From Methylobacter marinus A45 (GTDB lineage: Bacteria > Pseudomonadota > Gammaproteobacteria > Methylococcales > Methylomonadaceae), in the NCBI RefSeq assembly GCF_000383855.1, contig NZ_KB912877.1:4718745-4782744 (forward strand): a stretch of DNA of 64,000 nt, given 5' to 3'. Positions 1 to 64,000 of the stretch are shown piece after piece (position 1 is the stretch's first letter; each line of letters opens with the position of its first letter). Both the position numbers and the translations under genes were made by a program. The notes beneath the pieces are model-generated. The model was not told the DNA's origin, did not search any database, and saw nothing but the letters and a program-made list of their open reading frames with translations.

Positions 1-59
1 TCTTTATGCTCGGAGGGGAAAGTTATCGGCTGAAAGCGAAGCTAAACAACTCATATTAA
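1..59 (+). CDS. istB: IstB-like helper ATPase, C-terminal fragment
   Basis: Reading from position 3 gives a frame ending in the residues GGESYRLKAKLNNSY and a TAA stop at 57-59. The GESYRLK ending is typical of IstB, the ATP-dependent helper that works with the IstA transposase of IS21 elements. Only about 18 residues are in the window, so the P-loop and other diagnostic motifs cannot be seen. The stop lies 60 bp before the inferred element end, as expected for istB, the second gene of these elements. Confidence 0.6.
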   Translation, partial: FMLGGESYRLKAKLNNSY

Positions 60-119
60 CCGGAAAAAGTGGCTCAATTTTAATGGCCGAAACTGGCTCA
101 AAATTATTGGCCATTGACA
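1..119 (+). mobile_element. Right end of an IS21-family insertion sequence
   Basis: The sequence from the window edge to about position 119 looks like the terminal part of an IS21-family element. It begins with the 3' end of an istB-like frame, followed by two spaced direct repeats of a GGCTCAA/TTGGCC-type motif (about 71-90 and 95-114), as is usual for the multiple terminal repeats of this family, and ends in TTGACA. From position 120 the sequence is the 3' part of a CRISPR repeat, so the element end lies inside that repeat. The rest of the element lies outside the window. The family assignment rests on the short istB tail and the repeated terminal motif. Confidence 0.72.
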
Positions 120-1724
120 CACGGGCGTGGGGAACAGAAAAAGTTGGTATGGCCCTGGCAGGAAAGCAGCGGTTCATCCCCACGGGCGTGGGGAACAGAC
201 CGCATCCACTACAAAAATGACTCCCGCTGCCGGTTCATCCCCACGGGCGTGGGGAACAGCCGAGTTCGTGACGCAGCATGGACATCGGGGGCGGTTCATC
301 CCCACGGGCGTGGGGAACAGTGCGTCACGAACTCGGTAATTTTTGCGCCCAGCGGTTCATCCCCACGGGCGTGGGGAACAGCGCATCGCCTCTTGAGTCA
401 CCTTATCGACGACCGGTTCATCCCCACGGGCGTGGGGAACAGAATACAGATACCCTCCCTCGCCTGATTAACCGCGGTTCATCCCCACGGGCGTGGGGAA
501 CAGGGACGGGTTTGGAAAGCGCCAGGTACGGGCGGCGGTTCATCCCCACGGGCGTGGGGAACAGATAGTGGCGGGCGCCGATCATGATCTGAGCAGCGGT
601 TCATCCCCACGGGCGTGGGGAACAGGCCTTGGGATAATCCAGCCGGGCTCGGTTGAACGGTTCATCCCCACGGGCGTGGGGAACAGACTCCAGCAAATCC
701 TTAATCAACTCTTGCTGACGGTTCATCCCCACGGGCGTGGGGAACAGTGCTTTCGCCTGAGCATCAATTTTGCCTGAAGCGGTTCATCCCCACGGGCGTG
801 GGGAACAGCGTGCCATCCGCTAGGGCGGTCGGGTTGGCGCCGGTTCATCCCCACGGGCGTGGGGAACAGACGACCTGTAATCTCAAAGAGATCAAACCGA
901 TCGGTTCATCCCCACGGGCGTGGGGAACAGAGCTTTATTAATAAAAAAATTGAATGAATTAGCGGTTCATCCCCACGGGCGTGGGGAACAGTGATATCTC
1001 GCGTCTACGCTGGCTCGATCCGCACGGTTCATCCCCACGGGCGTGGGGAACAGATGTTGTTATTTCCCTAAATTGGGCGCATTCGCGGTTCATCCCCACG
1101 GGCGTGGGGAACAGCTGTATGAAAGCGTTTTAGGCAATATCATTGCCGGTTCATCCCCACGGGCGTGGGGAACAGTTAGTTAATGAAAATGTAAAGGGAA
1201 GTTTCGGCGGTTCATCCCCACGGGCGTGGGGAACAGTGAGTTCGGTTTTGTTACCCAGATAGAGCCGCCGGTTCATCCCCACGGGCGTGGGGAACAGTTG
1301 GGCTGGTCACGACGTTTGGTGTATATACGCGGTTCATCCCCACGGGCGTGGGGAACAGCGGTCATTGTTTTACTGCTCCTGCATGCGCTGCGGTTCATCC
1401 CCACGGGCGTGGGGAACAGATGATTAAAAAAAGCAGGGCGCGTAGCGCATGCGGTTCATCCCCACGGGCGTGGGGAACAGGGCGAGCGGCAAAGTGAAAA
1501 GCCCCGTGGGGGCGGTTCATCCCCACGGGCGTGGGGAACAGATGAACAGGAAGGTAATACAGTCAAGATAACACGGTTCATCCCCACGGGCGTGGGGAAC
1601 AGCAGGAAAAACAGCGTGGTTGCTGGCCGAACTGCGGTTCATCCCCACGGGCGTGGGGAACAGTAATACGTTGTATCAACATCAAACCCCATATCCGGTT
1701 CATCCCCACGGGCGTGGGGAACAG
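120..1724 (-). CRISPR. Type I-E CRISPR array, 26 full repeats plus one truncated
   Basis: A 29-bp repeat starting CGGTTCATCCCCACGG and ending GCGTGGGGAACAG occurs intact 26 times, at 170, 231 and every 61 bp to 1696. The one exception is a 62-bp step at 963-1025. Spacers are 32 bp, and the spacer at 992-1024 is 33 bp. A further repeat at the left edge keeps only its last 18 bases (120-137), because the IS21-type element end occupies its first part. The repeat read on the minus strand matches the E. coli I-E type. The leader is on the cas2 side, so transcription should run right to left, newest spacers are near 1664-1695 and oldest are at the left. I count 26 spacers; repeats are essentially identical throughout, which suggests an active or recently active array. 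Confidence 0.98.
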
Positions 1725-1809
1725 ACTTATCTTAACATACTGTTAATTGAGCGAAATAATCACTTCCAATTTTCTACCGATAAAAAGCGGATTTTTTAAA
1801 GCTAAATTG
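1725..1809 (-). promoter_or_regulatory. CRISPR leader
   Basis: This AT-rich 85-bp segment lies between the last intact repeat (ending 1724) and the cas2 stop codon. That is where type I-E loci keep the leader that drives array transcription and directs new spacer integration. Read on the minus strand it holds A/T tracts and a possible -10-like TATGTT close to the first repeat. I could not assign a confident IHF site by eye. Confidence 0.7.
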
Positions 1810-3007
<1,198 letters not shown>

Positions 3008-3124
3008 GATGGATTTCCTTATTCAATTAGCGAGCCATACATGTCGAGTCCCGCAAGATGATATATAACGATAAGCGCGAAGCAGCGTGGCAACAATAAA
3101 ACATGAGCTAGATTAAACATTTTT

Positions 3125-3328
3125 TCATACTGAAATTTCAATTACATGATCATTTTGCGCCACAGTAATGGACAGCAAATCAACTGACAAACAGCCGGCT
3201 ATCGCCTCATTAAGATTGTTCAGCAATTCTTCAAGCGTCTCACCCTGCGTAGTGCATCCCGGTATTGCCGGCACCTCGGCCCAGTAACCGGATTCTTCTG
3301 CTTCGTGAACGATCACTTTAAATTTCAT
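3125..3328 (-). CDS. HicB-family (UPF0150) antitoxin-like protein, no HicA partner
   Basis: The 67-residue protein (from the ATG at 3328) begins MKFKVIVHEAEESGYWAEVP and has the IPGCTTQGETLEELLNNLNEAI signature split across the N-terminal HicB fold, which resembles a partially degraded RNase H fold. HicB proteins normally neutralise the small HicA mRNA-cleaving toxin. No HicA-like frame is visible in the 48 bp before it or the 117 bp after it, and it lacks the C-terminal DNA-binding domain of longer HicB proteins. It sits between cas6e and cas1 on the same strand, so it is probably co-transcribed with the cas genes. It could be an orphan antitoxin or a solitary UPF0150 protein with another role. 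Confidence 0.85.
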   Translation of the reverse strand: MKFKVIVHEAEESGYWAEVPAIPGCTTQGETLEELLNNLNEAIAGCLSVDLLSITVAQNDHVIEISV

Positions 3329-3376
3329 CAGGTATCCTCGGAAAAACACACTATTAAAGTATTGCTGTTCTACAGG

Positions 3377-3997
3377 CTAAATTCGGGCGACTGAAAGCAA
3401 GCCGCAGCCGAAGGCTTTGGCGGGACCTATGCCTTGTTTGACTTGTTGGGTAAGCGTATCCGGCTCTTGCACAATCAAGATTCCTTCAAATGTAACGGGG
3501 ACAATCTTTCCTCCGTACCCTTTTGGGTTTTCCTGGTCTTTTTTATAAAAATACATGGGATGGCAAGGACGAATCATCAAGCTATCAATCTGTGCCGATG
3601 ATTGCAGTTTGCGTTCCAGCCAATTTTGCTGGTCTTCCTCTTTTATCAAAGGCACCCGATTGGATTTAATAACTCCTTTTTTATTTTTTCGCTCTCGTTG
3701 ATCTTTAATCGTTTTGACCGGATTGGCGATCAGCAAAAAACGCAATCGCTGGCCTTTAAGTACGGTTAAAGGATATTCGCGTGTACCCAACAGTTTGATT
3801 TGTTCGTTTCCAGCACTTGGCGCTATTTCAGACTGCATCAAAATTGATGCACCAGCCCCTGCTTGTTGTTGCTCGACCCGAAACAAAAAGCTTCGCGCCT
3901 TATCTTCCTGACCAGGAAATAATGTCCATAAATCTTGATGTATCTGATAGATATTTTTGGGCTTCCTAAAATCAATAAATACTTTACTGAGGTGCAT
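3377..3997 (-). CDS. cas6e: Cas6e pre-crRNA endoribonuclease (CasE)
   Basis: Cas6e cleaves the array transcript within each repeat hairpin and stays bound to the crRNA 3' end in Cascade. The 206-residue protein starting MHLSKVFIDF has the YQIHQDLWTLFPG segment, with the histidine typical of CasE, and ends with the G-rich loop IGPAKAFGCGLLSVARI that is diagnostic of Cas6 proteins. The start at 3997 gives a 14-bp overlap with cas5e, and a longer in-frame extension to 4075 is only a shadow of cas5e. Length is close to E. coli CasE (199 residues). Confidence 0.96.
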   Translation of the reverse strand: MHLSKVFIDFRKPKNIYQIHQDLWTLFPGQEDKARSFLFRVEQQQAGAGASILMQSEIAPSAGNEQIKLLGTREYPLTVLKGQRLRFLLIANPVKTIKDQRERKNKKGVIKSNRVPLIKEEDQQNWLERKLQSSAQIDSLMIRPCHPMYFYKKDQENPKGYGGKIVPVTFEGILIVQEPDTLTQQVKQGIGPAKAFGCGLLSVARI

Positions 3998-4676
3998 GTT
4001 CGCCTCCTGCACCCAAAATATAAATTTGCCGGTTGTTAAATTGCCGCACGGTTGTAGCAAATAAAGGCTGGTCACGCACCATCATTGGCGTACCGCCGTC
4101 CAATTTAACCTCACTGTATAACGTACCGTGAAAAGGCTCAATTTGACCCAAAGCGGCTTGGGCATTTTCCGCGTTTACGACGGCTTCATACAAACGGCTT
4201 TGTATCGGACAGGAACGCCGCCCTAAAAACGGTGTATAAACCGGTTTTTGGATGGCTTGTTTCGCCTGCTCCAAGCCGTAATCAGCATCTTGTGCAAATG
4301 CTAACGCCAAAGTAAATTCAGCATCGCAGAGATATTCGCGCCGCGAAACAATCGCTTCTGTCCGTGGTTTGCCATCGACTTTTCTAGCCTGTTGAACGGT
4401 ATGAAAATCGGTGATTTTTTGCATCAGAACAAACTTATCTTCTGCACTTTTCCGCCGTTCAATCTTGCGTTTATTTGCCCTAACGGTCAGTTGAAAGCTT
4501 TTATCCAATGCGTTCAATGCGTTTATATCCTCGCGTTCGATGCCCAGACAAGCGCCCAACAAACCAACTATCGCGCTGCGCGTTGGAAAGATTAAACTGG
4601 GGCGATAGTCTTCATAGGTATGCCCACCCCAAGCTTGCATCGCGCCTTGAAGCTTAATGATAAGGTAATCTTGCAT
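3984..4676 (-). CDS. cas5e: Cas5e, Cascade subunit CasD
   Basis: Cas5e caps the 5' handle of the crRNA in Cascade. The 230-residue protein opens with a typical Cas5 N-terminus (YLIIKLQGAMQAWGG, then RPSLIFPTRSAIVGLLGACLGI). The REYLCDAEF and VYTPFLGRRSCPI segments in the second half are also CasD hallmarks. It begins 4 bp after the cas7e stop and overlaps cas6e, so the three are one translational unit. Confidence 0.96.
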   Translation of the reverse strand: MQDYLIIKLQGAMQAWGGHTYEDYRPSLIFPTRSAIVGLLGACLGIEREDINALNALDKSFQLTVRANKRKIERRKSAEDKFVLMQKITDFHTVQQARKVDGKPRTEAIVSRREYLCDAEFTLALAFAQDADYGLEQAKQAIQKPVYTPFLGRRSCPIQSRLYEAVVNAENAQAALGQIEPFHGTLYSEVKLDGGTPMMVRDQPLFATTVRQFNNRQIYILGAGGEHAPQ

Positions 4677-4679
4677 AGT

Positions 4680-5951
4680 TTAGGCCTTGCCGTCATTTTG
4701 TAGCCATTGTTCCAACTCGGCTAGGGTTTTCATGCGTTGGTTGGATGGTAAAGCACAATTTTCACTACTGAAAAAACCTGTCCGGTCTTCAAAGTCGTAA
4801 ATATCATCAGTTTTTTGTTTATATTCGCAAAAAGCATTAATTGATGGTTTACGGAAACCACCTTTTTGTCCTCTTGCAACAGGTTCTTCAAAGGCGTTGG
4901 CTAAGGAAATAGGCATATCACTTAAAGAGGCACAGGCAAAATCAGCTGGGTTAAATGCGGCAAAGCTGTTTTGTTTTGCGGACGGTATAGTGGTTGCCAG
5001 CAAGTGTAAAAAATGCTTGGCTATGACTAATGCTTCGGCCCGGTCAACGCCCAGATTTTTTTGCAGTAGCGACAAGTTGAGGCTTGCGTATCGGTAAAAA
5101 ACACCCGCGCTGAATTCCTGAGTATCTAAATGCCCTGAACCGGTTTCACCTGAGTCTTGAATCAAATCATCCACGGCCGTAAACCAATCAATATCGCCAT
5201 CAACCGTATGTGTGGTTATTGAATGCGCCACCGACATTGCACCATCGACGCTGGTCATGAGCCCGCTCGTTGCCATACGTCCAAAAAGAGCAATATCTTT
5301 AGCGGAAGCCAATGCGTTTGCAACTACGTCGGCTTTTTCTTTAAGCATCTTTTCAATTTTCTTACCGAGAGCCTCTTCAACTAAATCTTCTTTACTTTTT
5401 TTCTTCTTTTTTTGTTTATTAAATGTTTCATCAATTTTTTTTAGTTCTTTATCCGACAAACCTTCGTCTTTTACGGCCTTAATGACTCGACAGATTTCGC
5501 GGATTTCATTGACTACCCACGGCGCAACCGCAACTTTTTTATCAGTTTTTTTGGAATCGGTTTTTTCCGCTGATTCGCCGCCTTGTTCATCTGCTGTATC
5601 TTCTTCCACTTCATTTACAGTTGATTTAGTGGTTTTAACAAAACGGTCAATCGCTTCAGTAACAAAAGCCGGATCGAATTCATCACTAAGTTCTTTAACA
5701 AAGTTCTCGTTTAATTTGCTCAAATCGCGGGTACGTATTGAAGGCTCGCCTAAATGCTGCTGCCAATAGTTGTTTGCATGTTCTGCTAAACGGGGCTTGC
5801 GCATTTCCCGCTTCAAACTCTGGCTGGAAATCCGCACTCGCCGTGTGCCGCCAAAAACAGCGGTTTTTTGCATACCCATATCATCCCGGTTCAGGCATGA
5901 GGAATTATGGGAAATCAAGATATGGTAATTAACGAAGTTTTTATCGGACAT
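4680..5951 (-). CDS. cas7e: Cas7e, Cascade backbone subunit CasC, with a charged insertion
   Basis: Cas7e forms the helical backbone that holds the crRNA. The protein has the family motifs FVNYHILISHNSSCLNRDD, GGTRRVRISSQSLKREMR, ALFGRM and DGAMSVAHSITTH. At 423 residues it is about 60 longer than E. coli CasC (363). The extra length is mainly a Glu/Lys/Asp-rich block, about residues 113-205, that includes a run of six lysines and is probably a mobile insertion between core elements. The start codon overlaps the stop of the preceding DUF2442 gene by 11 bp. An intact reading frame and conserved core argue that it is functional. Confidence 0.96.
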   Translation of the reverse strand: MSDKNFVNYHILISHNSSCLNRDDMGMQKTAVFGGTRRVRISSQSLKREMRKPRLAEHANNYWQQHLGEPSIRTRDLSKLNENFVKELSDEFDPAFVTEAIDRFVKTTKSTVNEVEEDTADEQGGESAEKTDSKKTDKKVAVAPWVVNEIREICRVIKAVKDEGLSDKELKKIDETFNKQKKKKKSKEDLVEEALGKKIEKMLKEKADVVANALASAKDIALFGRMATSGLMTSVDGAMSVAHSITTHTVDGDIDWFTAVDDLIQDSGETGSGHLDTQEFSAGVFYRYASLNLSLLQKNLGVDRAEALVIAKHFLHLLATTIPSAKQNSFAAFNPADFACASLSDMPISLANAFEEPVARGQKGGFRKPSINAFCEYKQKTDDIYDFEDRTGFFSSENCALPSNQRMKTLAELEQWLQNDGKA

Positions 5952-6204
5952 GTTGGGTTCCTTGAGATTGCTGTAATAATTCGTGTAAAAATTCAGGAGC
6001 TAAATCGGCGCCGTTGGGCCAGACAATGGTGTCGAGTTCGGTATCTAATTTGAGTTGGCTGAACAAGTTTAAGTCTTTAAGCGGCTCAAACATGGCTCCC
6101 CATAACTCTTTTCTGAAATCTACAACGCCTTCTGCGCCATCGTTAAACTTGAGCCATACCTGATAATCCTGCAAATGCTTGGCATCGGTAACGTGTAATA
6201 TCAT
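5941..6204 (-). CDS. DUF2442 family protein inside the Cascade operon
   Basis: This 87-residue protein (ATG at 6204) has the usual DUF2442 layout: a short beta strand with the VWLKFNDGAEGVVDF core, a mid-section KELWGAMFEPLKDLNLFSQ, and the closing TIVWPNGADLAPEFLHE. The family is small, mostly of unknown function, and often encoded next to DUF4160, as here (5 bp apart), in pairs reminiscent of toxin-antitoxin modules. Its stop codon lies inside the start region of cas7e (11 bp overlap), so cas7e translation is probably coupled to it. A role in CRISPR interference is not shown by the sequence. Confidence 0.88.
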   Translation of the reverse strand: MILHVTDAKHLQDYQVWLKFNDGAEGVVDFRKELWGAMFEPLKDLNLFSQLKLDTELDTIVWPNGADLAPEFLHELLQQSQGTQHVR

Positions 6205-6209
6205 TGAGG

Positions 6210-6467
6210 TTACTCCAAAGGGGCTATTTCTTTTAAAGGTTCGCGTTGTTGACAGCAACGCCAATTTTCCAACAGTTCCTCCTGATGCAAATCCAGCCAT
6301 TCCAGCACATGTTTTAACGCCCGTTTTGGAAATTTCCCTTCAACAACACCGCCATCAATAGTGACGATTATTTCATAATCGCCGTATTTAGCGTGAAAGT
6401 GGGGTGGGCTGTGATCTGACCAATACATGGTGATAACGATGCCCAAAAAGCGGCTGATGATAGGCAT
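6210..6467 (-). CDS. DUF4160 family protein inside the Cascade operon
   Basis: The 85-residue protein beginning MPIISRFLGIVITMYW carries the DUF4160 signature: a DHSPPHFHAKYGDYE histidine-rich stretch at about residues 17-31, followed by the EGKFPKRALKHVLEWLDLHQEELLENW helix. The His/Asp cluster could bind metal or act catalytically, but no activity is established. The ATG lies 2 bp after the casB stop, with a GAGG ribosome-binding site inside the end of casB, and the stop is 5 bp before DUF2442. The pair is therefore fully integrated into the cas transcription and translation unit. Confidence 0.88.
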   Translation of the reverse strand: MPIISRFLGIVITMYWSDHSPPHFHAKYGDYEIIVTIDGGVVEGKFPKRALKHVLEWLDLHQEELLENWRCCQQREPLKEIAPLE

Positions 6468-6469
6468 GA

Positions 6470-6952
6470 TTAAGCCTCTACTGCTTCTTGGAGTTGTGAT
6501 GATGCTGATGCGGAAATATAAAAATCGCGCATCAATTGGTGCTTGTTCTTTTTTCCCCAATAAAACAGAAGATTGCCCAATTCTGCCCAATCGGCATAAG
6601 CAGTGGGCTTTATTTGCTGTACAACACGCCTTAGCTGAATCAAATCATCAGGGGATTCTCGGCGCACCACTAAAAATAAGCGTTTCTCGCTAATGCCATG
6701 CTCATGTAATGACTTGCCGAGCGGTTTGCCATTAGCTCGCTGTTGAATCCAAGGTAAAAAATAAACCACCTGTGCGGCCTGTTTTTCATATTGCTTCAAT
6801 TGAAATTTTGTCGAACTAATCAGTTGATAAAATGCTGCAATACCTGCCATATCATCAGGGCTGGTTGCACGGCGTAACATGGCTTTCTGGCCGTTATCCA
6901 ATTGCTCATAGCGTTCAACTAACTTTAAATACTCATTTTCCGGCTTACTCAT
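6470..6952 (-). CDS. casB: Cse2/CasB, Cascade small subunit
   Basis: Cse2 dimerises along the Cascade belly and stabilises the displaced strand of the R-loop. The 160-residue, largely helical protein has typical family features: an N-terminal KAMLRRATSPDDMAGIAAFYQL helix pair and the later SLHEHGISEKRLFLVVRRESPDDLIQLRRVVQ block. It overlaps the end of casA by 8 bp. Its length matches E. coli CasB (160 residues). Confidence 0.94.
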   Translation of the reverse strand: MSKPENEYLKLVERYEQLDNGQKAMLRRATSPDDMAGIAAFYQLISSTKFQLKQYEKQAAQVVYFLPWIQQRANGKPLGKSLHEHGISEKRLFLVVRRESPDDLIQLRRVVQQIKPTAYADWAELGNLLFYWGKKNKHQLMRDFYISASASSQLQEAVEA

Positions 6953-8474
6953 GTACTGCTCCCATTTTGTTCAGCATATTGTTTAACAGGGACCGGCTTT
7001 CAATAATGGCCTGCAGCATTTTAGGGTCATGTTCATAAGGAGCCATGATTTGTTCAAAAATTGTCCGGGCCAAGTCTGCAAATTGTTTTTGATAGTTCGC
7101 AATGTCATCATCCCACGCCAATTTTCTTAAAATACTGTGCATTAAGCTTTCAGAATTATCGAAATACGTTTGTTTGGCTTTGCCTTTTACTGCTTTTTTA
7201 AATCCCGATTCCTTGGCTTTATGCTTGCCTTTATCTATGGCGATACGAGCAAACTCATTCATTGCCCAATCCAATTTTTTGTAAACCTCAAGTCCTATCT
7301 TAATTAAATGATCCATTTCAGCACTTTTATTTTCCCAATCGGTAGAAAGGCTATAGGTTTCGTGCTTACGTCCGGCCAGGCTCTCGGCACTGCCGCCTTT
7401 TACATAGCCGCCTATAGCCAATTTAATATTTTTCCCTCGCCAAGTGTTGTTATCTTGATATTGCTGTACGACCAAAGCACAACTTGTACCTTCTTGTTGT
7501 TCATCAACTATTTTTAATTGCTTGTTCGTATAGAAAAAACTCAACATTTGCCCCCATAACGGCAAATCATTGCGCGCTGAAAGAAAGGGTTTTTCTTTCG
7601 CGTTGCCTGTGTGTAGCCGTAGCATGTCAATCGGAGTATGGGGATGTTGCCAAAAACCAGGAACACTGCACATGCCGGTATTTTTGAAAAAGCCGGTAGC
7701 TAAACCATTTTTAACTTCCAACTTTATTTTTGCAGGTTGCCAAAATAAGCCACGCGATAAACCGATATGTAGCGCATTTTCTTGTTTACCTGTATGGGGA
7801 GCAATAACCCAGGTTGGTTGTTGAATTTCAGCGTTTAATAATTCGGGAGCTTTCTCCAGCAAAAACGCTTTACTCAGTATGTTCGTCCAAATGGTTTTTC
7901 TAAAGTTTTCACTTAAAACCAGGGTTGTTAGCGGCATAGAACCTTTCAATCCTACCGAAAATGCCGCGCCGCCTAAACTAAAACCATTCGTCGCTTGCTG
8001 AAATAATGCAATGGCGGCATCGCCCAAATGAACAGCCTGAATTTCATCAGAGGTATTGAAAAATCCGTTGGATGAAGCGCTGGTGCTGGTTTTTTCAGGC
8101 AATCCCACAAACAGCTTCTGCAATGATGCCCAGTTTTTATTATCTTTTTCGGGAGTTACGGTGGCGGTTTGCATAAAAGGCGTTTCAGGATGCAACAAAT
8201 CAAACCAGTCGATGAACGGCTGAATGGCTTTCTCATAATCCGATTCTGGCAGCGGTTCAAACCAGCGTTTTTTTAATGTTTTCGCATCTTCCGGCATCAA
8301 CGCCACCTGCACTAAACAAACAAGTAATTGTAAGGCTGCGAGATCCATATCGTCACGTAACGCAGCCATTCGCCAGTCTTGTTCTTGTTTGTTGCACAAC
8401 AGTTGTTTTAAGGAAATCCGTTGTGATTTGCCGTTTAACGATACAGGTATCCAATTATCAATCAGTAAATTCAT
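6945..8474 (-). CDS. casA: Cse1/CasA (Cas8e), Cascade large subunit
   Basis: Cas8e recognises the PAM and recruits Cas3. The 509-residue protein opens with the family-typical NLLIDNWIPVSLNGKSQRISL and AALRDDMDLAALQLLVCLVQVAL segments and continues with HPETPFMQ. A SLGGAAFSVGLKGSMPLTTLV region lies in the middle, and a C-terminal helical bundle completes it. Length matches E. coli CasA (502). It lies 61 bp downstream of cas3 and overlaps casB. Confidence 0.96.
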   Translation of the reverse strand: MNLLIDNWIPVSLNGKSQRISLKQLLCNKQEQDWRMAALRDDMDLAALQLLVCLVQVALMPEDAKTLKKRWFEPLPESDYEKAIQPFIDWFDLLHPETPFMQTATVTPEKDNKNWASLQKLFVGLPEKTSTSASSNGFFNTSDEIQAVHLGDAAIALFQQATNGFSLGGAAFSVGLKGSMPLTTLVLSENFRKTIWTNILSKAFLLEKAPELLNAEIQQPTWVIAPHTGKQENALHIGLSRGLFWQPAKIKLEVKNGLATGFFKNTGMCSVPGFWQHPHTPIDMLRLHTGNAKEKPFLSARNDLPLWGQMLSFFYTNKQLKIVDEQQEGTSCALVVQQYQDNNTWRGKNIKLAIGGYVKGGSAESLAGRKHETYSLSTDWENKSAEMDHLIKIGLEVYKKLDWAMNEFARIAIDKGKHKAKESGFKKAVKGKAKQTYFDNSESLMHSILRKLAWDDDIANYQKQFADLARTIFEQIMAPYEHDPKMLQAIIESRSLLNNMLNKMGAVHE

Positions 8475-8535
8475 TTTTTCTCCATCCTTAAATTTTGCAC
8501 AAACATCGACAAAGAACGGATACTATATCCGTTCT

Positions 8536-11313
8536 TTATGCTTTCGTTATTGTCAATCCCGTTTCTTTACAGTACACAAACGTCACTTTATCCAGCTTAC
8601 TAACCCATTGTTCTTTTTCAAAAACCATTGGTAAAAAACGCAGTCCTCTGGCATCTGCTTTAGGAAGCTGATCCTGCCACCGCTGAGAGACAGAAACCGA
8701 ATTTAAACTAATCGACTCCCAATACTGCCATTTTTCCAAGCTCTCCAAATCGACGTCGTCCAAGGTAAAAACCCCGCCTTGTTTTTCAACTACCAGAATG
8801 ACGGTGAGGCTCATTTCGCCGTCACGTGTCAGTGATCCGGCTTTATCGCTTTCATCGCATTTAATCTCTTCAACCTTCCGGTGAATTATCATGTTTGCAA
8901 TCATGCGCTGAACGCCAACTATTTCATCTGAATATTTTTGGTAGGCTGTTTCTACTGCTTCCGGTTCATCGCCCCATGCTTCTTCACAGTAAATCTTTTC
9001 TATCCAATCCCGATATGCGGTATAAGTTCTTAAATCTTCCTGACTTGAACTAAAGACAATTTCTTTATTTTTCAGAAATTGTTCAGTCCGCCACAATGCC
9101 CTTAAGTTTTGATAAACATAATGTGTATTGCCATAGATCGCTTCCGTTGTCGGCACAATCACCACGCAGCACGGCTGTTCAAACCCTGGCGGTCTGTTAT
9201 CGCGTTGATGCCGGTGCAATCGGCCCAAACGCTGGAACAATAAATCGACCGGGCAAAGCTGAGTCAACATCCAGTCAAAATCTAAATCAAGACTTTGTTC
9301 AACCACTTGGGTTGCCACTAAAATCCGCCCGCCTGACGCGCGTTCTTTTTCATTCTTGCCGTAATAACGGGAAATTTCTTGCTCTATTTTCTGACGGTCA
9401 ACAAATCGAAAGCGCGAATGGAATAAATCAATGGGTATCGTCGTTAATGCGGCTAATTGTTGGGAGAAACGTTGAGCATCGCTAACCAGATTGCAGATTA
9501 CGGCAACTTTCGCACCTTGCTCAGCGGCTTGAACGATTTTTTCCAACTGCTCTGCCGATAAAACGAGCTGATCAGCCCGCCATGTTTCAACATTTACAAT
9601 ACGTTCGAAAGTATGTTTTGAATCCGGTAATTGAAACGGAAGAGCCCGATTGGCACACGCATAAGTCACTAGGGGGTATGCAGGATTTTGCTGTTCCGAT
9701 TGAACGCCCCAGCTTTGCAATAATTTGGCTTTTTGATGATGCGGCAATGTCGCGGATAATAAAATGACACTGCCCGCGGCTTGTTTTTGTCGTCTTATGA
9801 CTTCGGCCAACAGGCCATACATATAGCTGTCGTAAGCATGAACTTCATCAACGATCAAAATACTTTTTTGAATGCCGAAACCGCGCACAAATTGATGGCG
9901 TACAGGCAATACCGACAATAAAACCTGATCAATGGTGCATACGCCGATTTGCCCTAGAAAAGCCCGTTTTTTACTGGCGCCCAACCATTCTGAGCATTGC
10001 ACACCCGCTTCTTCTTTACCTTGAGCGCTTACCCTGCTGTTTTCCAGAATGGTTTTAAAGTCAGGATTCAAGTCCCTCTTGCCATGCGCCAATACTATGC
10101 TTGCACCATCTGCAAATAATTTGTCGGCAACGTCTTCTAAACGTTTCAACATGGCGTTGGCAGTGGCTTGAGTCGGTAAGGCAAAGATAATGCTGCCGCC
10201 AAAACTTGGATCAGATGTTAATAACTTGGAAGCATACGCTAACGCAGCTTCGGTTTTGCCTGAACCAGTGGGCGCTTCGATGATCGTTAAACCTTGTTCA
10301 AGCGGAAAATTATCGACAAGCGTTTGCAGTCCTTGTGGTTTATAGAGTGGGAATAACGCCGCCATACCGCCCATTCCTTTAATATTCGATAACACACCGA
10401 ACGCCTTGAGAGCTTTTTCAGCGAATGGCAAACGTGAATCAAAATAGGCTTTTAAATCGGCTTGTTTTGACGACTGATAGGGAAAATAATCAGTTGATGA
10501 GCCTATCCAGTCACAAACGCTACAAAATCCCGCCAGCATAATTGGCAAAGTTTCTGGAACATCACTCAATTCCAGATTTTCTGGCTCCAAGAAAAGCTGT
10601 TTAAGGCTTTGTATCCCTTGAATACGGACTTGTTTATCTTGCCGTTTAATGTCATCACTTATAAATGCGGGCTCTACCAACGAATTATTGTCAGGGATGC
10701 ACCCATGATGACCAGCAACTTGCTGCATCCAGTTCATCGCCTCATTTTCGCTGATACAATCAAATCCATAATCGGAAACTTCTCGCTCAAACCAGCCATA
10801 GCCGTTACTGCCGTGGTCGTATTGAATTTTATGATCGTATTTGGCTTTAATTGACGAATAAATTTCAGACTGCAACTGTTCCATTGTTCCCAATGATTTC
10901 ATCTGAAAGCGAATATCCAGCTTGCCCAAGTCATGCAAGCTGATAAAAAACATCAACCAGGCATAAGTTCTTTCTTCTGTAGCTAATTGACTGGATCGCC
11001 TAAATTGCTGGCGTAACGCCGGACTATTTTTCAACCATTGATCAGCCACCGCTGCCACATCCAAACAATGGTAAGGCAGCAAATGATAAGCTGCATAACC
11101 AGCTTGACCATGCACCCATTTTACTTTCCCGCGTTTTTTATCTTCCTTTTCCGCCCATTCATCTAAATGACGCTGTTGAATCTGACTTTCTGGAAGTTGT
11201 AAATTTCTGGCAAGCTGTGCTTTAAATTTCGCAACAATTTCCCTTTTATCCTGTCCCGAACAATAAGCCGCTCTCAATGGCTCATCGGCCTTCCCCCAAT
11301 ACTTGTAATACAT
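8536..11313 (-). CDS. cas3: Cas3 nuclease-helicase (type I-E)
   Basis: Cas3 is recruited to Cascade-bound targets and degrades DNA while unwinding it. The 925-residue protein has an N-terminal HD nuclease domain with H82, HDLGK at 127-131, and GHHG at 201-204. A superfamily 2 helicase follows, with Walker A APTGSGKTE (347-355), DEVH (489-492), SATLP (motif III) and QVVEQSLDLDFD (motif V region), plus the QRLGRLHRH motif VI. All catalytic motifs are intact. It starts 75 bp downstream of the WYL regulator and begins the cas transcription unit. Confidence 0.97.
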   Translation of the reverse strand: MYYKYWGKADEPLRAAYCSGQDKREIVAKFKAQLARNLQLPESQIQQRHLDEWAEKEDKKRGKVKWVHGQAGYAAYHLLPYHCLDVAAVADQWLKNSPALRQQFRRSSQLATEERTYAWLMFFISLHDLGKLDIRFQMKSLGTMEQLQSEIYSSIKAKYDHKIQYDHGSNGYGWFEREVSDYGFDCISENEAMNWMQQVAGHHGCIPDNNSLVEPAFISDDIKRQDKQVRIQGIQSLKQLFLEPENLELSDVPETLPIMLAGFCSVCDWIGSSTDYFPYQSSKQADLKAYFDSRLPFAEKALKAFGVLSNIKGMGGMAALFPLYKPQGLQTLVDNFPLEQGLTIIEAPTGSGKTEAALAYASKLLTSDPSFGGSIIFALPTQATANAMLKRLEDVADKLFADGASIVLAHGKRDLNPDFKTILENSRVSAQGKEEAGVQCSEWLGASKKRAFLGQIGVCTIDQVLLSVLPVRHQFVRGFGIQKSILIVDEVHAYDSYMYGLLAEVIRRQKQAAGSVILLSATLPHHQKAKLLQSWGVQSEQQNPAYPLVTYACANRALPFQLPDSKHTFERIVNVETWRADQLVLSAEQLEKIVQAAEQGAKVAVICNLVSDAQRFSQQLAALTTIPIDLFHSRFRFVDRQKIEQEISRYYGKNEKERASGGRILVATQVVEQSLDLDFDWMLTQLCPVDLLFQRLGRLHRHQRDNRPPGFEQPCCVVIVPTTEAIYGNTHYVYQNLRALWRTEQFLKNKEIVFSSSQEDLRTYTAYRDWIEKIYCEEAWGDEPEAVETAYQKYSDEIVGVQRMIANMIIHRKVEEIKCDESDKAGSLTRDGEMSLTVILVVEKQGGVFTLDDVDLESLEKWQYWESISLNSVSVSQRWQDQLPKADARGLRFLPMVFEKEQWVSKLDKVTFVYCKETGLTITKA

Positions 11314-11388
11314 TCCCCCCCCCTCTAACGATTTACCCGAGTTCCATTATCCATACCCACCGTATCATTCCATGCCACGGTTCTTTAA

Positions 11389-12363
11389 TTATTTATAAAT
11401 TTCCAACATTGCCTGTATTTCCTGAATTACAGCCTGCCTTAAGAACTCCGGCTCGATGATCTCGACGTTGCGACCGTGTTTCAGAATGTCCATCAGGAGT
11501 TCCCGATGATCGCCGAACGGGATACATAGCTCATAGCTGCCGTCATCCAGCCAGCGGCCGGTTTGTTTCGGGTGCCATTGCTCGTCGGCGATCCAGCGGG
11601 CACGCTCGGGGGTGAATTTGAGTTTGGCAAGGTGTTGGGCCGGCCCTCCGAAGATGCCGTAGGCGGATGTGTAATGTGCTTCCAGTTGTTGGCGGTCGAT
11701 GTGTTTGGCGGGTATGTTTTGCCGGATCGCGGATTTGATTTTTTCCAGGGCGAATGTGCGTAGCCCGTTTTTGCTGTGACACCAGGCGTCGATATACCAG
11801 TTGTCACGATAATAGATGAGATTTTGCGGTGAGATAGTGCGTTCCGAGATTTGCCCGTCGCTTCGGGCCTGGTAAACCAATTTTAATCGCCGGTTTCCGA
11901 ATAAGGCGGCGGCGATTTTGGTGAACAGATGGTCATGGCCTTTGTAGCGGGAGGCCATAGTCAGTATTTTAACGCTTTCCAGTTTGCATTCGGCGCTGCT
12001 GTTGTCCAGCGCCAGCAGTTTTTCTATGCGGGTTTGCAGTTGGGCTATCTGTTCCCCAAAAATACCGTGCGATAGGTCGCGCAGCATCCTATGGCAAGTC
12101 AGCAGTCCCCAGAGCTCATCGGCGTTAAACCATAAGCCGGGCAATTCATAGGGATGCGCGCCTGTTTCCGTATCGTAGTAATAGCCGTTGCGCTTTCGGT
12201 CGTAGATGATAGGCGCATCAAAATGGTTTCTCATAAGACCCACCAAGCGTTTTATGGTGGATTCGCTGCATTCCAGCTTGTCTTGCAGAAGTCGGTTGGA
12301 AGCCGGCGTGCGACGGCCGGATAAAATAGTGTGCAATTGATAGATTCTTTCAAAGCGATCCAT
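11389..12363 (-). CDS. WYL-domain transcriptional regulator next to cas3
   Basis: The 324-residue protein has an N-terminal HTH (about residues 1-60, with RTPASNRLLQDKLECSESTIKRLV) and a mid WYL domain (about 140-230), including the NLIYYRDNWYIDAWCHSKNGLRTFALEKI core that gives the family its name. A C-terminal WCX-like segment follows. WYL proteins bind nucleic-acid ligands and often repress or activate phage-defence genes, including CRISPR systems. It points the same way as cas3, 75 bp upstream, so it may be co-transcribed with or regulate the cas operon. The regulatory link is inferred from position only. Confidence 0.9.
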   Translation of the reverse strand: MDRFERIYQLHTILSGRRTPASNRLLQDKLECSESTIKRLVGLMRNHFDAPIIYDRKRNGYYYDTETGAHPYELPGLWFNADELWGLLTCHRMLRDLSHGIFGEQIAQLQTRIEKLLALDNSSAECKLESVKILTMASRYKGHDHLFTKIAAALFGNRRLKLVYQARSDGQISERTISPQNLIYYRDNWYIDAWCHSKNGLRTFALEKIKSAIRQNIPAKHIDRQQLEAHYTSAYGIFGGPAQHLAKLKFTPERARWIADEQWHPKQTGRWLDDGSYELCIPFGDHRELLMDILKHGRNVEIIEPEFLRQAVIQEIQAMLEIYK

Positions 12364-13082
12364 GCCGCGCTCCTAATTATTATTTATTTGAGCCTCAGAG
12401 TGACTTTACACCCGAAATCACTCTTTAATTGAGTCTACTCAAAAAACCAGCCATTGTCTCAACATTTCAACAGGTAATCATTTTCGGACAATCAACCTCT
12501 GCTCAAATTATCGTCGAGATACCGTTAAACCCTTTAATCAGAAGTCGATGCAAATCAGCCTGTTTATTTATCATTCGAGAAAACGGGCTATATCTTTAAT
12601 ACAGATAGCGCATCCTGTTTAAGATTGGGCGGTGTCTGATTCGTGGCTACGCTTAAAAACAAAGTAAAACCTTTGAACTGATGTTACGCGGATAATTGAC
12701 TCAGCAGACACCTTAAGGATTCGGCTAGAAGCACCCTCCGACATCCTTTCCAGTTAAGGCCGTCTCCTCGGGGGCGATGCCCATATCGCGATTTAAAATC
12801 GCCCGGCAAGTCGCGATGTAGGCATCGCTCCCACCTTTGTAAGCTGGCGCACATCGGCACCCTTCCGGGCGCTGTGCTGCCGCCAACCCTCCCCATGCCC
12901 GGCGACTGGAATATCAGCGCAATCCCCTCATTGATACCCGTAGCGCGAGAAAAATTGAACCAACTCGAATGTTCAGTTGACGAATTTGGTGTGTCGCTAT
13001 TTCATACGGGTCTCGCGTATGAGTTCGATCAAAAAATTACTAGTACCTCCTGCCCCAAACGACCCGAGAGTGTAGTAATCCT
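12364..13082. other. Intergenic region between the CRISPR locus and the GC-rich oxidase operon
   Basis: No convincing gene is visible in this 719-bp stretch. The part to about 12700 is AT-rich and may hold the promoter of the WYL gene. The second half carries a REP-like element (listed separately), and the last 80 bp lead into the PQQ dehydrogenase. A TTGACG hexamer at 12977-12982 could be a -35 element for the plus-strand operon, but no clear -10 follows. Confidence 0.5.
12719..12843. repeat. REP-like palindromic element
   Basis: Two related hairpins lie here. One ends TCGCGATTTAAAATCGC, a self-complementary stretch, and the other is GTCGCGATGTAGGCATCGCT followed by CCCACC. Very similar sequence recurs at 23140-23330, 26800-26831 and 51479-51567. 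The dispersed, non-coding, palindromic pattern is that of REP elements. Confidence 0.75.
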
Positions 13083-14993
13083 ATGACGACATATCGAACC
13101 GCTGACATCGCCTCCCCTACCGCTGCCGGCTCGCTGGCGCTGCTGTTTATTCTGCTCGTCCTCGTCGTCACCGACGCGCCGGCCCAGGACAAGCAGGGAA
13201 CGACAACAGGTTCCCCGGAAACGTCCGGCATTCTGCCGATCAAGGAGCACTATCAGGACCCCAAACCGCATTCGGGGGCGGCGCTCCCGTCCTGGCTTGC
13301 CAGGGATGAAGAGAGTCTTTGGCGGATGCCGGCCAGGGACTATGCCAGCACCCGATACAGCACCCTGGACCAGATCAATACCGAGACCGTCAAGAACCTC
13401 CAGCTGGCCTGGACCTTCTCCACCGGGCAGACCAACGGCCACGAGGCGGCTCCGCTGGTGGTCGACGGGATCATGTACGTGGTCACCCCCTATCCCAACA
13501 TCGTCTATGCCCTGGACCTCGCCAAGGGCGGCGCCTTGAAATGGAAGTACAATCCGCTGCCGCAGCCGGCGGCCCAGGGCGTGGCCTGCTGTGACGTGGT
13601 GAACCGGGGCGCGGTCTATGCCGACGGCAAGATCCTGTTCAATACCCTGGATAACCATGCCGTCGCGCTCGATGCCAAAACCGGCCGGGAGCTTTGGAAA
13701 ACCAAGCTGGGCGACATCAATCTGGGCGAGACCATCACCATGGCGCCGCTAGTGGTCAAGGGCAAGATGCTGGTGGGCAACAGCGGCGGGGAAATGGGCG
13801 TGCGCGGCTGGCTGAAGGCGGTGGACATCGATACCGGCAAGGTCGCCTGGACCGCCTACAGCACGGGGCCCGATCAGGACGTGCTCATCGGTCCGGATTT
13901 CAAGCCCTTCTACGCCAAGGACCAGGGCGCCGACCTGGGCGTCAGCAGCTGGCCTCCGGATATGTGGCAGATCGGCGGCGGCGCCGTGTGGGGATGGATC
14001 TCCTACGATCCGGAGCTCAATCTGATCTACTACGGTACCGGCAATCCCGGCCCCTGGAATCCCGACCTGCGTCCGGGCGATAACAAGTGGACCCTGACCC
14101 TGTTCGCCCGCAATCCGGACAATGGCCAGGCGGCCTGGGCTTACCAGATCGAAGGCCATGACCTCTATGATTACGACGGGGTCAACGAACTGATTCTGCT
14201 GGATCTGCCGGTCAATGGCCAGATGCGCAAGGCGCTGATCCGGCCCGAGCGCAACGGTCACATGTATGTGATGGACCGGGCCACCGGCGAGGTGCTTTCC
14301 GCCGAAACCTATGCTCACGTCAACGTCACCCGCGGCGTCGACCTGCGGACGGGCAAGCCGAGAAAGGTGCCGGAAAAGGCGACCGGGCTGGGCAAGACGG
14401 TCCATAACATCTGCCCGGCCGCGCCCGGCGCCAAGGACTGGCAGCCTTCCGCCTATTCCGACCGGACCGGGCTGCTCTATCTGCCGCACAACAATCTCTG
14501 CATGGACATGCGCGGCACCGAGGCCAACTATATCGCCGGCACGCCCTTCGTCGGCGCCGAGGTGAAGATGTTCGCGGGGCCCGGCGGCCACCGGGGCGAA
14601 TTCTCGGCCTGGGACCCGGTGGCCGCCAAGAAGCTGTGGCGCATCAAGGAACTGTTTCCGGTCTGGAGCGGCGCGGTCGCCACGGCCGGCGACGTGGTTT
14701 TCTACGGCACCATGGATCGCTGGTTCAAGGCCGTCCATGCCCGTACCGGCGAGCTCCTTTGGCAGTTCCGGACCAGCTCCGGCATCATCGGCCAGCCCGT
14801 CACCTACCTGGGGCCGGACGGCAGGCAGTACGTCGCCGTGCTGGCCGGGGTCGGCGGCTGGTCCGGCGCTATTGTCGCCGGAGATCTGGACGCCCGCGAC
14901 GGCACCGCCGCCCTCGGCTTCGTCAATGCCATGAAAGACCTGCCCAACCATACCAACAAGGGAGGCGACCTCTATGTCTTCGCACTGCCTTGA
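13083..14993 (+). CDS. PQQ-dependent alcohol dehydrogenase, lanthanide (XoxF/PedH-like) type
   Basis: A periplasmic quinoprotein that oxidises methanol or other short alcohols and passes electrons to cytochrome c. The 636-residue protein has a hydrophobic N-terminus (about residues 15-34), eight-bladed propeller W motifs, the adjacent-cysteine pair C169-C170 that stacks on PQQ, and GTGNPGPWN around N321. It also has DYD at 363-365, which aligns with the catalytic Asp plus the second Asp that XoxF and PedH use to bind a lanthanide; calcium-type MxaF has Ala there. It is followed, with a 20-bp overlap, by a MxaJ-like protein, the usual partner. Substrate cannot be read from sequence, and it is divergent enough that I do not assign a xoxF clade. 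GC content is far above that of the flanking genes. Confidence 0.9.
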   Translation: MTTYRTADIASPTAAGSLALLFILLVLVVTDAPAQDKQGTTTGSPETSGILPIKEHYQDPKPHSGAALPSWLARDEESLWRMPARDYASTRYSTLDQINTETVKNLQLAWTFSTGQTNGHEAAPLVVDGIMYVVTPYPNIVYALDLAKGGALKWKYNPLPQPAAQGVACCDVVNRGAVYADGKILFNTLDNHAVALDAKTGRELWKTKLGDINLGETITMAPLVVKGKMLVGNSGGEMGVRGWLKAVDIDTGKVAWTAYSTGPDQDVLIGPDFKPFYAKDQGADLGVSSWPPDMWQIGGGAVWGWISYDPELNLIYYGTGNPGPWNPDLRPGDNKWTLTLFARNPDNGQAAWAYQIEGHDLYDYDGVNELILLDLPVNGQMRKALIRPERNGHMYVMDRATGEVLSAETYAHVNVTRGVDLRTGKPRKVPEKATGLGKTVHNICPAAPGAKDWQPSAYSDRTGLLYLPHNNLCMDMRGTEANYIAGTPFVGAEVKMFAGPGGHRGEFSAWDPVAAKKLWRIKELFPVWSGAVATAGDVVFYGTMDRWFKAVHARTGELLWQFRTSSGIIGQPVTYLGPDGRQYVAVLAGVGGWSGAIVAGDLDARDGTAALGFVNAMKDLPNHTNKGGDLYVFALP

Positions 14994-15825
14994 TTCCGGC
15001 CGCATTCTTCGCCTGCTTCTGGCCGGCCTCCTGCTCGCCTTTGGCCTGGCCGTGAAGGCGCAGCCCGCCCGCCAGCTGCGGGTCTGCGCCGATCCCAACA
15101 ACCTGCCCTTTTCCAATGCCCGCCAGCAGGGCTTCGAAAACCGGATCGCCGAGATTCTGGCCGAGGAACTGAAGGCGACCCTGCATTACACCTGGTGGGC
15201 CCAGCGCCGGGGCTTCATCCGCAACACCCTCAAGGCCGGCCGCTGCGATCTGGTCATGGCCGTGCCCGCCGGCTTCGAAATGGTGGCCACTACCGCCCCC
15301 TATTACCGCTCCACCTATGTATTCGTGTACCGGCAGGACAGTCCCTACCGGGTGCGCTCCTTCAACGACCCCATTCTGCACGAGCTCAAAGTGGGCGTGC
15401 ATCTGATGGGCGACGACTATGCCAATACGCCGCCCGCCCATGCCCTGTCCCGGCGCCGCATCATCGATAACGTGGTCGGCTTCCCCATTTATGGCGACTA
15501 CAGCCAGCCCAACCCGCCGGCGCGGATTCTCGATGCCCTGGCCGAAGGGCGCATCGATGTGGCCATCGTCTGGGGTCCTCTGGCCGGCTTCTTTGCCCGC
15601 TGGGAACCGGTGCCGCTGGCGATGGCGCCGGTCTCCCCGGCTCTGGACCAGTCCTTCCTGCCCATGGAGTATGACATTGCCATGGGCGTGCGCCACGGCG
15701 AACAGGCCTTCAAGGCCGAAGTGGAGGCAGCCCTGGCGCGGCGGCATGACGACATCCAGAAAATCCTCGGCGCCTACGGCATTCCCCAGGTCGCGTATAT
15801 CGACATGCAGGAGGCCGGGCCATGA
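14974..15825 (+). CDS. MxaJ/XoxJ-like periplasmic substrate-binding-fold protein
   Basis: The 283-residue protein has a signal peptide (LLLAGLLLAFGLAVKAQ) and a family-3 solute-binding fold. Recognisable segments are LRVCADPNNLPFSNARQQGFENRIAE near the N-terminus and the hinge-like IDVAIVWGPLAGFFA late. Proteins of this type accompany PQQ alcohol dehydrogenases (MxaJ, XoxJ) and are thought to help activate or mature the enzyme rather than import a solute. There is no ABC permease or ATPase nearby, which supports that view. It overlaps the dehydrogenase gene by 20 bp and the following cytochrome gene by 4 bp. Confidence 0.88.
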   Translation: MSSHCLDSGRILRLLLAGLLLAFGLAVKAQPARQLRVCADPNNLPFSNARQQGFENRIAEILAEELKATLHYTWWAQRRGFIRNTLKAGRCDLVMAVPAGFEMVATTAPYYRSTYVFVYRQDSPYRVRSFNDPILHELKVGVHLMGDDYANTPPAHALSRRRIIDNVVGFPIYGDYSQPNPPARILDALAEGRIDVAIVWGPLAGFFARWEPVPLAMAPVSPALDQSFLPMEYDIAMGVRHGEQAFKAEVEAALARRHDDIQKILGAYGIPQVAYIDMQEAGP

Positions 15826-16376
15826 ACGTTTGCCGGTACCAACCGAATTCAAGAGCCGGCCTGGCGGCTCTGTTGCTCGTTCTGCTCGCGGGCTGCGAGC
15901 AGGAACAGCGGCCGGTGCGGGAAGGTCCCGCTGCCCGGCTGGCACCGGCCGGCACGTCCATGACGGGTCAGCCCCAAGAGCGCCAGACCATCGCCAATCC
16001 CTATGAAAGCCAGGTGCATGCCATCAATGAGGGCCGACGCCTCTATGCCTGGTTCAACTGCAACGGCTGCCATGCCGCCGGCGGTGGCGGCATGGGGCCG
16101 GCCCTGATGGACGATCAGTGGATCTACGGCAGCGAGCCCGCCGAGATCTTCGCCACTATCATGGAGGGACGGCCGCAAGGCATGCCGTCATACCGCGGCA
16201 GGATTCCGGCGGATGACGTCTGGAAAATCGTCGCCTTCGTGCGTTCCCTGAGCGGCCTGGGCACCAAACTGCCCGAAGGCGCCGGCAGCACTCCCCTGCA
16301 GGACGAGGCCTCCGGCAATCTGGACCAGGGACCGGAGGAACTGAAGCAATATTACAAGGAGGCTGGCGATGACTAG
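15822..16376 (+). CDS. Cytochrome c lipoprotein, likely electron acceptor of the PQQ dehydrogenase
   Basis: The 184-residue protein has a lipoprotein signal ending LLAGC (C25) and one class I haem site, CNGCH at residues 80-84. A downstream MPSYRGRI segment probably supplies the Met ligand. It sits directly after the MxaJ-like gene (ATGA overlap) and overlaps coxB by 8 bp. The position resembles XoxG/MxaG, but the lipid anchor and fused operon suggest it hands electrons directly to the adjacent caa3 oxidase. That route is inferred from gene order. Confidence 0.88.
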   Translation: MNVCRYQPNSRAGLAALLLVLLAGCEQEQRPVREGPAARLAPAGTSMTGQPQERQTIANPYESQVHAINEGRRLYAWFNCNGCHAAGGGGMGPALMDDQWIYGSEPAEIFATIMEGRPQGMPSYRGRIPADDVWKIVAFVRSLSGLGTKLPEGAGSTPLQDEASGNLDQGPEELKQYYKEAGDD

Positions 16377-17397
16377 CACCCGGGTCGGCTTTAACCGCAG
16401 CCGGCTGCGCGGCGCCGCCCTGTCCCTGGCCTGCGTCCTGCTGTGCGCCTGCTCCGGCCAGCAGTCCGCCATCACGCCCCAAGGACCGGTGGCCGACCGG
16501 ATCGCGTGGTTTTTCTGGATCATGACGGGCGTGGCGGGCGCCATCCTGGCCCTGGTCCTGTTTCTGCTGCTGGCCGGCGTGTTCCGCGGGCGGCAACAGG
16601 CGCAGAGCAAGCCGCTGACCTATATCCAGAGCCGTAATCTGGTCCTGGTTTCGGGCGTGGTCATGCCGGTCGCGGTCCTGCTCGGCTTCACCCTGTTCAG
16701 CGCCATGACCGACCGGGTGGTGGCCAAGCCGCTGCCGGCGGATGCCCTCACCGTTGAAATCATCGGGCACCAGTGGTGGTGGGAGGTGCATTACCTGGAT
16801 AACCGGCAACGCCGGATCGCCACTACCGCCAACGAAATCCATATCCCGGTCGGGCGGCCGGTTCGTCTGCTGTTGAAGGCTACCGACGTCATACACAGTT
16901 TCTGGGTGCCCAATCTCAGCGGCAAGACTGATATGATTCCGGGCAAAACCAATACCGGCTGGCTTCAGGCCGACCAGCCGGGGACTTTTCGCGGCCAATG
17001 CGTTGAATTCTGCGGCCTGCAGCATGCCCGCATGGCGTTTTGGGTGGAAGCGCAGCCGGCCGGGGAATTCCAGTCCTGGCTGGCCCGCCAGCGGGAGCCG
17101 GCGGCCGCGCCCGACGATCCGGTCCTGGCGCGCGGCCAGGCGGTGTTCCTGGCCTCCCAGTGCGTCATGTGCCATGCCGTGCGGGGCACCCGGGCGCTGG
17201 GCCGGGTGGCGCCGGATCTGACCCATTTCGGCGGCCGCAGGACCCTGGCCGCGGCCTCCGTGCCCAATTCCCGCGGCCATCTGGCCGGATGGATTCTCGA
17301 TCCCCAGGGCATCAAGCCGGGCAATTTCATGCCGCCGACCGCGCTGGCTCCGGATGATTTGTCCGCCCTGCTGGATTATTTGCACAGCCTCAAATGA
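16369..17397 (+). CDS. coxB: Cytochrome c oxidase subunit II with fused cytochrome c domain (caa3 type)
   Basis: The 342-residue subunit carries a lipobox-like LLCAC (C28), two transmembrane helices (about 46-72 and 90-112) and a cupredoxin domain. The CuA ligands are visible as H176 and C211-x3-C215-x3-H219-x2-M222. A C-terminal c-type cytochrome follows, with CVMCH at 265-269. The fusion marks the caa3 branch, in which electrons enter through the covalent cytochrome. Gene order coxB-coxA-coxC is intact, and the stop overlaps the coxA start (ATGA). Confidence 0.95.
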   Translation: MTSTRVGFNRSRLRGAALSLACVLLCACSGQQSAITPQGPVADRIAWFFWIMTGVAGAILALVLFLLLAGVFRGRQQAQSKPLTYIQSRNLVLVSGVVMPVAVLLGFTLFSAMTDRVVAKPLPADALTVEIIGHQWWWEVHYLDNRQRRIATTANEIHIPVGRPVRLLLKATDVIHSFWVPNLSGKTDMIPGKTNTGWLQADQPGTFRGQCVEFCGLQHARMAFWVEAQPAGEFQSWLARQREPAAAPDDPVLARGQAVFLASQCVMCHAVRGTRALGRVAPDLTHFGGRRTLAAASVPNSRGHLAGWILDPQGIKPGNFMPPTALAPDDLSALLDYLHSLK

Positions 17398-19322
17398 GCC
17401 GCCGAACCATGACCAGCCATGAGAGAATCCAGGCCATCGACTCCAGCGAGGAAATCCGGCTGCTGACCGAAGTCTGGCGTTCGCCGCCGGGTTTTTTCGG
17501 CTGGTTCACGCACGTCAACCAGACCAGCGTCGGCAAGCGCTTTATCATCACCGGGTTCGTGTTCTTCATCCTCGGCGGCGTGCTGGCCCTGCTCATGCGC
17601 CTCCAGCTCGCGACGCCGGAGAACGAATTTCTGAACCCGGACCTGTACAACCAGATCTTCACCATGCACGGCATCACCATGATGTTCCTGTTTGCCGTGC
17701 CTATCATGGAAGGTTTCGCCATCTATATCATCCCCCTGATGCTGGGCACCCGGGACATGAGTTTTCCCAGGCTCAATGCCTTCGGTTATTACGTCTATCT
17801 GATCGCCGGAGCCGCCATGTATCTGAGCCTGTTTCTGGGCATGGCGCCGGCCGTCGGCTGGTTCGCCTATCCGCCCCTGGCCGATGCCAAACATTCGCCG
17901 GGCATGGGCGTGGATTTCTACGCCACGGTCGTCACCTTCATGGAGATTTCCGCCCTGGTGGCGGCGGTGGAGCTGATCGTCACCATTTTCAAGCAACGCG
18001 CGCCGGGCATGTCCCTGAACCGTATGCCGCTGTTCGTCTGGTCCATTCTGGTCATGTCCTTCATGATCGTCTTCGCCATGCCGCCGCTCATGGTGACCAG
18101 CATCATGCTGGCCCTGGACCGCACGGTCGGCGCTCATTTTTTTACCCCCGGCTCCGGGGACCCTCTGCTCTGGCAGCACCTGTTCTGGTTCTTCGGACAT
18201 CCGGAGGTCTACATCATTTTCGTCCCGGCCCTGGGCATGATCTCCAGTATCATCATCACCTTCACCCGGCGGCCCATCTTCGGCTATACGGCGCTGGTGC
18301 TGTCCCTGGTCGCCACCGGCTTCATCGGCTTCGGGCTTTGGGTGCACCACATGTACACCACGGGGCTGCCGCACCTGGCCGCCAATTTCTTCACCGCCGC
18401 CAGTTCCATGATCGCCATCCCCAGCGGAGTCCAGGTATTCTGCTGGCTCGCCTCGCTGTGGGGCACGCGACCGCGTTTCGCCACCCCGCTGCTGTATGTG
18501 CTCGGTTTCTTCTTCATTTTCGTCATCGGCGGCCTGTCCGGGGTGATGGTCGCCTCGGTGCCGTTCGACACCCAGGTCCACGACACCTATTTCCTGGTCG
18601 CCCATTTCCACTACGTGCTGATCGGCGGCGCGGTGTTCCCCCTGTTCGGCGGCCTCTACTACTGGTATCCCAAACTGACGGGCCGCCTGATGAGCGAAGG
18701 TCTGGGCAAGGCCAGTTTCTGGCTGACTTTCATCGGCTTCAACCTGACCTTCTTTCCCATGCATTATCTGGGCCTCCAGGGGATGCCGCGCCGGGTCTAC
18801 ACTTATCTCGAACCCTTGGGCTGGGGGGATCTCAATCTGTTCGTGTCCCTGTCTTCGGGGCTGCTCGCCGTCGGCTTCCTGGCCACTTTCGTCAATGTCT
18901 TTCGGAGCCTGAAGCGGGGCCGGCCAGCCGGCGATAATCCCTGGGACGCCGACAGCCTGGAATGGGGCACGGCCTCACCGCCGCCGCCTTACAACTTCCG
19001 CTATATTCCGGTGGTGATGGGCCGCTATCCGCTCTGGGAACACCTGAAGAATCAGGAAGTCCCGGTGGTGACAGGCATCCGCTCCGACCGCCGGGAACTG
19101 CTGGTCACCTCGCTGCTCGATGCCCACCCCGAATCCCGGTCGAAGATGCCCGGGCCTACCGTCTGGCCGCTGCTTCTGGCGCTGGCGGTGGGCATCGGCT
19201 TCGGCGGCTTCATCTTCCACAATATTTTTCCGGTGGTGGGATTTATTCTCAGCTTTATCGCCATCGTGGGCTGGTTCTGGCCAAGGCAACTGGCTCGGGA
19301 AGCCCGGGAGGAATCGTCATGA
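17394..19322 (+). CDS. coxA: Cytochrome c oxidase subunit I
   Basis: This is the catalytic subunit of the haem-copper oxidase. The 642-residue protein has the TMHGITMMFLFAVP helix with a haem a ligand, and WFFGHPEVYI carrying the CuB histidine cross-linked to Tyr and the D-pathway Glu of A1-type oxidases. It also has the HHMYTTG CuB His pair and the VAHFHYVLIGG haem ligands. It is about 100 residues longer than the usual subunit I, with extra C-terminal membrane helices (GPTVWPLLLALAVGIGFGG and after) of the kind seen in caa3 enzymes. It overlaps coxB and coxC by 4 bp. Confidence 0.97.
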   Translation: MSRRTMTSHERIQAIDSSEEIRLLTEVWRSPPGFFGWFTHVNQTSVGKRFIITGFVFFILGGVLALLMRLQLATPENEFLNPDLYNQIFTMHGITMMFLFAVPIMEGFAIYIIPLMLGTRDMSFPRLNAFGYYVYLIAGAAMYLSLFLGMAPAVGWFAYPPLADAKHSPGMGVDFYATVVTFMEISALVAAVELIVTIFKQRAPGMSLNRMPLFVWSILVMSFMIVFAMPPLMVTSIMLALDRTVGAHFFTPGSGDPLLWQHLFWFFGHPEVYIIFVPALGMISSIIITFTRRPIFGYTALVLSLVATGFIGFGLWVHHMYTTGLPHLAANFFTAASSMIAIPSGVQVFCWLASLWGTRPRFATPLLYVLGFFFIFVIGGLSGVMVASVPFDTQVHDTYFLVAHFHYVLIGGAVFPLFGGLYYWYPKLTGRLMSEGLGKASFWLTFIGFNLTFFPMHYLGLQGMPRRVYTYLEPLGWGDLNLFVSLSSGLLAVGFLATFVNVFRSLKRGRPAGDNPWDADSLEWGTASPPPPYNFRYIPVVMGRYPLWEHLKNQEVPVVTGIRSDRRELLVTSLLDAHPESRSKMPGPTVWPLLLALAVGIGFGGFIFHNIFPVVGFILSFIAIVGWFWPRQLAREAREESS

Positions 19323-19933
19323 ACGGCACTTTTTCCGTGCTGGACGCGAGCAAGCTGCCCAGCCACGCTTTCGAGCACCGCTCGCCGCTGTGGTGGGGCA
19401 TCATCGGCCTCATCGTGATCGAGGCCACGGTCTTCGCCAGCCTGGTCGCCAGTTTCTTCTATCTGCGGAGCAATTTTCCCCAGTGGCCGCCGGACGGCAC
19501 CCGGTCGCCGGAACTGCTGAAGCCCACGCTCGCCACGCTGGTGCTGCTGGCCAGCGCCATTCCCATGTACTGGGCGGACTCTTCCCTCAAGCAGGGCAAG
19601 ACGTTTCCCCTGAAGGTAGGGCCCTTGATCAGCATCGCCTTGGCGCTCGTGTTCCTGGCAATGAAGGTTGTCGAGTACCGTGACATCGGCTTTCGTTGGG
19701 ACACGCATGCCTACGGTTCAGTGGTCTGGACCATTGTCGGCTTCCACAGCGCCCACGTGCTGGCCCTGGTGTTAAAAACCGCCGTCGTCACCACGCTGGC
19801 CTGGCGAAATTATTTCAACCGCAAGCGGCGTATCGGGGTCACGGTCAACGGGCTTTACTGGTATTTCGTCGTGATCATCTGGATTCCCTTGTATATGACC
19901 ATTTACTGGGCCTCGTATTTTTTGTCGAACTGA
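19319..19933 (+). CDS. coxC: Cytochrome c oxidase subunit III
   Basis: The 204-residue membrane protein has five or more predicted helices. The WWGIIGLIVIEATVFASL first helix, SFFYLR, and FHSAHVLALV with its conserved His are typical of short subunit III proteins (CyoC/CoxC family). It stabilises subunit I. Start and stop are tightly packed between coxA (ATGA overlap) and a small membrane-protein gene 4 bp downstream. Confidence 0.92.
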   Translation: MNGTFSVLDASKLPSHAFEHRSPLWWGIIGLIVIEATVFASLVASFFYLRSNFPQWPPDGTRSPELLKPTLATLVLLASAIPMYWADSSLKQGKTFPLKVGPLISIALALVFLAMKVVEYRDIGFRWDTHAYGSVVWTIVGFHSAHVLALVLKTAVVTTLAWRNYFNRKRRIGVTVNGLYWYFVVIIWIPLYMTIYWASYFLSN

Positions 19934-19937
19934 GGAG

Positions 19938-20324
19938 ATGCGCTTGGAACACCGGGACCCCGCCGACTATTTCATGCACCCTAAAGGCATCGCGGCCCTG
20001 TGGGCCGGCCTGCTGATGGCGCCGCTCGCCTGGTCCCTGCACCTGGGTATCGGTTATGCCCTGGTCGACTGGCTCTGCGAGAGCGGCCACGGCATGATCT
20101 ACCACCTGCTGACCCTGGCCACCCTGCTGATCGCCGCCGGCGGTCTCTATCTGGCCTGGCACAGCTGGCGGATCGCGGGGCCGCAGTGGCCCGATAGCGG
20201 CGGCGATCCGGTCTCGCGCAGCCGCTTCATGGCCCTGAGCGGCCTGATGCTATCGGGCTTTTTCACGCTCGTCATCATTGCCCAATGGCTTCCGGCCCTG
20301 TTTCTGGACCCCTGCGCGAAATGA
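19938..20324 (+). CDS. Small membrane protein of the caa3 oxidase operon
   Basis: The 128-residue protein has three hydrophobic segments (about 18-42, 54-75 and 98-120), with WSLHLGIGYALVDWLCE and HLLTLATLLIAAGGLYLAW near the middle. I do not recognise a named family with certainty. Short proteins in this position are often accessory or subunit IV-like parts of caa3 oxidases. It overlaps ctaG by 4 bp (ATGA) and follows coxC by 4 bp, so it is surely co-translated with the oxidase. Confidence 0.75.
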   Translation: MRLEHRDPADYFMHPKGIAALWAGLLMAPLAWSLHLGIGYALVDWLCESGHGMIYHLLTLATLLIAAGGLYLAWHSWRIAGPQWPDSGGDPVSRSRFMALSGLMLSGFFTLVIIAQWLPALFLDPCAK

Positions 20325-21262
20325 AAGGCATCCCGCATTCAGTCCGTTTGCCGAGCCTGGCGGCCTTAGGCGTGCCGGTCGCCGCGCATGCCCATGGCGC
20401 GACGGCTATCGCCCGAGACGGCCTGTGGACGGTCTGGAACACCGACCTGACCGTGCTGGCGCCCCTGGCACTGGCCGGCGGCCTATACGCGACCGGCCTG
20501 TACCGCCTCCGGCGCCGCGTCCGGATGGGCTCCGGCATCCGGGCGCGGGAGGCGGCGGCCTTTGCCGCCGGCTGGCTGGCGCTGTTTATCGCCCTGGTGT
20601 CGCCGCTGGATGCGCTCGGCAATGAACTGTTCTCGGCCCATATGGCCCAGCACGAGATCATGATGCTGGTGGCGGCGCCCCTGCTCGTGCTCAGCAGGCC
20701 GGTGGCGGCTTTCTTGTGGGGCTTGCCGACGCGCTGGCGGCGACGCGCCGTCGCGGTATGGAGGTGCCGCCCCCTGGCCGGCCTCTGGCATTTCTGCCGT
20801 CGCCCGCTGAGCGCCTGGGGCATCCACGCCCTGGTTCTGTGGCTGTGGCACATTCCGTTGCTTTTCCAGTCGGCGATCGGCAACAACCTGGTGCATACCC
20901 TGCAGCATCTGGGCTTTCTGCTTTCGGCGCTGCTGTTCTGGTGGGCCATGGTGGATCGACAGCAGGGCGTTTCCAACCGGCTGTTGGGCGTTTTCTACAT
21001 TTTCACCACCGCCGTTCACACCGGCATTCTCGGCGCCCTGCTGACCTTTACCGCCAGTCCCTGGTATCCCGCCTATGCCGCGACGGCGCCCGGCTGGGGC
21101 TTCACGCCCATCGAGGATCAGCAACTGGGCGGCCTGATCATGTGGGTGCCGGGAGGCGCTGTCTTCATCGTCGTAGGCCTCTTGTCACTGATGCGTTACT
21201 TTCAGGAAGCCGAACGGGGTTCGAGGCAAGACCGGGATCTGATCCTGGCGAAACGGGAATAA
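20321..21262 (+). CDS. ctaG: Cytochrome c oxidase assembly protein, caa3 CtaG family
   Basis: Starting at the ATG overlapping the previous stop, the 313-residue protein has about seven membrane helices and the caa3_CtaG hallmarks: SPLDALGNELFSAHMAQHEIMM, a WGIHALVLWLWHIPLLFQSAI segment, and LQHLGFLLSALLFWWAMVD. Several histidines face the membrane. CtaG of this type is needed for formation of active caa3 oxidase, probably in copper delivery. The in-frame extension to 20285 lacks support. Confidence 0.9.
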   Translation: MKGIPHSVRLPSLAALGVPVAAHAHGATAIARDGLWTVWNTDLTVLAPLALAGGLYATGLYRLRRRVRMGSGIRAREAAAFAAGWLALFIALVSPLDALGNELFSAHMAQHEIMMLVAAPLLVLSRPVAAFLWGLPTRWRRRAVAVWRCRPLAGLWHFCRRPLSAWGIHALVLWLWHIPLLFQSAIGNNLVHTLQHLGFLLSALLFWWAMVDRQQGVSNRLLGVFYIFTTAVHTGILGALLTFTASPWYPAYAATAPGWGFTPIEDQQLGGLIMWVPGGAVFIVVGLLSLMRYFQEAERGSRQDRDLILAKRE

Positions 21263-21280
21263 GCACGGGAGAACACAACC

Positions 21281-21667
21281 ATGCGGACAAACATCCTCTT
21301 TGCAGGCGTACTGATCCTTTTTCTGGCCGGGCTTACCGCCTGCGGACCGGACCGGCGGGACACGCTCCGCTCCCGGCTGATCGGCGGCGATCCCGAACGC
21401 GGCAAGGCGGCGCTCTACCGCTACGGCTGCGGCGCCTGCCATACCATTTCCGGGGTAGCCGGCGCCCATGGCCGGGTCGGCCCGCACCTGACCGACGTCG
21501 CGCAGCGCTGGTACCTGGCAGGGATGATTCCCAATACACCGGACAATATGGTCGCCTGGATCATGAATCCGCAACGGATCAATCCCGACACCATCATGCC
21601 CTTCCTGAACGTGCCGGAAAACGATGCCCGTGACATGGTGGCGTATCTGTACGGCTCCTCGGAATAG
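21281..21667 (+). CDS. Cytochrome c lipoprotein (single haem)
   Basis: The 128-residue protein has a lipobox LTAC (C21) and a haem-binding CGACH at residues 50-54, with a likely Met ligand in the TIMPFLNV region. Its sequence GKAALYRYGCGACHTI and the W-I-M-N-P-Q-R-I-N-P section resemble the cytochrome domain at the end of coxB, so it may be a second electron-entry point of the same oxidase. It is preceded by a GGGAG ribosome-binding site, 18 bp after ctaG, and ends the GC-rich operon. Confidence 0.9.
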   Translation: MRTNILFAGVLILFLAGLTACGPDRRDTLRSRLIGGDPERGKAALYRYGCGACHTISGVAGAHGRVGPHLTDVAQRWYLAGMIPNTPDNMVAWIMNPQRINPDTIMPFLNVPENDARDMVAYLYGSSE

Positions 21668-22009
21668 CAGCTTGTATAGACAAATAACTAATATCGGTAA
21701 ACCCCCGGCTCAGCCGGAGGGGGGGCTCAGTCCGGTAGGGGCTCAGTCCGGTAGGGTACGCACTGCGTACCTTTTGGATTTAATTCATCTGAATTTTTTA
21801 AAAAATGGCACGCGATGCGTACCCTACCTGGCTGGAATATCCCTGTCTGCTTCCCCTGCCGAACATTAAAATATTAGGGATTTCTTCTTGACACTATCAA
21901 CCATTGCCAACACAATCTGAAGCCGCAACGGTAGATAAGAAAAGGCTTATCGAAAAAATTGCGATGAAAGAGACAAACGTATTATTCATCTAAAAAGAAG
22001 GTTCGGTAT
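21668..22009. other. Non-coding region after the oxidase operon, rich in hairpins
   Basis: No gene is visible. A GC-rich hairpin built on CCGGCTCAGCCGG lies around 21703-21720, followed by two tandem copies of GGGGCTCAGTCCGGTA (about 21723-21755) and the inverted repeat listed separately. The hairpin may end the operon transcript, but no T-run follows it. Base composition drops sharply here, marking the edge of the GC-rich block. Confidence 0.5.
21750..21828. repeat. Inverted repeat with 13-bp perfect arms
   Basis: The arms GGTAGGGTACGCA (21750-21762) and TGCGTACCCTACC (21816-21828) are exact reverse complements around a 53-bp AT-rich centre. The TAGGGTACGCATCGC part recurs near 26776, which suggests a dispersed non-coding repeat rather than a single regulatory hairpin. 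Confidence 0.7.
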
Positions 22010-23059
22010 ATGAAAGAAAAACGCCTTATTTCAAGGCTTTGTTCCGTGGTGCCCGCACTCATCCTGGCGCACGGGGTTGCTAACGCGATGCCCGGCATGT
22101 CCAAATCCGATAGCGTTGATGATAACGCGGCTCCGCCTCCGTCGAACAGTATGGGCGAGCCGCTCAACTCAGCCGGTTCCAACTTCGAGATCACCTACAG
22201 CGCCGATGGCAAAACCGCCATCTTCACCTCGACCCGACCGGGCAGCATCGAATCGCCCGGACCCTACAACTTCGACATCTGGATGTCCCATTATGCCAAC
22301 GGCGCCTGGCAGACTCCCGTGCATTTGGGACCGGACATTGACCCCACCGTGGGACCGAACATCAACACATCCGCTTGGGAACTGGAGCCGAGCCTTTCCG
22401 ATGACGGCAATGTCATTTATTTCACCCGCTACGAGCCCGGCAATCTGTCTACCGGCGACCTCTACGTCACGCAGAAAGTTGACGGCGTCTGGCAGCCGGC
22501 AAAAAGCTGGAACGAGGTTCCCGAACTGCCGAACCTCAATACGCCGACCGGCGAGGAGCACTGCCCGATCATCGCCTCCGACAGCCTGATTTATTTCAGC
22601 TACCAGCAGCCGGGAGTCACGCAGGACAGCGATATCTGGAAGGTCGAGAAGAAGGATGGCGTCTGGCAGAAACCGCAGAGCCTCGGTTCAAGAATCAATT
22701 CGCCGCACCGTGACCATCTGCACTGGACCGGACTGTCAAAGGACGGCAAGAGCATCATCGTGACCAGCACGCGAACTGATCTCGGCTCGCGGGGCGGGCA
22801 TGATGAGTGGATCGCATACCAGAATCCGAAGGGCGAATGGCAGGAACCGTTGAATCTCGGCGATACCATCAATACCGCCGGCGAGGATATGTGCTGGAGC
22901 TTCACGCCCGATGGCAAGAAATTCACCGGAGGCTGGGGTCCGCAGGGCTCTTACGATCTTGAGCTCAGGTGGATCAACAAGGATGACATTCCCTTGCTGA
23001 AGAACTTCGAACCGGTCGGCCCGCCGCCCAACCTTCTCGCCGGCGGCAAGGCAAAGTAG
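22010..23059 (+). CDS. Exported PD40-type beta-propeller protein
   Basis: The 349-residue protein has a signal peptide cleaved near ANAMPG. At least four WD40-like/PD40 (TolB-type) repeats follow, seen as FEITYSADGKTAIFTST, PSLSDDGNVIYFT, IIASDSLIYFSY and HWTGLSKDGKSIIVTS, plus a final CWSFTPDGKKF. Such propellers are periplasmic or secreted binding platforms, and no enzyme signature is visible. It stands alone, with 340 bp of non-coding sequence before and repeats after. An AAGAAGG ribosome-binding site precedes the start. Confidence 0.82.
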   Translation: MKEKRLISRLCSVVPALILAHGVANAMPGMSKSDSVDDNAAPPPSNSMGEPLNSAGSNFEITYSADGKTAIFTSTRPGSIESPGPYNFDIWMSHYANGAWQTPVHLGPDIDPTVGPNINTSAWELEPSLSDDGNVIYFTRYEPGNLSTGDLYVTQKVDGVWQPAKSWNEVPELPNLNTPTGEEHCPIIASDSLIYFSYQQPGVTQDSDIWKVEKKDGVWQKPQSLGSRINSPHRDHLHWTGLSKDGKSIIVTSTRTDLGSRGGHDEWIAYQNPKGEWQEPLNLGDTINTAGEDMCWSFTPDGKKFTGGWGPQGSYDLELRWINKDDIPLLKNFEPVGPPPNLLAGGKAK

Positions 23060-23349
23060 AAGATCGGCAAGTAATTGCAGTCGCTTGACATAGCCCGCGG
23101 TCCGGCGAATACACAGCGGCTTTGTTTTACAATGCTTGCGGCAGCGATGCCTTCATCGCGGTTAAAAACAGTCCTCAAGTCGCGATGAGGGCATCGCTCC
23201 CACCAGTACTCAGCCAGTTTAATTATGGTCTGTGAATTGTAGGTGCGAATTTACTTGTGCCCTTCAGGGTATTCGCACTATTCGCACTCGCATTCAAGTC
23301 GCGATGAGGGCATCGCTCCCACCGGTTCGTTATACTGACGACCCAATCC
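23060..23349. repeat. REP-like repeat cluster between the propeller gene and atpG
   Basis: Three copies of a palindromic unit GCGATGAGGGCATCGC or its variants lie here: a degenerate copy at about 23142-23158, and full copies around 23180-23203 and 23298-23321, each full one followed by TCCCACC. A GTGCCCTTCAGGGTATTCGCAC-like hairpin lies between them. The unit closes into a 6-bp stem with a 4-base loop. No gene is present, and the cluster lies immediately downstream of both converging genes. Confidence 0.78.
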
Positions 23350-24219
23350 TTACAACTCGCCGCCCAGCGCTTCAAATCCGGACACGACATCGAGCAGTTC
23401 CTCGGTAATCTGGTTCTGGCGCTGCTGGCGATAGGTGGAGGTCAGTGTTTCAAGCCGCTGCTGGATGTTTTTTTCGGCCACCTGCATCGAAATCAGGCGG
23501 CTGGCATGTTCGCCGGCCAGCGATTCGGCGCAGGCGCTGAACAGCACGATAAACAGGTGCTGGCGGATCAGGGCGCGAAGCAGCTCCCCGCTGTCCATCG
23601 TGAACACAGGCAACGAACGGGACGGCCACGGCCGGTCGCGGCTGGAGTTGAATCGGCTTGGATCGATCGGCAGCAACTCGCGGCGTTGGGCCCGGTACGC
23701 GGTTTTTTGTTCGTGCACATTATTGAACAACAGCACGCGCTCCACGCCGGCCTGCCGCCAGTCATCGATCCGCAGCAGCAGGTTCTGGACCGTCGAGGTG
23801 ATGCCGGTAACCGAACCGGGCACGAAAAAAAGCTGTTCGACATCCTCCCCCCTTGCCCGCAACGCCGCCTCGATACGGCTGCCGACCGCCAGGATGCGCC
23901 GGTCGCCGGCATTCTCCAGCGCTTCGATGGCAAAGGCGGCGATGCTTTCATTGTAGCGTCCGCACAAGCCATGATCGGAGCCGAACACAATGGCGCCGGT
24001 CCGCGGCGGCGTCTGGACGCGGCCCGACGCGGCGGACCGGTGGTTGCGCAATACGGCCTGCAGGCCCATTTCCACGGTGCGGTTATAGTCGGTCAGCGAA
24101 GCCAGCGCCTTTTCGTACTGCCGGATGCTGACCGCCGCCAGCACCTTCATGGTTCTGACGATGGACTGCAGGTCGGTGGCGGTATCCATGTCCCGCTGCA
24201 GGGCTTCAAGGGTTTTCAT
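23350..24219 (-). CDS. atpG: N-type ATPase gamma subunit, separated from the rest of its operon
   Basis: Gamma is the central rotor shaft. The 289-residue protein starts MKTLEALQRDMDTATDLQSI and has the VRTMKVLAAVSIRQYEKAL N-terminal helix, a GAIVFGSDHGLCGRYNESI core, and the C-terminal ISMQVAEKNIQQRLETLT with RQQRQNQITEELLDVVSGF. These features belong to the divergent gamma of N-ATPases, which normally is the last gene after atpA. Here it lies 33 bp after a dehydrogenase gene and about 9.8 kb from atpA, with the same orientation. The frame is intact, so it probably still serves the ATPase. Confidence 0.93.
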   Translation of the reverse strand: MKTLEALQRDMDTATDLQSIVRTMKVLAAVSIRQYEKALASLTDYNRTVEMGLQAVLRNHRSAASGRVQTPPRTGAIVFGSDHGLCGRYNESIAAFAIEALENAGDRRILAVGSRIEAALRARGEDVEQLFFVPGSVTGITSTVQNLLLRIDDWRQAGVERVLLFNNVHEQKTAYRAQRRELLPIDPSRFNSSRDRPWPSRSLPVFTMDSGELLRALIRQHLFIVLFSACAESLAGEHASRLISMQVAEKNIQQRLETLTSTYRQQRQNQITEELLDVVSGFEALGGEL

Positions 24220-24252
24220 GCTTGACGCTCCGGCCTGATTTGACCGCCCTTC

Positions 24253-25068
24253 TCAACCGCCCTCCTGAAACCCGGGGTATAAGGTCATGCCGCCATCGAC
24301 GTAAAGCGTGGTGCCGACCACATAGTCGGAGGCATCGGAAGCGAGCCAGACCGCTGCATGGCCGATATCCATCGGTTCGCCTATGCGTTCGTAGGGAATC
24401 AGCTTGTTCAGCTCGGCCTCCGCTTCTTGCGTTTCCCAGGCGGCACGGTTGATCGGCGTGCGGATCGCCCCCGGCGAAATGGCATTGACCCGGATCTTCC
24501 GATGCGCCACCTCTTGCGCCAGGCTTTTCATGAACATGAGCACCCCGCCCTTTGAGGCCGCGTAATTGACATGCCCGGCCCAGGGAATCACGTCATGCAC
24601 GGAGGACATGCAAATGATTTTGCCGGAGGCGCTGGATAATTCCGGTACCAGACCGCGCCGCGTGAATTCCTTGACGGCTTCCCGCGCGCAAAGAAACTGG
24701 CCGGTCAGATTGACGGCCAATACCGTGTTCCATTGCGCCAGGGTCATTTCGGAAAAAGCCGCGTCCAGCTGGATACCGGCATTGGCGACCAGGATATCGA
24801 GGCTGCCCCAGCGTTCCATGAGGATTCCAAACATCAACTTGACCTCCTGCTCCTGGCTGACGTCGGCTTGAACGGCCAGCGCTTCGCCGCCGCAGGCGTG
24901 TATCTCGTCGACCATTTTTTGCGCGGCTTCGGCATCGGACAGGTAATTGATCGCCACGCGCGCGCCGGCTTCGGCCAATGCGCGAGCGACCGCCGCGCCG
25001 ATGCCGGAACTGCCGCCGGTGACCAATGCGCGCTGCCCCGCCAGTGTCTTTTCGGTGAGTAAAGGCAT
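24253..25068 (-). CDS. SDR-family dehydrogenase, glucose 1-dehydrogenase-like
   Basis: The 271-residue protein is a classical short-chain dehydrogenase. It has the cofactor motif TGGSSGIGAAVA (about 17-28), the NAG segment (VANAGIQLDAA), the catalytic Ser in SSVHDVIPWAGHV and the YAASKGG Tyr-Lys pair. The end VVGTTLYVDGGMTLYP matches bacterial glucose 1-dehydrogenases. It is followed by atpG and preceded by a gluconolactonase-like gene, 44 bp away. Together with the gluconokinase this would give a route from glucose to 6-phosphogluconate. Substrate is inferred from neighbours and family. Confidence 0.88.
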   Translation of the reverse strand: MPLLTEKTLAGQRALVTGGSSGIGAAVARALAEAGARVAINYLSDAEAAQKMVDEIHACGGEALAVQADVSQEQEVKLMFGILMERWGSLDILVANAGIQLDAAFSEMTLAQWNTVLAVNLTGQFLCAREAVKEFTRRGLVPELSSASGKIICMSSVHDVIPWAGHVNYAASKGGVLMFMKSLAQEVAHRKIRVNAISPGAIRTPINRAAWETQEAEAELNKLIPYERIGEPMDIGHAAVWLASDASDYVVGTTLYVDGGMTLYPGFQEGG

Positions 25069-25112
25069 GTTCAGGTTCTCGCTTCGGTTAATGGAGGATT
25101 GCGGCGGGATGC

Positions 25113-25955
25113 TTACGGCAGCCCCGCCCCCGGTATTGCCACCTCGGTAATCTCTATGCGCCCCGATTCCATGACCACGGCCTGGTACGGATCATCCGTT
25201 TCCGAGCTCAGCACGAACAGGGTCCGCCGCTCCGGTCCGCCGAGCATGCAGGCGTAAGGGATGCCTGCCGGACGAATCAGCGCTAAAACATCGCCGCCCT
25301 GGCTGACCCGGAGCACTGAACGCGTTGCCGGACTGGCGACCCATATCGCGCCTTCCTTATCGAGACAGATGCCGTCCGGCGTCGCGTCCCCCAGATGTGC
25401 CCAGAGATGGGGCGAGTGCAGCAGGCCGTCATCGCCGATCAGAAAAGCCGTCAGGCGGGAGGCAAAGGTTTCCGCGACGATCAGCGTGGTGCCGTCCGGG
25501 GTAATGACGCTGCCGTTGGGGAAAACCAGCCCTTCCGCCGCTATCCGGCATCGGCCGTCGGGCTCAACCGCAATCAGATGCGTTGCAGCCGGCGGCGCGC
25601 CGCCATGCAGGTCATAACCGAAATTGCCGACATAAGCGCGGCCTTCGGCCGTGACGACCATGTCATTGCAATGGAACGGGGCCAATCCGGACAGGTCGGC
25701 ATGCAGGACGAGCCTGTGGCCGATGAGGCGATAAACCGCCCGCCTGGCCATGGCGACGACCAGCGGCGTGCCATCGGGCAGCCAGCCCAGGCCGCCCGGC
25801 GGATCATCCATTTCCAGCCGGCATTCCGCCTGCCCGTCCGGCGTGACGGTCATTATCCGCCTGGCGTGCTGGTCGGTGAACCATAAACGATCCTGCCTCC
25901 AGCGCGGCGCTTCGGGAAAGACAAGGCCTGTTACAAGCACTTCGGTATCGTCCAT
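25113..25955 (-). CDS. SMP-30/gluconolactonase family protein
   Basis: The 280-residue propeller protein has the family signatures EAPRWRQDRLWFTDQ near the N-terminus (a Glu metal ligand), FHCNDMVVTAEGRAYVGNFG in the middle (Asn ligand) and ATPDGICLDKEGAIWVA (Asp ligand). It would open gluconolactone to gluconate using a divalent metal. The gene lies between gluconokinase and the SDR gene on the same strand, which supports a role in glucose oxidation. Confidence 0.9.
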   Translation of the reverse strand: MDDTEVLVTGLVFPEAPRWRQDRLWFTDQHARRIMTVTPDGQAECRLEMDDPPGGLGWLPDGTPLVVAMARRAVYRLIGHRLVLHADLSGLAPFHCNDMVVTAEGRAYVGNFGYDLHGGAPPAATHLIAVEPDGRCRIAAEGLVFPNGSVITPDGTTLIVAETFASRLTAFLIGDDGLLHSPHLWAHLGDATPDGICLDKEGAIWVASPATRSVLRVSQGGDVLALIRPAGIPYACMLGGPERRTLFVLSSETDDPYQAVVMESGRIEITEVAIPGAGLP

Positions 25956-26056
25956 CGTGATTCTCCTGGCTCTTTAGGTCTTATTGACATCAGTTTTTAA
26001 ATTTAAACTCAATTGGGCAGACATTATCGATCCAATAAAAAACTGTAGCGCACGGA

Positions 26057-26614
26057 TTACCCGCCCTTGTTCAGCAAAGACAGGCGATCCAATATTAAAT
26101 CCACAATCGCGGCTACCGGCTGGTTGATATTAACGAGCAAGCCATGATCGGGTAAATCGAGGGTTTCCAACTGACTGGCCAGCAAGTCCGCCCCCATGAA
26201 ATGATCGCGCCGCTGCATGAGCCGCTTGCGCAGGGTTTCATAATCCCCGGTGAGAAAGACGAATTGCACGCGTTCGTGATCCGGACGCAGCAGTGCGCGG
26301 TAGTTTTTCTTTAACGCCGAGCAAGCCAGGACGGCCCGGTCTCCTTTATCCAGGCAGGTTCTGATTTCTTCCCGCAGACGGTTCAGCCAGGGTGCCCTGT
26401 CGGCATCATCCAAAGGTTCGCCGCGCTGCATTTTTGCGACATTCGCCGCGGGATGAAAATCGTCGCCCTCGATAAAGCGCCAGTTCAAACGATCGGCCAG
26501 GGCTTTGCCCACGGTCGTCTTCCCGGCCCCGGACACGCCGCCGATGATCAACACATAGCCGCGAAGCCCGGGATCGGGGGGAGCTGCTTTTTCGGCATCG
26601 GACTCGTTATTCAT
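26057..26614 (-). CDS. gntK: Gluconokinase
   Basis: The 185-residue protein is a P-loop kinase of the GntK type. It has GGVSGAGKTTVGKAL (Walker A), then WRFIEGDDFHPAANVAKM, ACSALKKNYRALLR and the lid-like RLMQRRDHFMGADLLASQLETL. All are specific to gluconate kinases. It phosphorylates gluconate to 6-phosphogluconate, feeding the Entner-Doudoroff or pentose phosphate routes. It is the first gene of the set, upstream of the lactonase by 101 bp. An N-terminal extension of about 18 residues precedes the core, so an internal start is possible. Confidence 0.93.
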   Translation of the reverse strand: MNNESDAEKAAPPDPGLRGYVLIIGGVSGAGKTTVGKALADRLNWRFIEGDDFHPAANVAKMQRGEPLDDADRAPWLNRLREEIRTCLDKGDRAVLACSALKKNYRALLRPDHERVQFVFLTGDYETLRKRLMQRRDHFMGADLLASQLETLDLPDHGLLVNINQPVAAIVDLILDRLSLLNKGG

Positions 26615-27048
26615 ACGGCGCTCGAGTTCATAGGCTCATCGGAATTGCCACGGCGCAATAGCCTCGTGACGTTAAATTGACTGACAGGCCGCCGACCAGT
26701 TCCAGACGAATTGCAGGCGGTTGAGTCAGACGGCCATCCCTTAAGGATTTGGTCCTCAATAATGATCCTGTAACATAGGGTACGCATCGCTCAAGAGCTG
26801 GTGGGAGCGATGCCCTCATCGCGACTTGAGCTAGCCCCTTATGCTGGGTTTCCGCAAAGCTCCAACCCAGCCTACCCGCTGTAACACAGGGTGCGCATCG
26901 TTCGCGAGCGATGCGCCTCACTGCGTCGCCTGGAGCGCTTTGAACAGGTACTGAAATCCTGCCTCGGTCGCGGATCCTATTTCATTCCCGTACCTTAACA
27001 TCATTTTAGTCCGAGCCGTTAAGCAAGATCGAACCCTGCCGAAAATCC
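26615..27048. other. Non-coding region with REP-like and other hairpin repeats
   Basis: No gene is visible in these 434 bp. It holds an inverted copy of the REP-like unit (GGTGGGAGCGATGCCCTCAT at 26801-26820 and on). It also has a CGCAAAGCTCCAACCCAGCC repeat near 26855 that recurs at 48586-48612 in full and elsewhere in variants, and a CGTTCGCGAGCGATGCG hairpin near 26900. The promoter of the gluconokinase gene probably lies at its left end. Confidence 0.6.
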
Positions 27049-28431
27049 TCACAAAGACGCCAGAAACCGAATGACCGACTGTCTTTCCGCCACGGGCAAG
27101 TTCTGAAAACGCTGCCGGGCAGCCAGCGCCTCGCCGCCATGCCATAGCACCGCTTCGGTTAAATTACGCGCCCGTCCGTCATGTAAAAATGTCTGGTGCT
27201 CATTGATCCGCTCGATCAGACCGATTCCCCATAACGGCGGCGTCCGCCATTCGGGACCGGCCGCCTCGAAATCGGGGCGCCCGTCGGTTAAGCCTTCACC
27301 CATATCGTGCAGCAACAAATCGGTATAAGGATGGAATGTTTGCCTGGACAGTACCGGTAATTCTGGAAATTCGCCGGTCGTCAAGGTCGGTGTGTGACAG
27401 GCGCTGCAGCCGATCCGGGCGAAAATCCTTTCTCCCTGCCTCATCCTCGAATCATCCGTATCACGCCGCGCCGGAACCTGCAGTAAACGCAGATACAGCA
27501 GTATTGCGTCGAGTTGCTCATCGGCCAATTCCGGCTGGCGGTCCGATGGCGCTTTTTGACAAGCTGTTTGCGCTGGCGAGCAATTTTCTTTTCGGTATAA
27601 AGAAGAAGTCACGCCCATATCGCCGATAAAGGCGCCGGCAATTTGCTGTCTGAGCGTGGCCACATTGGCTTTCAGTCCGAAGCGGCCAATCACGCGGCGC
27701 TGCCGCTCGGCGTCCCAAACGTAATTCGGCCGACCGCTGACGCCCTGCTTTTTGCCCTGCTCGGCCAGATCCAAGATCGTCCGCCCGGACACCGCTTCCA
27801 GCAGACCCAAACCGAATACCGGAGGGGCGACGCGCGGAGAAAACAATATTTCCGGCTCCAACGGGCCGTATTGCAACTCGACGAATCGGTAAACCGGCAT
27901 TCTCAGGCTGACTTTTTCGCCGTCCGGCAAGGTCACGACATGCTCTTTATACTCGACTTGCACACGGCCTTCGCCCGGCACGCCGGGAATGCCTTGCTCG
28001 CTCAACTGATCGCCGTAAACCGGATGCGCGAGCGGACCGCCTTGTTCATTTTGGCCCGGCAGACTGAGCCGTACCAGCATCGAACGCATGGCCTGCCCGG
28101 GCGTTTCCGGCGGGCGTCCGCGCCCGTTCTTCGGATGGCAGGAAACACAAGCCAACTGGTTATACAGGGGGCCAAGCCCTACCTGGCTGAAAAGCGGTCC
28201 GCGCCCTTCGTTTTCAATGTCCGTTGCCGGCGGAATCACCCAACTGTGCCGGAACAATCGACGTCCATGCCACGCTTGAGTCAATTGTTCCTCGTTAATA
28301 GGGGAATAGATACGGGTAAACGCCTCCCGCCCGGCATCAGCCGCTTCAAAAGCACTTTTCGCCTGCACTGGCTGCATAGCCATCCAGCATAGGAACAATC
28401 CCGAGAAAATATTCAGCCAACGCATCATCAT
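27049..28431 (-). CDS. Di-haem oxidoreductase, DUF1111/MauG-peroxidase-like
   Basis: The 460-residue protein has a signal peptide (ending near VQAKS) and two c-haem sites, CVSCH at 95-99 and CSACH in the C-terminal third. The family-typical GPLYNQLACVSCHPKNGRG, RFGLKANVATLRQQIAGAF and LHDMGEGLTDGRPDF segments are present. DUF1111 proteins are periplasmic thiol-less di-haem oxidoreductases of unclear substrate that often neighbour iron-uptake genes. It is translationally coupled (ATGA) to the upstream binding protein and belongs to the TonB receptor operon. Confidence 0.9.
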   Translation of the reverse strand: MMMRWLNIFSGLFLCWMAMQPVQAKSAFEAADAGREAFTRIYSPINEEQLTQAWHGRRLFRHSWVIPPATDIENEGRGPLFSQVGLGPLYNQLACVSCHPKNGRGRPPETPGQAMRSMLVRLSLPGQNEQGGPLAHPVYGDQLSEQGIPGVPGEGRVQVEYKEHVVTLPDGEKVSLRMPVYRFVELQYGPLEPEILFSPRVAPPVFGLGLLEAVSGRTILDLAEQGKKQGVSGRPNYVWDAERQRRVIGRFGLKANVATLRQQIAGAFIGDMGVTSSLYRKENCSPAQTACQKAPSDRQPELADEQLDAILLYLRLLQVPARRDTDDSRMRQGERIFARIGCSACHTPTLTTGEFPELPVLSRQTFHPYTDLLLHDMGEGLTDGRPDFEAAGPEWRTPPLWGIGLIERINEHQTFLHDGRARNLTEAVLWHGGEALAARQRFQNLPVAERQSVIRFLASL

Positions 28432-29744
28432 GACTCCTGTTGCCGCAGCAGCCGTTCGGCTTCTTTGTACCGGCTTTCGATCTCCAGACGCCAGGCCTGC
28501 TCCAATTCCCGCGCCTGCCTGTCGGCATCCGGGTCCTCGATGCGCTTCATGAATATTTGTTGCAGCCCGGCATCATCGGACATTGAGGCATCGACAGGCA
28601 ATGCCGTCAATAATCGCCGTATTTCCGCCAACGCCTCGCCTTTATCGGTTTCAGCAATCGCCTCCTGTGCACGCAGCTGCCGCCAAAGACGTTGCACGGT
28701 TTCATGTTGTTCGGTAAACATCAGATCGAACAATGCGCTATTCAATGCCAGGCGCGGCAACGAAACACCGGGATCGAAAACAGGCGGATGCCGTCTGGCT
28801 GCCGCAAACGGGTCGAAGTACTGCTCGGGCTTATCCGCGTATACCGCCGGCCGGACCGGCAGTTTTCCGATGTCGGGATGGAACAGCAGTTTTTGGCCCG
28901 CATCCGACAGTACGAAACTGACGAAACGCCTGGCCGCGTCGGCATGTCGGCTGACTGCGGTGATCGCAATATGCGCCGGCGAATAGGCGATCGGTGCCGG
29001 ATAAATCATCTGTATGGGGGCGCCGTTGGCCGCGGCCGAGGCAATAAAAAAGTCGATGCTCGGTGCAATGCCGCGTTCGCCGGAGCCGATAAGTTCGCTG
29101 ATAAATGCCGCGCCAGGTTCGACCAGGCGCGCATTGGCCACCATACCCGCCAGCAGAGCCCAGCCTTGTTTCCAGCCGTATTGCCGCAATATGCTGTCTA
29201 CCATCATCGGCGCGAAACCGACCTTGGCAGGAATGGGCATGACCAGATGCCCGTTGTAGCGGGCATCGCTCAAGTCCTGCCAGGTTTTCGGAAACGGCAG
29301 GCCGTGTTTTTGCAGATAACCGGGATTGACCGCGAAACCGTAGCCGGCCATTTCCGTGACCCTGTAATAACCGTCCGGGTCCGTTAGCGGCAAGGCGCCG
29401 AGCCGATCCGCCAGGCCGCTGCGGTCGATGGCCAGTTTCTGCCAGGCATTTTCCTGTTTCAGCATCAGAAAATTATGATGCGCGGCTGATTTACGGTGCG
29501 CGACGGACCAGTAAACATCGACTCCGCCTTGCCCGGGTTTTCTTAAATACAGCAGGGCATCGTGCGGCATGCGCCATAACACCACCAGGTCGATATCCGG
29601 ATTATCGCGTTCGAATGCCGTTTCGTAATGGGAGACCACGTGTTCGGGGTACGCGGTCAATACCGTCAATTTTTCTTTGGCCCCGGCCGGATCGATGCTG
29701 AGCCCTGCGATCAGGCAGATTAAAACACGGACTAAACTTGTCAT
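28428..29744 (-). CDS. Periplasmic iron-type ABC substrate-binding protein
   Basis: The 438-residue protein has a signal peptide cleaved near PAGAKE and a type-2 periplasmic binding fold. The features are KLTVLTAYPEHVVSHYETAFE at the start, WQDLSDARYNGHLVMPIPAK in the hinge area and RHADAARRFVSFVLSDAGQKLL late, as in ferric-iron-binding AfuA/FbpA-like proteins. An unusual C-terminal helical extension of about 90 residues (DADRQARELEQAW and on) follows. No permease or ATPase for it lies in the same operon. It sits between a TonB receptor (18 bp upstream) and a di-haem protein, so it probably works in metal or chelate uptake. The ligand is unknown. Confidence 0.82.
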   Translation of the reverse strand: MTSLVRVLICLIAGLSIDPAGAKEKLTVLTAYPEHVVSHYETAFERDNPDIDLVVLWRMPHDALLYLRKPGQGGVDVYWSVAHRKSAAHHNFLMLKQENAWQKLAIDRSGLADRLGALPLTDPDGYYRVTEMAGYGFAVNPGYLQKHGLPFPKTWQDLSDARYNGHLVMPIPAKVGFAPMMVDSILRQYGWKQGWALLAGMVANARLVEPGAAFISELIGSGERGIAPSIDFFIASAAANGAPIQMIYPAPIAYSPAHIAITAVSRHADAARRFVSFVLSDAGQKLLFHPDIGKLPVRPAVYADKPEQYFDPFAAARRHPPVFDPGVSLPRLALNSALFDLMFTEQHETVQRLWRQLRAQEAIAETDKGEALAEIRRLLTALPVDASMSDDAGLQQIFMKRIEDPDADRQARELEQAWRLEIESRYKEAERLLRQQES

Positions 29745-29762
29745 GACATTGTCTCCAAAGGT

Positions 29763-31757
29763 TCAATAGCGATAGTTGATATTGGCGAAGTAATTCCGGC
29801 CCGGTTCGGGAAAGCCTTCCTCATAGGCATAATTTTGATCGGCGACGTTATTGACGCCGAACTCGGCATTCAAATGCTTATTCGCGATGAAAGTGGCTTT
29901 GAGGTTGCCGACAACAAAGGCATCCGCTATCCGGGTTCCATCGGTATCGCTGAAGCGCTTGTCGTTGTATTCGGCGCTGGCGAGCAATCGCAGATAGCGA
30001 ATAGGCTGATATTCGAGATACGAGAAAACCTTGTGCCTGGGTGTGCGGAGCGGCTTGATCTGCGGATGGGTAATATTGTTGCGATCCAGCCACGTGTAAT
30101 TGACATGCATGCGCCATTGATCGCTGATCTTGGCGGTTGCGTACCATTCAATACCGAGATTCTCCTGCTCGCCGATGTTTTGCAGTTGAAAACAGGGGGG
30201 CCGGGTGCAGATGGAGTCAGGCAGCGTCACGCTTTCGATGGTGCTGTCGATTTGACTGAAAAATACCGCCGCGCCGTAATCAAGCATTTCGAACGCCTTG
30301 CCGTCCAGGCCGAACTCGTAATTCAGGGCTTTTTCCGCTTGCAGATCGGGACTGGGCAAGGCGCTGCCCAACCGATAGGAATACCGATCCTTGATCGTCG
30401 GAAACCGGGTCTTACGCGCCAGGCTCGCATGCACCACAAAATCCTCGGACAATTCATAGAATGCACTGCCTTGAATATTGTAGGCATCCTTGGTTTTTCC
30501 GAGCGGAAACGAGACGATTTGATGATTGATCAGGTCCTGCGCCTGCAGGCGTTTTTGCCGATCGTAGCTGGCGCCGACCACGAACCTGAGCGCATCGGTC
30601 GGCGTGTAGCTGTCCTCGATCGCATAGGAATGGTATTCATCGGCAAAGCGTTGCCACGGCTGACCGGTATCGCCGATTTCGCGGTGTACGTCTTGTTTGT
30701 AGTTGAATCCCAGTTTGAGTTCATGCTTGTCGAACCAGGTCGTGCCATAGTCAAGACCGGCGCCGAAGGTGTAATCGTCGTATCGGCTATCGAAAGCATA
30801 AGCCTTGCGCATTGAGCGATATCCGGCGTCGTCGAATGACTGCAGGCTGTTCTGAAAGGTATCGTGGTAGGCGCGCAGTTTGACGGTGTGATCGTCGCCG
30901 AACTGGGTTCGGGACAGAAAATAAACGCTGTCCTTGTCCCAGTAAGGCCAACGCCAATAGCGAGTAGCAAAGGTTTTGTCAGTGCCGGCATAAGGCGGGC
31001 TATCCTTGCGCCCGCTCTGGCTGTTATAGCCGATCGCATATTCGTCGGTTTCGTTCGGCGTCAAACCCAGTTTGATGTTGCCTTTATAATCGGTATTGCC
31101 CGAGTTTTCACGAATGCCGCCATCTTCTGACGCCGCGCTGGAAAAATCCTCGGACAGCCGCCAGAACTGCCGGTCCAGAAACGAGGCGCCGCCCTGGATA
31201 TACCACCATCCCTGATTGGAGCCAAAATTCAAAGCGGTTTGGTAATAGTTTGCGTCGAACCGGGAATCCATGCCCATGCCGACGGTGAAATTGCCCTCTA
31301 ATTCTTCCGTGGGCTGCCGACTGACCAGATTGACGCTGCCGCCGAGGGTATTAGGACCATACAGCACCGAGGCATTGCCTTTACTGACATCGATTTGGCC
31401 GATATCAAAAGTCGTAAAACGGTTTAAATCGACATTGCCGTCGTAAGGCACATACACGGGAATGCCGTCCATAAACAGCGGCACCTGGCGGGAATCGAAA
31501 CCGCGGATAAAAACCAGGCGTTCGTTACGCGCGCCCAGATTCTGAATCGAAACACCGGGCAGTAAGTTCAGCGCCGAAGCGACATCGTTGCGGTTATGGC
31601 GGGCTATTTCCTCGGCCGTAATCGTTTCCTTGTCGGAAAATTTCTCTTGTCCGGCTACACCGTTGATTTCAATCACCCCCAAATCAAATATGTCCGGATT
31701 AGCCAATGTAGCCTGTGAAAACGCGGCCATTGACAGTAATAAAACAGCTGGATGCAT
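29763..31757 (-). CDS. TonB-dependent outer-membrane receptor
   Basis: The 664-residue protein has a signal peptide ending near TLANPD and a plug domain with DVASALNLLPGVSIQNLGA and RLVFIRGFDSRQVPLFMDG. A NASVLYGPNTLGGSVNLVS segment follows, then a beta-barrel ending in an aromatic residue (NYRY). It is most like siderophore/metal-complex receptors. It heads an operon with a periplasmic binding protein and a di-haem oxidoreductase and diverges from modC. The ligand cannot be read from sequence; the ModE-type box to its right raises molybdate or tungstate as one option, with iron the default. Confidence 0.9.
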   Translation of the reverse strand: MHPAVLLLSMAAFSQATLANPDIFDLGVIEINGVAGQEKFSDKETITAEEIARHNRNDVASALNLLPGVSIQNLGARNERLVFIRGFDSRQVPLFMDGIPVYVPYDGNVDLNRFTTFDIGQIDVSKGNASVLYGPNTLGGSVNLVSRQPTEELEGNFTVGMGMDSRFDANYYQTALNFGSNQGWWYIQGGASFLDRQFWRLSEDFSSAASEDGGIRENSGNTDYKGNIKLGLTPNETDEYAIGYNSQSGRKDSPPYAGTDKTFATRYWRWPYWDKDSVYFLSRTQFGDDHTVKLRAYHDTFQNSLQSFDDAGYRSMRKAYAFDSRYDDYTFGAGLDYGTTWFDKHELKLGFNYKQDVHREIGDTGQPWQRFADEYHSYAIEDSYTPTDALRFVVGASYDRQKRLQAQDLINHQIVSFPLGKTKDAYNIQGSAFYELSEDFVVHASLARKTRFPTIKDRYSYRLGSALPSPDLQAEKALNYEFGLDGKAFEMLDYGAAVFFSQIDSTIESVTLPDSICTRPPCFQLQNIGEQENLGIEWYATAKISDQWRMHVNYTWLDRNNITHPQIKPLRTPRHKVFSYLEYQPIRYLRLLASAEYNDKRFSDTDGTRIADAFVVGNLKATFIANKHLNAEFGVNNVADQNYAYEEGFPEPGRNYFANINYRY

Positions 31758-32209
31758 GGTGAACCTTTTTTATTGGTTTGTACTTAATCTACTGATGTTA
31801 CGCACGGGCGGTTTCATCCCGTTTGCCGCGCCGAGCACCGCAGCTTTCGCCGAGAATAGCCCGAAGGGGCGCTTCATGGATGAAGCGCGTTGCCAAAGGG
31901 ACAGGAGTCCCTTTTGGCAACCCTCGGCGAAAGCGAGGAGCGCAAGGAAAAAGCGGCAACGGGCGGCCTTTTCTTTGGTTACTTTCTTTTGGCCGCGCAA
32001 AAGAAAGTAACTCGCCTTCGGGTGCGATAAACCCGATTAAATAAAACCGTCGCGATAGCGACACTTTATTAAATCGATCTAACTTCAACTGGCTGCGTAA
32101 CATCAGTTCATCTATATAACGCTGGTCACACCCGACTCCAGTCATGGCTTGTTTCCGACAAATTATGTTGAATTGTCGGAAACGCAACACCAGGAGCCGG
32201 TGGAAATCC
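31758..32209. repeat. Non-coding repeat block between the TonB operon and modC
   Basis: This stretch, from about 31800 to 32060, is built of hairpins. Examples are CGCTTCATGGATGAAGCG (31870-31887), the pair CCAAAGGGAC / GTCCCTTTTGG (about 31894-31918) and TTACTTTCTTTTGG / AAAAGAAAGTAA. Such blocks are typical non-coding interspersed repeats. Frames that cross it on either strand are low-complexity and unsupported. Confidence 0.65.
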
Positions 32210-32249
32210 TAACTTAACGTTATGTACTATAGTATATAACGTTAAGTTA
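32210..32249. promoter_or_regulatory. ModE-type operator, near-perfect 40-bp palindrome
   Basis: Arms TAACTTAACGTTAT (32210-32223) and ATAACGTTAAGTTA (32236-32249) are exact reverse complements, and the 12-bp centre departs from symmetry at only one base pair. The core reads CGTTATGTA, then CTATAG, then TATATAACG (32218-32241). This fits the ModE consensus of CGTTATATA-like half-sites with a 6-base spacer. It lies 167 bp upstream of the modC start and 453 bp from the TonB receptor start, so it could control either. Confidence 0.75.
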
Positions 32250-32416
32250 TGCTCATGCACAGCAATATGTAAGCCATAAGTACCCGCGAATCGAAATAAC
32301 GCCTTCCAGTCCTGTTCGCTCGCGATCAAAATGCCGCGACAACCGGCAAAAATTTGGCGCGGTTTCTGCTAGCCGTCAATCATTATGAACTCAACTACAT
32401 AACGAAGAGGGAAATT

Positions 32417-33535
32417 ATGTTACTGGAAATGAACGTCTCGTTGCGACGCGGCAATTTCGATCTAACCGCCGATTTATCGGTACAGGATGAGAACATTGGA
32501 CTGCTAGGGCGCTCCGGCGCAGGCAAAAGCACCATGCTGGGCTTGCTGACCGGCACAATGCGGCCCGAATCGGGACGGATAGTCCTGGACGGAAAAACGC
32601 TTTTCGATAGCCGTAAAGGCATTTTTATTCCGCGCGAGCAGCGCCCCGTCGGCGCCGTGCTCCAGAACGACACGTTGCACTCGGGCGCAACAGTCAAGGA
32701 ATGTTTGTCTTCGGCTTATGAACGCACCCTCAAGCAACGGCGCGGATTCCAACCGGATCATCTGATTGATTTCCTGCACATCGGCCATTTACTGAATCGA
32801 CCGATTGCCAGCCTGTCCACCGGTGAACGCCAACGGGTCTTGCTGGCAAATGCCTTGTTGAAATCGCCCAGGTTATTGTTGCTCGACGACCCGCTTGCAA
32901 CGATGGGGCATGATGTATCGAATGTGCTGACACCTTTTCTGAAACGCGTGGCCAGCGAACTGCGGCTACCGCTGGTTTATGCCAGTCAAACGCTGGGAGA
33001 CATGCTCGAATTCAGCGAAAAAGTCGCGGTCATGGACCAGGGACGCGTGGTCCGGCTCGGCTTGCTGAACGATCTGTTGAGAGAGGTTGGCATGATTCAG
33101 AAAATCGGCTTGAGCCAATTCGAGAATAAGATGCGGGCGACGATCATCGCGCACGACATTCCGAATGGCTGCACGCTCGCGGAAACCTACGGCACCGAAT
33201 TGATACTGCCTTTGCGCAGCGACTTGGCGCCGGGCACTTCGATCGCGGTCACCCTATCCTCGAACGAAATCGCGCTATCGCGCGGCTACATAGCGGGCAT
33301 TTCGATGCAGAATCAAATCAAGGGCCGGATTTGCGCGCTTATTCCCGCCGAAAACGGCATATTGGTTCAAATCGATTGCGGCAACGTCTGGATAGCCGGC
33401 ATTTCGCTGAAGGCCTGCCAGGATATGAACCTGAACGAAGGCGACAGCGTTTATTGCCTGGCCAAAACCGTCGCATTTTCCTACCGGGCGAATACCGATC
33501 CAAAATCGTTCGGATGGCTGTTCGGGAGGCGATAG
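32417..33535 (+). CDS. modC: Molybdate-type ABC transporter ATPase with Mop domain
   Basis: The 372-residue protein has Walker A GRSGAGKST (31-39), the ABC signature STGERQRV, Walker B LLLLDDPLATMG and a C-terminal TOBE/Mop domain (about 290-355, with QNQIKGRICALIPAENGI). This domain order is that of ModC. An AAGAGGGAAATT ribosome-binding site precedes the ATG at 32417, and a longer frame to 32354 is not supported. No modA or modB lies in the window, so it is an orphan ATPase or a fragment of a rearranged operon. A ModE-type palindrome lies upstream. Confidence 0.88.
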   Translation: MLLEMNVSLRRGNFDLTADLSVQDENIGLLGRSGAGKSTMLGLLTGTMRPESGRIVLDGKTLFDSRKGIFIPREQRPVGAVLQNDTLHSGATVKECLSSAYERTLKQRRGFQPDHLIDFLHIGHLLNRPIASLSTGERQRVLLANALLKSPRLLLLDDPLATMGHDVSNVLTPFLKRVASELRLPLVYASQTLGDMLEFSEKVAVMDQGRVVRLGLLNDLLREVGMIQKIGLSQFENKMRATIIAHDIPNGCTLAETYGTELILPLRSDLAPGTSIAVTLSSNEIALSRGYIAGISMQNQIKGRICALIPAENGILVQIDCGNVWIAGISLKACQDMNLNEGDSVYCLAKTVAFSYRANTDPKSFGWLFGRR

Positions 33536-34014
33536 CAATCAGCCGTTACTTGAAACCTGCATTACGCGGCAAAATTTGACCCAATCAGCATTATTTCAGT
33601 ATCGATTGTTAATCGGGCTGTTCATTTTCCTTGATTCCCAGGCGTTTTAATCGGGCAATTCCCACGGATTGATGCCCTGATACCGTCATACGTAGGGGCG
33701 AACCTGTGTGTCCGTCCTTGCCTAACCCGGATATTTCATGAAACCACAGAGAACACGAAGAACACGAAGAAAATCATGGCGTTATCATTTACCACCGATA
33801 ACTTCATAAGCTCATCATGAAATATTTCTAAGTATTTGAATTGAAAAGCCTTCGTGTACTCGATTGCTGTTCCAGACGCAATTCTACCGCCTCCATCCTT
33901 GGAGGCGTTCGTGTCCTTCGTGGTGAAATATTCAGGCAAAAGGTTCGCCTTTGGCTAACGGTTCTCCGATAGCCCATTGTGCACCCGAAACAGGGCGGAC
34001 ACGTAGGTCCGCCC
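33536..34014. repeat. Repeat-rich non-coding region downstream of atpA
   Basis: No gene is visible. Two related copies of a GTAGGGGCGAACC/GTAGGGGCGGACC element face each other at about 33690-33720 and 33990-34020. Between them lie GAACACGAAGAACACGAAG and an opposite GTGTCCTTCGTGGTG stretch. The same two repeat families recur at 39770-40110 and 45640-45730. The right-hand copy runs into the atpA stop codon (TAG, 34015-34017). Confidence 0.7.
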
Positions 34015-35529
34015 CTACAATGCATCCAATACGCCGCGCGCGAAATCCAGCAATACGGTTTTGTCTTCATTGCTTAACTTCTCGCCGGCATGGATTTTTT
34101 GCCGCTGTGGCTCCAGTTGACCGGCCAGGGCGCGGGTCAGCCTGTCGCCGGCCGCGTTGATCCCGGTGATAGGTACGGCATCGAACAAGCCTTCGTTCAG
34201 GGCCTGCAGGATGACGATCTGCTCAAACGCCGTCAGCGGCCGGCTTTCCGGTTGCTTCAATACTTCCCGCACGCGCCGGCCCCGTTCGATATTGCGGCGC
34301 GTGGCTTCGTCCAGGCGCGTGCCGAAACGCGCGAAGGTTTCCAATTCCTCAAACTGCGAATAGGCCAGCCGCAGTTGTCCGGATACGTCCAGATAACCCG
34401 GCAACTGGGCCTTGCCGCCGACGCGCGAGACCGATTTGCCGACATCGACGGCCGGCAGGTCGCCTTTCTGGAACAGTATCGGCGACAGATAAACCTGGCC
34501 GTCGGTAATCGAAATCAGGTTGGTCGGTATGTAGGCGGACAGGTTTTGCGCCTGGGTTTCAATGATCGGCAGGGCCGTCAGGCTGCCGCCGCCGTGTTCG
34601 GGTTTCAGCCGGGTGGCGCGTTCCAGCAGGCGCGAATGCAGGTAAAAGATATCGCCCGGATAGGCTTCGCGGCCCGGCGGCCTGCGCAGCAGCAGCGACA
34701 GTTCGCGGTAGGCGTGGGCATGGCGGGTCAAATCGTCGTAGACCACCAGCACGTCCTCGCCCTGGGTCATGAACCATTCGGCAATGCTGGCGGCGGCATA
34801 AGGGGCGATATACTGCACGCCCGGCGTGGTCTCGCCCGGCGCCACCAGCACGATGCAGTTTTTCAGTGCATCCTGCGCGCGCAATCGCTCGATGACCTTG
34901 GCCACGGCCGAGCCGCGCTGGCCGATCGCGCAATAGACGCAAATGACGTTTTTATTGGTCTGGTTCAGTATCGTGTCGACCGCGACCGCGGTCTTGCCGG
35001 TCTGGCGATCGCCCAGGATCAGCTGACGCTGGCCGCGGCCGATCGGGATCAGGGCGTCGATGACTTTGATGCCGGTCTGCAGCGGCACCGATACCGGCGC
35101 GCGCTCGATGATCGGCCGGGCCTCGCGCTCGATCGGCCAGCGCCGGCCGGTCCGTACCGTGCCGGCATTATCCAGCGGACGCCCCAATGGATCGAGCACG
35201 CGTCCCAGCAATTCCCGGCCGACCGGTATGTCGACGACGCGGCCGGTGCGTTCGACGCGGCTGCCGGCGCTGAGGTCGGATTCCTCGCCCAGTAGCACCG
35301 CGCCGATTTCGGCGGGGTCCAGATTGAAGGCCATACCCATGACGCCGTTTTCAAAGCGCAGCAGTTCCATGGCTTTGGTGCCCGGCAAGCCTGCCACGCG
35401 CGCCACGCCGGTGCCGACCTGCATCAGCCGGCCGATTTCACGCTCTTGCAGGGCGAAGTCATGTCCGGCGATGGCCGTATCGATGTGCTCCAGCGCCTGC
35501 CGGATAAATTGTTCAAGTAAGTTGTTCAT
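34015..35529 (-). CDS. atpA: N-type ATPase alpha subunit
   Basis: Non-catalytic nucleotide-binding subunit of the F1 head. The 504-residue protein has [14 protein letters not shown] (P-loop), [11 protein letters not shown], the [27 protein letters not shown] block and [19 protein letters not shown] split over the usual central domain. The N-terminus carries an [16 protein letters not shown]-type strand. It overlaps atpF by 17 bp. Its stop codon lies at the edge of a repeat, and atpG, which should follow, is about 9.8 kb further on. Confidence 0.97.
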
Positions 35530-36256
35530 GATCGGCCGGTGTCAGCAGATCGGCGTCAAGTTCGGCCAGATAGCGCTCGATATTCCATTCCCAGCTTCTG
35601 CCGCCGGCTTCCAGGGCGATGCCGCAGATCAACCGCGCATCCTGCTCAAACTGTATGGCGTCGGCGGCATTGTTCAGCCTGTCCTTGATGCGCTGGCGCA
35701 AGGTTTCGTCGACCGGGAAACTGGTAATGACCGTGACCGTACGGCTTTGCCCGAGCGCCGCCCGCTCGGGACCGGGCAGGTTCGACAATTGCCGCAGAAA
35801 CTGCTCGACGATGCGCTGCTCCAGGGTCTGATCGGCCAGCCCTGCCAGGATTTTACCGCCCAGCCGCAGGGCTTTATCGGCGATGGCCCGCCCGACTGCC
35901 GTGCCGAGTTCCTGTTGCTCCTGGCGCATTTGTTCCGAGAAGCGATTTTTTTTCTGCCGGATTTCATCGTCCAGATGTTGCAGCCGCTCGGTTTTTTCGG
36001 CTTCGGCCCGCGCCCTGGCCTCGGACAGGACTTTTTCCCGTTCGCGATGAAGGCCTTGCAGGCTGGCCTCATACTGTTGTTTCAGGCTTTCGGCTTGCGC
36101 CCGCTGGTCCATCACCGCTTGGCGCTGCTCAACCAGATTCCGCTCGCGGGCCGCCATGGCATTGATGATAGGCCGGTACAGGAACTTCTTCAGCAAGCCG
36201 ATCAGAATCAGAAAATTGACGATCTGGGCGCCGGTCGTAAACCAGTCTATCTCCAT
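35513..36256 (-). CDS. atpF: N-type ATPase b subunit, long form with delta-like tail
   Basis: The 247-residue protein has a single membrane helix near the N-terminus ([20 protein letters not shown]). A long charged coiled coil follows (about 30-130), then a C-terminal domain (about 150-240) with [18 protein letters not shown] that resembles delta. N-ATPases lack a separate delta gene and carry such a long b subunit, consistent with this operon. It lies 3 bp after atpE and overlaps atpA. Confidence 0.92.
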
Positions 36257-36259
36257 GAA

Positions 36260-36538
36260 TCAGCCCCCTGCCCTGGCGATGACGTAGTCCCAGAACGGAT
36301 TGGCGAAAATCAGGATCATCGAGATGACGAAACAGTAAATGCCCGTGGATTCAACCATCGCCAGGCCGACGAACAGCGTGCGCGTGATCGTATTGGCTTC
36401 GTCGGGCTGCTGGGCGATGGCGCTCAGTGCCTGGGCGACGGCGCGCCCTTCGCCGAGCGCGGGTCCGATGGCGCCGATGGCCATCGTCAAGCCTGCGGTA
36501 AAAACCGATACCATGCCGATCAGACTGATTTCATTCAT
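36260..36538 (-). CDS. atpE: N-type ATPase c subunit with Na+-binding signature
   Basis: The 92-residue membrane-ring subunit has two helices around an AQQPD polar loop. The ion site is visible: E30 in helix 1 (GALGEGR-type context GPALGEGRAV) and VESTGIY in helix 2, giving E63, S64, T65 and Y68. These correspond to E65, S66, T67 and Y70 of the Na+-translocating Ilyobacter c subunit, with Glu in place of Q32. The paired carboxylates and EST-x2-Y pattern are the N-ATPase hallmark and point to Na+ coupling. The ATG at 36538 follows an AAGGAG site, and the longer upstream frame is a shadow of atpB. Confidence 0.95.
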   Translation of the reverse strand: MNEISLIGMVSVFTAGLTMAIGAIGPALGEGRAVAQALSAIAQQPDEANTITRTLFVGLAMVESTGIYCFVISMILIFANPFWDYVIARAGG

Positions 36539-36582
36539 GTTGTACTCCTTAAAGTTAGCAAAGCGACCGCGACATCCCGCCA

Positions 36583-37257
36583 TTAATCCGCCTGATCGCC
36601 GGAGGTTGCCGAGGCGATATAAACCATGGCCAGGATCGAGAAAATATACGCCTGTATGGAGCCGGTCAGCAAACCCAGCACCTGCATGACCACCGGAAAA
36701 AAGAACGGCGTCAGGCTGATCAGGATGCCGGCCACCACCGTGCCGCTCATGATGTTGCCATACAGCCTGACCGCCAGGGCCAGCGTGCGCGAAAACTCGC
36801 CGATGATATTGAACGGCAACATGAACACGCTCGGGCGGGCATATTGCTTGAGATAGCGCCATAATCCCACCTGGCTGATGCCGTATGCCGGCACGGCGAC
36901 AAAGACGCAGATGGCCAGGGCGGTCGTGGTCGAAAGCGAGCCGGTCGGCGGCAGATAGCCCGGCACCACGGCCAGCAGGTTGGACAGAAAGATAAACAGG
37001 AATAAGGTGCCGATCAGCGGCAGATAGCGCGCGGGATTCTGCTGGCCGATTTCGTGGATTTGCTTGTTGACAAAAAACACGATGACTTCCAGCAGATTCT
37101 GAAATCTTGATATAGGCGCGTCGATCGACAGCCGGCGGGTAATAAGGAAACTGCCTACCGTCAACAATGCCATGACCAGCCAGGTAAACGCCAGCGTGGC
37201 ATTGATTTTAACAAAGCCGTATTGCCATAGAATGATCTGGTCAGGGTTGTTAATCAT
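36583..37257 (-). CDS. atpB: N-type ATPase a subunit
   Basis: The 224-residue stator channel protein has about five membrane helices. A conserved LALAVRLYGNIMSGTVVAG segment carries the essential Arg, and the IQAYIFSILAMVYIA helix ends the protein. The N-terminus ITRRLSIDAPISRFQNLLEVIV is typical of the N-ATPase version. It lies 21 bp after atpR, with a REP-like hairpin covering the end of atpR, and 44 bp before atpE. Confidence 0.95.
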   Translation of the reverse strand: MINNPDQIILWQYGFVKINATLAFTWLVMALLTVGSFLITRRLSIDAPISRFQNLLEVIVFFVNKQIHEIGQQNPARYLPLIGTLFLFIFLSNLLAVVPGYLPPTGSLSTTTALAICVFVAVPAYGISQVGLWRYLKQYARPSVFMLPFNIIGEFSRTLALAVRLYGNIMSGTVVAGILISLTPFFFPVVMQVLGLLTGSIQAYIFSILAMVYIASATSGDQAD

Positions 37258-37278
37258 TTTTGTGCCCTTGTCGAGTTG

Positions 37279-37656
37279 TCATCTATCCTGTGGGGGCGAC
37301 TTCGGTCGCCCTTTTTTCTCCGAACAGGCGACTGAAGTCGCCCCCACAATAGTGTTCCTCCCCATCCAACTCTCACTACCAGGAGAAGGCGCTTTAATGC
37401 GCCTGATCAATAGCAACCGGACGCCGACAAATCCCACCAGGCACAACAGCACAGACTGCCAGCTCCATCTGATGACCGCATAAAACCCGGAGGCGACCAG
37501 CGCATTGCGCAGAATAAAACTGCCCAGCATCCACAGAGCCGGATGCCTCGCCGTTGGCAAACGGCGTACCGTGAACCAAAGCCCGCCAAAATAACAAAAT
37601 CCCAGCACAACGCCCCAGAGCATAATACCGGCATACAGGTAAACGCTTTCAGTCAC
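37279..37656 (-). CDS. atpR: N-type ATPase subunit AtpR, C-terminus extended through a repeat
   Basis: AtpR is a small membrane protein found only in N-ATPase operons, thought to help assemble the c ring. The 125-residue protein has three hydrophobic helices (about 5-29, 41-63 and 66-84), with FYFGG-like FCYFGGLWFTVRRLP and RNALVASGFYAVIRWSW. The normal protein seems to end near residue 90-100. From about residue 103 the frame reads through the hairpin at 37289-37348, giving a hydrophilic tail (VACSEKKGRPKSPPQDR). It overlaps atpQ by 8 bp. Confidence 0.9.
   Translation of the reverse strand: MTESVYLYAGIMLWGVVLGFCYFGGLWFTVRRLPTARHPALWMLGSFILRNALVASGFYAVIRWSWQSVLLCLVGFVGVRLLLIRRIKAPSPGSESWMGRNTIVGATSVACSEKKGRPKSPPQDR
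37289..37348. repeat. REP-like hairpin inside the 3' end of atpR
   Basis: Perfect 15-bp arms TGTGGGGGCGACTTC (37289-37303) and GAAGTCGCCCCCACA (37334-37348) flank a 30-bp centre with a secondary GGTCGCC/GGCGACT pair. The hairpin lies in the coding frame of atpR, before atpB. In an operon transcript it could stabilise upstream RNA or dampen downstream expression. Related GGGGCGACTT sequence lies at 63119-63128. Confidence 0.85.
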
Positions 37657-37953
37657 GGTCGCGCTCCTTGCCGATCCAGCGCCAGGCGTTCATGCAGCCC
37701 AGCGCCACGCCGACGAACAGTAAGGTTAAGGTCCACGACACCTGGCCGGGCCACTGCCGGTCGATCCACAAGCCCAGGGCGATGCCGGCCAGGGTCGGAA
37801 TCGCGATCGACCAGCCGATCAGCCCGAACATGCCCAGGCCGAACCAGACGCTATGGCGTTTGTCTCGGCGTGCCTTGAGCTTGCGTTGGGCCTGCCGGTC
37901 GACCGACTGGCTGATTTTATCGCCCGGGGCTTCAGGTTTGTGTTTGTTCATCA

Positions 37954-37954
<1 letters not shown>
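37649..37954 (-). CDS. atpQ: N-type ATPase subunit AtpQ/AtpI-like
   Basis: The 101-residue protein has a basic N-terminus (about 1-36) and two helices, with GLGMFGLIGWSIAIPTLAGI and WTLTLLFVGVALGCMNAW. This is the AtpI-related AtpQ subunit of N-ATPases. A WIDRQWPGQVSW link separates the helices. It overlaps atpR by 8 bp and shares one base with the atpC stop. Gene order D-C-Q-R-B-E-F-A is exactly that described for N-ATPases. Confidence 0.9.
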
Positions 37955-40174
<2,220 letters not shown>

Positions 40175-43100
40175 CTATGATGCCTGAGCGCTTGCCTCGC
40201 CCTGGTGCCGGTCGCGCGCCAGCAGCAGATAAAAAGGCGGCACGATGAATAAGGTAAACAGCGTGCCGCCGATGCCGAGGCCGGTGATGACCACCAGGCC
40301 GATATCGAAGCGGCTGGCGGCGCCGGGTCCTGTCGCCAGCAACAGCGGCACCATGCCGACCATGGTCGATACGGCCGTCATAAGAATTGGCCGCATGCGA
40401 ATCATGGCCGCCTGTTCCACGGCATCGTGTTTGGACAGCCCTTCCCGGATCTGCAGTTGGTTGGCGAATTCAACGATCAGGATGCCGTTTTTCGCCGTCA
40501 ACCCGATCAGGGTGATCAGGCCGATCTGCGTGTAGATATTGATCGAGGCAAACCCCAGCATCAGAAACGCCAGCGCGCTGGCGATGGACATCGGCACCGA
40601 GGTCATGATAATGAGCGGATCGCGCCAGCTTTCGAACTGTGCGGCCAGGATCAGATAAATCACCAGCAGGGACATGAAAAAAGTGATGACCAGTTCGCTG
40701 CCCTGCTGCGCATACTGGCGCGAGACGCCTGTGTAATCAAAGGTGTAGCCGCGCGGAAACACGTCGCGGGCCAGTCGCTCCAGATACGCCATGGCGTCTC
40801 CCAGGGCGATGCCCGGCTGCGGCGAGCCTGAGACCGTCAGGCTGTTAAGCTGCTGAAACTGGGTCCGCTTGCTGGGTTCCACCGATTTTTCGATGTGAAC
40901 CAGCGATGACAGCGGCACCTGGCCGCCCGATTCCGTGCGCAGGTAATAATCCCTGAACTTGCTGGTATCGAAGCGGGACAAGTCGTCCACCTGGGGTATG
41001 ACTTTGTAACTGCGGCCCTGCAGATTGAAGCGGTTGATATAGCTCTCGCCCAGCAATGCCGCCAGATTGCGGCCGATTTCCTCCATCGAGATGCCGAGAT
41101 CGGCGGCCCGGTTGCGATCGATCACCAGCGTGGCCATGGGGCGGGTGAATTCGACTTCCTTCATCAGAAACGAAAACTGCCCGCTGCCCATAGCCGAGTT
41201 TACCAGCTCATCGGCAAGCTGATCGATCTGCGCATAATCGGCATCGCTCTGTATCACGAACTGCAGCGGCAGGCCGCCGCCCGATCCGGGCAGGCTCGGG
41301 CGCGGAATCACGGCGGTCTGGAAACCGGCGATGTCATTGACCTTGTCCTGCAGTTCCGGCTGGATGTCCATTTGCGAGCGCTGGCGCTCGGTCGTCGACG
41401 GCATTTTAAAGCCGCCGAACACGACGTTGTCGTCGCCGCCGAAGCCGAGCAGCACGAAGCTTTCGTAATATTCCGGAATAGTCTCGAAGGTGTTGAGCAG
41501 TTCCCGTGCGTAAGTCTCGTTATATTTCAAGGTCGCAGTCTGCGGTCCCGTGGCCATAAAGAACAGGATGCTCTGGTCTTCCGTGGGCGCCAACTCTTTC
41601 TGCGACAGCGTGAACATGAAGTAAATGCTGATGATCACGACCAGCGCGAAAACCGGCAGAATGGACGCGAATTCCAGCACAGGATGCAGCAGGCGCCGGT
41701 AACGCTCGGAAAGGCCGGTAAACAGGCGCTCGACGATGTGCTCGAAGCGGCCGGACGTGCCTTTTTCCTTCAGTACCTTGGAACTGAGCATGGGGGCCAG
41801 CGTCATCGCCACAACGGTCGATACGATGACGGCTCCGACCAGTGAAAACGCGAATTCGGTAAACAAGGTCCCGACCAGGCCGCCCATGAAGCCGATCGGC
41901 AAATAGACCGCGGCCAGGGCGATCGTGGTTGCGATGACCGGCAGCACCAGTTCGCGCATGGCATCGATCGCGGCCTGAAACCGCGAGCTTCCCAATTCAA
42001 TATGCCGGTGCACATTTTCGACGATGACAATGGCGTCGTCGACGACCAGGCCGATCGCCAGCACCATCGCCAGCATGGTCAGCAGATTGATCGAAAAACC
42101 CATCAGCAGCATCAGAAATGTGCCGCCGATCAATGACAGCGGCACGGTCACCGCCGGCACCAGCGCCGCGCGAAAAGAGCCGAGGGACAGATAGATAACC
42201 ACCAGCACGATCACGACCGCGGCGACCAGGGTAAAAAACACTTCATCGATCGAGTCCTGAATGAACTGGCTGGCGTCGTAAGGCACCAGCACCTGAAGCG
42301 CTTCCGGCAGTTCCGACTTAAGCTCGTCCAGTGCTTTTCGCACATCCTGGGCGACCACCAGCGGATTGGCGCCCGGTGCCTGTTCGATGGCCATGAAGAT
42401 GGCATCCTTGCCTTTATACCAGCTGACCGAATCGTAATCCTCGCTGCCCATTTCGGTATGGGTGACGTCGCCAAGGCGCACCAGGGTGCCGTTGCGATTG
42501 CCCACGACCAGCCGCCGGAAATCCTGTTCGCGCGCGACGTCGGTGGTGGCGCTCAGGTCCATCATGACGTAATCGCCCTTGGTCTGGCCCGCGCCGGAAA
42601 GATAATTGTTGGTACGCAGCACCTCGGCGACATCGTCGGCGGTGACGCCCAACGCGGCCATGCGTTGCGGGTCCAGCCAGATGCGCATGGCGAAGGTTTT
42701 ATTGCCCAGCATCTGCGCCTTGCCGACGCCGGCCACGGCCTGCATCTTCGGCTGTATCACGCGCAGCATGTAATCGCTGATCTGCGCCGGCGCCAGCGTT
42801 TCGCTGTATAAAGCCATGTACATCAACGCCGTCCGGTCGCCGGTCTGCGAGGTGATGACCGGATCTTCGGATTCTATCGGCAGGACATTGCGCTGGCTGG
42901 CGACCTTGGCCTGGATTTCGGCCACCGCCGCGTTCGGATCGTAATTCAGGCGCATGTGCGCTTCGATCGTGGAGCTGCCCTGGCGGCTGGTCGAGGACAG
43001 GTAATCGATGCCTTCGGCCTCGGCGATCGCCTGCTGGAGCGGCGTCGTGATAAAGCCCTTGACCAGATCGCTGCTGGCGCCGTGATAGACCGTGGTGACG

Positions 43101-43237
43101 GTGACGACGGTATCCTCGGTCTTGGGATACTGGCGCACGTCCAGTACCAGGATCGACCTGAGGCCGATCACCAGAATCAGCAAACTGATGACGCTGGCCA
43201 GTACCGGCCGCTGGATAAACAGGTCGGTGAATTTCAC
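40175..43237 (-). CDS. RND multidrug efflux permease (HAE1 family)
   Basis: Inner-membrane proton-driven exporter. The 1020-residue protein has twelve helices, the LFIQRPVLASVISLLILVIGL start, large periplasmic loops, and GLVVDDAIVIVENVHRHIE with the Asp pair of the proton relay. The AQFESWRDPLIIMTSVPMS and TLIGLTAKNGILIVEFANQ motifs lie in the second half. It is preceded by its membrane fusion protein (ATGA overlap). No outer-membrane factor gene is present, so it probably shares a TolC-type channel. The substrate is unknown. Confidence 0.95.
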   Translation of the reverse strand: MKFTDLFIQRPVLASVISLLILVIGLRSILVLDVRQYPKTEDTVVTVTTVYHGASSDLVKGFITTPLQQAIAEAEGIDYLSSTSRQGSSTIEAHMRLNYDPNAAVAEIQAKVASQRNVLPIESEDPVITSQTGDRTALMYMALYSETLAPAQISDYMLRVIQPKMQAVAGVGKAQMLGNKTFAMRIWLDPQRMAALGVTADDVAEVLRTNNYLSGAGQTKGDYVMMDLSATTDVAREQDFRRLVVGNRNGTLVRLGDVTHTEMGSEDYDSVSWYKGKDAIFMAIEQAPGANPLVVAQDVRKALDELKSELPEALQVLVPYDASQFIQDSIDEVFFTLVAAVVIVLVVIYLSLGSFRAALVPAVTVPLSLIGGTFLMLLMGFSINLLTMLAMVLAIGLVVDDAIVIVENVHRHIELGSSRFQAAIDAMRELVLPVIATTIALAAVYLPIGFMGGLVGTLFTEFAFSLVGAVIVSTVVAMTLAPMLSSKVLKEKGTSGRFEHIVERLFTGLSERYRRLLHPVLEFASILPVFALVVIISIYFMFTLSQKELAPTEDQSILFFMATGPQTATLKYNETYARELLNTFETIPEYYESFVLLGFGGDDNVVFGGFKMPSTTERQRSQMDIQPELQDKVNDIAGFQTAVIPRPSLPGSGGGLPLQFVIQSDADYAQIDQLADELVNSAMGSGQFSFLMKEVEFTRPMATLVIDRNRAADLGISMEEIGRNLAALLGESYINRFNLQGRSYKVIPQVDDLSRFDTSKFRDYYLRTESGGQVPLSSLVHIEKSVEPSKRTQFQQLNSLTVSGSPQPGIALGDAMAYLERLARDVFPRGYTFDYTGVSRQYAQQGSELVITFFMSLLVIYLILAAQFESWRDPLIIMTSVPMSIASALAFLMLGFASINIYTQIGLITLIGLTAKNGILIVEFANQLQIREGLSKHDAVEQAAMIRMRPILMTAVSTMVGMVPLLLATGPGAASRFDIGLVVITGLGIGGTLFTLFIVPPFYLLLARDRHQGEASAQAS

Positions 43238-44328
43238 GGCGTGTTCTCGCGTTCGCCGGGCGCCGGCCTGTCATCGACGCGGACCGGCATGTCGTTGCGC
43301 AATTTGACCTGGCCGGCGCTGACCACGCGTTCGCCGGCCTGCAGCCCTTTGACAATCTGTACGCGACCCTCGCGCGTCTCGCCGGTTTCAATCTGCCGGC
43401 GCTGTACCGTCAGGCCCTGCTCGCCGGACTCGACCACGAACACGGAATCGCCGTAAGGGTTGTAGGTAATGGCCGTATCGGGCAGCGTCAGCACTTCCTG
43501 TTCCTGGCTGGACAGGACCCGTACGTCGGCAAACATGCCCGGGCGCAGGATGCTGTCGGGATTGGCCATTGTCGCGCGCAGTTTGATCGACCGGGTTTCG
43601 ATGTCGATGGCCGGGTTGATGGCGCTGATCGTGCCGGTGAAGATTTTGCCCGGATAGGCCTGCACCGTCAGGATCAATTGCTGGCCGATTGTCAGTCCGG
43701 CCAGATGCTGTTCGGGCAGCGTGAAATCGACATAGATGGGATCGAGCATTTGCAAGGGTACAATCGCCGAACCTTCGGCCAGATACTGTCCGATATCGAC
43801 CAGCCGGATGCCGAGCTTGCCGTCGAAAGGCGCACGGATGTGTTTTTTGGCGATTACCGTCAGCTTGGCCTTGACCGCCGACTGGGCCTGGGCCAGCTGC
43901 GCCTGGTTAAGATCATAATCGGATCGGGAAATGAAATTTCTACCGATCAGCCGCTCACTGCGCTCAAACCGGACTTTCGCCAGCTGCGCATCGGCCTGCA
44001 AGCCCCTGAGTTCCGCCTCATCCGTGGAAGTATCCAGTTCGAGCAGCAACTGGCCTTTTTTGACCGACTGCCCCGACTCGAAATGAATGGCCGTGATCTT
44101 GCCGGCCAGTTCGTTGCTGACGTCAACGCCGGCAACGGCAACCAGGCTGCCGACGCTGGTCAGATAAGGCTGCCACCGTTCCCGTTTGACTTCGGTAACG
44201 GCCACGACGGCCGGCGGCGGCGCTTGCATTTGGCTTAGCGCCAGCCGGTCCTGATAGAACTTCCAGCCGAACAGTCCGCCGAAAATCAGCACGGATAACG
44301 CAACGATAAGGAGAATTCGTTTGATCAT
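43234..44328 (-). CDS. RND efflux membrane fusion protein
   Basis: Periplasmic adaptor linking the permease to an outer-membrane channel. The 364-residue protein has an N-terminal membrane anchor (about 3-23), a biotinyl-lipoyl-like domain (GKITAIHFESGQSVKKGQLL), a helical hairpin (about 100-150), the KKHIRAPFDGKLGIRLVDIG strand and a C-terminal beta-barrel. This is the AcrA/MexH-type layout. It lies directly upstream of and overlaps the permease gene. Confidence 0.94.
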   Translation of the reverse strand: MIKRILLIVALSVLIFGGLFGWKFYQDRLALSQMQAPPPAVVAVTEVKRERWQPYLTSVGSLVAVAGVDVSNELAGKITAIHFESGQSVKKGQLLLELDTSTDEAELRGLQADAQLAKVRFERSERLIGRNFISRSDYDLNQAQLAQAQSAVKAKLTVIAKKHIRAPFDGKLGIRLVDIGQYLAEGSAIVPLQMLDPIYVDFTLPEQHLAGLTIGQQLILTVQAYPGKIFTGTISAINPAIDIETRSIKLRATMANPDSILRPGMFADVRVLSSQEQEVLTLPDTAITYNPYGDSVFVVESGEQGLTVQRRQIETGETREGRVQIVKGLQAGERVVSAGQVKLRNDMPVRVDDRPAPGERENTP

Positions 44329-44484
44329 GGATTCCTATAATGAATGTCCGTTTTGCAGCTCAAGTGCGGAAAAATGGACTCATTATAAGTTTTTCTGGCG
44401 AGCTCGACTCAAGGTTTTTTATTAAATCCGGCCTTTTTCTTCCGATGCCGAACGGTCTCTTTTCAGGGTTGCCGCACGCACCGG

Positions 44485-44910
44485 CTATACCCTGCCCGGC
44501 CCTCTAACGACCAGATTGTGCTTGACCGACTTCACGTTCGGATCGCGGCGCACTATTTCCAGCGCTCGGGTGACCGCGATTTGTGAACTTACTGTGCCGG
44601 TAAGCGTGACCACGCCGTCAGTAGTCGAGACGCGAATATCGGACAAGGCCAGGTGCGGGTCCTTAAGCAGTTCGGCCTTGAGGCGGACGCTCAGGGCGGC
44701 ATCGCTGATATAGCCGCCGGCTTTTTCGGTCTGTTCGTCCAGCGACTCGCGGGTATCGTCCATAGTCTCGGCCGCTGTTGTTGCGGCCTGATCAACCTGT
44801 CGTCCGGTCCGCTCTCCGACTCTGTCCTGAGCGCAGCCGGCCAGTCCGGCCGCCATGGACAAGGCGGCAGTAAGGACTGTGTTTGATAAGTTCGCATTCT
44901 TTGTTTTCAT
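44485..44910 (-). CDS. BON-domain lipoprotein
   Basis: The 141-residue protein has a lipoprotein signal with AGLAGC (C26). A short Thr/Glu-rich linker (about 35-65) leads to one BON domain (about 70-136) with LSVRLKAELLKDPHLALSDI and the GVVTLTGTVSS core. BON domains bind phospholipid or other envelope ligands, and OsmY-type proteins are induced by osmotic stress. The first of four BON genes between 44 and 62 kb. Confidence 0.88.
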   Translation of the reverse strand: MKTKNANLSNTVLTAALSMAAGLAGCAQDRVGERTGRQVDQAATTAAETMDDTRESLDEQTEKAGGYISDAALSVRLKAELLKDPHLALSDIRVSTTDGVVTLTGTVSSQIAVTRALEIVRRDPNVKSVKHNLVVRGPGRV

Positions 44911-45096
44911 GGCATAGTCCTCGGCATGTGTTTAAGAGCACAAAACAGCCGTGGCATCCTGGGCCTTTCCCCCCGGATGAGGAAAGGGAATGCCCGGGTT
45001 ATTTTGTGTACATTCGTCAAGATTATAAAACACGCTCCTGCCCGGCAGTAATCCTTGAGGATTACTGCCTATGCCAATCGGTTCGGCGGCCTGCGC

Positions 45097-45246
45097 CTAT
45101 AATATGAGCATAATCAAAAGAACGATCAGTATTACCCCGAGTATACCGCTAGGCCCATAACCCCAGCTTCGGCTATAAGGCCAAATGGGAACCACGCCCA
45201 GGATAATCAAGACTAAAATGATCAATAATATAGTTTCGGGTGTCAT
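45097..45246 (-). CDS. DUF3309 micro-membrane protein
   Basis: A 49-residue protein with two short hydrophobic helices, LLIILVLIILGVVP and ILGVILIVLLIMLIL, around a central PIWPYSRSWGYGPSG motif that is diagnostic of DUF3309. A clear AAAGGAG ribosome-binding site lies 6 bases before the ATG. Family function is unknown; such peptides are common in stress-gene clusters. It forms a pair with the DUF3096 gene 74 bp upstream. Confidence 0.9.
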   Translation of the reverse strand: MTPETILLIILVLIILGVVPIWPYSRSWGYGPSGILGVILIVLLIMLIL

Positions 45247-45320
45247 GGCGTTTCTCCTTTAAAACGTGAACGTCAATATGAATCGTCGCGGTACTGCATT
45301 ATGTAATCCACGCATAAAAC

Positions 45321-45455
45321 CTACTGCTGCATCAATCCCAGAATCCCGACGATAATTAAATAAATAGCCACGAAATAATTCAAAAACCTGGGTATCAGCA
45401 AGATTAATATCCCTATTATCAAGGACAGAACAGGCGTGATAGTCATAGCACTCAT
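45321..45455 (-). CDS. DUF3096 micro-membrane protein
   Basis: A 44-residue, almost entirely hydrophobic protein. The core LIIGILILLIPRFLNYFVAI followed by YLIIVGILGL matches the DUF3096 pattern. A perfect AAGGAG lies 6 bases before the ATG at 45455. It probably spans the inner membrane once or twice. Function unknown; co-transcription with the DUF3309 gene is likely. Confidence 0.9.
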   Translation of the reverse strand: MSAMTITPVLSLIIGILILLIPRFLNYFVAIYLIIVGILGLMQQ

Positions 45456-45860
45456 GGAAATCTCCTTATTTAATCAATTACTTGCATCACACTACGTAAA
45501 CCCGAAATTAGTCTAGCTCTATAATTGAATTCGGTCTGTACAATACCGCACATAACACTGTTTTTTTCAGGGATTGAAATTTTCGGGATCGCTGGAATCG
45601 GTAAGGAACGGGAATGTAATGATGCAGAAAATGTAGGAGTTTCAGGTGCACAACGGGTTATCGGAGGACCGCTGGCCATAGGTGAACCGTTGAGCAAGGG
45701 CGAACACACAGGTTCGCCCCTACGTGTCTGTTCATTTTACAGCCGCCTGTGCCGGAGGCTGCCGCTGCTGCCGCGCTGTCGTTGAAAGGAGACCGCCCTG
45801 CCTTGTCTATCGTTGTGTTGGCTATTGCCCTCTGCCCCCATGTTGCCGTCCGTCAATTTG
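45456..45860. other. Non-coding region with a dispersed repeat
   Basis: No gene is visible. At about 45640-45730 lies a copy of the element also seen around 33690-34020, recognisable by GGGCGAACACACAGGTTCGC followed by CCCTACGTG, which folds on itself. The left end should hold the promoter of the DUF3096/DUF3309 pair. Confidence 0.6.
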
Positions 45861-46349
45861 TCATTCCCTATCGATGCCACTGCCGCCTGGTATGGCGTCC
45901 CGCATCATGTTATCGCCGCCTGGGGCGGTGGTATCCCTGTTGATATTTTCACTGCCGGGAGCGGGAGTCTCCATTTCTTCGGTGCCCGGACTGGGATCCA
46001 TACCCTGCCTCATTCTATCCCTGCCCCGCTCCATGGTTTCGCTGCCCTGCTCACGCAGTTTGTCCGTATAACCGGAAGACGGCTCGGTATCCCTGCCGAC
46101 ACCCTGTCTTTCAGTACCTTGCGTTCTTCCCGGTTGACTGCCTTGACCTTGAATGCCTTCGGATTGCATGGGCTGATTACCCGAGCTCTCATATTCCCCG
46201 GCGTACAGTGGATTGCCCACATAAATCAGAGCGATGCCTAAGAGCAAAGGCAACCAGAACTTTTTTTGGCTAAATTCGGCCGTATTCATGCGGAAAACCG
46301 TTTCTGGCCTTGTAGCTGCTGTATTCGATGCTCTGTCTATGATTTTCAT
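45861..46349 (-). CDS. Exported Gly/Gln-rich low-complexity protein
   Basis: The 162-residue protein starts at the ATG preceded by AGAGGAAACTATT. It has a long N-terminal stretch (about 25 residues) before a hydrophobic segment (FWLPLLLGIALIYVGNPLYAG), then an acidic, Gly/Ser/Gln/Arg-rich tail without predicted structure. No family is recognised. The 5' leader matches that of the two beta-helix genes downstream, and a palindromic operator-like site lies 248 bp upstream. It is probably periplasmic and stress-related by context. Confidence 0.7.
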   Translation of the reverse strand: MKIIDRASNTAATRPETVFRMNTAEFSQKKFWLPLLLGIALIYVGNPLYAGEYESSGNQPMQSEGIQGQGSQPGRTQGTERQGVGRDTEPSSGYTDKLREQGSETMERGRDRMRQGMDPSPGTEEMETPAPGSENINRDTTAPGGDNMMRDAIPGGSGIDRE

Positions 46350-46596
46350 AATAGTTTCCTCTTGAGAACGTTGTAGAACCATCTGTGATCAAAAAAACAG
46401 TGTCTGACGCAACATGGCTGAGCGGACTGGATTTGGCCGCTGTCAGCGGGAATACTATCCATCGGGATTTATAGACTTTCTCCTTCAATTGTTAAGGCGT
46501 AATGGCCATTCGTATCGGGACTTGCCACGAATTAGCTCATCGATAGATTCACCCGGGTAGGTTTTAAAAGCTTAGTTACGGAACTTGCCAAAGTCA

Positions 46597-46610
46597 GTGC
46601 GCTGTCGCAC
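46597..46610 (+). promoter_or_regulatory. Palindromic operator-like site, copy 1
   Basis: GTGCGCTGTCGCAC, a perfect 5+5 palindrome with a 4-base centre, preceded by GTCA and followed by ATAAAT. Located 248 bp upstream of the 46349 start. One of seven related sites in 46.6-63.3 kb. Confidence 0.7.
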
Positions 46611-46918
46611 ATAAATTATCGACTGATTCCCTTAATGCGGGATATCGGGAATTTGAGCAAGATAAAACCCTTCATCGCAGTCCGCCGCTTGTTTACGGCT
46701 TGGAATACGATCGCCTTCCATGCCATATCAGCGACAACACAATCCGCTCTCTTTTCTTAGCCCGAATTCAGGTTATCTACCGGTATTGGATTCAAGGGTT
46801 TATCAAAGCGATTTTTTTCGACTCCCGACGAAAACGCATAGACCGTGAACAACCGCGGTACGCAGCTTACGTCGGGATAAATAAATAGTCGGTGCAATAT
46901 CGACCAGCAATTATGGGA

Positions 46919-48277
46919 TCATTCCAGGATAATGACCTCATTTGAGCCCACGTTCACATCGCCGGTAACATTCACAACAATACCCTCCTTGCCCCTGTTA
47001 TTCGTATCCAGCAGCTCAATGTAATTGCCGGTGATTTCTATCCTGTCGGATTTAACGGTATCCTCGGTTCTAACGGGCACCTTTATTCCGACAAAACCGA
47101 AATCCTGGGAATGCGTTATGGTGTTGTCTATAATCCGCAAATCCGTGCAGGAAGCGCAACCGATGCCTATATTGCCGACATTGGTTACTTTATTGTCAGC
47201 GATAACCACATTGCTGAACGATTCCTCTGAAGCATAGCCCGGATCAACGCTGATGCCCCAGCAGGTTTGATGGGCGGCGCCAAGATCTTCATAAACCGTG
47301 TTGTTTTTAATCGTCAAATCCGTTACCACACCGTGAACCACCAGGGAAACCCCATAGCATTTGCCTTCCACGATAGCGGCTTTATATAACGTATTGTTGG
47401 AAACCGTAATGCCATAATTATCTTTACCCCCAATGTAGATATTATGATTGAATATTTTCCGCTCGAACCCGTTGTTAGTGAACTTATTATTATGTATCAG
47501 GCAGTCATTGCAGCCGCCCAGCCACCCTTGTCCCTTGTTATTAATGATGCTTGAGTTTCTTAATACGATGTGTTCGTTAACCTGATTGGCGCCGGGATTG
47601 GGGGCATTGGCGCCCGCGGAATACATACCGATAGAAAAGCCATCGATGGTCACGCCCTCAACGGTTACATAATCCACGTCGTTGAACAGGAAAATGCCGT
47701 TACCGCTGCCGTTTCCCTTGAGCGACAGGTTCCTGACCACATAGCCTTCGTCATGATCGGCCGGACCGCCATCCTGGAAATTCAATACCCCGTTGGCGCC
47801 GCTGCTTGAAATTACAGGCAATATGTCGGTACAGGAATTGCTGTTTGAAGAATTATTGTTCCCGGAAGGTCCGTTTGGAGGTATATAGTCAGCTATTGTG
47901 CAAGGCGCATCCGGAGTACAGTGCTGATTAAACAGCCGGGGATAAGAGGAAGTAAAGGTCCCGCCCCGGCAAAATAAAATGGCATCGCCGGCATTTAAAG
48001 CGCCGAACTTCGACATGGCATAATCATAGGTTGACCATGGTTCAAAAGGCGATAGGCCGGAATTACTATTGTCGCCATTATTACAAACATAATAATTCTG
48101 TGCCTGTACTGCCCCGGAAAACAGGCACAGGAATAACAGGCCGGCTTTAAGCATAGAAGTATATTTTTCTGTCATATCCCATGACCGTTTGATATCGGCG
48201 AGACCATCCTTATTCAATCCGATAGCCGTCAACGGGTTTTCAATGATTGCTTTCGATACGTTGTCTGTCGCGTTCAT
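46919..48277 (-). CDS. Secreted right-handed beta-helix protein, paralogue 1
   Basis: The 452-residue protein, from the ATG at 48277 with a GAGGAAACTATT leader, has a long N-terminal region of about 40 residues before a signal helix (AGLLFLCLFSGAVQAQ). A parallel beta-helix follows, with repeated NNT-type turns (HIVLRNSSIINNKG, VSNNTLYKA, IKNNTVYED, IADNKVTNVGN, ITGNYIELL). Such folds bind or cleave polysaccharides; no catalytic residues can be assigned. Paired cysteines in loops suggest disulphides. It is a tandem duplicate of the gene at 48983-50326. Confidence 0.88.
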   Translation of the reverse strand: MNATDNVSKAIIENPLTAIGLNKDGLADIKRSWDMTEKYTSMLKAGLLFLCLFSGAVQAQNYYVCNNGDNSNSGLSPFEPWSTYDYAMSKFGALNAGDAILFCRGGTFTSSYPRLFNQHCTPDAPCTIADYIPPNGPSGNNNSSNSNSCTDILPVISSSGANGVLNFQDGGPADHDEGYVVRNLSLKGNGSGNGIFLFNDVDYVTVEGVTIDGFSIGMYSAGANAPNPGANQVNEHIVLRNSSIINNKGQGWLGGCNDCLIHNNKFTNNGFERKIFNHNIYIGGKDNYGITVSNNTLYKAAIVEGKCYGVSLVVHGVVTDLTIKNNTVYEDLGAAHQTCWGISVDPGYASEESFSNVVIADNKVTNVGNIGIGCASCTDLRIIDNTITHSQDFGFVGIKVPVRTEDTVKSDRIEITGNYIELLDTNNRGKEGIVVNVTGDVNVGSNEVIILE

Positions 48278-48982
48278 AATAGTTTCCTCAATTGAGAACA
48301 TTGTACAAATCAAATGTGATCTAAAAAACAATGTCTAACCGCATCACATAGTGATTGCCGGGCGGTTTGTGTTTGTCCGTTAAAAACAGCAAGACCGCCA
48401 ATACATCGGAGAATAAATCAAAATACGCACTCTAGAGACTGTGGATGAATTAGCCTCTTATGCCGGGATTCCGCAAAGCGCTAACCCAGCCTACGCGCTA
48501 AGCCACAGGGATGTGGCGAATGTCGAAAACGCAGGGTGTAGGCGGGGTTGATAAACCCGGCATTTCGAAGCCCTTTATGCCGGGTTTCCGCAAAGCTCCA
48601 ACCCAGCCTACACGCTTTCACATTCTCTCAGACCATAACGCTAGTATGCGCTTCAAAGATAAGACGCAAAAAATGCGGAAGTCCGTGCGCTGCCGCACAT
48701 TCAAAATCGCATCTATCTACTATCAGCTCTATCTGTTCAACTGGATCATCATGATCGATAAGCCATTGAAAAATATCGTCCTGATGAATTTCAGGAGCAA
48801 TATCGGAGAATTTTGATCTGGTTTGACAAAATGCAGCCAGCCGCGACGGTTATTTCTGTCGATTCCTCGCGTCGAATAGCGGGTTTTTTAGGGAGAAAAC
48901 CCATCCTTGGGTTTTAAGACGCCGGATTCATCCTGTCGAGCATCGATAGGGCAGTAAAATTATATGGGATGGTATCCATTCC
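48278..48982. other. Intergenic region between the two beta-helix genes
   Basis: No gene is visible in 705 bp. The 5' leader of paralogue 1 lies at its left end (AATGTGATCTAAAAAACAAT near 48310). Two copies of a CGCAAAGC-x3-ACCCAGCC repeat lie at about 48471-48496 and 48586-48612, and an operator-like palindrome lies at 48685-48698. Confidence 0.6.
48685..48698 (+). promoter_or_regulatory. Palindromic operator-like site, copy 2
   Basis: GTGCGCTGCCGCAC, a perfect 5+5 palindrome, preceded by GTCC and followed by ATTCAA, a weaker flank than the other copies. It lies 408 bp upstream of the first beta-helix gene. Confidence 0.65.
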
Positions 48983-50326
48983 TTATCGGAGGAAAAAATC
49001 ATTCGAGCCTATGTTCACATCGCCGGCGGCAGGCACGACAATACCCTGCTTGCTCTTCTTATTCGTGTTCAGCAGCTCAATATAATTATCGGTAATGATT
49101 ATCCTGTCGGACTTAACGGTATCCTCCGTTCTAACGGGCACCTTGATTCCGACAAAACCGAAGTCCTGGGAATGCGTTATGGTGTTATTCAAGATCTGCA
49201 AATCCGTGCAGGAAGCGCAACCGATGCCCACATTGCCGACGTTGGTCACCCTGTTGCCGGCAATCATAAGGTTATTAAAGGATTCATCAACCGTAGACCA
49301 AGGATAAACGCCGATACCCCAACACGATTGTTCGGCGGCGCCGATATCTTCATAGATCGTATTATTTTCAATCGTCAAGTCTTGTACAACCCCATGCACC
49401 GCTAATGAGGTGCCCGCGCATTTACCGTTGACAAGAGTTGATTTGTTCAGAAAATTATTGGAAATGGTAATGCCATAATAATTATGGCCGACAAATTTTA
49501 TATTATGGTTATTCAGTTTTCTGGCAAAGCCGTTATTGATGAATTGATTATTATCAATTACGCAGTCATTGCAGCCGCCGAGCCATCCCCCACCTGCATT
49601 ATTAATGATGGTGGAGTTTTTGAATACGATATGTTCGTTAACCTGGTTGGCGCCGGGATTGGGGGCATTGGCGCCCGCGGAATAGATCCCCTGGGAAAAG
49701 CCATCGATAGTCACGCTCTCAACGGTTACGTAATCCACGTCGTTGAACAGGAAAATGCCGTTACCGCTGCCGTTTCCCTTGAGCGACAGGTTCCTGACCA
49801 CATAGCCTTCGTCATGATCGGCCGGACCGCCATCCTGGAAATTCAACACCCCGTTGGCGCCGCTACTTGTAATAACCGGCAGATCGGAAATTGAGGGATG
49901 ATCATCCATAGGCGAGATATTCGGGGGTATATAGTCGGCGAGGGTACAAGGCGCGTCCGGGGTACAGTATTGATTAAACAATCGAGGGTAAGAGGATGTG
50001 AAGGTCCCGCCCCGGCAAAACAAAATGGCGTCACCGGCATTTAAACGGCCGAACTTCGTCATGGCGTAATCAAAGGTTTTTAAAGGTTCATAAGGTGAGG
50101 AACCGAAATTGCTATCCGATCCATTGTCACAGACATAATAATTCTGCGCCAGGACTGGACTGGAGAACAGGCAAAGCAACAACGGGCTTGCCTGAAAAAC
50201 AACAGCGTATTTTCTTTTCAGCACAGTCCAAGACGGCTTGGTGCCGGCAAAGTCGTCCTGAGTCGTGCCAATGGCTGACTTCGGCGTTATAGCTAATGCA
50301 TTCGATATTTTTTGTATGTTTTTCAT
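48983..50326 (-). CDS. Secreted right-handed beta-helix protein, paralogue 2
   Basis: The 447-residue protein starts at 50326 after an AGGAG site. Like its neighbour it has a long N-terminal region before the signal helix (SPLLLCLFSSPVLAQ) and then the same beta-helix, with matching blocks FCRGGTFTSSYPRLFNQ, NGVLNFQDGGPADHDEGYVV and NANNPGANQV-like ANAPNPGANQVNEHIV. Some stretches are identical at DNA level to paralogue 1, others differ widely. Function unknown; secretion and a polysaccharide-type ligand are inferred. Confidence 0.88.
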   Translation of the reverse strand: MKNIQKISNALAITPKSAIGTTQDDFAGTKPSWTVLKRKYAVVFQASPLLLCLFSSPVLAQNYYVCDNGSDSNFGSSPYEPLKTFDYAMTKFGRLNAGDAILFCRGGTFTSSYPRLFNQYCTPDAPCTLADYIPPNISPMDDHPSISDLPVITSSGANGVLNFQDGGPADHDEGYVVRNLSLKGNGSGNGIFLFNDVDYVTVESVTIDGFSQGIYSAGANAPNPGANQVNEHIVFKNSTIINNAGGGWLGGCNDCVIDNNQFINNGFARKLNNHNIKFVGHNYYGITISNNFLNKSTLVNGKCAGTSLAVHGVVQDLTIENNTIYEDIGAAEQSCWGIGVYPWSTVDESFNNLMIAGNRVTNVGNVGIGCASCTDLQILNNTITHSQDFGFVGIKVPVRTEDTVKSDRIIITDNYIELLNTNKKSKQGIVVPAAGDVNIGSNDFFLR

Positions 50327-50792
50327 AATAATCACTCCTAATATGAAAAACATTGTAGAAGCGAATGTCATCTAAAAATGCTAACCGCATCACATAATAA
50401 CTGACGCAAGTCCGCTAAAAACGGGAACATCGCAATAAATCGATATGTGCCCCGCTCATTCCGGCACTACCGCTCAATTTCATAGATAACAAGATCCGAT
50501 ATTGAGCAGCCAATCGTCACATTCATCAAATGCGCCGCGGAAAAACGGCATGCGGGACTTGCGGACTAGAATGGGATTATCGAACTTATCGAACGAAGAT
50601 TGGAAGCACCGGCAAGCAAACGGATCGGGTAAATGATGGAAGGGCGCTTGACCGCCCTTCCGTTAACTCAACTGCCCCTGAGGCCACGAGTAATTTTGCA
50701 CAGCCGGTTTGTGGCTAAGTTTCTGATATTTTTTAATGGCCCCAATGCGATGACGCAACCCGGGCCGAACAGACATGCTGTGCCGTTTAAAT
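50327..50792. other. Non-coding region between paralogue 2 and the copper-storage-type gene
   Basis: No gene is visible. The left end carries the 5' leader shared with the other beta-helix gene (GCTAACCGCATCACATAATA near 50381-50400). The remainder shows no recognised repeat or operator site. Confidence 0.5.
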
Positions 50793-51173
50793 TCAGTGCT
50801 GCGTGGTCATGCCGGCCATTTGCCTGCAGCTGTCGGCGCATTCACGACAGGTAGACGCGCACTCCTCCATATCGCCAATGCTATCGCAGTCCATGGCACA
50901 GGCTTCGCAGATTTCGGCGCAGACTTCGCAGGTACGGTTGTGGAATCGTGAACTGCTGAGCATGAAATTAGCGGATGTTTGGCAAATTTCGGCGCAATTC
51001 ATCATCAGGCGGAAGTGTTCCGGCTCAACATGCTGTCCGCCCATTTCCAGGCATTGGTTCATGGCGGTTTCCCGGCAGACCTGGGAACAGCGGGTACACA
51101 TTTCGATGCATGACTGCATGGATTGATAGGATGGGCTTGAGGTTTTTCTTTGCTCTGATTGACTGGTATACAT
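50793..51173 (-). CDS. Cys-rich four-helix-bundle copper-storage-like protein (DUF326, Csp type)
   Basis: The 126-residue protein has 16 cysteines in CxxxCxxC and CxxxC spacings along predicted helices (C22, C26, C29, C33, C41, C60, C64, C82, C85, C89, C92, C96, C105, C109, C112, C116). There is no signal peptide, which fits the cytosolic Csp3 type that stores many Cu(I) ions inside a helix bundle. Csp proteins are well known from methanotrophs, although the family is widespread. A palindromic operator-like site lies 134 bp upstream. Copper storage is inferred from cysteine layout. Confidence 0.9.
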   Translation of the reverse strand: MYTSQSEQRKTSSPSYQSMQSCIEMCTRCSQVCRETAMNQCLEMGGQHVEPEHFRLMMNCAEICQTSANFMLSSSRFHNRTCEVCAEICEACAMDCDSIGDMEECASTCRECADSCRQMAGMTTQH

Positions 51174-51306
51174 GGTCGATTCTCCAAAATTAGAAAGACA
51201 AACGCAGCCTCAAAGGGCTGCGCTATTTTGCTAGAACACCAGGTTTCGCCACGCGCGTTACGTTTAAACCTGATAACTAATTTAACCCGAACAGCATTTG
51301 CAGTCG

Positions 51307-51320
51307 GTGCGTTGCCGTAC
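51307..51320 (+). promoter_or_regulatory. Palindromic operator-like site, copy 3
   Basis: GTGCGTTGCCGTAC, followed by ATAAAT, 134 bp upstream of the copper-storage-type gene. Four of five arm pairs match. Confidence 0.7.
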
Positions 51321-51478
51321 ATAAATCATTTTTTGCGATAGGTAAGCCGGATTTTTCGATAAGCATCTAACCGGCAGGTCCCATGTCAAGCAACGAAGAT
51401 GAAGATCTGATATTACGTAGACAATTGATTCAGGCACCGGTAGGAGCGGATTCGGCTGAAAATAACCACTGATATCCC

Positions 51479-51567
51479 TTCAGGTTAAGGCCGTTTCCGT
51501 GAGAGCGATGACTGCATCTCGATTTAAAATCGCCCGGCCGGTCGCGATGTGGGCATCGCTCCCACTG
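51479..51567. repeat. REP-like palindromic element
   Basis: A near-copy of the element at 12719-12843. Shared landmarks are AGGTTAAGGCCGT/AGTTAAGGCCGT, TCTCGATTTAAAATCGCCCG and GTCGCGATGTGGGCATCGCT followed by CCCACT. Non-coding and self-complementary. Confidence 0.78.
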
Positions 51568-51705
51568 GCCAGTGAACAATGCCTGCCCGGAGCGGCGGAC
51601 GGCATAACCCTCTGTCTGTGCGTCACGACAGTGAAAATAATGAAAATTCGGAATGCGGTTGAGCGCGAGGCTCCGGCACGAAAAACGGGCCTCACGATTT
51701 CCAGG

Positions 51706-52269
51706 CTAGCGGTTTTGGCCCCGCTGCATTTGCTCGCTAGCCGGCTTGTCCTTGCTCATCGATACGCTGCTGAGTAAGCCCATATCAATCTGCAGATTCT
51801 GTTTGAATTGAGTGATTTCCCCGCCTAGCGCGGCCAAATCCATATTGGCTTTTCTGACCCGCGGAAACATCTTGCCTTCTTCCTCCTTAATGTGGTGCTC
51901 CACCATTTCCCTGAGCACCGTGACTTTTGCGTCAAAATGCTCATCCTCGGGTGCCATCGTTATCAATTGATCGATCAAATCCTTGGCCGCGGCATGCTCC
52001 ACGATCGCCTCATCCATGATATCCAATTGGCCGATCGAGTCGATGGCGGCCGGATAGAAAATTTCCTCTTCGATTTGGGCATGGATCGAAAGCTCCAGAC
52101 AGATCTCCTGCACGATCTCCAGCTTTTCGTCCTCGGCTTCCTCGCTTTCCTTAAGCATTTCAAATTCCTCGAACAGCTTTTTTACTTTATTGTGATCCTG
52201 GGTGAGCAATGCAATCGCGTTCTGTTCACCGCCGCCATGCTCTCCCGATTGTCTCTTTGCCTGATTCAT
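51706..52269 (-). CDS. Hemerythrin-domain protein
   Basis: The 187-residue protein is a hemerythrin-like HHE four-helix bundle. It has AIALLTQDHNKVKKLFEEFE, LSIHAQIEEEIFYPA, VEHAAAKDLIDQL and MVEHHIKEEEGKMFPRV, giving the spaced His/Glu ligands of a di-iron site. It could bind O2 or sense oxygen, NO or iron; the cytosolic location follows from the lack of a signal peptide. It stands alone between a copper-storage-type gene and a membrane-protein gene, all on the same strand. Confidence 0.93.
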   Translation of the reverse strand: MNQAKRQSGEHGGGEQNAIALLTQDHNKVKKLFEEFEMLKESEEAEDEKLEIVQEICLELSIHAQIEEEIFYPAAIDSIGQLDIMDEAIVEHAAAKDLIDQLITMAPEDEHFDAKVTVLREMVEHHIKEEEGKMFPRVRKANMDLAALGGEITQFKQNLQIDMGLLSSVSMSKDKPASEQMQRGQNR

Positions 52270-52477
52270 AACGGTCTCCCCTTAAATTAACGCTGGAAAA
52301 AACAAACGGATTCCAGTCGTGCAATACTGTTTACGGCCATTGACAACCCGGCGGGATGCAAGGCCTGCAGCTTTGTGCTGATAAAGACAGCCCGTGGTAA
52401 AGACGTGCCGCGGACTGTCGCTTCGTGCGCTTCGCGGTAAAAATGTCAATGTGGCACATGCACCACTGAATAGAGGA

Positions 52478-53407
52478 TTAAACCTCCTCCGGGTACTCTT
52501 CATCCGGGATCGGCGTTCCGGCAATACCGCCCAAGGCGCCCGCTATGGCACTCAGCAGAATCACGATAAAGCCCCACAAGGCTGACCACGAAACCGCTTT
52601 AGCCGTGCTATCGGCCGCTTCCCGGGCTCGCTGTTCAGCCTGTTGATAGGCACTGCTCCAAGTGTCTACCCGATTCGCCGCTTCATCCATGCTCATACCC
52701 GTACGCGTCACAAGCAGATTGATCAAAGTCGTACGATTGCTGATCCTGGTATCCTCATCTTCCGCCGTCAGAAACCGTTCCAGAGCCATGCTGAATTCAG
52801 GATCCATCACGCTGGAGCGAGGTCTTGCCGGGATAGGCATGCCGGTCATTGGGTCGATTGCCTGTTGCGAACCCGCGCCTGGCTGATTGGACAGCAGCAC
52901 CATCGCATCTTCCCGGATATCGTCCCGTAAAAGCGCTGAAGAGGTACTCTCGGCCATGCCGCGAGCACCCGCGCTCAACACAGTGCCGGCGCCGCTCACG
53001 ATCGAACTGATGGCGCTGCCCAGCAAATAAATCGTAAACAGCGTGGTCACCGCCCAAACCAGCAGGCCGTGCAATAAACCGTCCAGATGGCGCAGATAGC
53101 CGGAAAACTGAGCCGCAACCCAGCCGCCGATCACCAGCGAAATAAAGCTCGAGACCACCCACCATAACCCGGCGCCGACGCTGAATGCGCTCGCGCTGGG
53201 CGTGCCTTCGGCAGACAACGGATCGACCGTGCTCATGCCGATGCCGGTGCCCAGCATACTCAACAGTACCTGAACACCCAGGGCGACAGCCACGCCGGCA
53301 AAGACCGACGCCCAGGACACCCGTTTTATCCATCGCGTCCGGCCTGGTCTCTGAGTAGCCGATATACCGGACCTTGCCTGCATTTGTTCATAGGATAAAT
53401 TGCTCAT
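52478..53407 (-). CDS. Multi-pass membrane protein, PhnA-like/YrzE-type
   Basis: The 309-residue protein has an N-terminal hydrophilic part and about four hydrophobic segments (VSWASVFAGVAVALGVQVLL, WWVVSSFISLVIGGWVAAQF, LLVWAVTTLFTIYLLGSAIS and a C-terminal WGFIVILLSAIAGALGGIAG). A long cytosolic or periplasmic stretch (about 150-260) separates helix 3 from the last. Similar proteins are annotated as PhnA-like or YrzE family; function is unknown. The start used (53407) leaves nine bases from a GGAG site; a second ATG lies 6 bp before it. An operator-like palindrome lies 149 bp upstream. Confidence 0.82.
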   Translation of the reverse strand: MSNLSYEQMQARSGISATQRPGRTRWIKRVSWASVFAGVAVALGVQVLLSMLGTGIGMSTVDPLSAEGTPSASAFSVGAGLWWVVSSFISLVIGGWVAAQFSGYLRHLDGLLHGLLVWAVTTLFTIYLLGSAISSIVSGAGTVLSAGARGMAESTSSALLRDDIREDAMVLLSNQPGAGSQQAIDPMTGMPIPARPRSSVMDPEFSMALERFLTAEDEDTRISNRTTLINLLVTRTGMSMDEAANRVDTWSSAYQQAEQRAREAADSTAKAVSWSALWGFIVILLSAIAGALGGIAGTPIPDEEYPEEV

Positions 53408-53555
53408 AACCATGTACTCCGAATCCAGTTAATGAAAATTGCCGAGCATCTGCTCTAGCGACTGCTAACTGCGCAATGTCCGATAGCAACTCTTTGGAGC
53501 TGAATGCCCTCTTCCACAGATGATTGGAGCTTAGTTGCAAATGCCGCTCATGTCA

Positions 53556-53569
53556 GTACGCTGACGAAC
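53556..53569 (+). promoter_or_regulatory. Palindromic operator-like site, copy 4
   Basis: GTACGCTGACGAAC, followed by ATAAGT, in the divergent gap between the membrane-protein gene (start 53407) and the PRC-barrel gene (start 53720). It can serve both. Confidence 0.7.
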
Positions 53570-53719
53570 ATAAGTCACCGGTAATCGGCCCTGGCCACGG
53601 TTTCTTTTTTTATGTGCGCAACCGAACTGATTATTTCCAAACCTGTAGGTATCCTCTTACAGCAAGTGCTGGAGAATAACCGCTCCGGCTATATTGAAAT
53701 TCATTATGAGGAGACGAAC

Positions 53720-54178
53720 ATGAGCTATGTAGATCGCGATACCTATGGCATATACAAGGGCAAACTGGATAAATCAGGCCCCGGCCCGCGATTGATGGGG
53801 GCGGACACACTGCTTGGCAATGATGTCTACAATACCAAAGGCGAGGATTTGGGTGATATCAAGGAGATCATGCTGGACATGGCTTCTGGCAGAGTGGCTT
53901 ACGCCGTCCTGTCATTCGGAGGGATTCTGACGCTGGGCGAAAAACTGTTTGCGGTACCCTGGGATGCGTTAAAGCTGGATACCAAAAATGAACGTTTCAC
54001 ATTGGATGTCGACAAACAACGCCTGGAATCGGCGCCCGGGTTCGACAAGGACCGCTGGCCGGATATGGCGGATGAGACCTGGTCTAGAGAAGTCCATTCC
54101 TTTTATGGAACAAAGCCGTATACAACTGAGTCTATTCAGCAACCGTATTCAAGCGAATCCGGCCCTACACATCATTAG
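53720..54178 (+). CDS. PRC-barrel domain protein
   Basis: The 152-residue protein has one PRC barrel (about 28-100), with LLGNDVYNTKGEDLGDIKEIMLD, RVAYAVLSFGG and KLFAVPWDALKLD. A short C-terminal tail (WPDMADETWS and on) follows. PRC barrels are small beta-barrels involved in RNA processing or photosynthetic complexes; stand-alone stress-cluster members are of unknown role. The ATG at 53720 follows GAGGAGACGAAC, so the longer in-frame start at 53612 is not used. Confidence 0.9.
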   Translation: MSYVDRDTYGIYKGKLDKSGPGPRLMGADTLLGNDVYNTKGEDLGDIKEIMLDMASGRVAYAVLSFGGILTLGEKLFAVPWDALKLDTKNERFTLDVDKQRLESAPGFDKDRWPDMADETWSREVHSFYGTKPYTTESIQQPYSSESGPTHH

Positions 54179-54271
54179 TTATTCAATGCCACGCTGTCCC
54201 GGCGGCGTGGTTTCCTCTCTCGTCCGAACGAGAGTTTTTTTAAAATAAAAAACAACTGGAAGGGTATCTAT

Positions 54272-54580
54272 ATGAATATAAAATTGACTCTATTATCGGC
54301 GGGCATCGCGCTGAGCCTGGGCTCTGTTGCCGCTTACGCGGAAGAAAACCATCTGCAGGAAGCCATTAAGCACGTCATGATGGCTGCTAAGGCAAAGGAT
54401 GGAAAGTCAGTCGCCCAGCATGCCGAAGAAGCGCAAAAACACGCCAAAATCGCCGATGAACATTTGGACGCCGGTCTGAAAAGCCTGGAAGAAGCCATTG
54501 ATCATGGCAATCAGGGCCACGATGACATGGCCCAAAAAGCCGCTAAAGAAGCGGAAGAACACCTTAAGGCCTCCCAATAA
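54272..54580 (+). CDS. SmbP-like small periplasmic metal-binding protein
   Basis: The 102-residue protein has a signal peptide cleaved near AYAEE. The mature, helical part is rich in evenly spaced histidines (EAIKHVM, AQHAEEAQKHAKIADEHL, DHGNQGHDD, EEHL). This is the pattern of SmbP from Nitrosomonas, which binds several copper or other divalent metal ions. It may buffer periplasmic copper, complementing the Csp-type protein. An AGGGTATCTAT spacing precedes the ATG. Confidence 0.85.
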   Translation: MNIKLTLLSAGIALSLGSVAAYAEENHLQEAIKHVMMAAKAKDGKSVAQHAEEAQKHAKIADEHLDAGLKSLEEAIDHGNQGHDDMAQKAAKEAEEHLKASQ

Positions 54581-55271
54581 ACTTACTATTCATTTTTTTC
54601 TTGAAAAGAGTAAACGGCAGCGCTTATGTCGAATCGCTGTTGGTGGAAATTTTGACTGATGTGAACGCGGGGCGCGTGTACGCCGCTTGCCGCATCTGAG
54701 CACCGGAGCGTTTGAGCCTCATTTGGCGAAAGCGCCCTGGTGCCAATGCCCGCGCCGGTGCGAATTCACCGGTAGCCCCCTGAGACTATCCGTAGTCAAA
54801 AAGCGCCATGTTCTTGGCGTACTTTGGCGGGCACCTCGACAGGAATGATCATTAGGGGGAAGGCAGACCAGCCGACAGTGCATTTGACACGCAGTCACAT
54901 GGTCCGCGCCATACCAAGCGTTACGCTGTTCGACAAACTGAACATATTTTTGGGGTGCCTCCTACCACCACCTGTCACGCAAGCATGTCTCGGCGTGAAC
55001 ATGGCCTCGGTCCGTAGTTCCGGGGTTTTTTTTTGGTTGTTTCACCTGTGTCTATAAATCCAAAGATGCCATGGCATGGATGCCAGGCAAACCCTGGCCG
55101 GAAAATCGAGAACAATAACGGTGTGAAGAGAAGATCGCTTTATGCTGACAATCGGCCTGCTTTGTTGGGGTGGGCCGCACCGGAAAAAAGTAGACAGGCT
55201 GTCCATAAACGGCTACACGCAGGTGCCCGAAGGCGCCCCCCCTTGTCCTGCCGTGGGCGCGGCGATCCACT
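54581..55271. other. Non-coding region, about 690 bp
   Basis: I find no supported gene. Frames on both strands lack ribosome-binding sites and recognisable domains. A GTGCCCGAAGGCGCC hairpin lies near 55222 and several short palindromes lie around 54690-54760. The region may be a decayed gene remnant or a repeat block; it does not share the operator motif. Confidence 0.5.
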
Positions 55272-55694
55272 TTACACGGGCTGGTTGGGGCTTTTTTTAA
55301 CGCCGCTGGCGGAAGCGCCGGCTTTCGATGCATCTTCCGGAAACAGCACATCCATGATCCAGACCAGCGGTAACGCCTGATAGAAGCTATGCAGCAAGGA
55401 CATGAGATTCACCGCCTTTTTTAAAGGCGTGACATCGGCATCCGCCCTGGCGGCGGCTTGGCGCTCTTTTTTGGGCGGGCGCTTGGTAAGCTCGCCGACA
55501 ATGAATCCGACACCGCCCACCAGCAGCAATGTTGCCGGCGAGGTCATCTGCCGGTGCAAATCCTTGACCAGAATATCGGTGCGGGCATGGACGCCCTGTT
55601 GCCGGCTCATAATCCGGTGTTCAATCTCTTTGATTTGCTCGGCTAACGTGCCGGAATCCTCTGTTGCATCATGAATGTCTTTATCCGGTTTCAT
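55272..55694 (-). CDS. YqjK-like small envelope-stress protein
   Basis: The 140-residue protein has a helical N-terminal half (LAEQIKEIEHRIMSRQQG) and one membrane segment (about 55-72, LLLVGGVGFIVGELTKR). It has a basic middle and a C-terminal amphipathic part, plus a second hydrophobic stretch (about 108-120). It is the last of three genes arranged as DUF883 - holin-like - this, similar to E. coli yqjD-yqjE-yqjK, and overlaps the preceding gene by 4 bp. Function unknown. Confidence 0.78.
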   Translation of the reverse strand: MKPDKDIHDATEDSGTLAEQIKEIEHRIMSRQQGVHARTDILVKDLHRQMTSPATLLLVGGVGFIVGELTKRPPKKERQAAARADADVTPLKKAVNLMSLLHSFYQALPLVWIMDVLFPEDASKAGASASGVKKSPNQPV

Positions 55695-56113
55695 GAGATC
55701 TCCTTATCCCGAAGACTGCGGATGGTCTCAGGGAACAGTAAATAATGGCTTTTGCGCCGAATAAACCAGAACAGCAGCAGCGCGGCCACCAGATTGACGG
55801 CGGCGACCAGCAGTATGGCCTCTATATCGCCCACCATATTGCTCTCGATCAGCGCCAGCGCGGCAGCCGCCATGAGCCCGAACCAGACGCTGATCAGCAT
55901 GACCGCCATGATCACCCCCGCCGCGATCATGCTTACCAGGCTCCGGCCCGCGCGCCTGGCCTCCAGCGTGACCAGTTTTAAATGATCGTGGGTCAGCCCG
56001 CGCAACTCGAGCCAAAGCGACCGGACATCCTCCAGCAAGTCAGGATGGCTAACCGGCTCGCTGGAAGCGGCGGATGAGTATACCGGCCTTTCCTCTGGGG
56101 TACGGATAGCCAT
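55691..56113 (-). CDS. YqjE/phage-holin-superfamily membrane protein
   Basis: The 140-residue protein has two strong membrane helices (about 64-88 and 95-117), with SMIAAGVIMAVMLISVWFGL and AAVNLVAALLLFWFIRR. A cytosolic N-terminus with helical LLEDVRSLWLELRGLTHDHLK precedes them. This is the YqjE/Actinobacterial-holin-like (PF07332) layout. It lies 3 bp after a DUF883 gene and overlaps the YqjK-like gene, as in enterobacterial yqjDEK. Confidence 0.88.
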   Translation of the reverse strand: MAIRTPEERPVYSSAASSEPVSHPDLLEDVRSLWLELRGLTHDHLKLVTLEARRAGRSLVSMIAAGVIMAVMLISVWFGLMAAAALALIESNMVGDIEAILLVAAVNLVAALLLFWFIRRKSHYLLFPETIRSLRDKEIS

Positions 56114-56116
56114 CTA

Positions 56117-56395
56117 TCATCTCCTGTGCTCTAAAGTATGCGTCGTCAACTGGCTCAGCATGAAGCCGGCCGCCAGCGCGATGCCCATTGAGCTGATCGG
56201 GTGCTCGCGGATGTAGTCGCGGGCATCTTCCACAAGTTTCTCTTCCAGCTCTTTTAACTGCTCGCCTTTCTCGCCGAGCATCTCGGTAGCCTGACTGGTG
56301 GCGCTGGCAATTTTCTTGGCCGCCTCTTCCGCGGCGCTGGCGATTTTCTCGGCTGCCTCATCCGCGGTGCTTGATAATTTGTCTATAGTTTCCAT
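56117..56395 (-). CDS. DUF883/YqjD-like inner-membrane protein
   Basis: The 92-residue protein has a long amphipathic Ala/Glu/Lys helix (about 1-60) with an EEAAEKI/AEEAAKKI-type repeat. A C-terminal YIREHPISSMGIALAAGFML segment anchors in the membrane; this tail is the DUF883 hallmark. E. coli YqjD associates with ribosomes in stationary phase; whether that holds here is open. A close paralogue lies at 58864-59121. Confidence 0.9.
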   Translation of the reverse strand: METIDKLSSTADEAAEKIASAAEEAAKKIASATSQATEMLGEKGEQLKELEEKLVEDARDYIREHPISSMGIALAAGFMLSQLTTHTLEHRR

Positions 56396-56501
56396 AATGG
56401 TTACCTTCGTTGAGATTGTTTTAAGATCGCAAGAACCTTTAAAAAAACAGAACCTAACGGAACCTTAAGTGGATGTTTTGCGAACACAGTGCCGAGATTG
56501 A

Positions 56502-56822
56502 TTATCTACCTCTTGACTGCGCCTTCTCCAAAATAAGGTTGCCGTATTCATGCTCTTCCAGCTTGCCGGTTTTGCCGGCATCAACCATATCGAAATGCTT
56601 GAGCAAATCAGGATGATCGGCCAATTCATCCTTGGTTACATAGTGATCGCCATTTTTATCGACTTCCTGAAAAGTCGGATATTCCGTTACATCGCCTTCT
56701 TCCCCGGTAGCGCTCGTGCCGCCCATGCCTTCGGCCTGCGCCATCTGGGCGCCCCAGACCAGGCCGCCGCCGAGAACGAACGGTAACCACAATTTTTTCG
56801 TAGCAACATTAAGAATCTTCAT
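56502..56822 (-). CDS. Exported EF-hand protein
   Basis: The 106-residue protein has a signal peptide (FVLGGGLVWGAQMAQAE) and two EF-hand-like loops. One is DKNGDHYVTKDEL at about residues 55-67, a full Ca2+ loop. The other is DAGKTGKLEEHEY at about 81-93, which lacks the second acidic residue and may bind weakly. It is likely periplasmic and single-domain. An AGAGGTTAAT ribosome-binding site precedes the start. Confidence 0.85.
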   Translation of the reverse strand: MKILNVATKKLWLPFVLGGGLVWGAQMAQAEGMGGTSATGEEGDVTEYPTFQEVDKNGDHYVTKDELADHPDLLKHFDMVDAGKTGKLEEHEYGNLILEKAQSRGR

Positions 56823-56989
56823 ATTAACCTCTAACGATGGTTTAAACCGCGAAAATAAGACCGTCAGTTTTTTCCCCTGGCGATTGCCTGATTACTCAAA
56901 AGCAAATTGAAACGCCATGCTGGCTGGGTTGGCGCTTTATGCCCGGCTTATCCATGAATCCTGAAAGCGCTCAATCCGATACACTTCAA

Positions 56990-57424
56990 TTAACTCTGCA
57001 GCAGCCGGTTCAGCGCACGAATATTCTCTTGCTGTGAAGTCAGCAGTTTGGTCTCAATCAACGCACTGACATCCGAAGGGATATCAGGATCCTGCGCCGC
57101 TTGTTCATAATCTTCCAGGCCGTTTCTTTCTCCGGCCAGCAAGGCATTCAACATGGCATCCCTGCCCAGCATTTCGGCACCGCTCATCACCGTTTCCGAC
57201 CATGAACCCCATATGCCTGAATCACTGGTGGGCGTGCCGCCCATTTGTTGAATCTTTTCTTGCAGTTCGGAGACGGCAGAGGTGTGTTCTTCATAAATCG
57301 GCTCTAAATAGGCAATTTCCTTGCGCTGCGCCTCTTCTTCAAACTTTTCCAATGCCTGATGATAGGTCTCTGCCGCGGACAATTCATTCTTCAGTAATTT
57401 CTCGACTTTATCGATGTTTTGCAT
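56990..57424 (-). CDS. DUF2383 ferritin-like protein
   Basis: The 144-residue helical protein has VEKLLKNELSAAETYHQAL, EEHTSAVSELQEKI, GERNGLEDYEQAA and a final TSQQENIRALNRLL. The spaced Glu/His (EL..AETYH, EEHT, E..GLEDY, E..I) are arranged as in a ferritin-like diiron bundle of the DUF2383 type. It has no signal peptide. A GGAGGTTGGT ribosome-binding site precedes it. It lies 33 bp after the glycine-zipper stress-protein gene and is probably co-transcribed. Confidence 0.85.
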   Translation of the reverse strand: MQNIDKVEKLLKNELSAAETYHQALEKFEEEAQRKEIAYLEPIYEEHTSAVSELQEKIQQMGGTPTSDSGIWGSWSETVMSGAEMLGRDAMLNALLAGERNGLEDYEQAAQDPDIPSDVSALIETKLLTSQQENIRALNRLLQS

Positions 57425-57457
57425 ACCAACCTCCTCGGGTTTTTAAAACTAAATTCT

Positions 57458-57982
57458 TTAATGATGCGGCGCTTCAACCTCACCCGTTGTCGAGATATCT
57501 TCGGCATTGGCTTGCTCGAAAATGTCCTTGACCTGGGAGCGTGCCTCTGAGGTTTCCGTGTGGACGGAAATCAATGCATTGCCGCCCTGAATCCGGCCTT
57601 CATAGCGTTTGGCCTCATATTCAGGAATCCCCAGGCCGATCAAGGCGCCGGCCAGACCGCCGGTGGCGGCGCCCACGGCCGCGCCGCTCAAAGCGCCCAT
57701 GATAGGCCCGGCGGCAATCAACGGGCCAAGGCCAGGAATTGCCAGCGTGCCGATACCGACCAGCCAGCCTATGATGGCGCCGGTGCCGATGCCGACTGTG
57801 CCGCCGATAGCCGTGCCTTCCGGCGATTTGGTGTGTTTTTCATGACCGAATTCATGCTCGCTGGTTTTGTCCGGCAATAGCACGGAAATATCGTTATTAT
57901 CAAAACCAGCCGCTTTCAGCTGGCTGATGATATGTTCCACCTGGTCATTCGTTTGCGCGATACAAAAGACTGATTTGTTCAT
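57458..57982 (-). CDS. Glycine-zipper general-stress protein (YflT/DUF1269-like)
   Basis: The 174-residue protein has an N-terminal ferredoxin-like fold (FCIAQTNDQVEHIISQLKAAGF). Two hydrophobic, Gly/Ala-rich membrane-active segments follow (about 58-118), with GTAIGGTVGIGTGAIIGWLV and GALSGAAVGAATGGLAGALI. A C-terminal ALISVHTETSEARSQVKDI strand-helix repeats the N-terminal fold. This is the layout of YflT/GSP17M and DUF1269 proteins. An AAGGAGAATGTT site precedes the ATG. Confidence 0.85.
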   Translation of the reverse strand: MNKSVFCIAQTNDQVEHIISQLKAAGFDNNDISVLLPDKTSEHEFGHEKHTKSPEGTAIGGTVGIGTGAIIGWLVGIGTLAIPGLGPLIAAGPIMGALSGAAVGAATGGLAGALIGLGIPEYEAKRYEGRIQGGNALISVHTETSEARSQVKDIFEQANAEDISTTGEVEAPHH

Positions 57983-58003
57983 AACATTCTCCTTAACCCG
58001 CGA

Positions 58004-58402
58004 TTACTTGGCTTTGACTTCAAGTTGATTATCAACCTGACTCACGCCCGGCGTTTGCTGAGCGATGGCTTGCAGCCTGGTTTTTTCCGCTGCGCTATCG
58101 ACCGGGCCACGCAAGGATACCCTGCCGTTTCTCGTAATCACCTTGGCGTTGTGCGCGTTGACGGACAGCGATTCATCGTCGGTAATGGTTTTGCGGATAT
58201 TGGCCGTGATCTGGAGATCGCTCTCATTTTCGAGCTGGTCCTCAGGCGTTAAAGTCGCACCGCCCTCATCACGCACATTGCGTTCGGTGTTTTCAGCTGG
58301 GCTGCCGATTCTTTCGCGTTCGGTCGTTCCTTCGGCGCTGGCTAGACCGGTCATCAGCATTAAGCCCGCCGCCAGGGTCAGTAATGGTAGTCGTTTTGAC
58401 AT
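58004..58402 (-). CDS. Periplasmic BON-domain protein (OsmY-like)
   Basis: The 132-residue protein has a signal peptide ending GLASAEG, an acidic linker (about 25-62) and one BON domain (about 65-130), with TANIRKTITDDESLSVNAHN and the GRVSLRGPVDSAAEK core. It is likely an envelope stress protein of the OsmY type. It heads a short same-strand run (BON, glycine-zipper protein, DUF2383) with gaps of 21 and 33 bp, likely one operon. AAGGAGAATCACT precedes the start. Confidence 0.9.
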   Translation of the reverse strand: MSKRLPLLTLAAGLMLMTGLASAEGTTERERIGSPAENTERNVRDEGGATLTPEDQLENESDLQITANIRKTITDDESLSVNAHNAKVITRNGRVSLRGPVDSAAEKTRLQAIAQQTPGVSQVDNQLEVKAK

Positions 58403-58863
58403 AGTGATTCTCCTTAAAGAAAAATTGTAATTATTTTCAAGGCTTACCCTGCGCTCCTTGCCAACCTTATCCCTTTACTGAACAATACCCAATCACCTGA
58501 ACATAGCATTTGACGCTAACACATCAGCTGAGCCGCGTGCTGTTCCCGGCTCTGATATAAAGAGTCCGGGTACGATGTCAGGAGAAAAAGCATTGGCGAT
58601 GTCTTAATCGAATCAACGTACATTGATCCATTACCGGCATTACCTGTGATGACACTGCGTGTTTGCGCAGCGCCACCACCATTAACATAACCTGACGCGT
58701 TGTCGGCATGATTGTTAATTGATACCCTGGTCAAAAAGGACGCGAACCACTTAATCGGCCTTATGGCTCAGCGACAGCATCAGGTGCATAATCGCCCGGC
58801 TTCATCGCTTCCTTTTTGTTTTACGGATTACCGCTCTTTCTCGAAACATGCGGGCATGGCTTT
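58403..58863. other. Non-coding region
   Basis: No supported gene in 461 bp. A frame at 58516-58734 would have to start at TTG without a ribosome-binding site and has no family features. The left end should carry the promoter of the BON operon; no operator-like palindrome is seen. Confidence 0.5.
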
Positions 58864-59121
58864 CTAGCGATGGCCCATCAGACGGCTCAAGATGAAGCCG
58901 CTGCCCAAGGCTATGCCTAACGATGTTACCGGGTTTTCGCGGACATACTCACGCGCATGCTCCATCAACCGTTCCTGAGCATCTTTCATTTGCTCGCTTT
59001 TCTCGCTGATGGTTTCCGCGGCCTTGTGGCTTACCTCAGCGGCTCTTTCCACCGCTTCATGCGCGCCGGCTCTGACGCGTTCAACCGTTTCACCTGTACC
59101 GCCTGATTTTGTCGTTTCCAT
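58864..59121 (-). CDS. DUF883/YqjD-like inner-membrane protein, second copy
   Basis: The 85-residue protein has a helical, charged N-terminal part (VERAAEVSHKAAETISEKSE) and the DUF883 tail YVRENPVTSLGIALGSGFIL near the C-terminus. It is a paralogue of the gene at 56117-56395 but stands alone without YqjE/YqjK neighbours. The sequence before its ATG (GGAAACCATT) resembles the leaders of other genes in this island. Confidence 0.9.
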   Translation of the reverse strand: METTKSGGTGETVERVRAGAHEAVERAAEVSHKAAETISEKSEQMKDAQERLMEHAREYVRENPVTSLGIALGSGFILSRLMGHR

Positions 59122-59253
59122 AATGGTTTCCTATATCGATTAAAGTTATAAGATCATCAACGATCTCGAAAAAGTGCCCTCTATGCGACACATGCTATTG
59201 GCCCGATTCCGATCGCCGAAGTTCAGCGTTCAAAACCTTCTGGCGTAATCATC

Positions 59254-59331
59254 TCAATTAAAAATCAAATAAATGATGACCAGCACAAACACTGGTACAC
59301 CGAGTAACCATCCAAGCACATATTTGCCCAT
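59254..59331 (-). CDS. 25-residue micro-membrane protein
   Basis: A very short frame starting MGKYVLGWLLGVPVFVL and ending in IYLIFN forms one membrane helix. It has an excellent AGGAG ribosome-binding site seven bases before the ATG, and an operator-like palindrome lies 187 bp upstream. It is too short for most annotation pipelines. An overlapping longer frame on the same strand (59258-59533) lacks such a site and starts inside the palindrome. Function unknown; it resembles the micro-proteins at 45 kb in type, not in sequence. Confidence 0.75.
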   Translation of the reverse strand: MGKYVLGWLLGVPVFVLVIIYLIFN

Positions 59332-59517
59332 GATCTGTCTCCTCTAAACTGTTGCTCCTTAATGCCGGCATTTCGTCCACTGCATCCATCAGCGACTCAT
59401 CAACAAAAACGTCATAACGAAAAGCTGTCATCAAGGCTATTTTTTCCGTTGCTTCCTGCGTCATTTCTCTGTGATGCATGTTAACTAACATATTAAGAAT
59501 AAAATGCCCTACCGTCA

Positions 59518-59531
59518 GTACGATAACGCAC
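59518..59531 (+). promoter_or_regulatory. Palindromic operator-like site, copy 5
   Basis: GTACGATAACGCAC, preceded by GTCA and followed by ATAAGA, 187 bp upstream of the 25-residue membrane protein. Four of five arm pairs match. Confidence 0.65.
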
Positions 59532-59601
59532 ATAAGAGCATGAAGCGCGCCTCTTCATTACCGCGCGGCTGCCGCTGAATCCCTGCGCTGAATACAGCGG
59601 C

Positions 59602-60747
59602 TCAGGGACCGGTGTAGCTGATTCGGTAAATCGCCCCCCGCTTATCGTCTGAAACCAGCAGGGCGCCGTCCGGCGCGACGATGACATCAACCGGCCGTCC
59701 CCAGGCGGAATTGCCCTGCAGCCAACCTTCGGCGAAGGGTTCGTAAGTCACCGCGTCATTGTCGCCGAGCGTGACCATGCTGACCCGGTAGCCCAGCTTT
59801 GGACTGCGGTTCCAGGAACCGTGTTCGGCGATAAAAATACGGTTCCGGTACGGACTGGGAAACTGGCGTCCCGTATAAAAGCGCATGCCCAATGCCGCGA
59901 CATGAGGCCCGAGCTTTTGCGCCGGCGCAGTAAAATCGGAACAGGGATTGCGAAGGCCGAAAACCGGGTCGGGCAACTCGCCGGCATGGCAATGGGGATA
60001 TCCGAAATGCAGCCCCATCACGGGCGCATGATTGAGCTCGTCGGGTGGCGTATCGTTACCCAACAGATCGCGGCCGTTGTCGGTAAACCACAGTTCGTGC
60101 GTTTCCGGATGCCAATCGTAACCGACCGAGTTGCGTATGCCGCGCGCGAACACTTCGGCGCCGCCGCCGTTGCGGTCCATGCGGATGATGACGCCGTACC
60201 GGTCGGCTTCCGGCATGCAGATATTGCACGGCACGCCAATCGACACGTATAACTTGCCGTCGGGGCCGAAGTGCATGACGCGCAGGCCGTGATGCGCATA
60301 TTTGAGGCCGAGATCATAGATCACGACGGGCGGCATCGGCTGGTCGAGGTGCTTCTCGATATCATCGAAGCGCAATATGCGGCTGCGCTCGGCCACATAC
60401 AGGGAGCCATCCCTGAAGGCGACGCCGTGCGGGTCCTGCAGATCCCTGGCAATGACCCGCACTTCGCCTTTCCGGCCGCTGCGAACCGGGATGGCATAGA
60501 CCTTCCCCTGCTTGTAAGTGCCGATAAAAAGCGTGCCGTTGTCTCCGAACGCCAGTGTCCGCGCGCCGGGCACGTCGTCCTCATAGAGGGTAATGGAGAA
60601 GCCGGCCGGCAGCGCTATGCGCTCCAGTTTCGTGCCGGGCATCAGGGAGCAGGCATTCATTAACCCCAGCACCATGGCCATGCAAGCGTAAGCCATCTTC
60701 CTGGCAGGCCATGACCGTCTGTTGTATACGCCATGATGCCGCATCAT
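59602..60747 (-). CDS. PQQ-dependent sugar dehydrogenase-like lipoprotein
   Basis: The 381-residue protein has a lipoprotein-type signal (LGLMNAC). A six-bladed propeller of the soluble glucose dehydrogenase (GSDH/Asd) family follows, with HHGLRVMHFGPDGKLYVSIG (His base), RNSVGYDWHPETHELWFTDNGRD and FIAEHGSWNRS. It may oxidise a sugar in the periplasm; the substrate is unknown and PQQ binding is inferred from family. It is coupled (4-bp overlap) to a BON gene and is the last gene of a BON-ferritin-BON-dehydrogenase operon. Confidence 0.88.
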   Translation of the reverse strand: MMRHHGVYNRRSWPARKMAYACMAMVLGLMNACSLMPGTKLERIALPAGFSITLYEDDVPGARTLAFGDNGTLFIGTYKQGKVYAIPVRSGRKGEVRVIARDLQDPHGVAFRDGSLYVAERSRILRFDDIEKHLDQPMPPVVIYDLGLKYAHHGLRVMHFGPDGKLYVSIGVPCNICMPEADRYGVIIRMDRNGGGAEVFARGIRNSVGYDWHPETHELWFTDNGRDLLGNDTPPDELNHAPVMGLHFGYPHCHAGELPDPVFGLRNPCSDFTAPAQKLGPHVAALGMRFYTGRQFPSPYRNRIFIAEHGSWNRSPKLGYRVSMVTLGDNDAVTYEPFAEGWLQGNSAWGRPVDVIVAPDGALLVSDDKRGAIYRISYTGP

Positions 60748-61070
60748 GGCGCCTGCACCATAAGGTCGTTGTCCACGGACTCCACGCCGCGGGCCTGTTC
60801 GGCGATCGCTTCCGCCTGCCGTTTACCGGCCGCTGACGGCACCGCGCCGCTGAGCCGGATCGCGCCGAGATAGGCCTCGACCTGAACCGGCGCATCACCG
60901 ATTGCCTGATCGGCCAGCAAGGCGCCTTTGACCCTGGCGATCAGTTCCTGATCTTTTTGATATTCCTGCTCCTGGAAATACAGCCGGACCAGCTCGACAT
61001 ACCCGCAACCGGCAACTTGCGCTGACGCGGCTGACAGCGCAAACAGCGTTGCCGGGCGCGCCAGTTTCAT
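60744..61070 (-). CDS. BON-domain lipoprotein
   Basis: The 108-residue protein has a lipobox VAGC (C22) and a BON domain (about 40-107), with LIARVKGALLADQAIGDAPV and the AIRLSGAVPSAAGKRQAEAI core. It overlaps the ferritin-like gene upstream and the sugar dehydrogenase downstream by 4 bp each, so all three are translationally coupled. Confidence 0.88.
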   Translation of the reverse strand: MKLARPATLFALSAASAQVAGCGYVELVRLYFQEQEYQKDQELIARVKGALLADQAIGDAPVQVEAYLGAIRLSGAVPSAAGKRQAEAIAEQARGVESVDNDLMVQAP

Positions 61071-61618
61071 GAACTGACTTCCGCCAGGCGTCCCTGCAGC
61101 AGATCGGCCAGTTCGTCGGCATGCTCTTCTTCCACGGCCAGGATGTCCTCCAGCATGTTGCGCGTGGTCGGATCGCGGTCGCCCAGGTATTGAGTCATCT
61201 CGCGATAACTGTCGATGGCAATGCGTTCGGCCACCAGGTCTTCCTTGATCATATCGACCAGGGAGTTGCCCTCCACGTACTCCGCATGGCTGCGTCCGGA
61301 CAGGCTGTCCGGCGAAAAGTCGGGTTCGCCGCCCAACTGGACAATACGCCGCGCAATCTGGTCGGCATGGCCCTGTTCCTCATTGGCATGCACCAGGAAC
61401 TCGTCGGCGATGCCCTTGGACTGAATGCCCTGGGCCATGAAATAGTGGCGGCGGTAACGCAATACGCAGACCAGTTCCGTGGCCAGTGCGTCATTCAGCA
61501 GCTTGATGACCGTCTTGGCATCCGCCGCATAGCCGGCTGTTACGGCACCGTTGTCAATATGCTGGCGTGCCTGCGCGCGCAAGGTTTGGACATCGGTCAA
61601 ATGAGTTTTTTTTGACAT
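61067..61618 (-). CDS. Bacterioferritin/ferritin-like protein
   Basis: The 183-residue protein has a four-helix diiron bundle. TVIKLLNDALATELVCVLRY gives the first Glu, NEEQGHADQIARRI the ExxH, DLVAERIAIDSYREM the second Glu, and VEEEHADELADLL the last ExxH. It may store iron or detoxify peroxide. The start at 61618 has a GGGAGGGCGAT site; an in-frame extension to 61699 lacks support. It overlaps the BON gene downstream by 4 bp and lies 83 bp after another BON gene. Confidence 0.92.
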   Translation of the reverse strand: MSKKTHLTDVQTLRAQARQHIDNGAVTAGYAADAKTVIKLLNDALATELVCVLRYRRHYFMAQGIQSKGIADEFLVHANEEQGHADQIARRIVQLGGEPDFSPDSLSGRSHAEYVEGNSLVDMIKEDLVAERIAIDSYREMTQYLGDRDPTTRNMLEDILAVEEEHADELADLLQGRLAEVSS

Positions 61619-61701
61619 ATCGCCCTCCCTGAGAGGCAAAATCGTCTGTTGGTTGAAAATCCGCGGCCACCGCTTTAGCAGTGGCCCGCAGTCTGACAAG
61701 C

Positions 61702-62055
61702 CTATCTATAGCGGCTTTGTTTTACCTGCATATTATTTTGCACCGACCTGACGCCTTCGACCCGTTGAGCCACCTCAACCGCCCGGGTGATATCTTCCTC
61801 GGATGCCACAAAACCGCTTAATTGCACGTCGCCCTGATAGGTTTCCACATTGATTTCAGCAGCACTCAGGCCGGGCTCGTTAAAGATGGCCGCCTTTACC
61901 TTGGTGGTAATCATACTGTCGTCAATGTAGGCGCCGGGAGTTTGGCTTGATTCAGCCCGGGTATCCGAGACTTCATCCGTGGACGCACAACCGGTTACCC
62001 AGGTCAACAACAGCGCTAGAAAAAATGCTGAACAGTATTTGGTAAGTTGTTTCAT
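61702..62055 (-). CDS. BON-domain lipoprotein
   Basis: The 117-residue protein has a lipobox VTGC (C23), a short Ser/Thr linker and a BON domain (about 45-115), with MITTKVKAAIFNEPGLSAAEI and the GDVQLSGFVASEEDI core. It heads the operon with the ferritin-like gene. An operator-like palindrome lies 406 bp upstream of its start. Confidence 0.9.
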   Translation of the reverse strand: MKQLTKYCSAFFLALLLTWVTGCASTDEVSDTRAESSQTPGAYIDDSMITTKVKAAIFNEPGLSAAEINVETYQGDVQLSGFVASEEDITRAVEVAQRVEGVRSVQNNMQVKQSRYR

Positions 62056-62562
62056 AGCTAATTCTCCAGATGAATAATAAAGTGATGACGGGCAATTCGA
62101 TCATGATTGATACCCGGATATTAGATGGCACACACCCTCGCAGCGAAACGGCAATGCGTCAGGCTGACCTCGCTGTTACTGACACGGTTAACCCATGCCA
62201 TCCAGCCAGGAACAATCACAAAATAACCTCATCCTTCTGTTCCCCTTACCGCCGTGGGCCTGCATGAACGCAGGCAGTGGAACAGTGACCGGGAGCCGCG
62301 GTAGAGGCAGACAATGCTCAGGTTATTTCATGCCTGTTCCTTGACAAAAAAGCCATACCAGAAAAGATCAGTTATTTCGGCAGACAATCAGGCTCTGTCG
62401 CAAAGACTGGCTGTAATGCATGACCTAGAATAAATCTAGGTTTAAAATCAGCCGACGTCCGTACGGTGTCGAACATAAGTGACTTTTCGCTCATTATTTC
62501 GTCTGGCGGGAGGGGGGGGGGCCAGGAAGAAGCCTTTTGACGGGCGGGATTGTTTGCCTGCT
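62056..62562. other. Non-coding region with an operator-like site
   Basis: No supported gene in 507 bp. It holds an operator-like palindrome (62461-62474) and a run of nine or more G near 62511-62521. The promoter of the BON-ferritin operon should lie at its left end. Confidence 0.55.
62461..62474 (+). promoter_or_regulatory. Palindromic operator-like site, copy 6
   Basis: GTACGGTGTCGAAC, followed by ATAAGT, 406 bp upstream of the BON-ferritin operon. Four of five arm pairs match, and the left flank (GTCC) also fits the other copies. Confidence 0.68.
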
Positions 62563-63033
62563 TTACTCGCCTGTTTCTTTGCCGGCCTTGCTTGACGGGC
62601 TCTGCCTGATCGGTTCAGTCGCCTCAATCCTGACCTTGCCGACGCCGTCTTCCTTGATATCGAGCTTTTTCGCCGCCTCCCTGGACAGATCGATCACCCG
62701 ATCCTTCGCATAAGGTCCGCGATCGGTAATTTCGACCTCGACCTTTTTCCTGTTCTCGAGATTAGTCACTTCAACCTCGGTCCCTAGCGGCAGGCTGGGG
62801 TGGGCGGCGGTCATTTTTCCCTGATCGAAAATCTCGCCGCTGGCGGTCTCCCGGCCATGAAACCCGGGGCCATACCAGGAGGCCTCGCCAACTTCCTGGT
62901 AGGTCGACCGGGGCGCGTCCTGATTTTTTTGGCCTTGGCCGTCCGTCTCTTCCCTGGCGCACCCGGACAATGCCAGACTGCAGATCAGCACGGCCTGCAA
63001 GCCGTGATAAAAAAACTTTCCGGGCTTAAACAT
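62563..63033 (-). CDS. RlpA-like septal ring lytic transglycosylase/lipoprotein
   Basis: The 156-residue protein has a lipobox LSGC and a double-psi beta-barrel (about 45-135), with the RlpA hallmarks GEASWYGPGFHGRETASGEIFD, MTAAHPSLPLGTEVEVTNL and DRGPYAKDRVIDLS. The catalytic Asp of DPBB lytic enzymes is in ITDRGP. RlpA digests denuded glycan strands at septa; the SPOR domain of longer versions is missing here. I chose the ATG nine bases after an AGGA; a second ATG lies 6 bp upstream. Confidence 0.9.
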   Translation of the reverse strand: MFKPGKFFYHGLQAVLICSLALSGCAREETDGQGQKNQDAPRSTYQEVGEASWYGPGFHGRETASGEIFDQGKMTAAHPSLPLGTEVEVTNLENRKKVEVEITDRGPYAKDRVIDLSREAAKKLDIKEDGVGKVRIEATEPIRQSPSSKAGKETGE

Positions 63034-63039
63034 GGTCAT

Positions 63040-63520
63040 CCTGCTATTTGAAAAATCACTGTCAGGACTTACGCAGCTTGCTTGTTCAACCGTCGAGACA
63101 AGCGGTTCTAAAACCTGTTGGGGCGACTTTATTTATGCCCTTTAGGGTAGTCGCCCATTTCAGACCCAAGAGGCGACTGCCAACAGTAAGCGCTTTAGGC
63201 GAAGTCGTCCCCACGGGTTTGCGTAAGTCCTGACTGTTAACTTTAATGAATTTTTAGCCGGAAAAAGATATCTGAAGTTTGAAATGAGGTCTGTACGGTG
63301 TCGAACAGATAATCGTTCATTGAACCTTGGTTTTCTAACAGGCTCTACAGGTTGAAATGGGTTTTTACTTGAGTCCGAGCACCCGGAATTACGCTTGGAT
63401 TTTTTGCAGTTACCTTAAAAAATCCTTAATAAATCATAGCATTAAGTATTCTTGCTTATTGTTCTCAACTGATAGCTAACGGACAATGCCCCGCAATTTT
63501 AACAGAGACCGAATTACATT
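63040..63520. other. Divergent intergenic region between the RlpA-like gene and the Crp-type gene
   Basis: No supported gene. It holds a hairpin block at about 63117-63215 with GGGGCGACTTTATTTATGCC and TAGGGTAGTCGCCC parts, and an operator-like palindrome at 63293-63306. Promoters for both flanking genes should lie here. Confidence 0.6.
63293..63306 (+). promoter_or_regulatory. Palindromic operator-like site, copy 7
   Basis: GTACGGTGTCGAAC, identical to copy 6, followed by AGATAA. It lies 215 bp upstream of the Crp-type regulator and 260 bp upstream of the RlpA-like gene, so it could support autoregulation. Confidence 0.65.
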
Positions 63521-64000
63521 ATGTCTTTACATAACCCACGACAAAATTATCTGATTAATGCGCTGCCGCCGTTCATCTTCGAACGCTTGTCGCCGCACCT
63601 GGAACTGGTTCCCATGCCGCTCGGCGAAGCACTGTACGAGTCCGGGGATCCTTTGTATCACGTTTACTTCCCGACAACCTGCATCGTATCCCTGCTTTAT
63701 GTGCTGGAAAACGGCGCATCGGCCGAAATTGCCGTGGTCGGCCATGAGGGCATGGTTGGAGTGGCCTTGTTCATGGGCGGCGGAACCATGCCCAACCGGG
63801 CGGTCGTGCAAAGCGCCGGACACGCCTATCGCATGAAGGGCAGCGTACTCAAACAGGAATTCAACCGCTCCGGCGGGCGCCGTTACGGCATGCTGCACCA
63901 ATTGCTGCTGCATTACACTCAGGCGCTGATGACGCAGACCTCGCAAACGGCGGTCTGCAACCGGCATCATTCGGTCGACCAGCAACTGTGCCGCTGGTTG
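63521..64000 (+). CDS. Crp/Fnr-family regulator, N-terminal part (cut by window edge)
   Basis: The 160 visible residues form the cNMP-binding-type jelly roll: LYESGDPLYHVYFPTTCIV, then VLENGASAEIAVVGHEGMVG and the dimerisation helix starting near LKQEFNRSGG. The HTH domain lies beyond position 64000. The Arg/Ser cAMP pocket of Crp is not obvious, so it may bind another ligand or none. An operator-like palindrome precedes it, matching six others upstream of nearby stress genes, which makes it a candidate regulator for the island. Confidence 0.9.
   Translation, partial: MSLHNPRQNYLINALPPFIFERLSPHLELVPMPLGEALYESGDPLYHVYFPTTCIVSLLYVLENGASAEIAVVGHEGMVGVALFMGGGTMPNRAVVQSAGHAYRMKGSVLKQEFNRSGGRRYGMLHQLLLHYTQALMTQTSQTAVCNRHHSVDQQLCRWL

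Follow-up and report, generated by a model that had tools for sequence, protein, structure and literature searches.

A class II-type promoter signature associated with a Crp/Fnr-type protein at stress genes of Methylobacter marinus A45 and its relatives

The methane-eating Methylobacter marinus A45 and many distant relatives appear, from sequence comparison, to share one precise promoter for cell-envelope stress genes, with a regulator gene often adjoining. In the window (the whole stretch of 64,000 nt analysed here), a Crp/Fnr protein is encoded at 63521, and we consider it probable that it acts as class II activator of an envelope and general stress regulon through sigma-70-type promoters. 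The DNA itself shows the geometry of these promoters, that it is conserved, and that it occurs together with the regulator. A sequence-only reading had seen in the palindromes of this island a candidate stress-gene regulon with Crp/Fnr-type dimer sites. This idea is well supported by geometry, conservation, genome matches and co-occurrence across 369 genomes, and the earlier interpretation as a whole is partly supported.

Candidate promoters in the window

All seven palindromes reported earlier are present, in a number above that of shuffled sequence. The core GTRCGN4CGNAC gave 13 match rows in the window, corresponding to nine places (shuffles: mean 0.78 rows, maximum 6). The two places additional to the original seven are 34173, which has no promoter context, and 53614. 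A promoter matrix trained on other genomes, with the own genome and M. luteus left out, gave nine sites scoring above 20, all at 45.5-63.3 kb (best score in 30 shuffles, 14.1), and no place above 9 in positions 1-45,000. These nine (Table 1) are the original seven, 53614 on the plus strand and 45538 on the minus strand, which is one core base off GTRCGN4CGNAC. The distance to listed ORF starts, given before as about 130-410 bp, is 134-406 bp. The fixed orientation that had been noted holds for the original seven, but the promoter-shaped site 53614 lies on the plus strand and points at a PRC-barrel gene; orientation thus follows the target gene. An Rfam scan of 40-64 kb found no known RNA element at the gathering threshold. 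A hemerythrin gene (51706-52269) lies downstream of the target of site 53556.

Table 1. Predicted promoters and genes in the window; mismatches are to the 45-bp pattern.
Feature	Position	Strand	Target or content	Matrix score	Mismatches	Remarks
Candidate promoter, palindrome 45538-45551	45510..45554	-	toward DUF3096/DUF3309/BON genes	32.7	1	absent from sequence-only reading
Candidate promoter, palindrome 46597-46610	46569..46613	-	toward protein 45861-46382 (no Pfam family)	32.9	0	
Candidate promoter, palindrome 48685-48698	48657..48701	-	toward beta-helix protein 46919-48331	28.6	2	-10 = TTATCT
Candidate promoter, palindrome 51307-51320	51279..51323	-	toward DUF326 protein 50793-51173	37.2	0	
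Candidate promoter, palindrome 53556-53569	53528..53572	-	toward protein 52478-53413 (no Pfam family)	32.3	0	
Divergent candidate promoter, palindrome 53614-53627	53611..53655	+	toward PRC-barrel gene	21.5	1	absent from sequence-only reading
Candidate promoter, palindrome 59518-59531	59490..59534	-	toward 25-aa ORF and DUF883-like gene 58864-59121	36.9	0	kept in M. luteus
Candidate promoter, palindrome 62461-62474	62433..62477	-	toward BON gene 61702-62055	35.8	0	kept in M. luteus
Candidate promoter, palindrome 63293-63306	63265..63309	-	toward RlpA-like gene 62563-63039, not regulator	33.9	1	kept in M. luteus
BON-domain protein	44485..44910	-				
DUF3309 protein, 49 aa	45100..45246	-				in leader of site 45538
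DUF3096 protein, 44 aa	45324..45455	-				in leader of site 45538
PRC-barrel gene	ORF 53612-54178, likely start 53720					target of + strand site 53614
Crp/Fnr-type regulator P0001, 255 aa	63521..64000, runs past window end (L008:1521-2288)	+	cNMP_binding and HTH_Crp_2			

Promoter architecture and its conservation

Read on the gene strand, the sites follow the layout TAT-GTRCG-N4-CGYAC-NGAC-N18-TAnnnT, with 22 nt from the end of the palindrome to the -10 and the palindrome centre at -41.5 (positions relative to the predicted -10). As had been noticed, ATAAGT, ATAAAT or ATAAGA directly follows the palindrome on the plus strand in five of seven sites; this ATAAGT flank is complementary to a TTAT that immediately precedes the palindrome when the gene strand is read. 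Beyond the palindrome, NGAC follows in all seven, and each site has a -10-like hexamer, TAnnnT in every case except site 48685. A candidate activator site near -41.5, at fixed distance from a predicted -10, is a class II feature, and by their sequence the sites are predicted to be whole promoters, laid out like those that CRP and NtcA activate as class II factors.

The same geometry was found around 80 orthologues of the regulator, mostly gamma- and betaproteobacterial. The matrix detected 263 promoters in 74 of these 80 loci and none with ten column-permuted matrices or in reversed sequence. This count is not independent, some of the same sites having been used to train the matrix; independence does hold for the window scan, for the offset test and for the comparison of 369 genomes. 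In the offset test, nGAC followed the core in 157 of 466 oriented core matches from the 80 loci, and among these 157 TAnnnT stood at offset 22 in 98 cases, while none of the 29 other offsets tested had more than 14 (range 0-14). In a logo of 150 non-redundant sites, the -10 is marked by T at -12 (71%), A at -11 (79%) and T at -7 (80%), NGAC resembles a -35 without the full TTGACA, and half-site position 3 tolerates several bases (G 50, A 24, T 24).

Could the 63521 protein bind these promoters and repress them? The palindrome lies directly against the -35, and a regulator whose site overlaps promoter elements is often a repressor. However, a fixed offset to the -10 is a hallmark of class II activators, while repressor sites vary in position; here offset 22 is held across many promoters and the logo shows a -35-like NGAC short of a full TTGACA, which makes repression improbable. 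An alternative sigma factor reading the palindrome as its -35 would also explain the fixed spacing to the -10-like element. The element is, however, a dyad, with NGAC and TAnnnT adjoining at normal sigma-70 spacing, and no sigma factor was found among the 19 window proteins scanned; we regard this explanation as very improbable.

The sequence-only reading had also left room for a dispersed repeat without regulatory role, and the copies do have a common flank. Their leaders are nevertheless unrelated to one another, apart from 33- and 22-bp stretches (91% identity) shared by those of sites 46597 and 48685 and a single 12-bp inverted match; the sites face both directions, and the same grammar recurs in 74/80 loci. 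Comparison of orthologous promoters, which that reading had proposed as a check, showed three (59518, 62461 and 63293) to be conserved in M. luteus: 57 of 63 positions are kept at -51 to -31, better than in the flanks (173/291 upstream, 299/471 downstream). A mere repeat thus has almost no probability left.

Matches in the own genome and in 369 genomes

Looser patterns have a sizeable background: GTNCGN4CGNACMGAC gave 107 matches versus 44 for the control in 20 carriers of the regulator family and 126 versus 230 in 165 non-carriers, and showed no excess over control in two carriers (G026, 3 vs 8; G107, 10 vs 10). The 45-bp pattern was therefore adopted; by hand count it gave 172 matches versus 9 in carriers and 22 versus 40 in non-carriers.

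With this pattern, 19 promoter-shaped matches were counted in the own genome, as against 2 for the reversed-pattern control. The genome scan suggested earlier turned out in favour of a regulon: nine matches lie in the island, and among the ten distal to it roughly half are located ahead of genes for stress or redox functions. Some distal matches may be due to chance, since four of the ten have two mismatches and the control itself gives 2. Six distal sites were inspected; four overlap no ORF of at least 90 aa and two overlap just the 5' extension of the downstream ORF. The shorter GTNCGN4CGNACNGAC was found 15 times, against 4 for its control. A regulon confined to the island was rejected, as 10/19 matches are elsewhere in the genome. 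We also considered a missing stress sigma factor, and rejected it upon finding an RpoS-type gene above cut-off. Squalene-hopene cyclase was discarded as an own-genome target: the 5 kb examined for its gene at C1:4158179 contain no site, so that this link holds in relatives only.

Among 369 genomes, at least two sites were found in 32 of 44 carriers of the regulator family and in 0 of 325 non-carriers (Fisher 1.6e-36, a value that overstates independence because the genomes are related by descent). The other 12 carriers have fewer than two sites, seven of them none. Genome G154 has two sites although its sole regulator match is 38% identical. Nine genomes were chosen for long contigs, with at most 10 listed places each; of the 56 sites listed for them, 45 have a regulator no more than 50 kb away, against an expectation of 2.0. 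Their regulators include two matches of 47-49% identity. A simple rule picked 151 downstream ORFs, five sites providing none. The scan covered 150 of these, leaving out one long ORF, and 25 of their 74 Pfam families were listed.

The regulator and its V-type paralogue

The 63521 product is a Crp/Fnr superfamily member of an unnamed subfamily, with cNMP_binding at 34.1 bits (cut-off 27.5) and HTH_Crp_2 at 60.8 bits (cut-off 27). It scored 28.5 bits with the curated NtcA model (cut-off 244.95) and 17 bits with that of E. coli-type Fnr (cut-off 228). A search of open-access literature, with weak coverage and missing texts that write "Crp/Fnr" with a slash, found no report of the motif or the subfamily. 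The monomer model (pLDDT 81.3, pTM 0.80) has a long dimer helix and a winged helix fold, and the PDB matches listed for it are mostly CRP, GlxR, NtcA and FNR chains. Its recognition helix, GVRREGVTEAA, defines the E-type. In 91 helix rows (89 from related loci and the window's protein twice), R186 and R187 are present in 91/91 and E188 in 90/91. In CRP, the recognition-helix glutamate reads half-site position 3 as G:C; since this position is loose here, the E-type helix has no textbook account of its specificity. About 3.5-5.5 kb past the regulator gene there are ORFs that read as a putative histidine kinase and a putative response regulator.

The suggestion that the regulator controls itself is not supported: site 63293 faces away from it, toward the RlpA-like gene. 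Of the 83 E-type copies with 700 bp of sequence upstream, only 5 have a site facing them and 45 have one facing away, with about 7 expected in each case. Many of the same loci carry a second gene type, the V-type (helix GVRRVGITKAA, with RR common to both; 29 rows above 140 bits), and a site faces the V-type gene in 21/28. Regulator-directed sites thus usually aim at the paralogous V-type regulator and rarely at orthologues, and V-type genes behave as targets. C146, H150, C223 and C225 are conserved in both types, for which reason metal or redox sensing is proposed; three cysteines with a histidine suggest such a sensor.

The binder of these promoters might instead be the V-type paralogue or a linked two-component regulator. 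V-type genes are frequent in the same loci and share RR and C146/H150/C223/C225, putative two-component ORFs lie near the 63521 regulator, and strictly linked genes are inseparable by co-occurrence. Yet the own genome has 19 matches and a single subfamily match at E<=1e-20, so that it yielded no V-type gene; in other loci such genes behave as targets (21/28 versus 5/83 for E-type), and the four carriers whose best regulator match is at most 45% identical have just 0, 2, 0 and 1 sites. We judge another binder unlikely.

Proposed mechanism and significance

Under the preferred reading, activation by the 63521 protein, each site would be an activator-dependent sigma-70-type promoter. An E-type Crp/Fnr dimer would bind the GTRCG-N4-CGYAC palindrome centred at -41.5 and bring RNA polymerase to the NGAC and TAnnnT next to it (class II activation), in response to a redox or metal signal read via C146/H150/C223/C225; binder, activation and signal are what we infer here. 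The regulon would comprise BON, DUF883-like, PRC-barrel, DUF326, RlpA-like and small membrane proteins in this genome, and BON, CsbD and, in methanotrophs, squalene-hopene cyclase in relatives. A broader view is more speculative, and we hold it only tentatively: a metal/redox-sensing Crp/Fnr class with new ligands (Cys-x3-His at the dimer-helix end and a C-terminal Cys-x-Cys) might head a general gamma- and betaproteobacterial envelope-stress response over small membrane and BON/CsbD proteins, methanotroph hopanoid synthesis and an E-type to V-type cascade.

Small stress proteins such as CsbD, BON, DUF883 and DUF3309 are widespread in environmental proteobacteria; to our knowledge, little is known of how they are controlled except in a few models. 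With so exact a promoter signature, target genes can be listed at once in many genomes and tied to a single testable regulator; it also offers a way into what switches squalene-hopene cyclase on in some methanotrophs. The regulator's signal, too, becomes testable through the conserved Cys/His set.

Comparison with known systems

In E. coli, the CRP site is TGTGA-N6-TCACA and the recognition helix starts with an Arg-Glu pair. The present system shares this pair, and the GTG-N8-CAC spacing when R is G; it differs in having C then G after GTR, not A, and a loose position 3, and the regulator is 16-18% identical to E. coli CRP chains among the 50 PDB matches listed. FNR of E. coli and Bacillus has the same Crp/Fnr fold. 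E. coli FNR carries an N-terminal cluster, unlike the putative ligand set here. For Bacillus Fnr, PMC3520743 places the ligands in the C-terminal tail plus one body residue, and the candidate ligands here are likewise in tail and body. The sets differ, C146, H150, C223 and C225 here versus three C-terminal cysteines and an Asp there; only C223 and C225 lie on the C-terminal side of our protein.

NtcA of cyanobacteria (GTAN8TAC), as described in PMC3898017, is alike in its Crp/Fnr fold and in promoters with GT-N10-AC spacing, a centre at about -41.5, a TAN3T -10 and a 22-nt gap. Unlike NtcA sites, the present ones conserve the inner CG...CG and have an NGAC -35; the regulon concerns stress rather than nitrogen, and in the aligned helix RE here corresponds to RV in NtcA. 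The EcfG general stress response of alphaproteobacteria (PMC4814048) likewise puts a general stress regulon under a switch of its own, operated by an alternative sigma factor where we propose a putative Crp/Fnr activator.

Promoter-shaped organization of the palindromes

Seven palindromes, which the sequence-only reading had placed at 46597, 48685, 51307, 53556, 59518, 62461 and 63293, were confirmed in the window. Read on the gene strand, every one of them shows GTNCG-N4-CGYAC-NGAC and, after it, a hexamer resembling a -10 element, which is TTATCT at 48685 and TAnnnT in the remaining six. Five of the seven start with TTAT; the previously noticed ATAAGT flank is this TTAT in reverse reading. 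Taking positions -12 to -7 for the -10 element puts the centre of the palindrome at -41.5, and the -35 region then begins on the palindrome's final base. From their sequence, the sites look like promoters rather than isolated boxes.

The window was then scanned with a matrix derived from 139 non-redundant sites, this genome and M. luteus being left out. Nine places scored above 20 (best score among 30 Markov shuffles: 14.1), seven of them the known palindromes; nowhere else in the window did the score exceed 12. The two additional sites are listed below.

Promoter-shaped sites, ORFs and leaders in the window
Feature	Position	Strand	Remark
New promoter-shaped site	45538	-	leads into DUF3096, DUF3309 and BON genes
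New promoter-shaped site	53614	+	faces PRC-barrel gene
DUF3096 (44 aa) and DUF3309 (49 aa)	45100-45455	-	small membrane proteins inside 45538 leader
25-aa hydrophobic ORF MGKYVLGWLLGVPVFVLVIIYLIFN	59254-59331	-	inside 59518 leader
Leader of 45538	44910-45503	-	long leader
Leader of 62461	62055-62426	-	long leader
Beta-helix protein	46919-48331	-	tandem pair with next
Beta-helix protein	48983-50371	-	similar to preceding

The leader of 45538 extends 593 nt to the BON gene, and the two ORFs within it fall below the 80-aa limit of the ORF list. The MGKYVLGWLLGVPVFVLVIIYLIFN ORF is identical in M. luteus (locus L024, about 6425, minus strand) and, searched for with one peptide pattern, turned up in none of the other loci among the 80. 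One inverted match of 12 bp is common to the leaders of 62461 and 45538, and by eye both appear rich in inverted repeats; no Rfam family was found in either. Separately, the ribosome-binding region upstream of the first beta-helix gene matches that of an unlike protein at 45861-46382.

Conservation in related loci

Before relatives were searched for, the missing part of the gene of P0001, the Crp/Fnr-type regulator at 63521, was taken from the genome sequence. At least 566 encoding stretches were obtained and the best 80 loci kept, from Methylobacter, Methylomonas, Methylotuvimicrobium, purple sulfur bacteria, Nitrosomonas, Noviherbaspirillum, Cupriavidus, Rhodanobacter, two draft genomes labelled Spirochaetes, and others. 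The loci contain 234 GT.CG palindromes, spread over 75 of the 80 (mean over all 256 palindromes of the same form: 26); two GC-only palindromes are more numerous. Among 466 oriented core matches, 157 are directly followed by nGAC. The -10 was not used in selecting these 157, and 98 of them have TAnnnT at offset 22, counted from the palindrome, compared to at most 14 at each of 29 other offsets (10-39). The 309 core matches lacking nGAC still peak at offset 22 (34 versus at most 10 elsewhere). From 164 sites, seven of them in the window, 150 non-redundant ones were retained, and their logo reads TAT-GTRCG-n-TA-n-CGYAC-MGAC-N18-TAnnnT.

Comparison of orthologous promoters, proposed earlier as a check, gave three promoters at matching places in M. 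luteus. Identity is 57/63 positions from -51 to -31 and 38/54 from -30 to -13, with 173/291 in the upstream and 299/471 in the downstream flanks.

Candidate regulator

Of 369 genomes of the class, 44 contain the regulator family at E<=1e-20 and were counted as carriers. Two or more promoter-shaped sites were found in 32/44 carriers versus 0/325 non-carriers; seven carriers have no site and five have one. Total matches were 172 in carriers versus 22 in non-carriers, with 9 and 40, respectively, for reversed-pattern controls counted by hand. A looser pattern in a 185-genome sample points the same way: 107 sites versus 44 control in 20 carriers, 126 versus 230 in 165 non-carriers. Two carriers (G026 and G107) showed no excess over control with this pattern. 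Nine further genomes were chosen by us for their long contigs. Of the 56 sites listed for them, 45 have a regulator no more than 50 kb away, where 2.0 would be expected; in M. marinus A45 the figure is 4 of 10.

The recognition helix of the P0001 subfamily (E-type, GVRREGVTEAA) is near-invariant, with R186 and R187 in 91/91 rows (89 from related loci plus the window's own protein twice) and E188 in 90/91. A paralogous V-type gene (GVRRVGITKAA) often lies near the E-type gene (L034, L037, L040 and other related loci) and might also be considered as the binder. A site faces the V-type gene in 21/28 cases; for E-type genes it faces the gene in 5/83 and away from it in 45/83. The family search (E<=1e-20) turned up no V-type gene in the M. 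marinus A45 genome. Given carrier co-occurrence, 50-kb proximity, helix constancy, site directions and this absence, we take the E-type protein to be the probable binder and the V-type one of its targets. The sites facing V-type genes suggest a two-step cascade.

Candidate target genes

The genome was scanned with the 45-bp promoter pattern (at most 2 mismatches), giving 19 matches in M. marinus A45 versus 2 for the reversed control; nine of the 19 sit in the 45.5-63.3 kb island. Genes downstream of the ten distal matches, in each case the first one we picked, encode BON; CsbD (our own reading of the sequence) then BON; a flavodoxin-fold protein; a zinc alcohol dehydrogenase; a Rieske/FAD reductase; a PLDc_N membrane protein; DUF4112; UPF0093; a weak glycosidase match; and one protein without family. 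The idea of a stress regulon, for which such a scan had been proposed, is well supported: the distribution is uneven and, judged from these families, about half of the distal matches precede stress or redox genes. Six of the ten distal matches were compared with the ORFs around them; four overlap none of 90 aa or longer, and two touch just a 5' extension of the ORF downstream.

Among 150 downstream ORFs of the relatives, 74 families were found; counts from the 25 listed include BON (15), squalene-hopene cyclase (12), CsbD (8), HTH_Crp_2 (7), DPBB as in RlpA (4), OmpA (4), AI-2E transporter (3), PLDc_2 (3) and SMBP (3). No promoter-shaped site was found in 5 kb of sequence at the squalene-hopene cyclase gene of M. 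marinus A45.

Possible sensor and relation to known systems

P0001 contains both cNMP_binding and HTH_Crp_2 Pfam domains, and its structure model has the fold of CRP, GlxR, NtcA and FNR; it scores below the cut-offs of the curated NtcA and Fnr models. Both regulator types share a Cys-x3-His plus Cys-x-Cys pattern: C146, H150, C223 and C225 are present in 91/91 E-type and 28 or 29 of 29 V-type rows (one gapped). C157 occurs in 90 of 91 E-type and in zero V-type rows. In the model, the long dimer helix spans residues 124-149; C146 is close to its end and H150 immediately beyond it, and C223 and C225 open a helix after the winged-helix domain. A metal or cluster site at these four residues is plausible, since B. 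subtilis Fnr is described as holding a [4Fe-4S] cluster through three C-terminal cysteines and an aspartate (PMC3520743).

The promoter class is real, precise and widely conserved, and the E-type protein is a strong candidate regulator; no description of this class with its regulator was found in the literature searched. The fixed spacing between site and -10 suggests that the regulator would activate transcription. NtcA-activated class II promoters, described as having a GT-N10-AC site at -41.5, 22 nt from TAN3T (PMC3898017), share the layout of the promoters found here.
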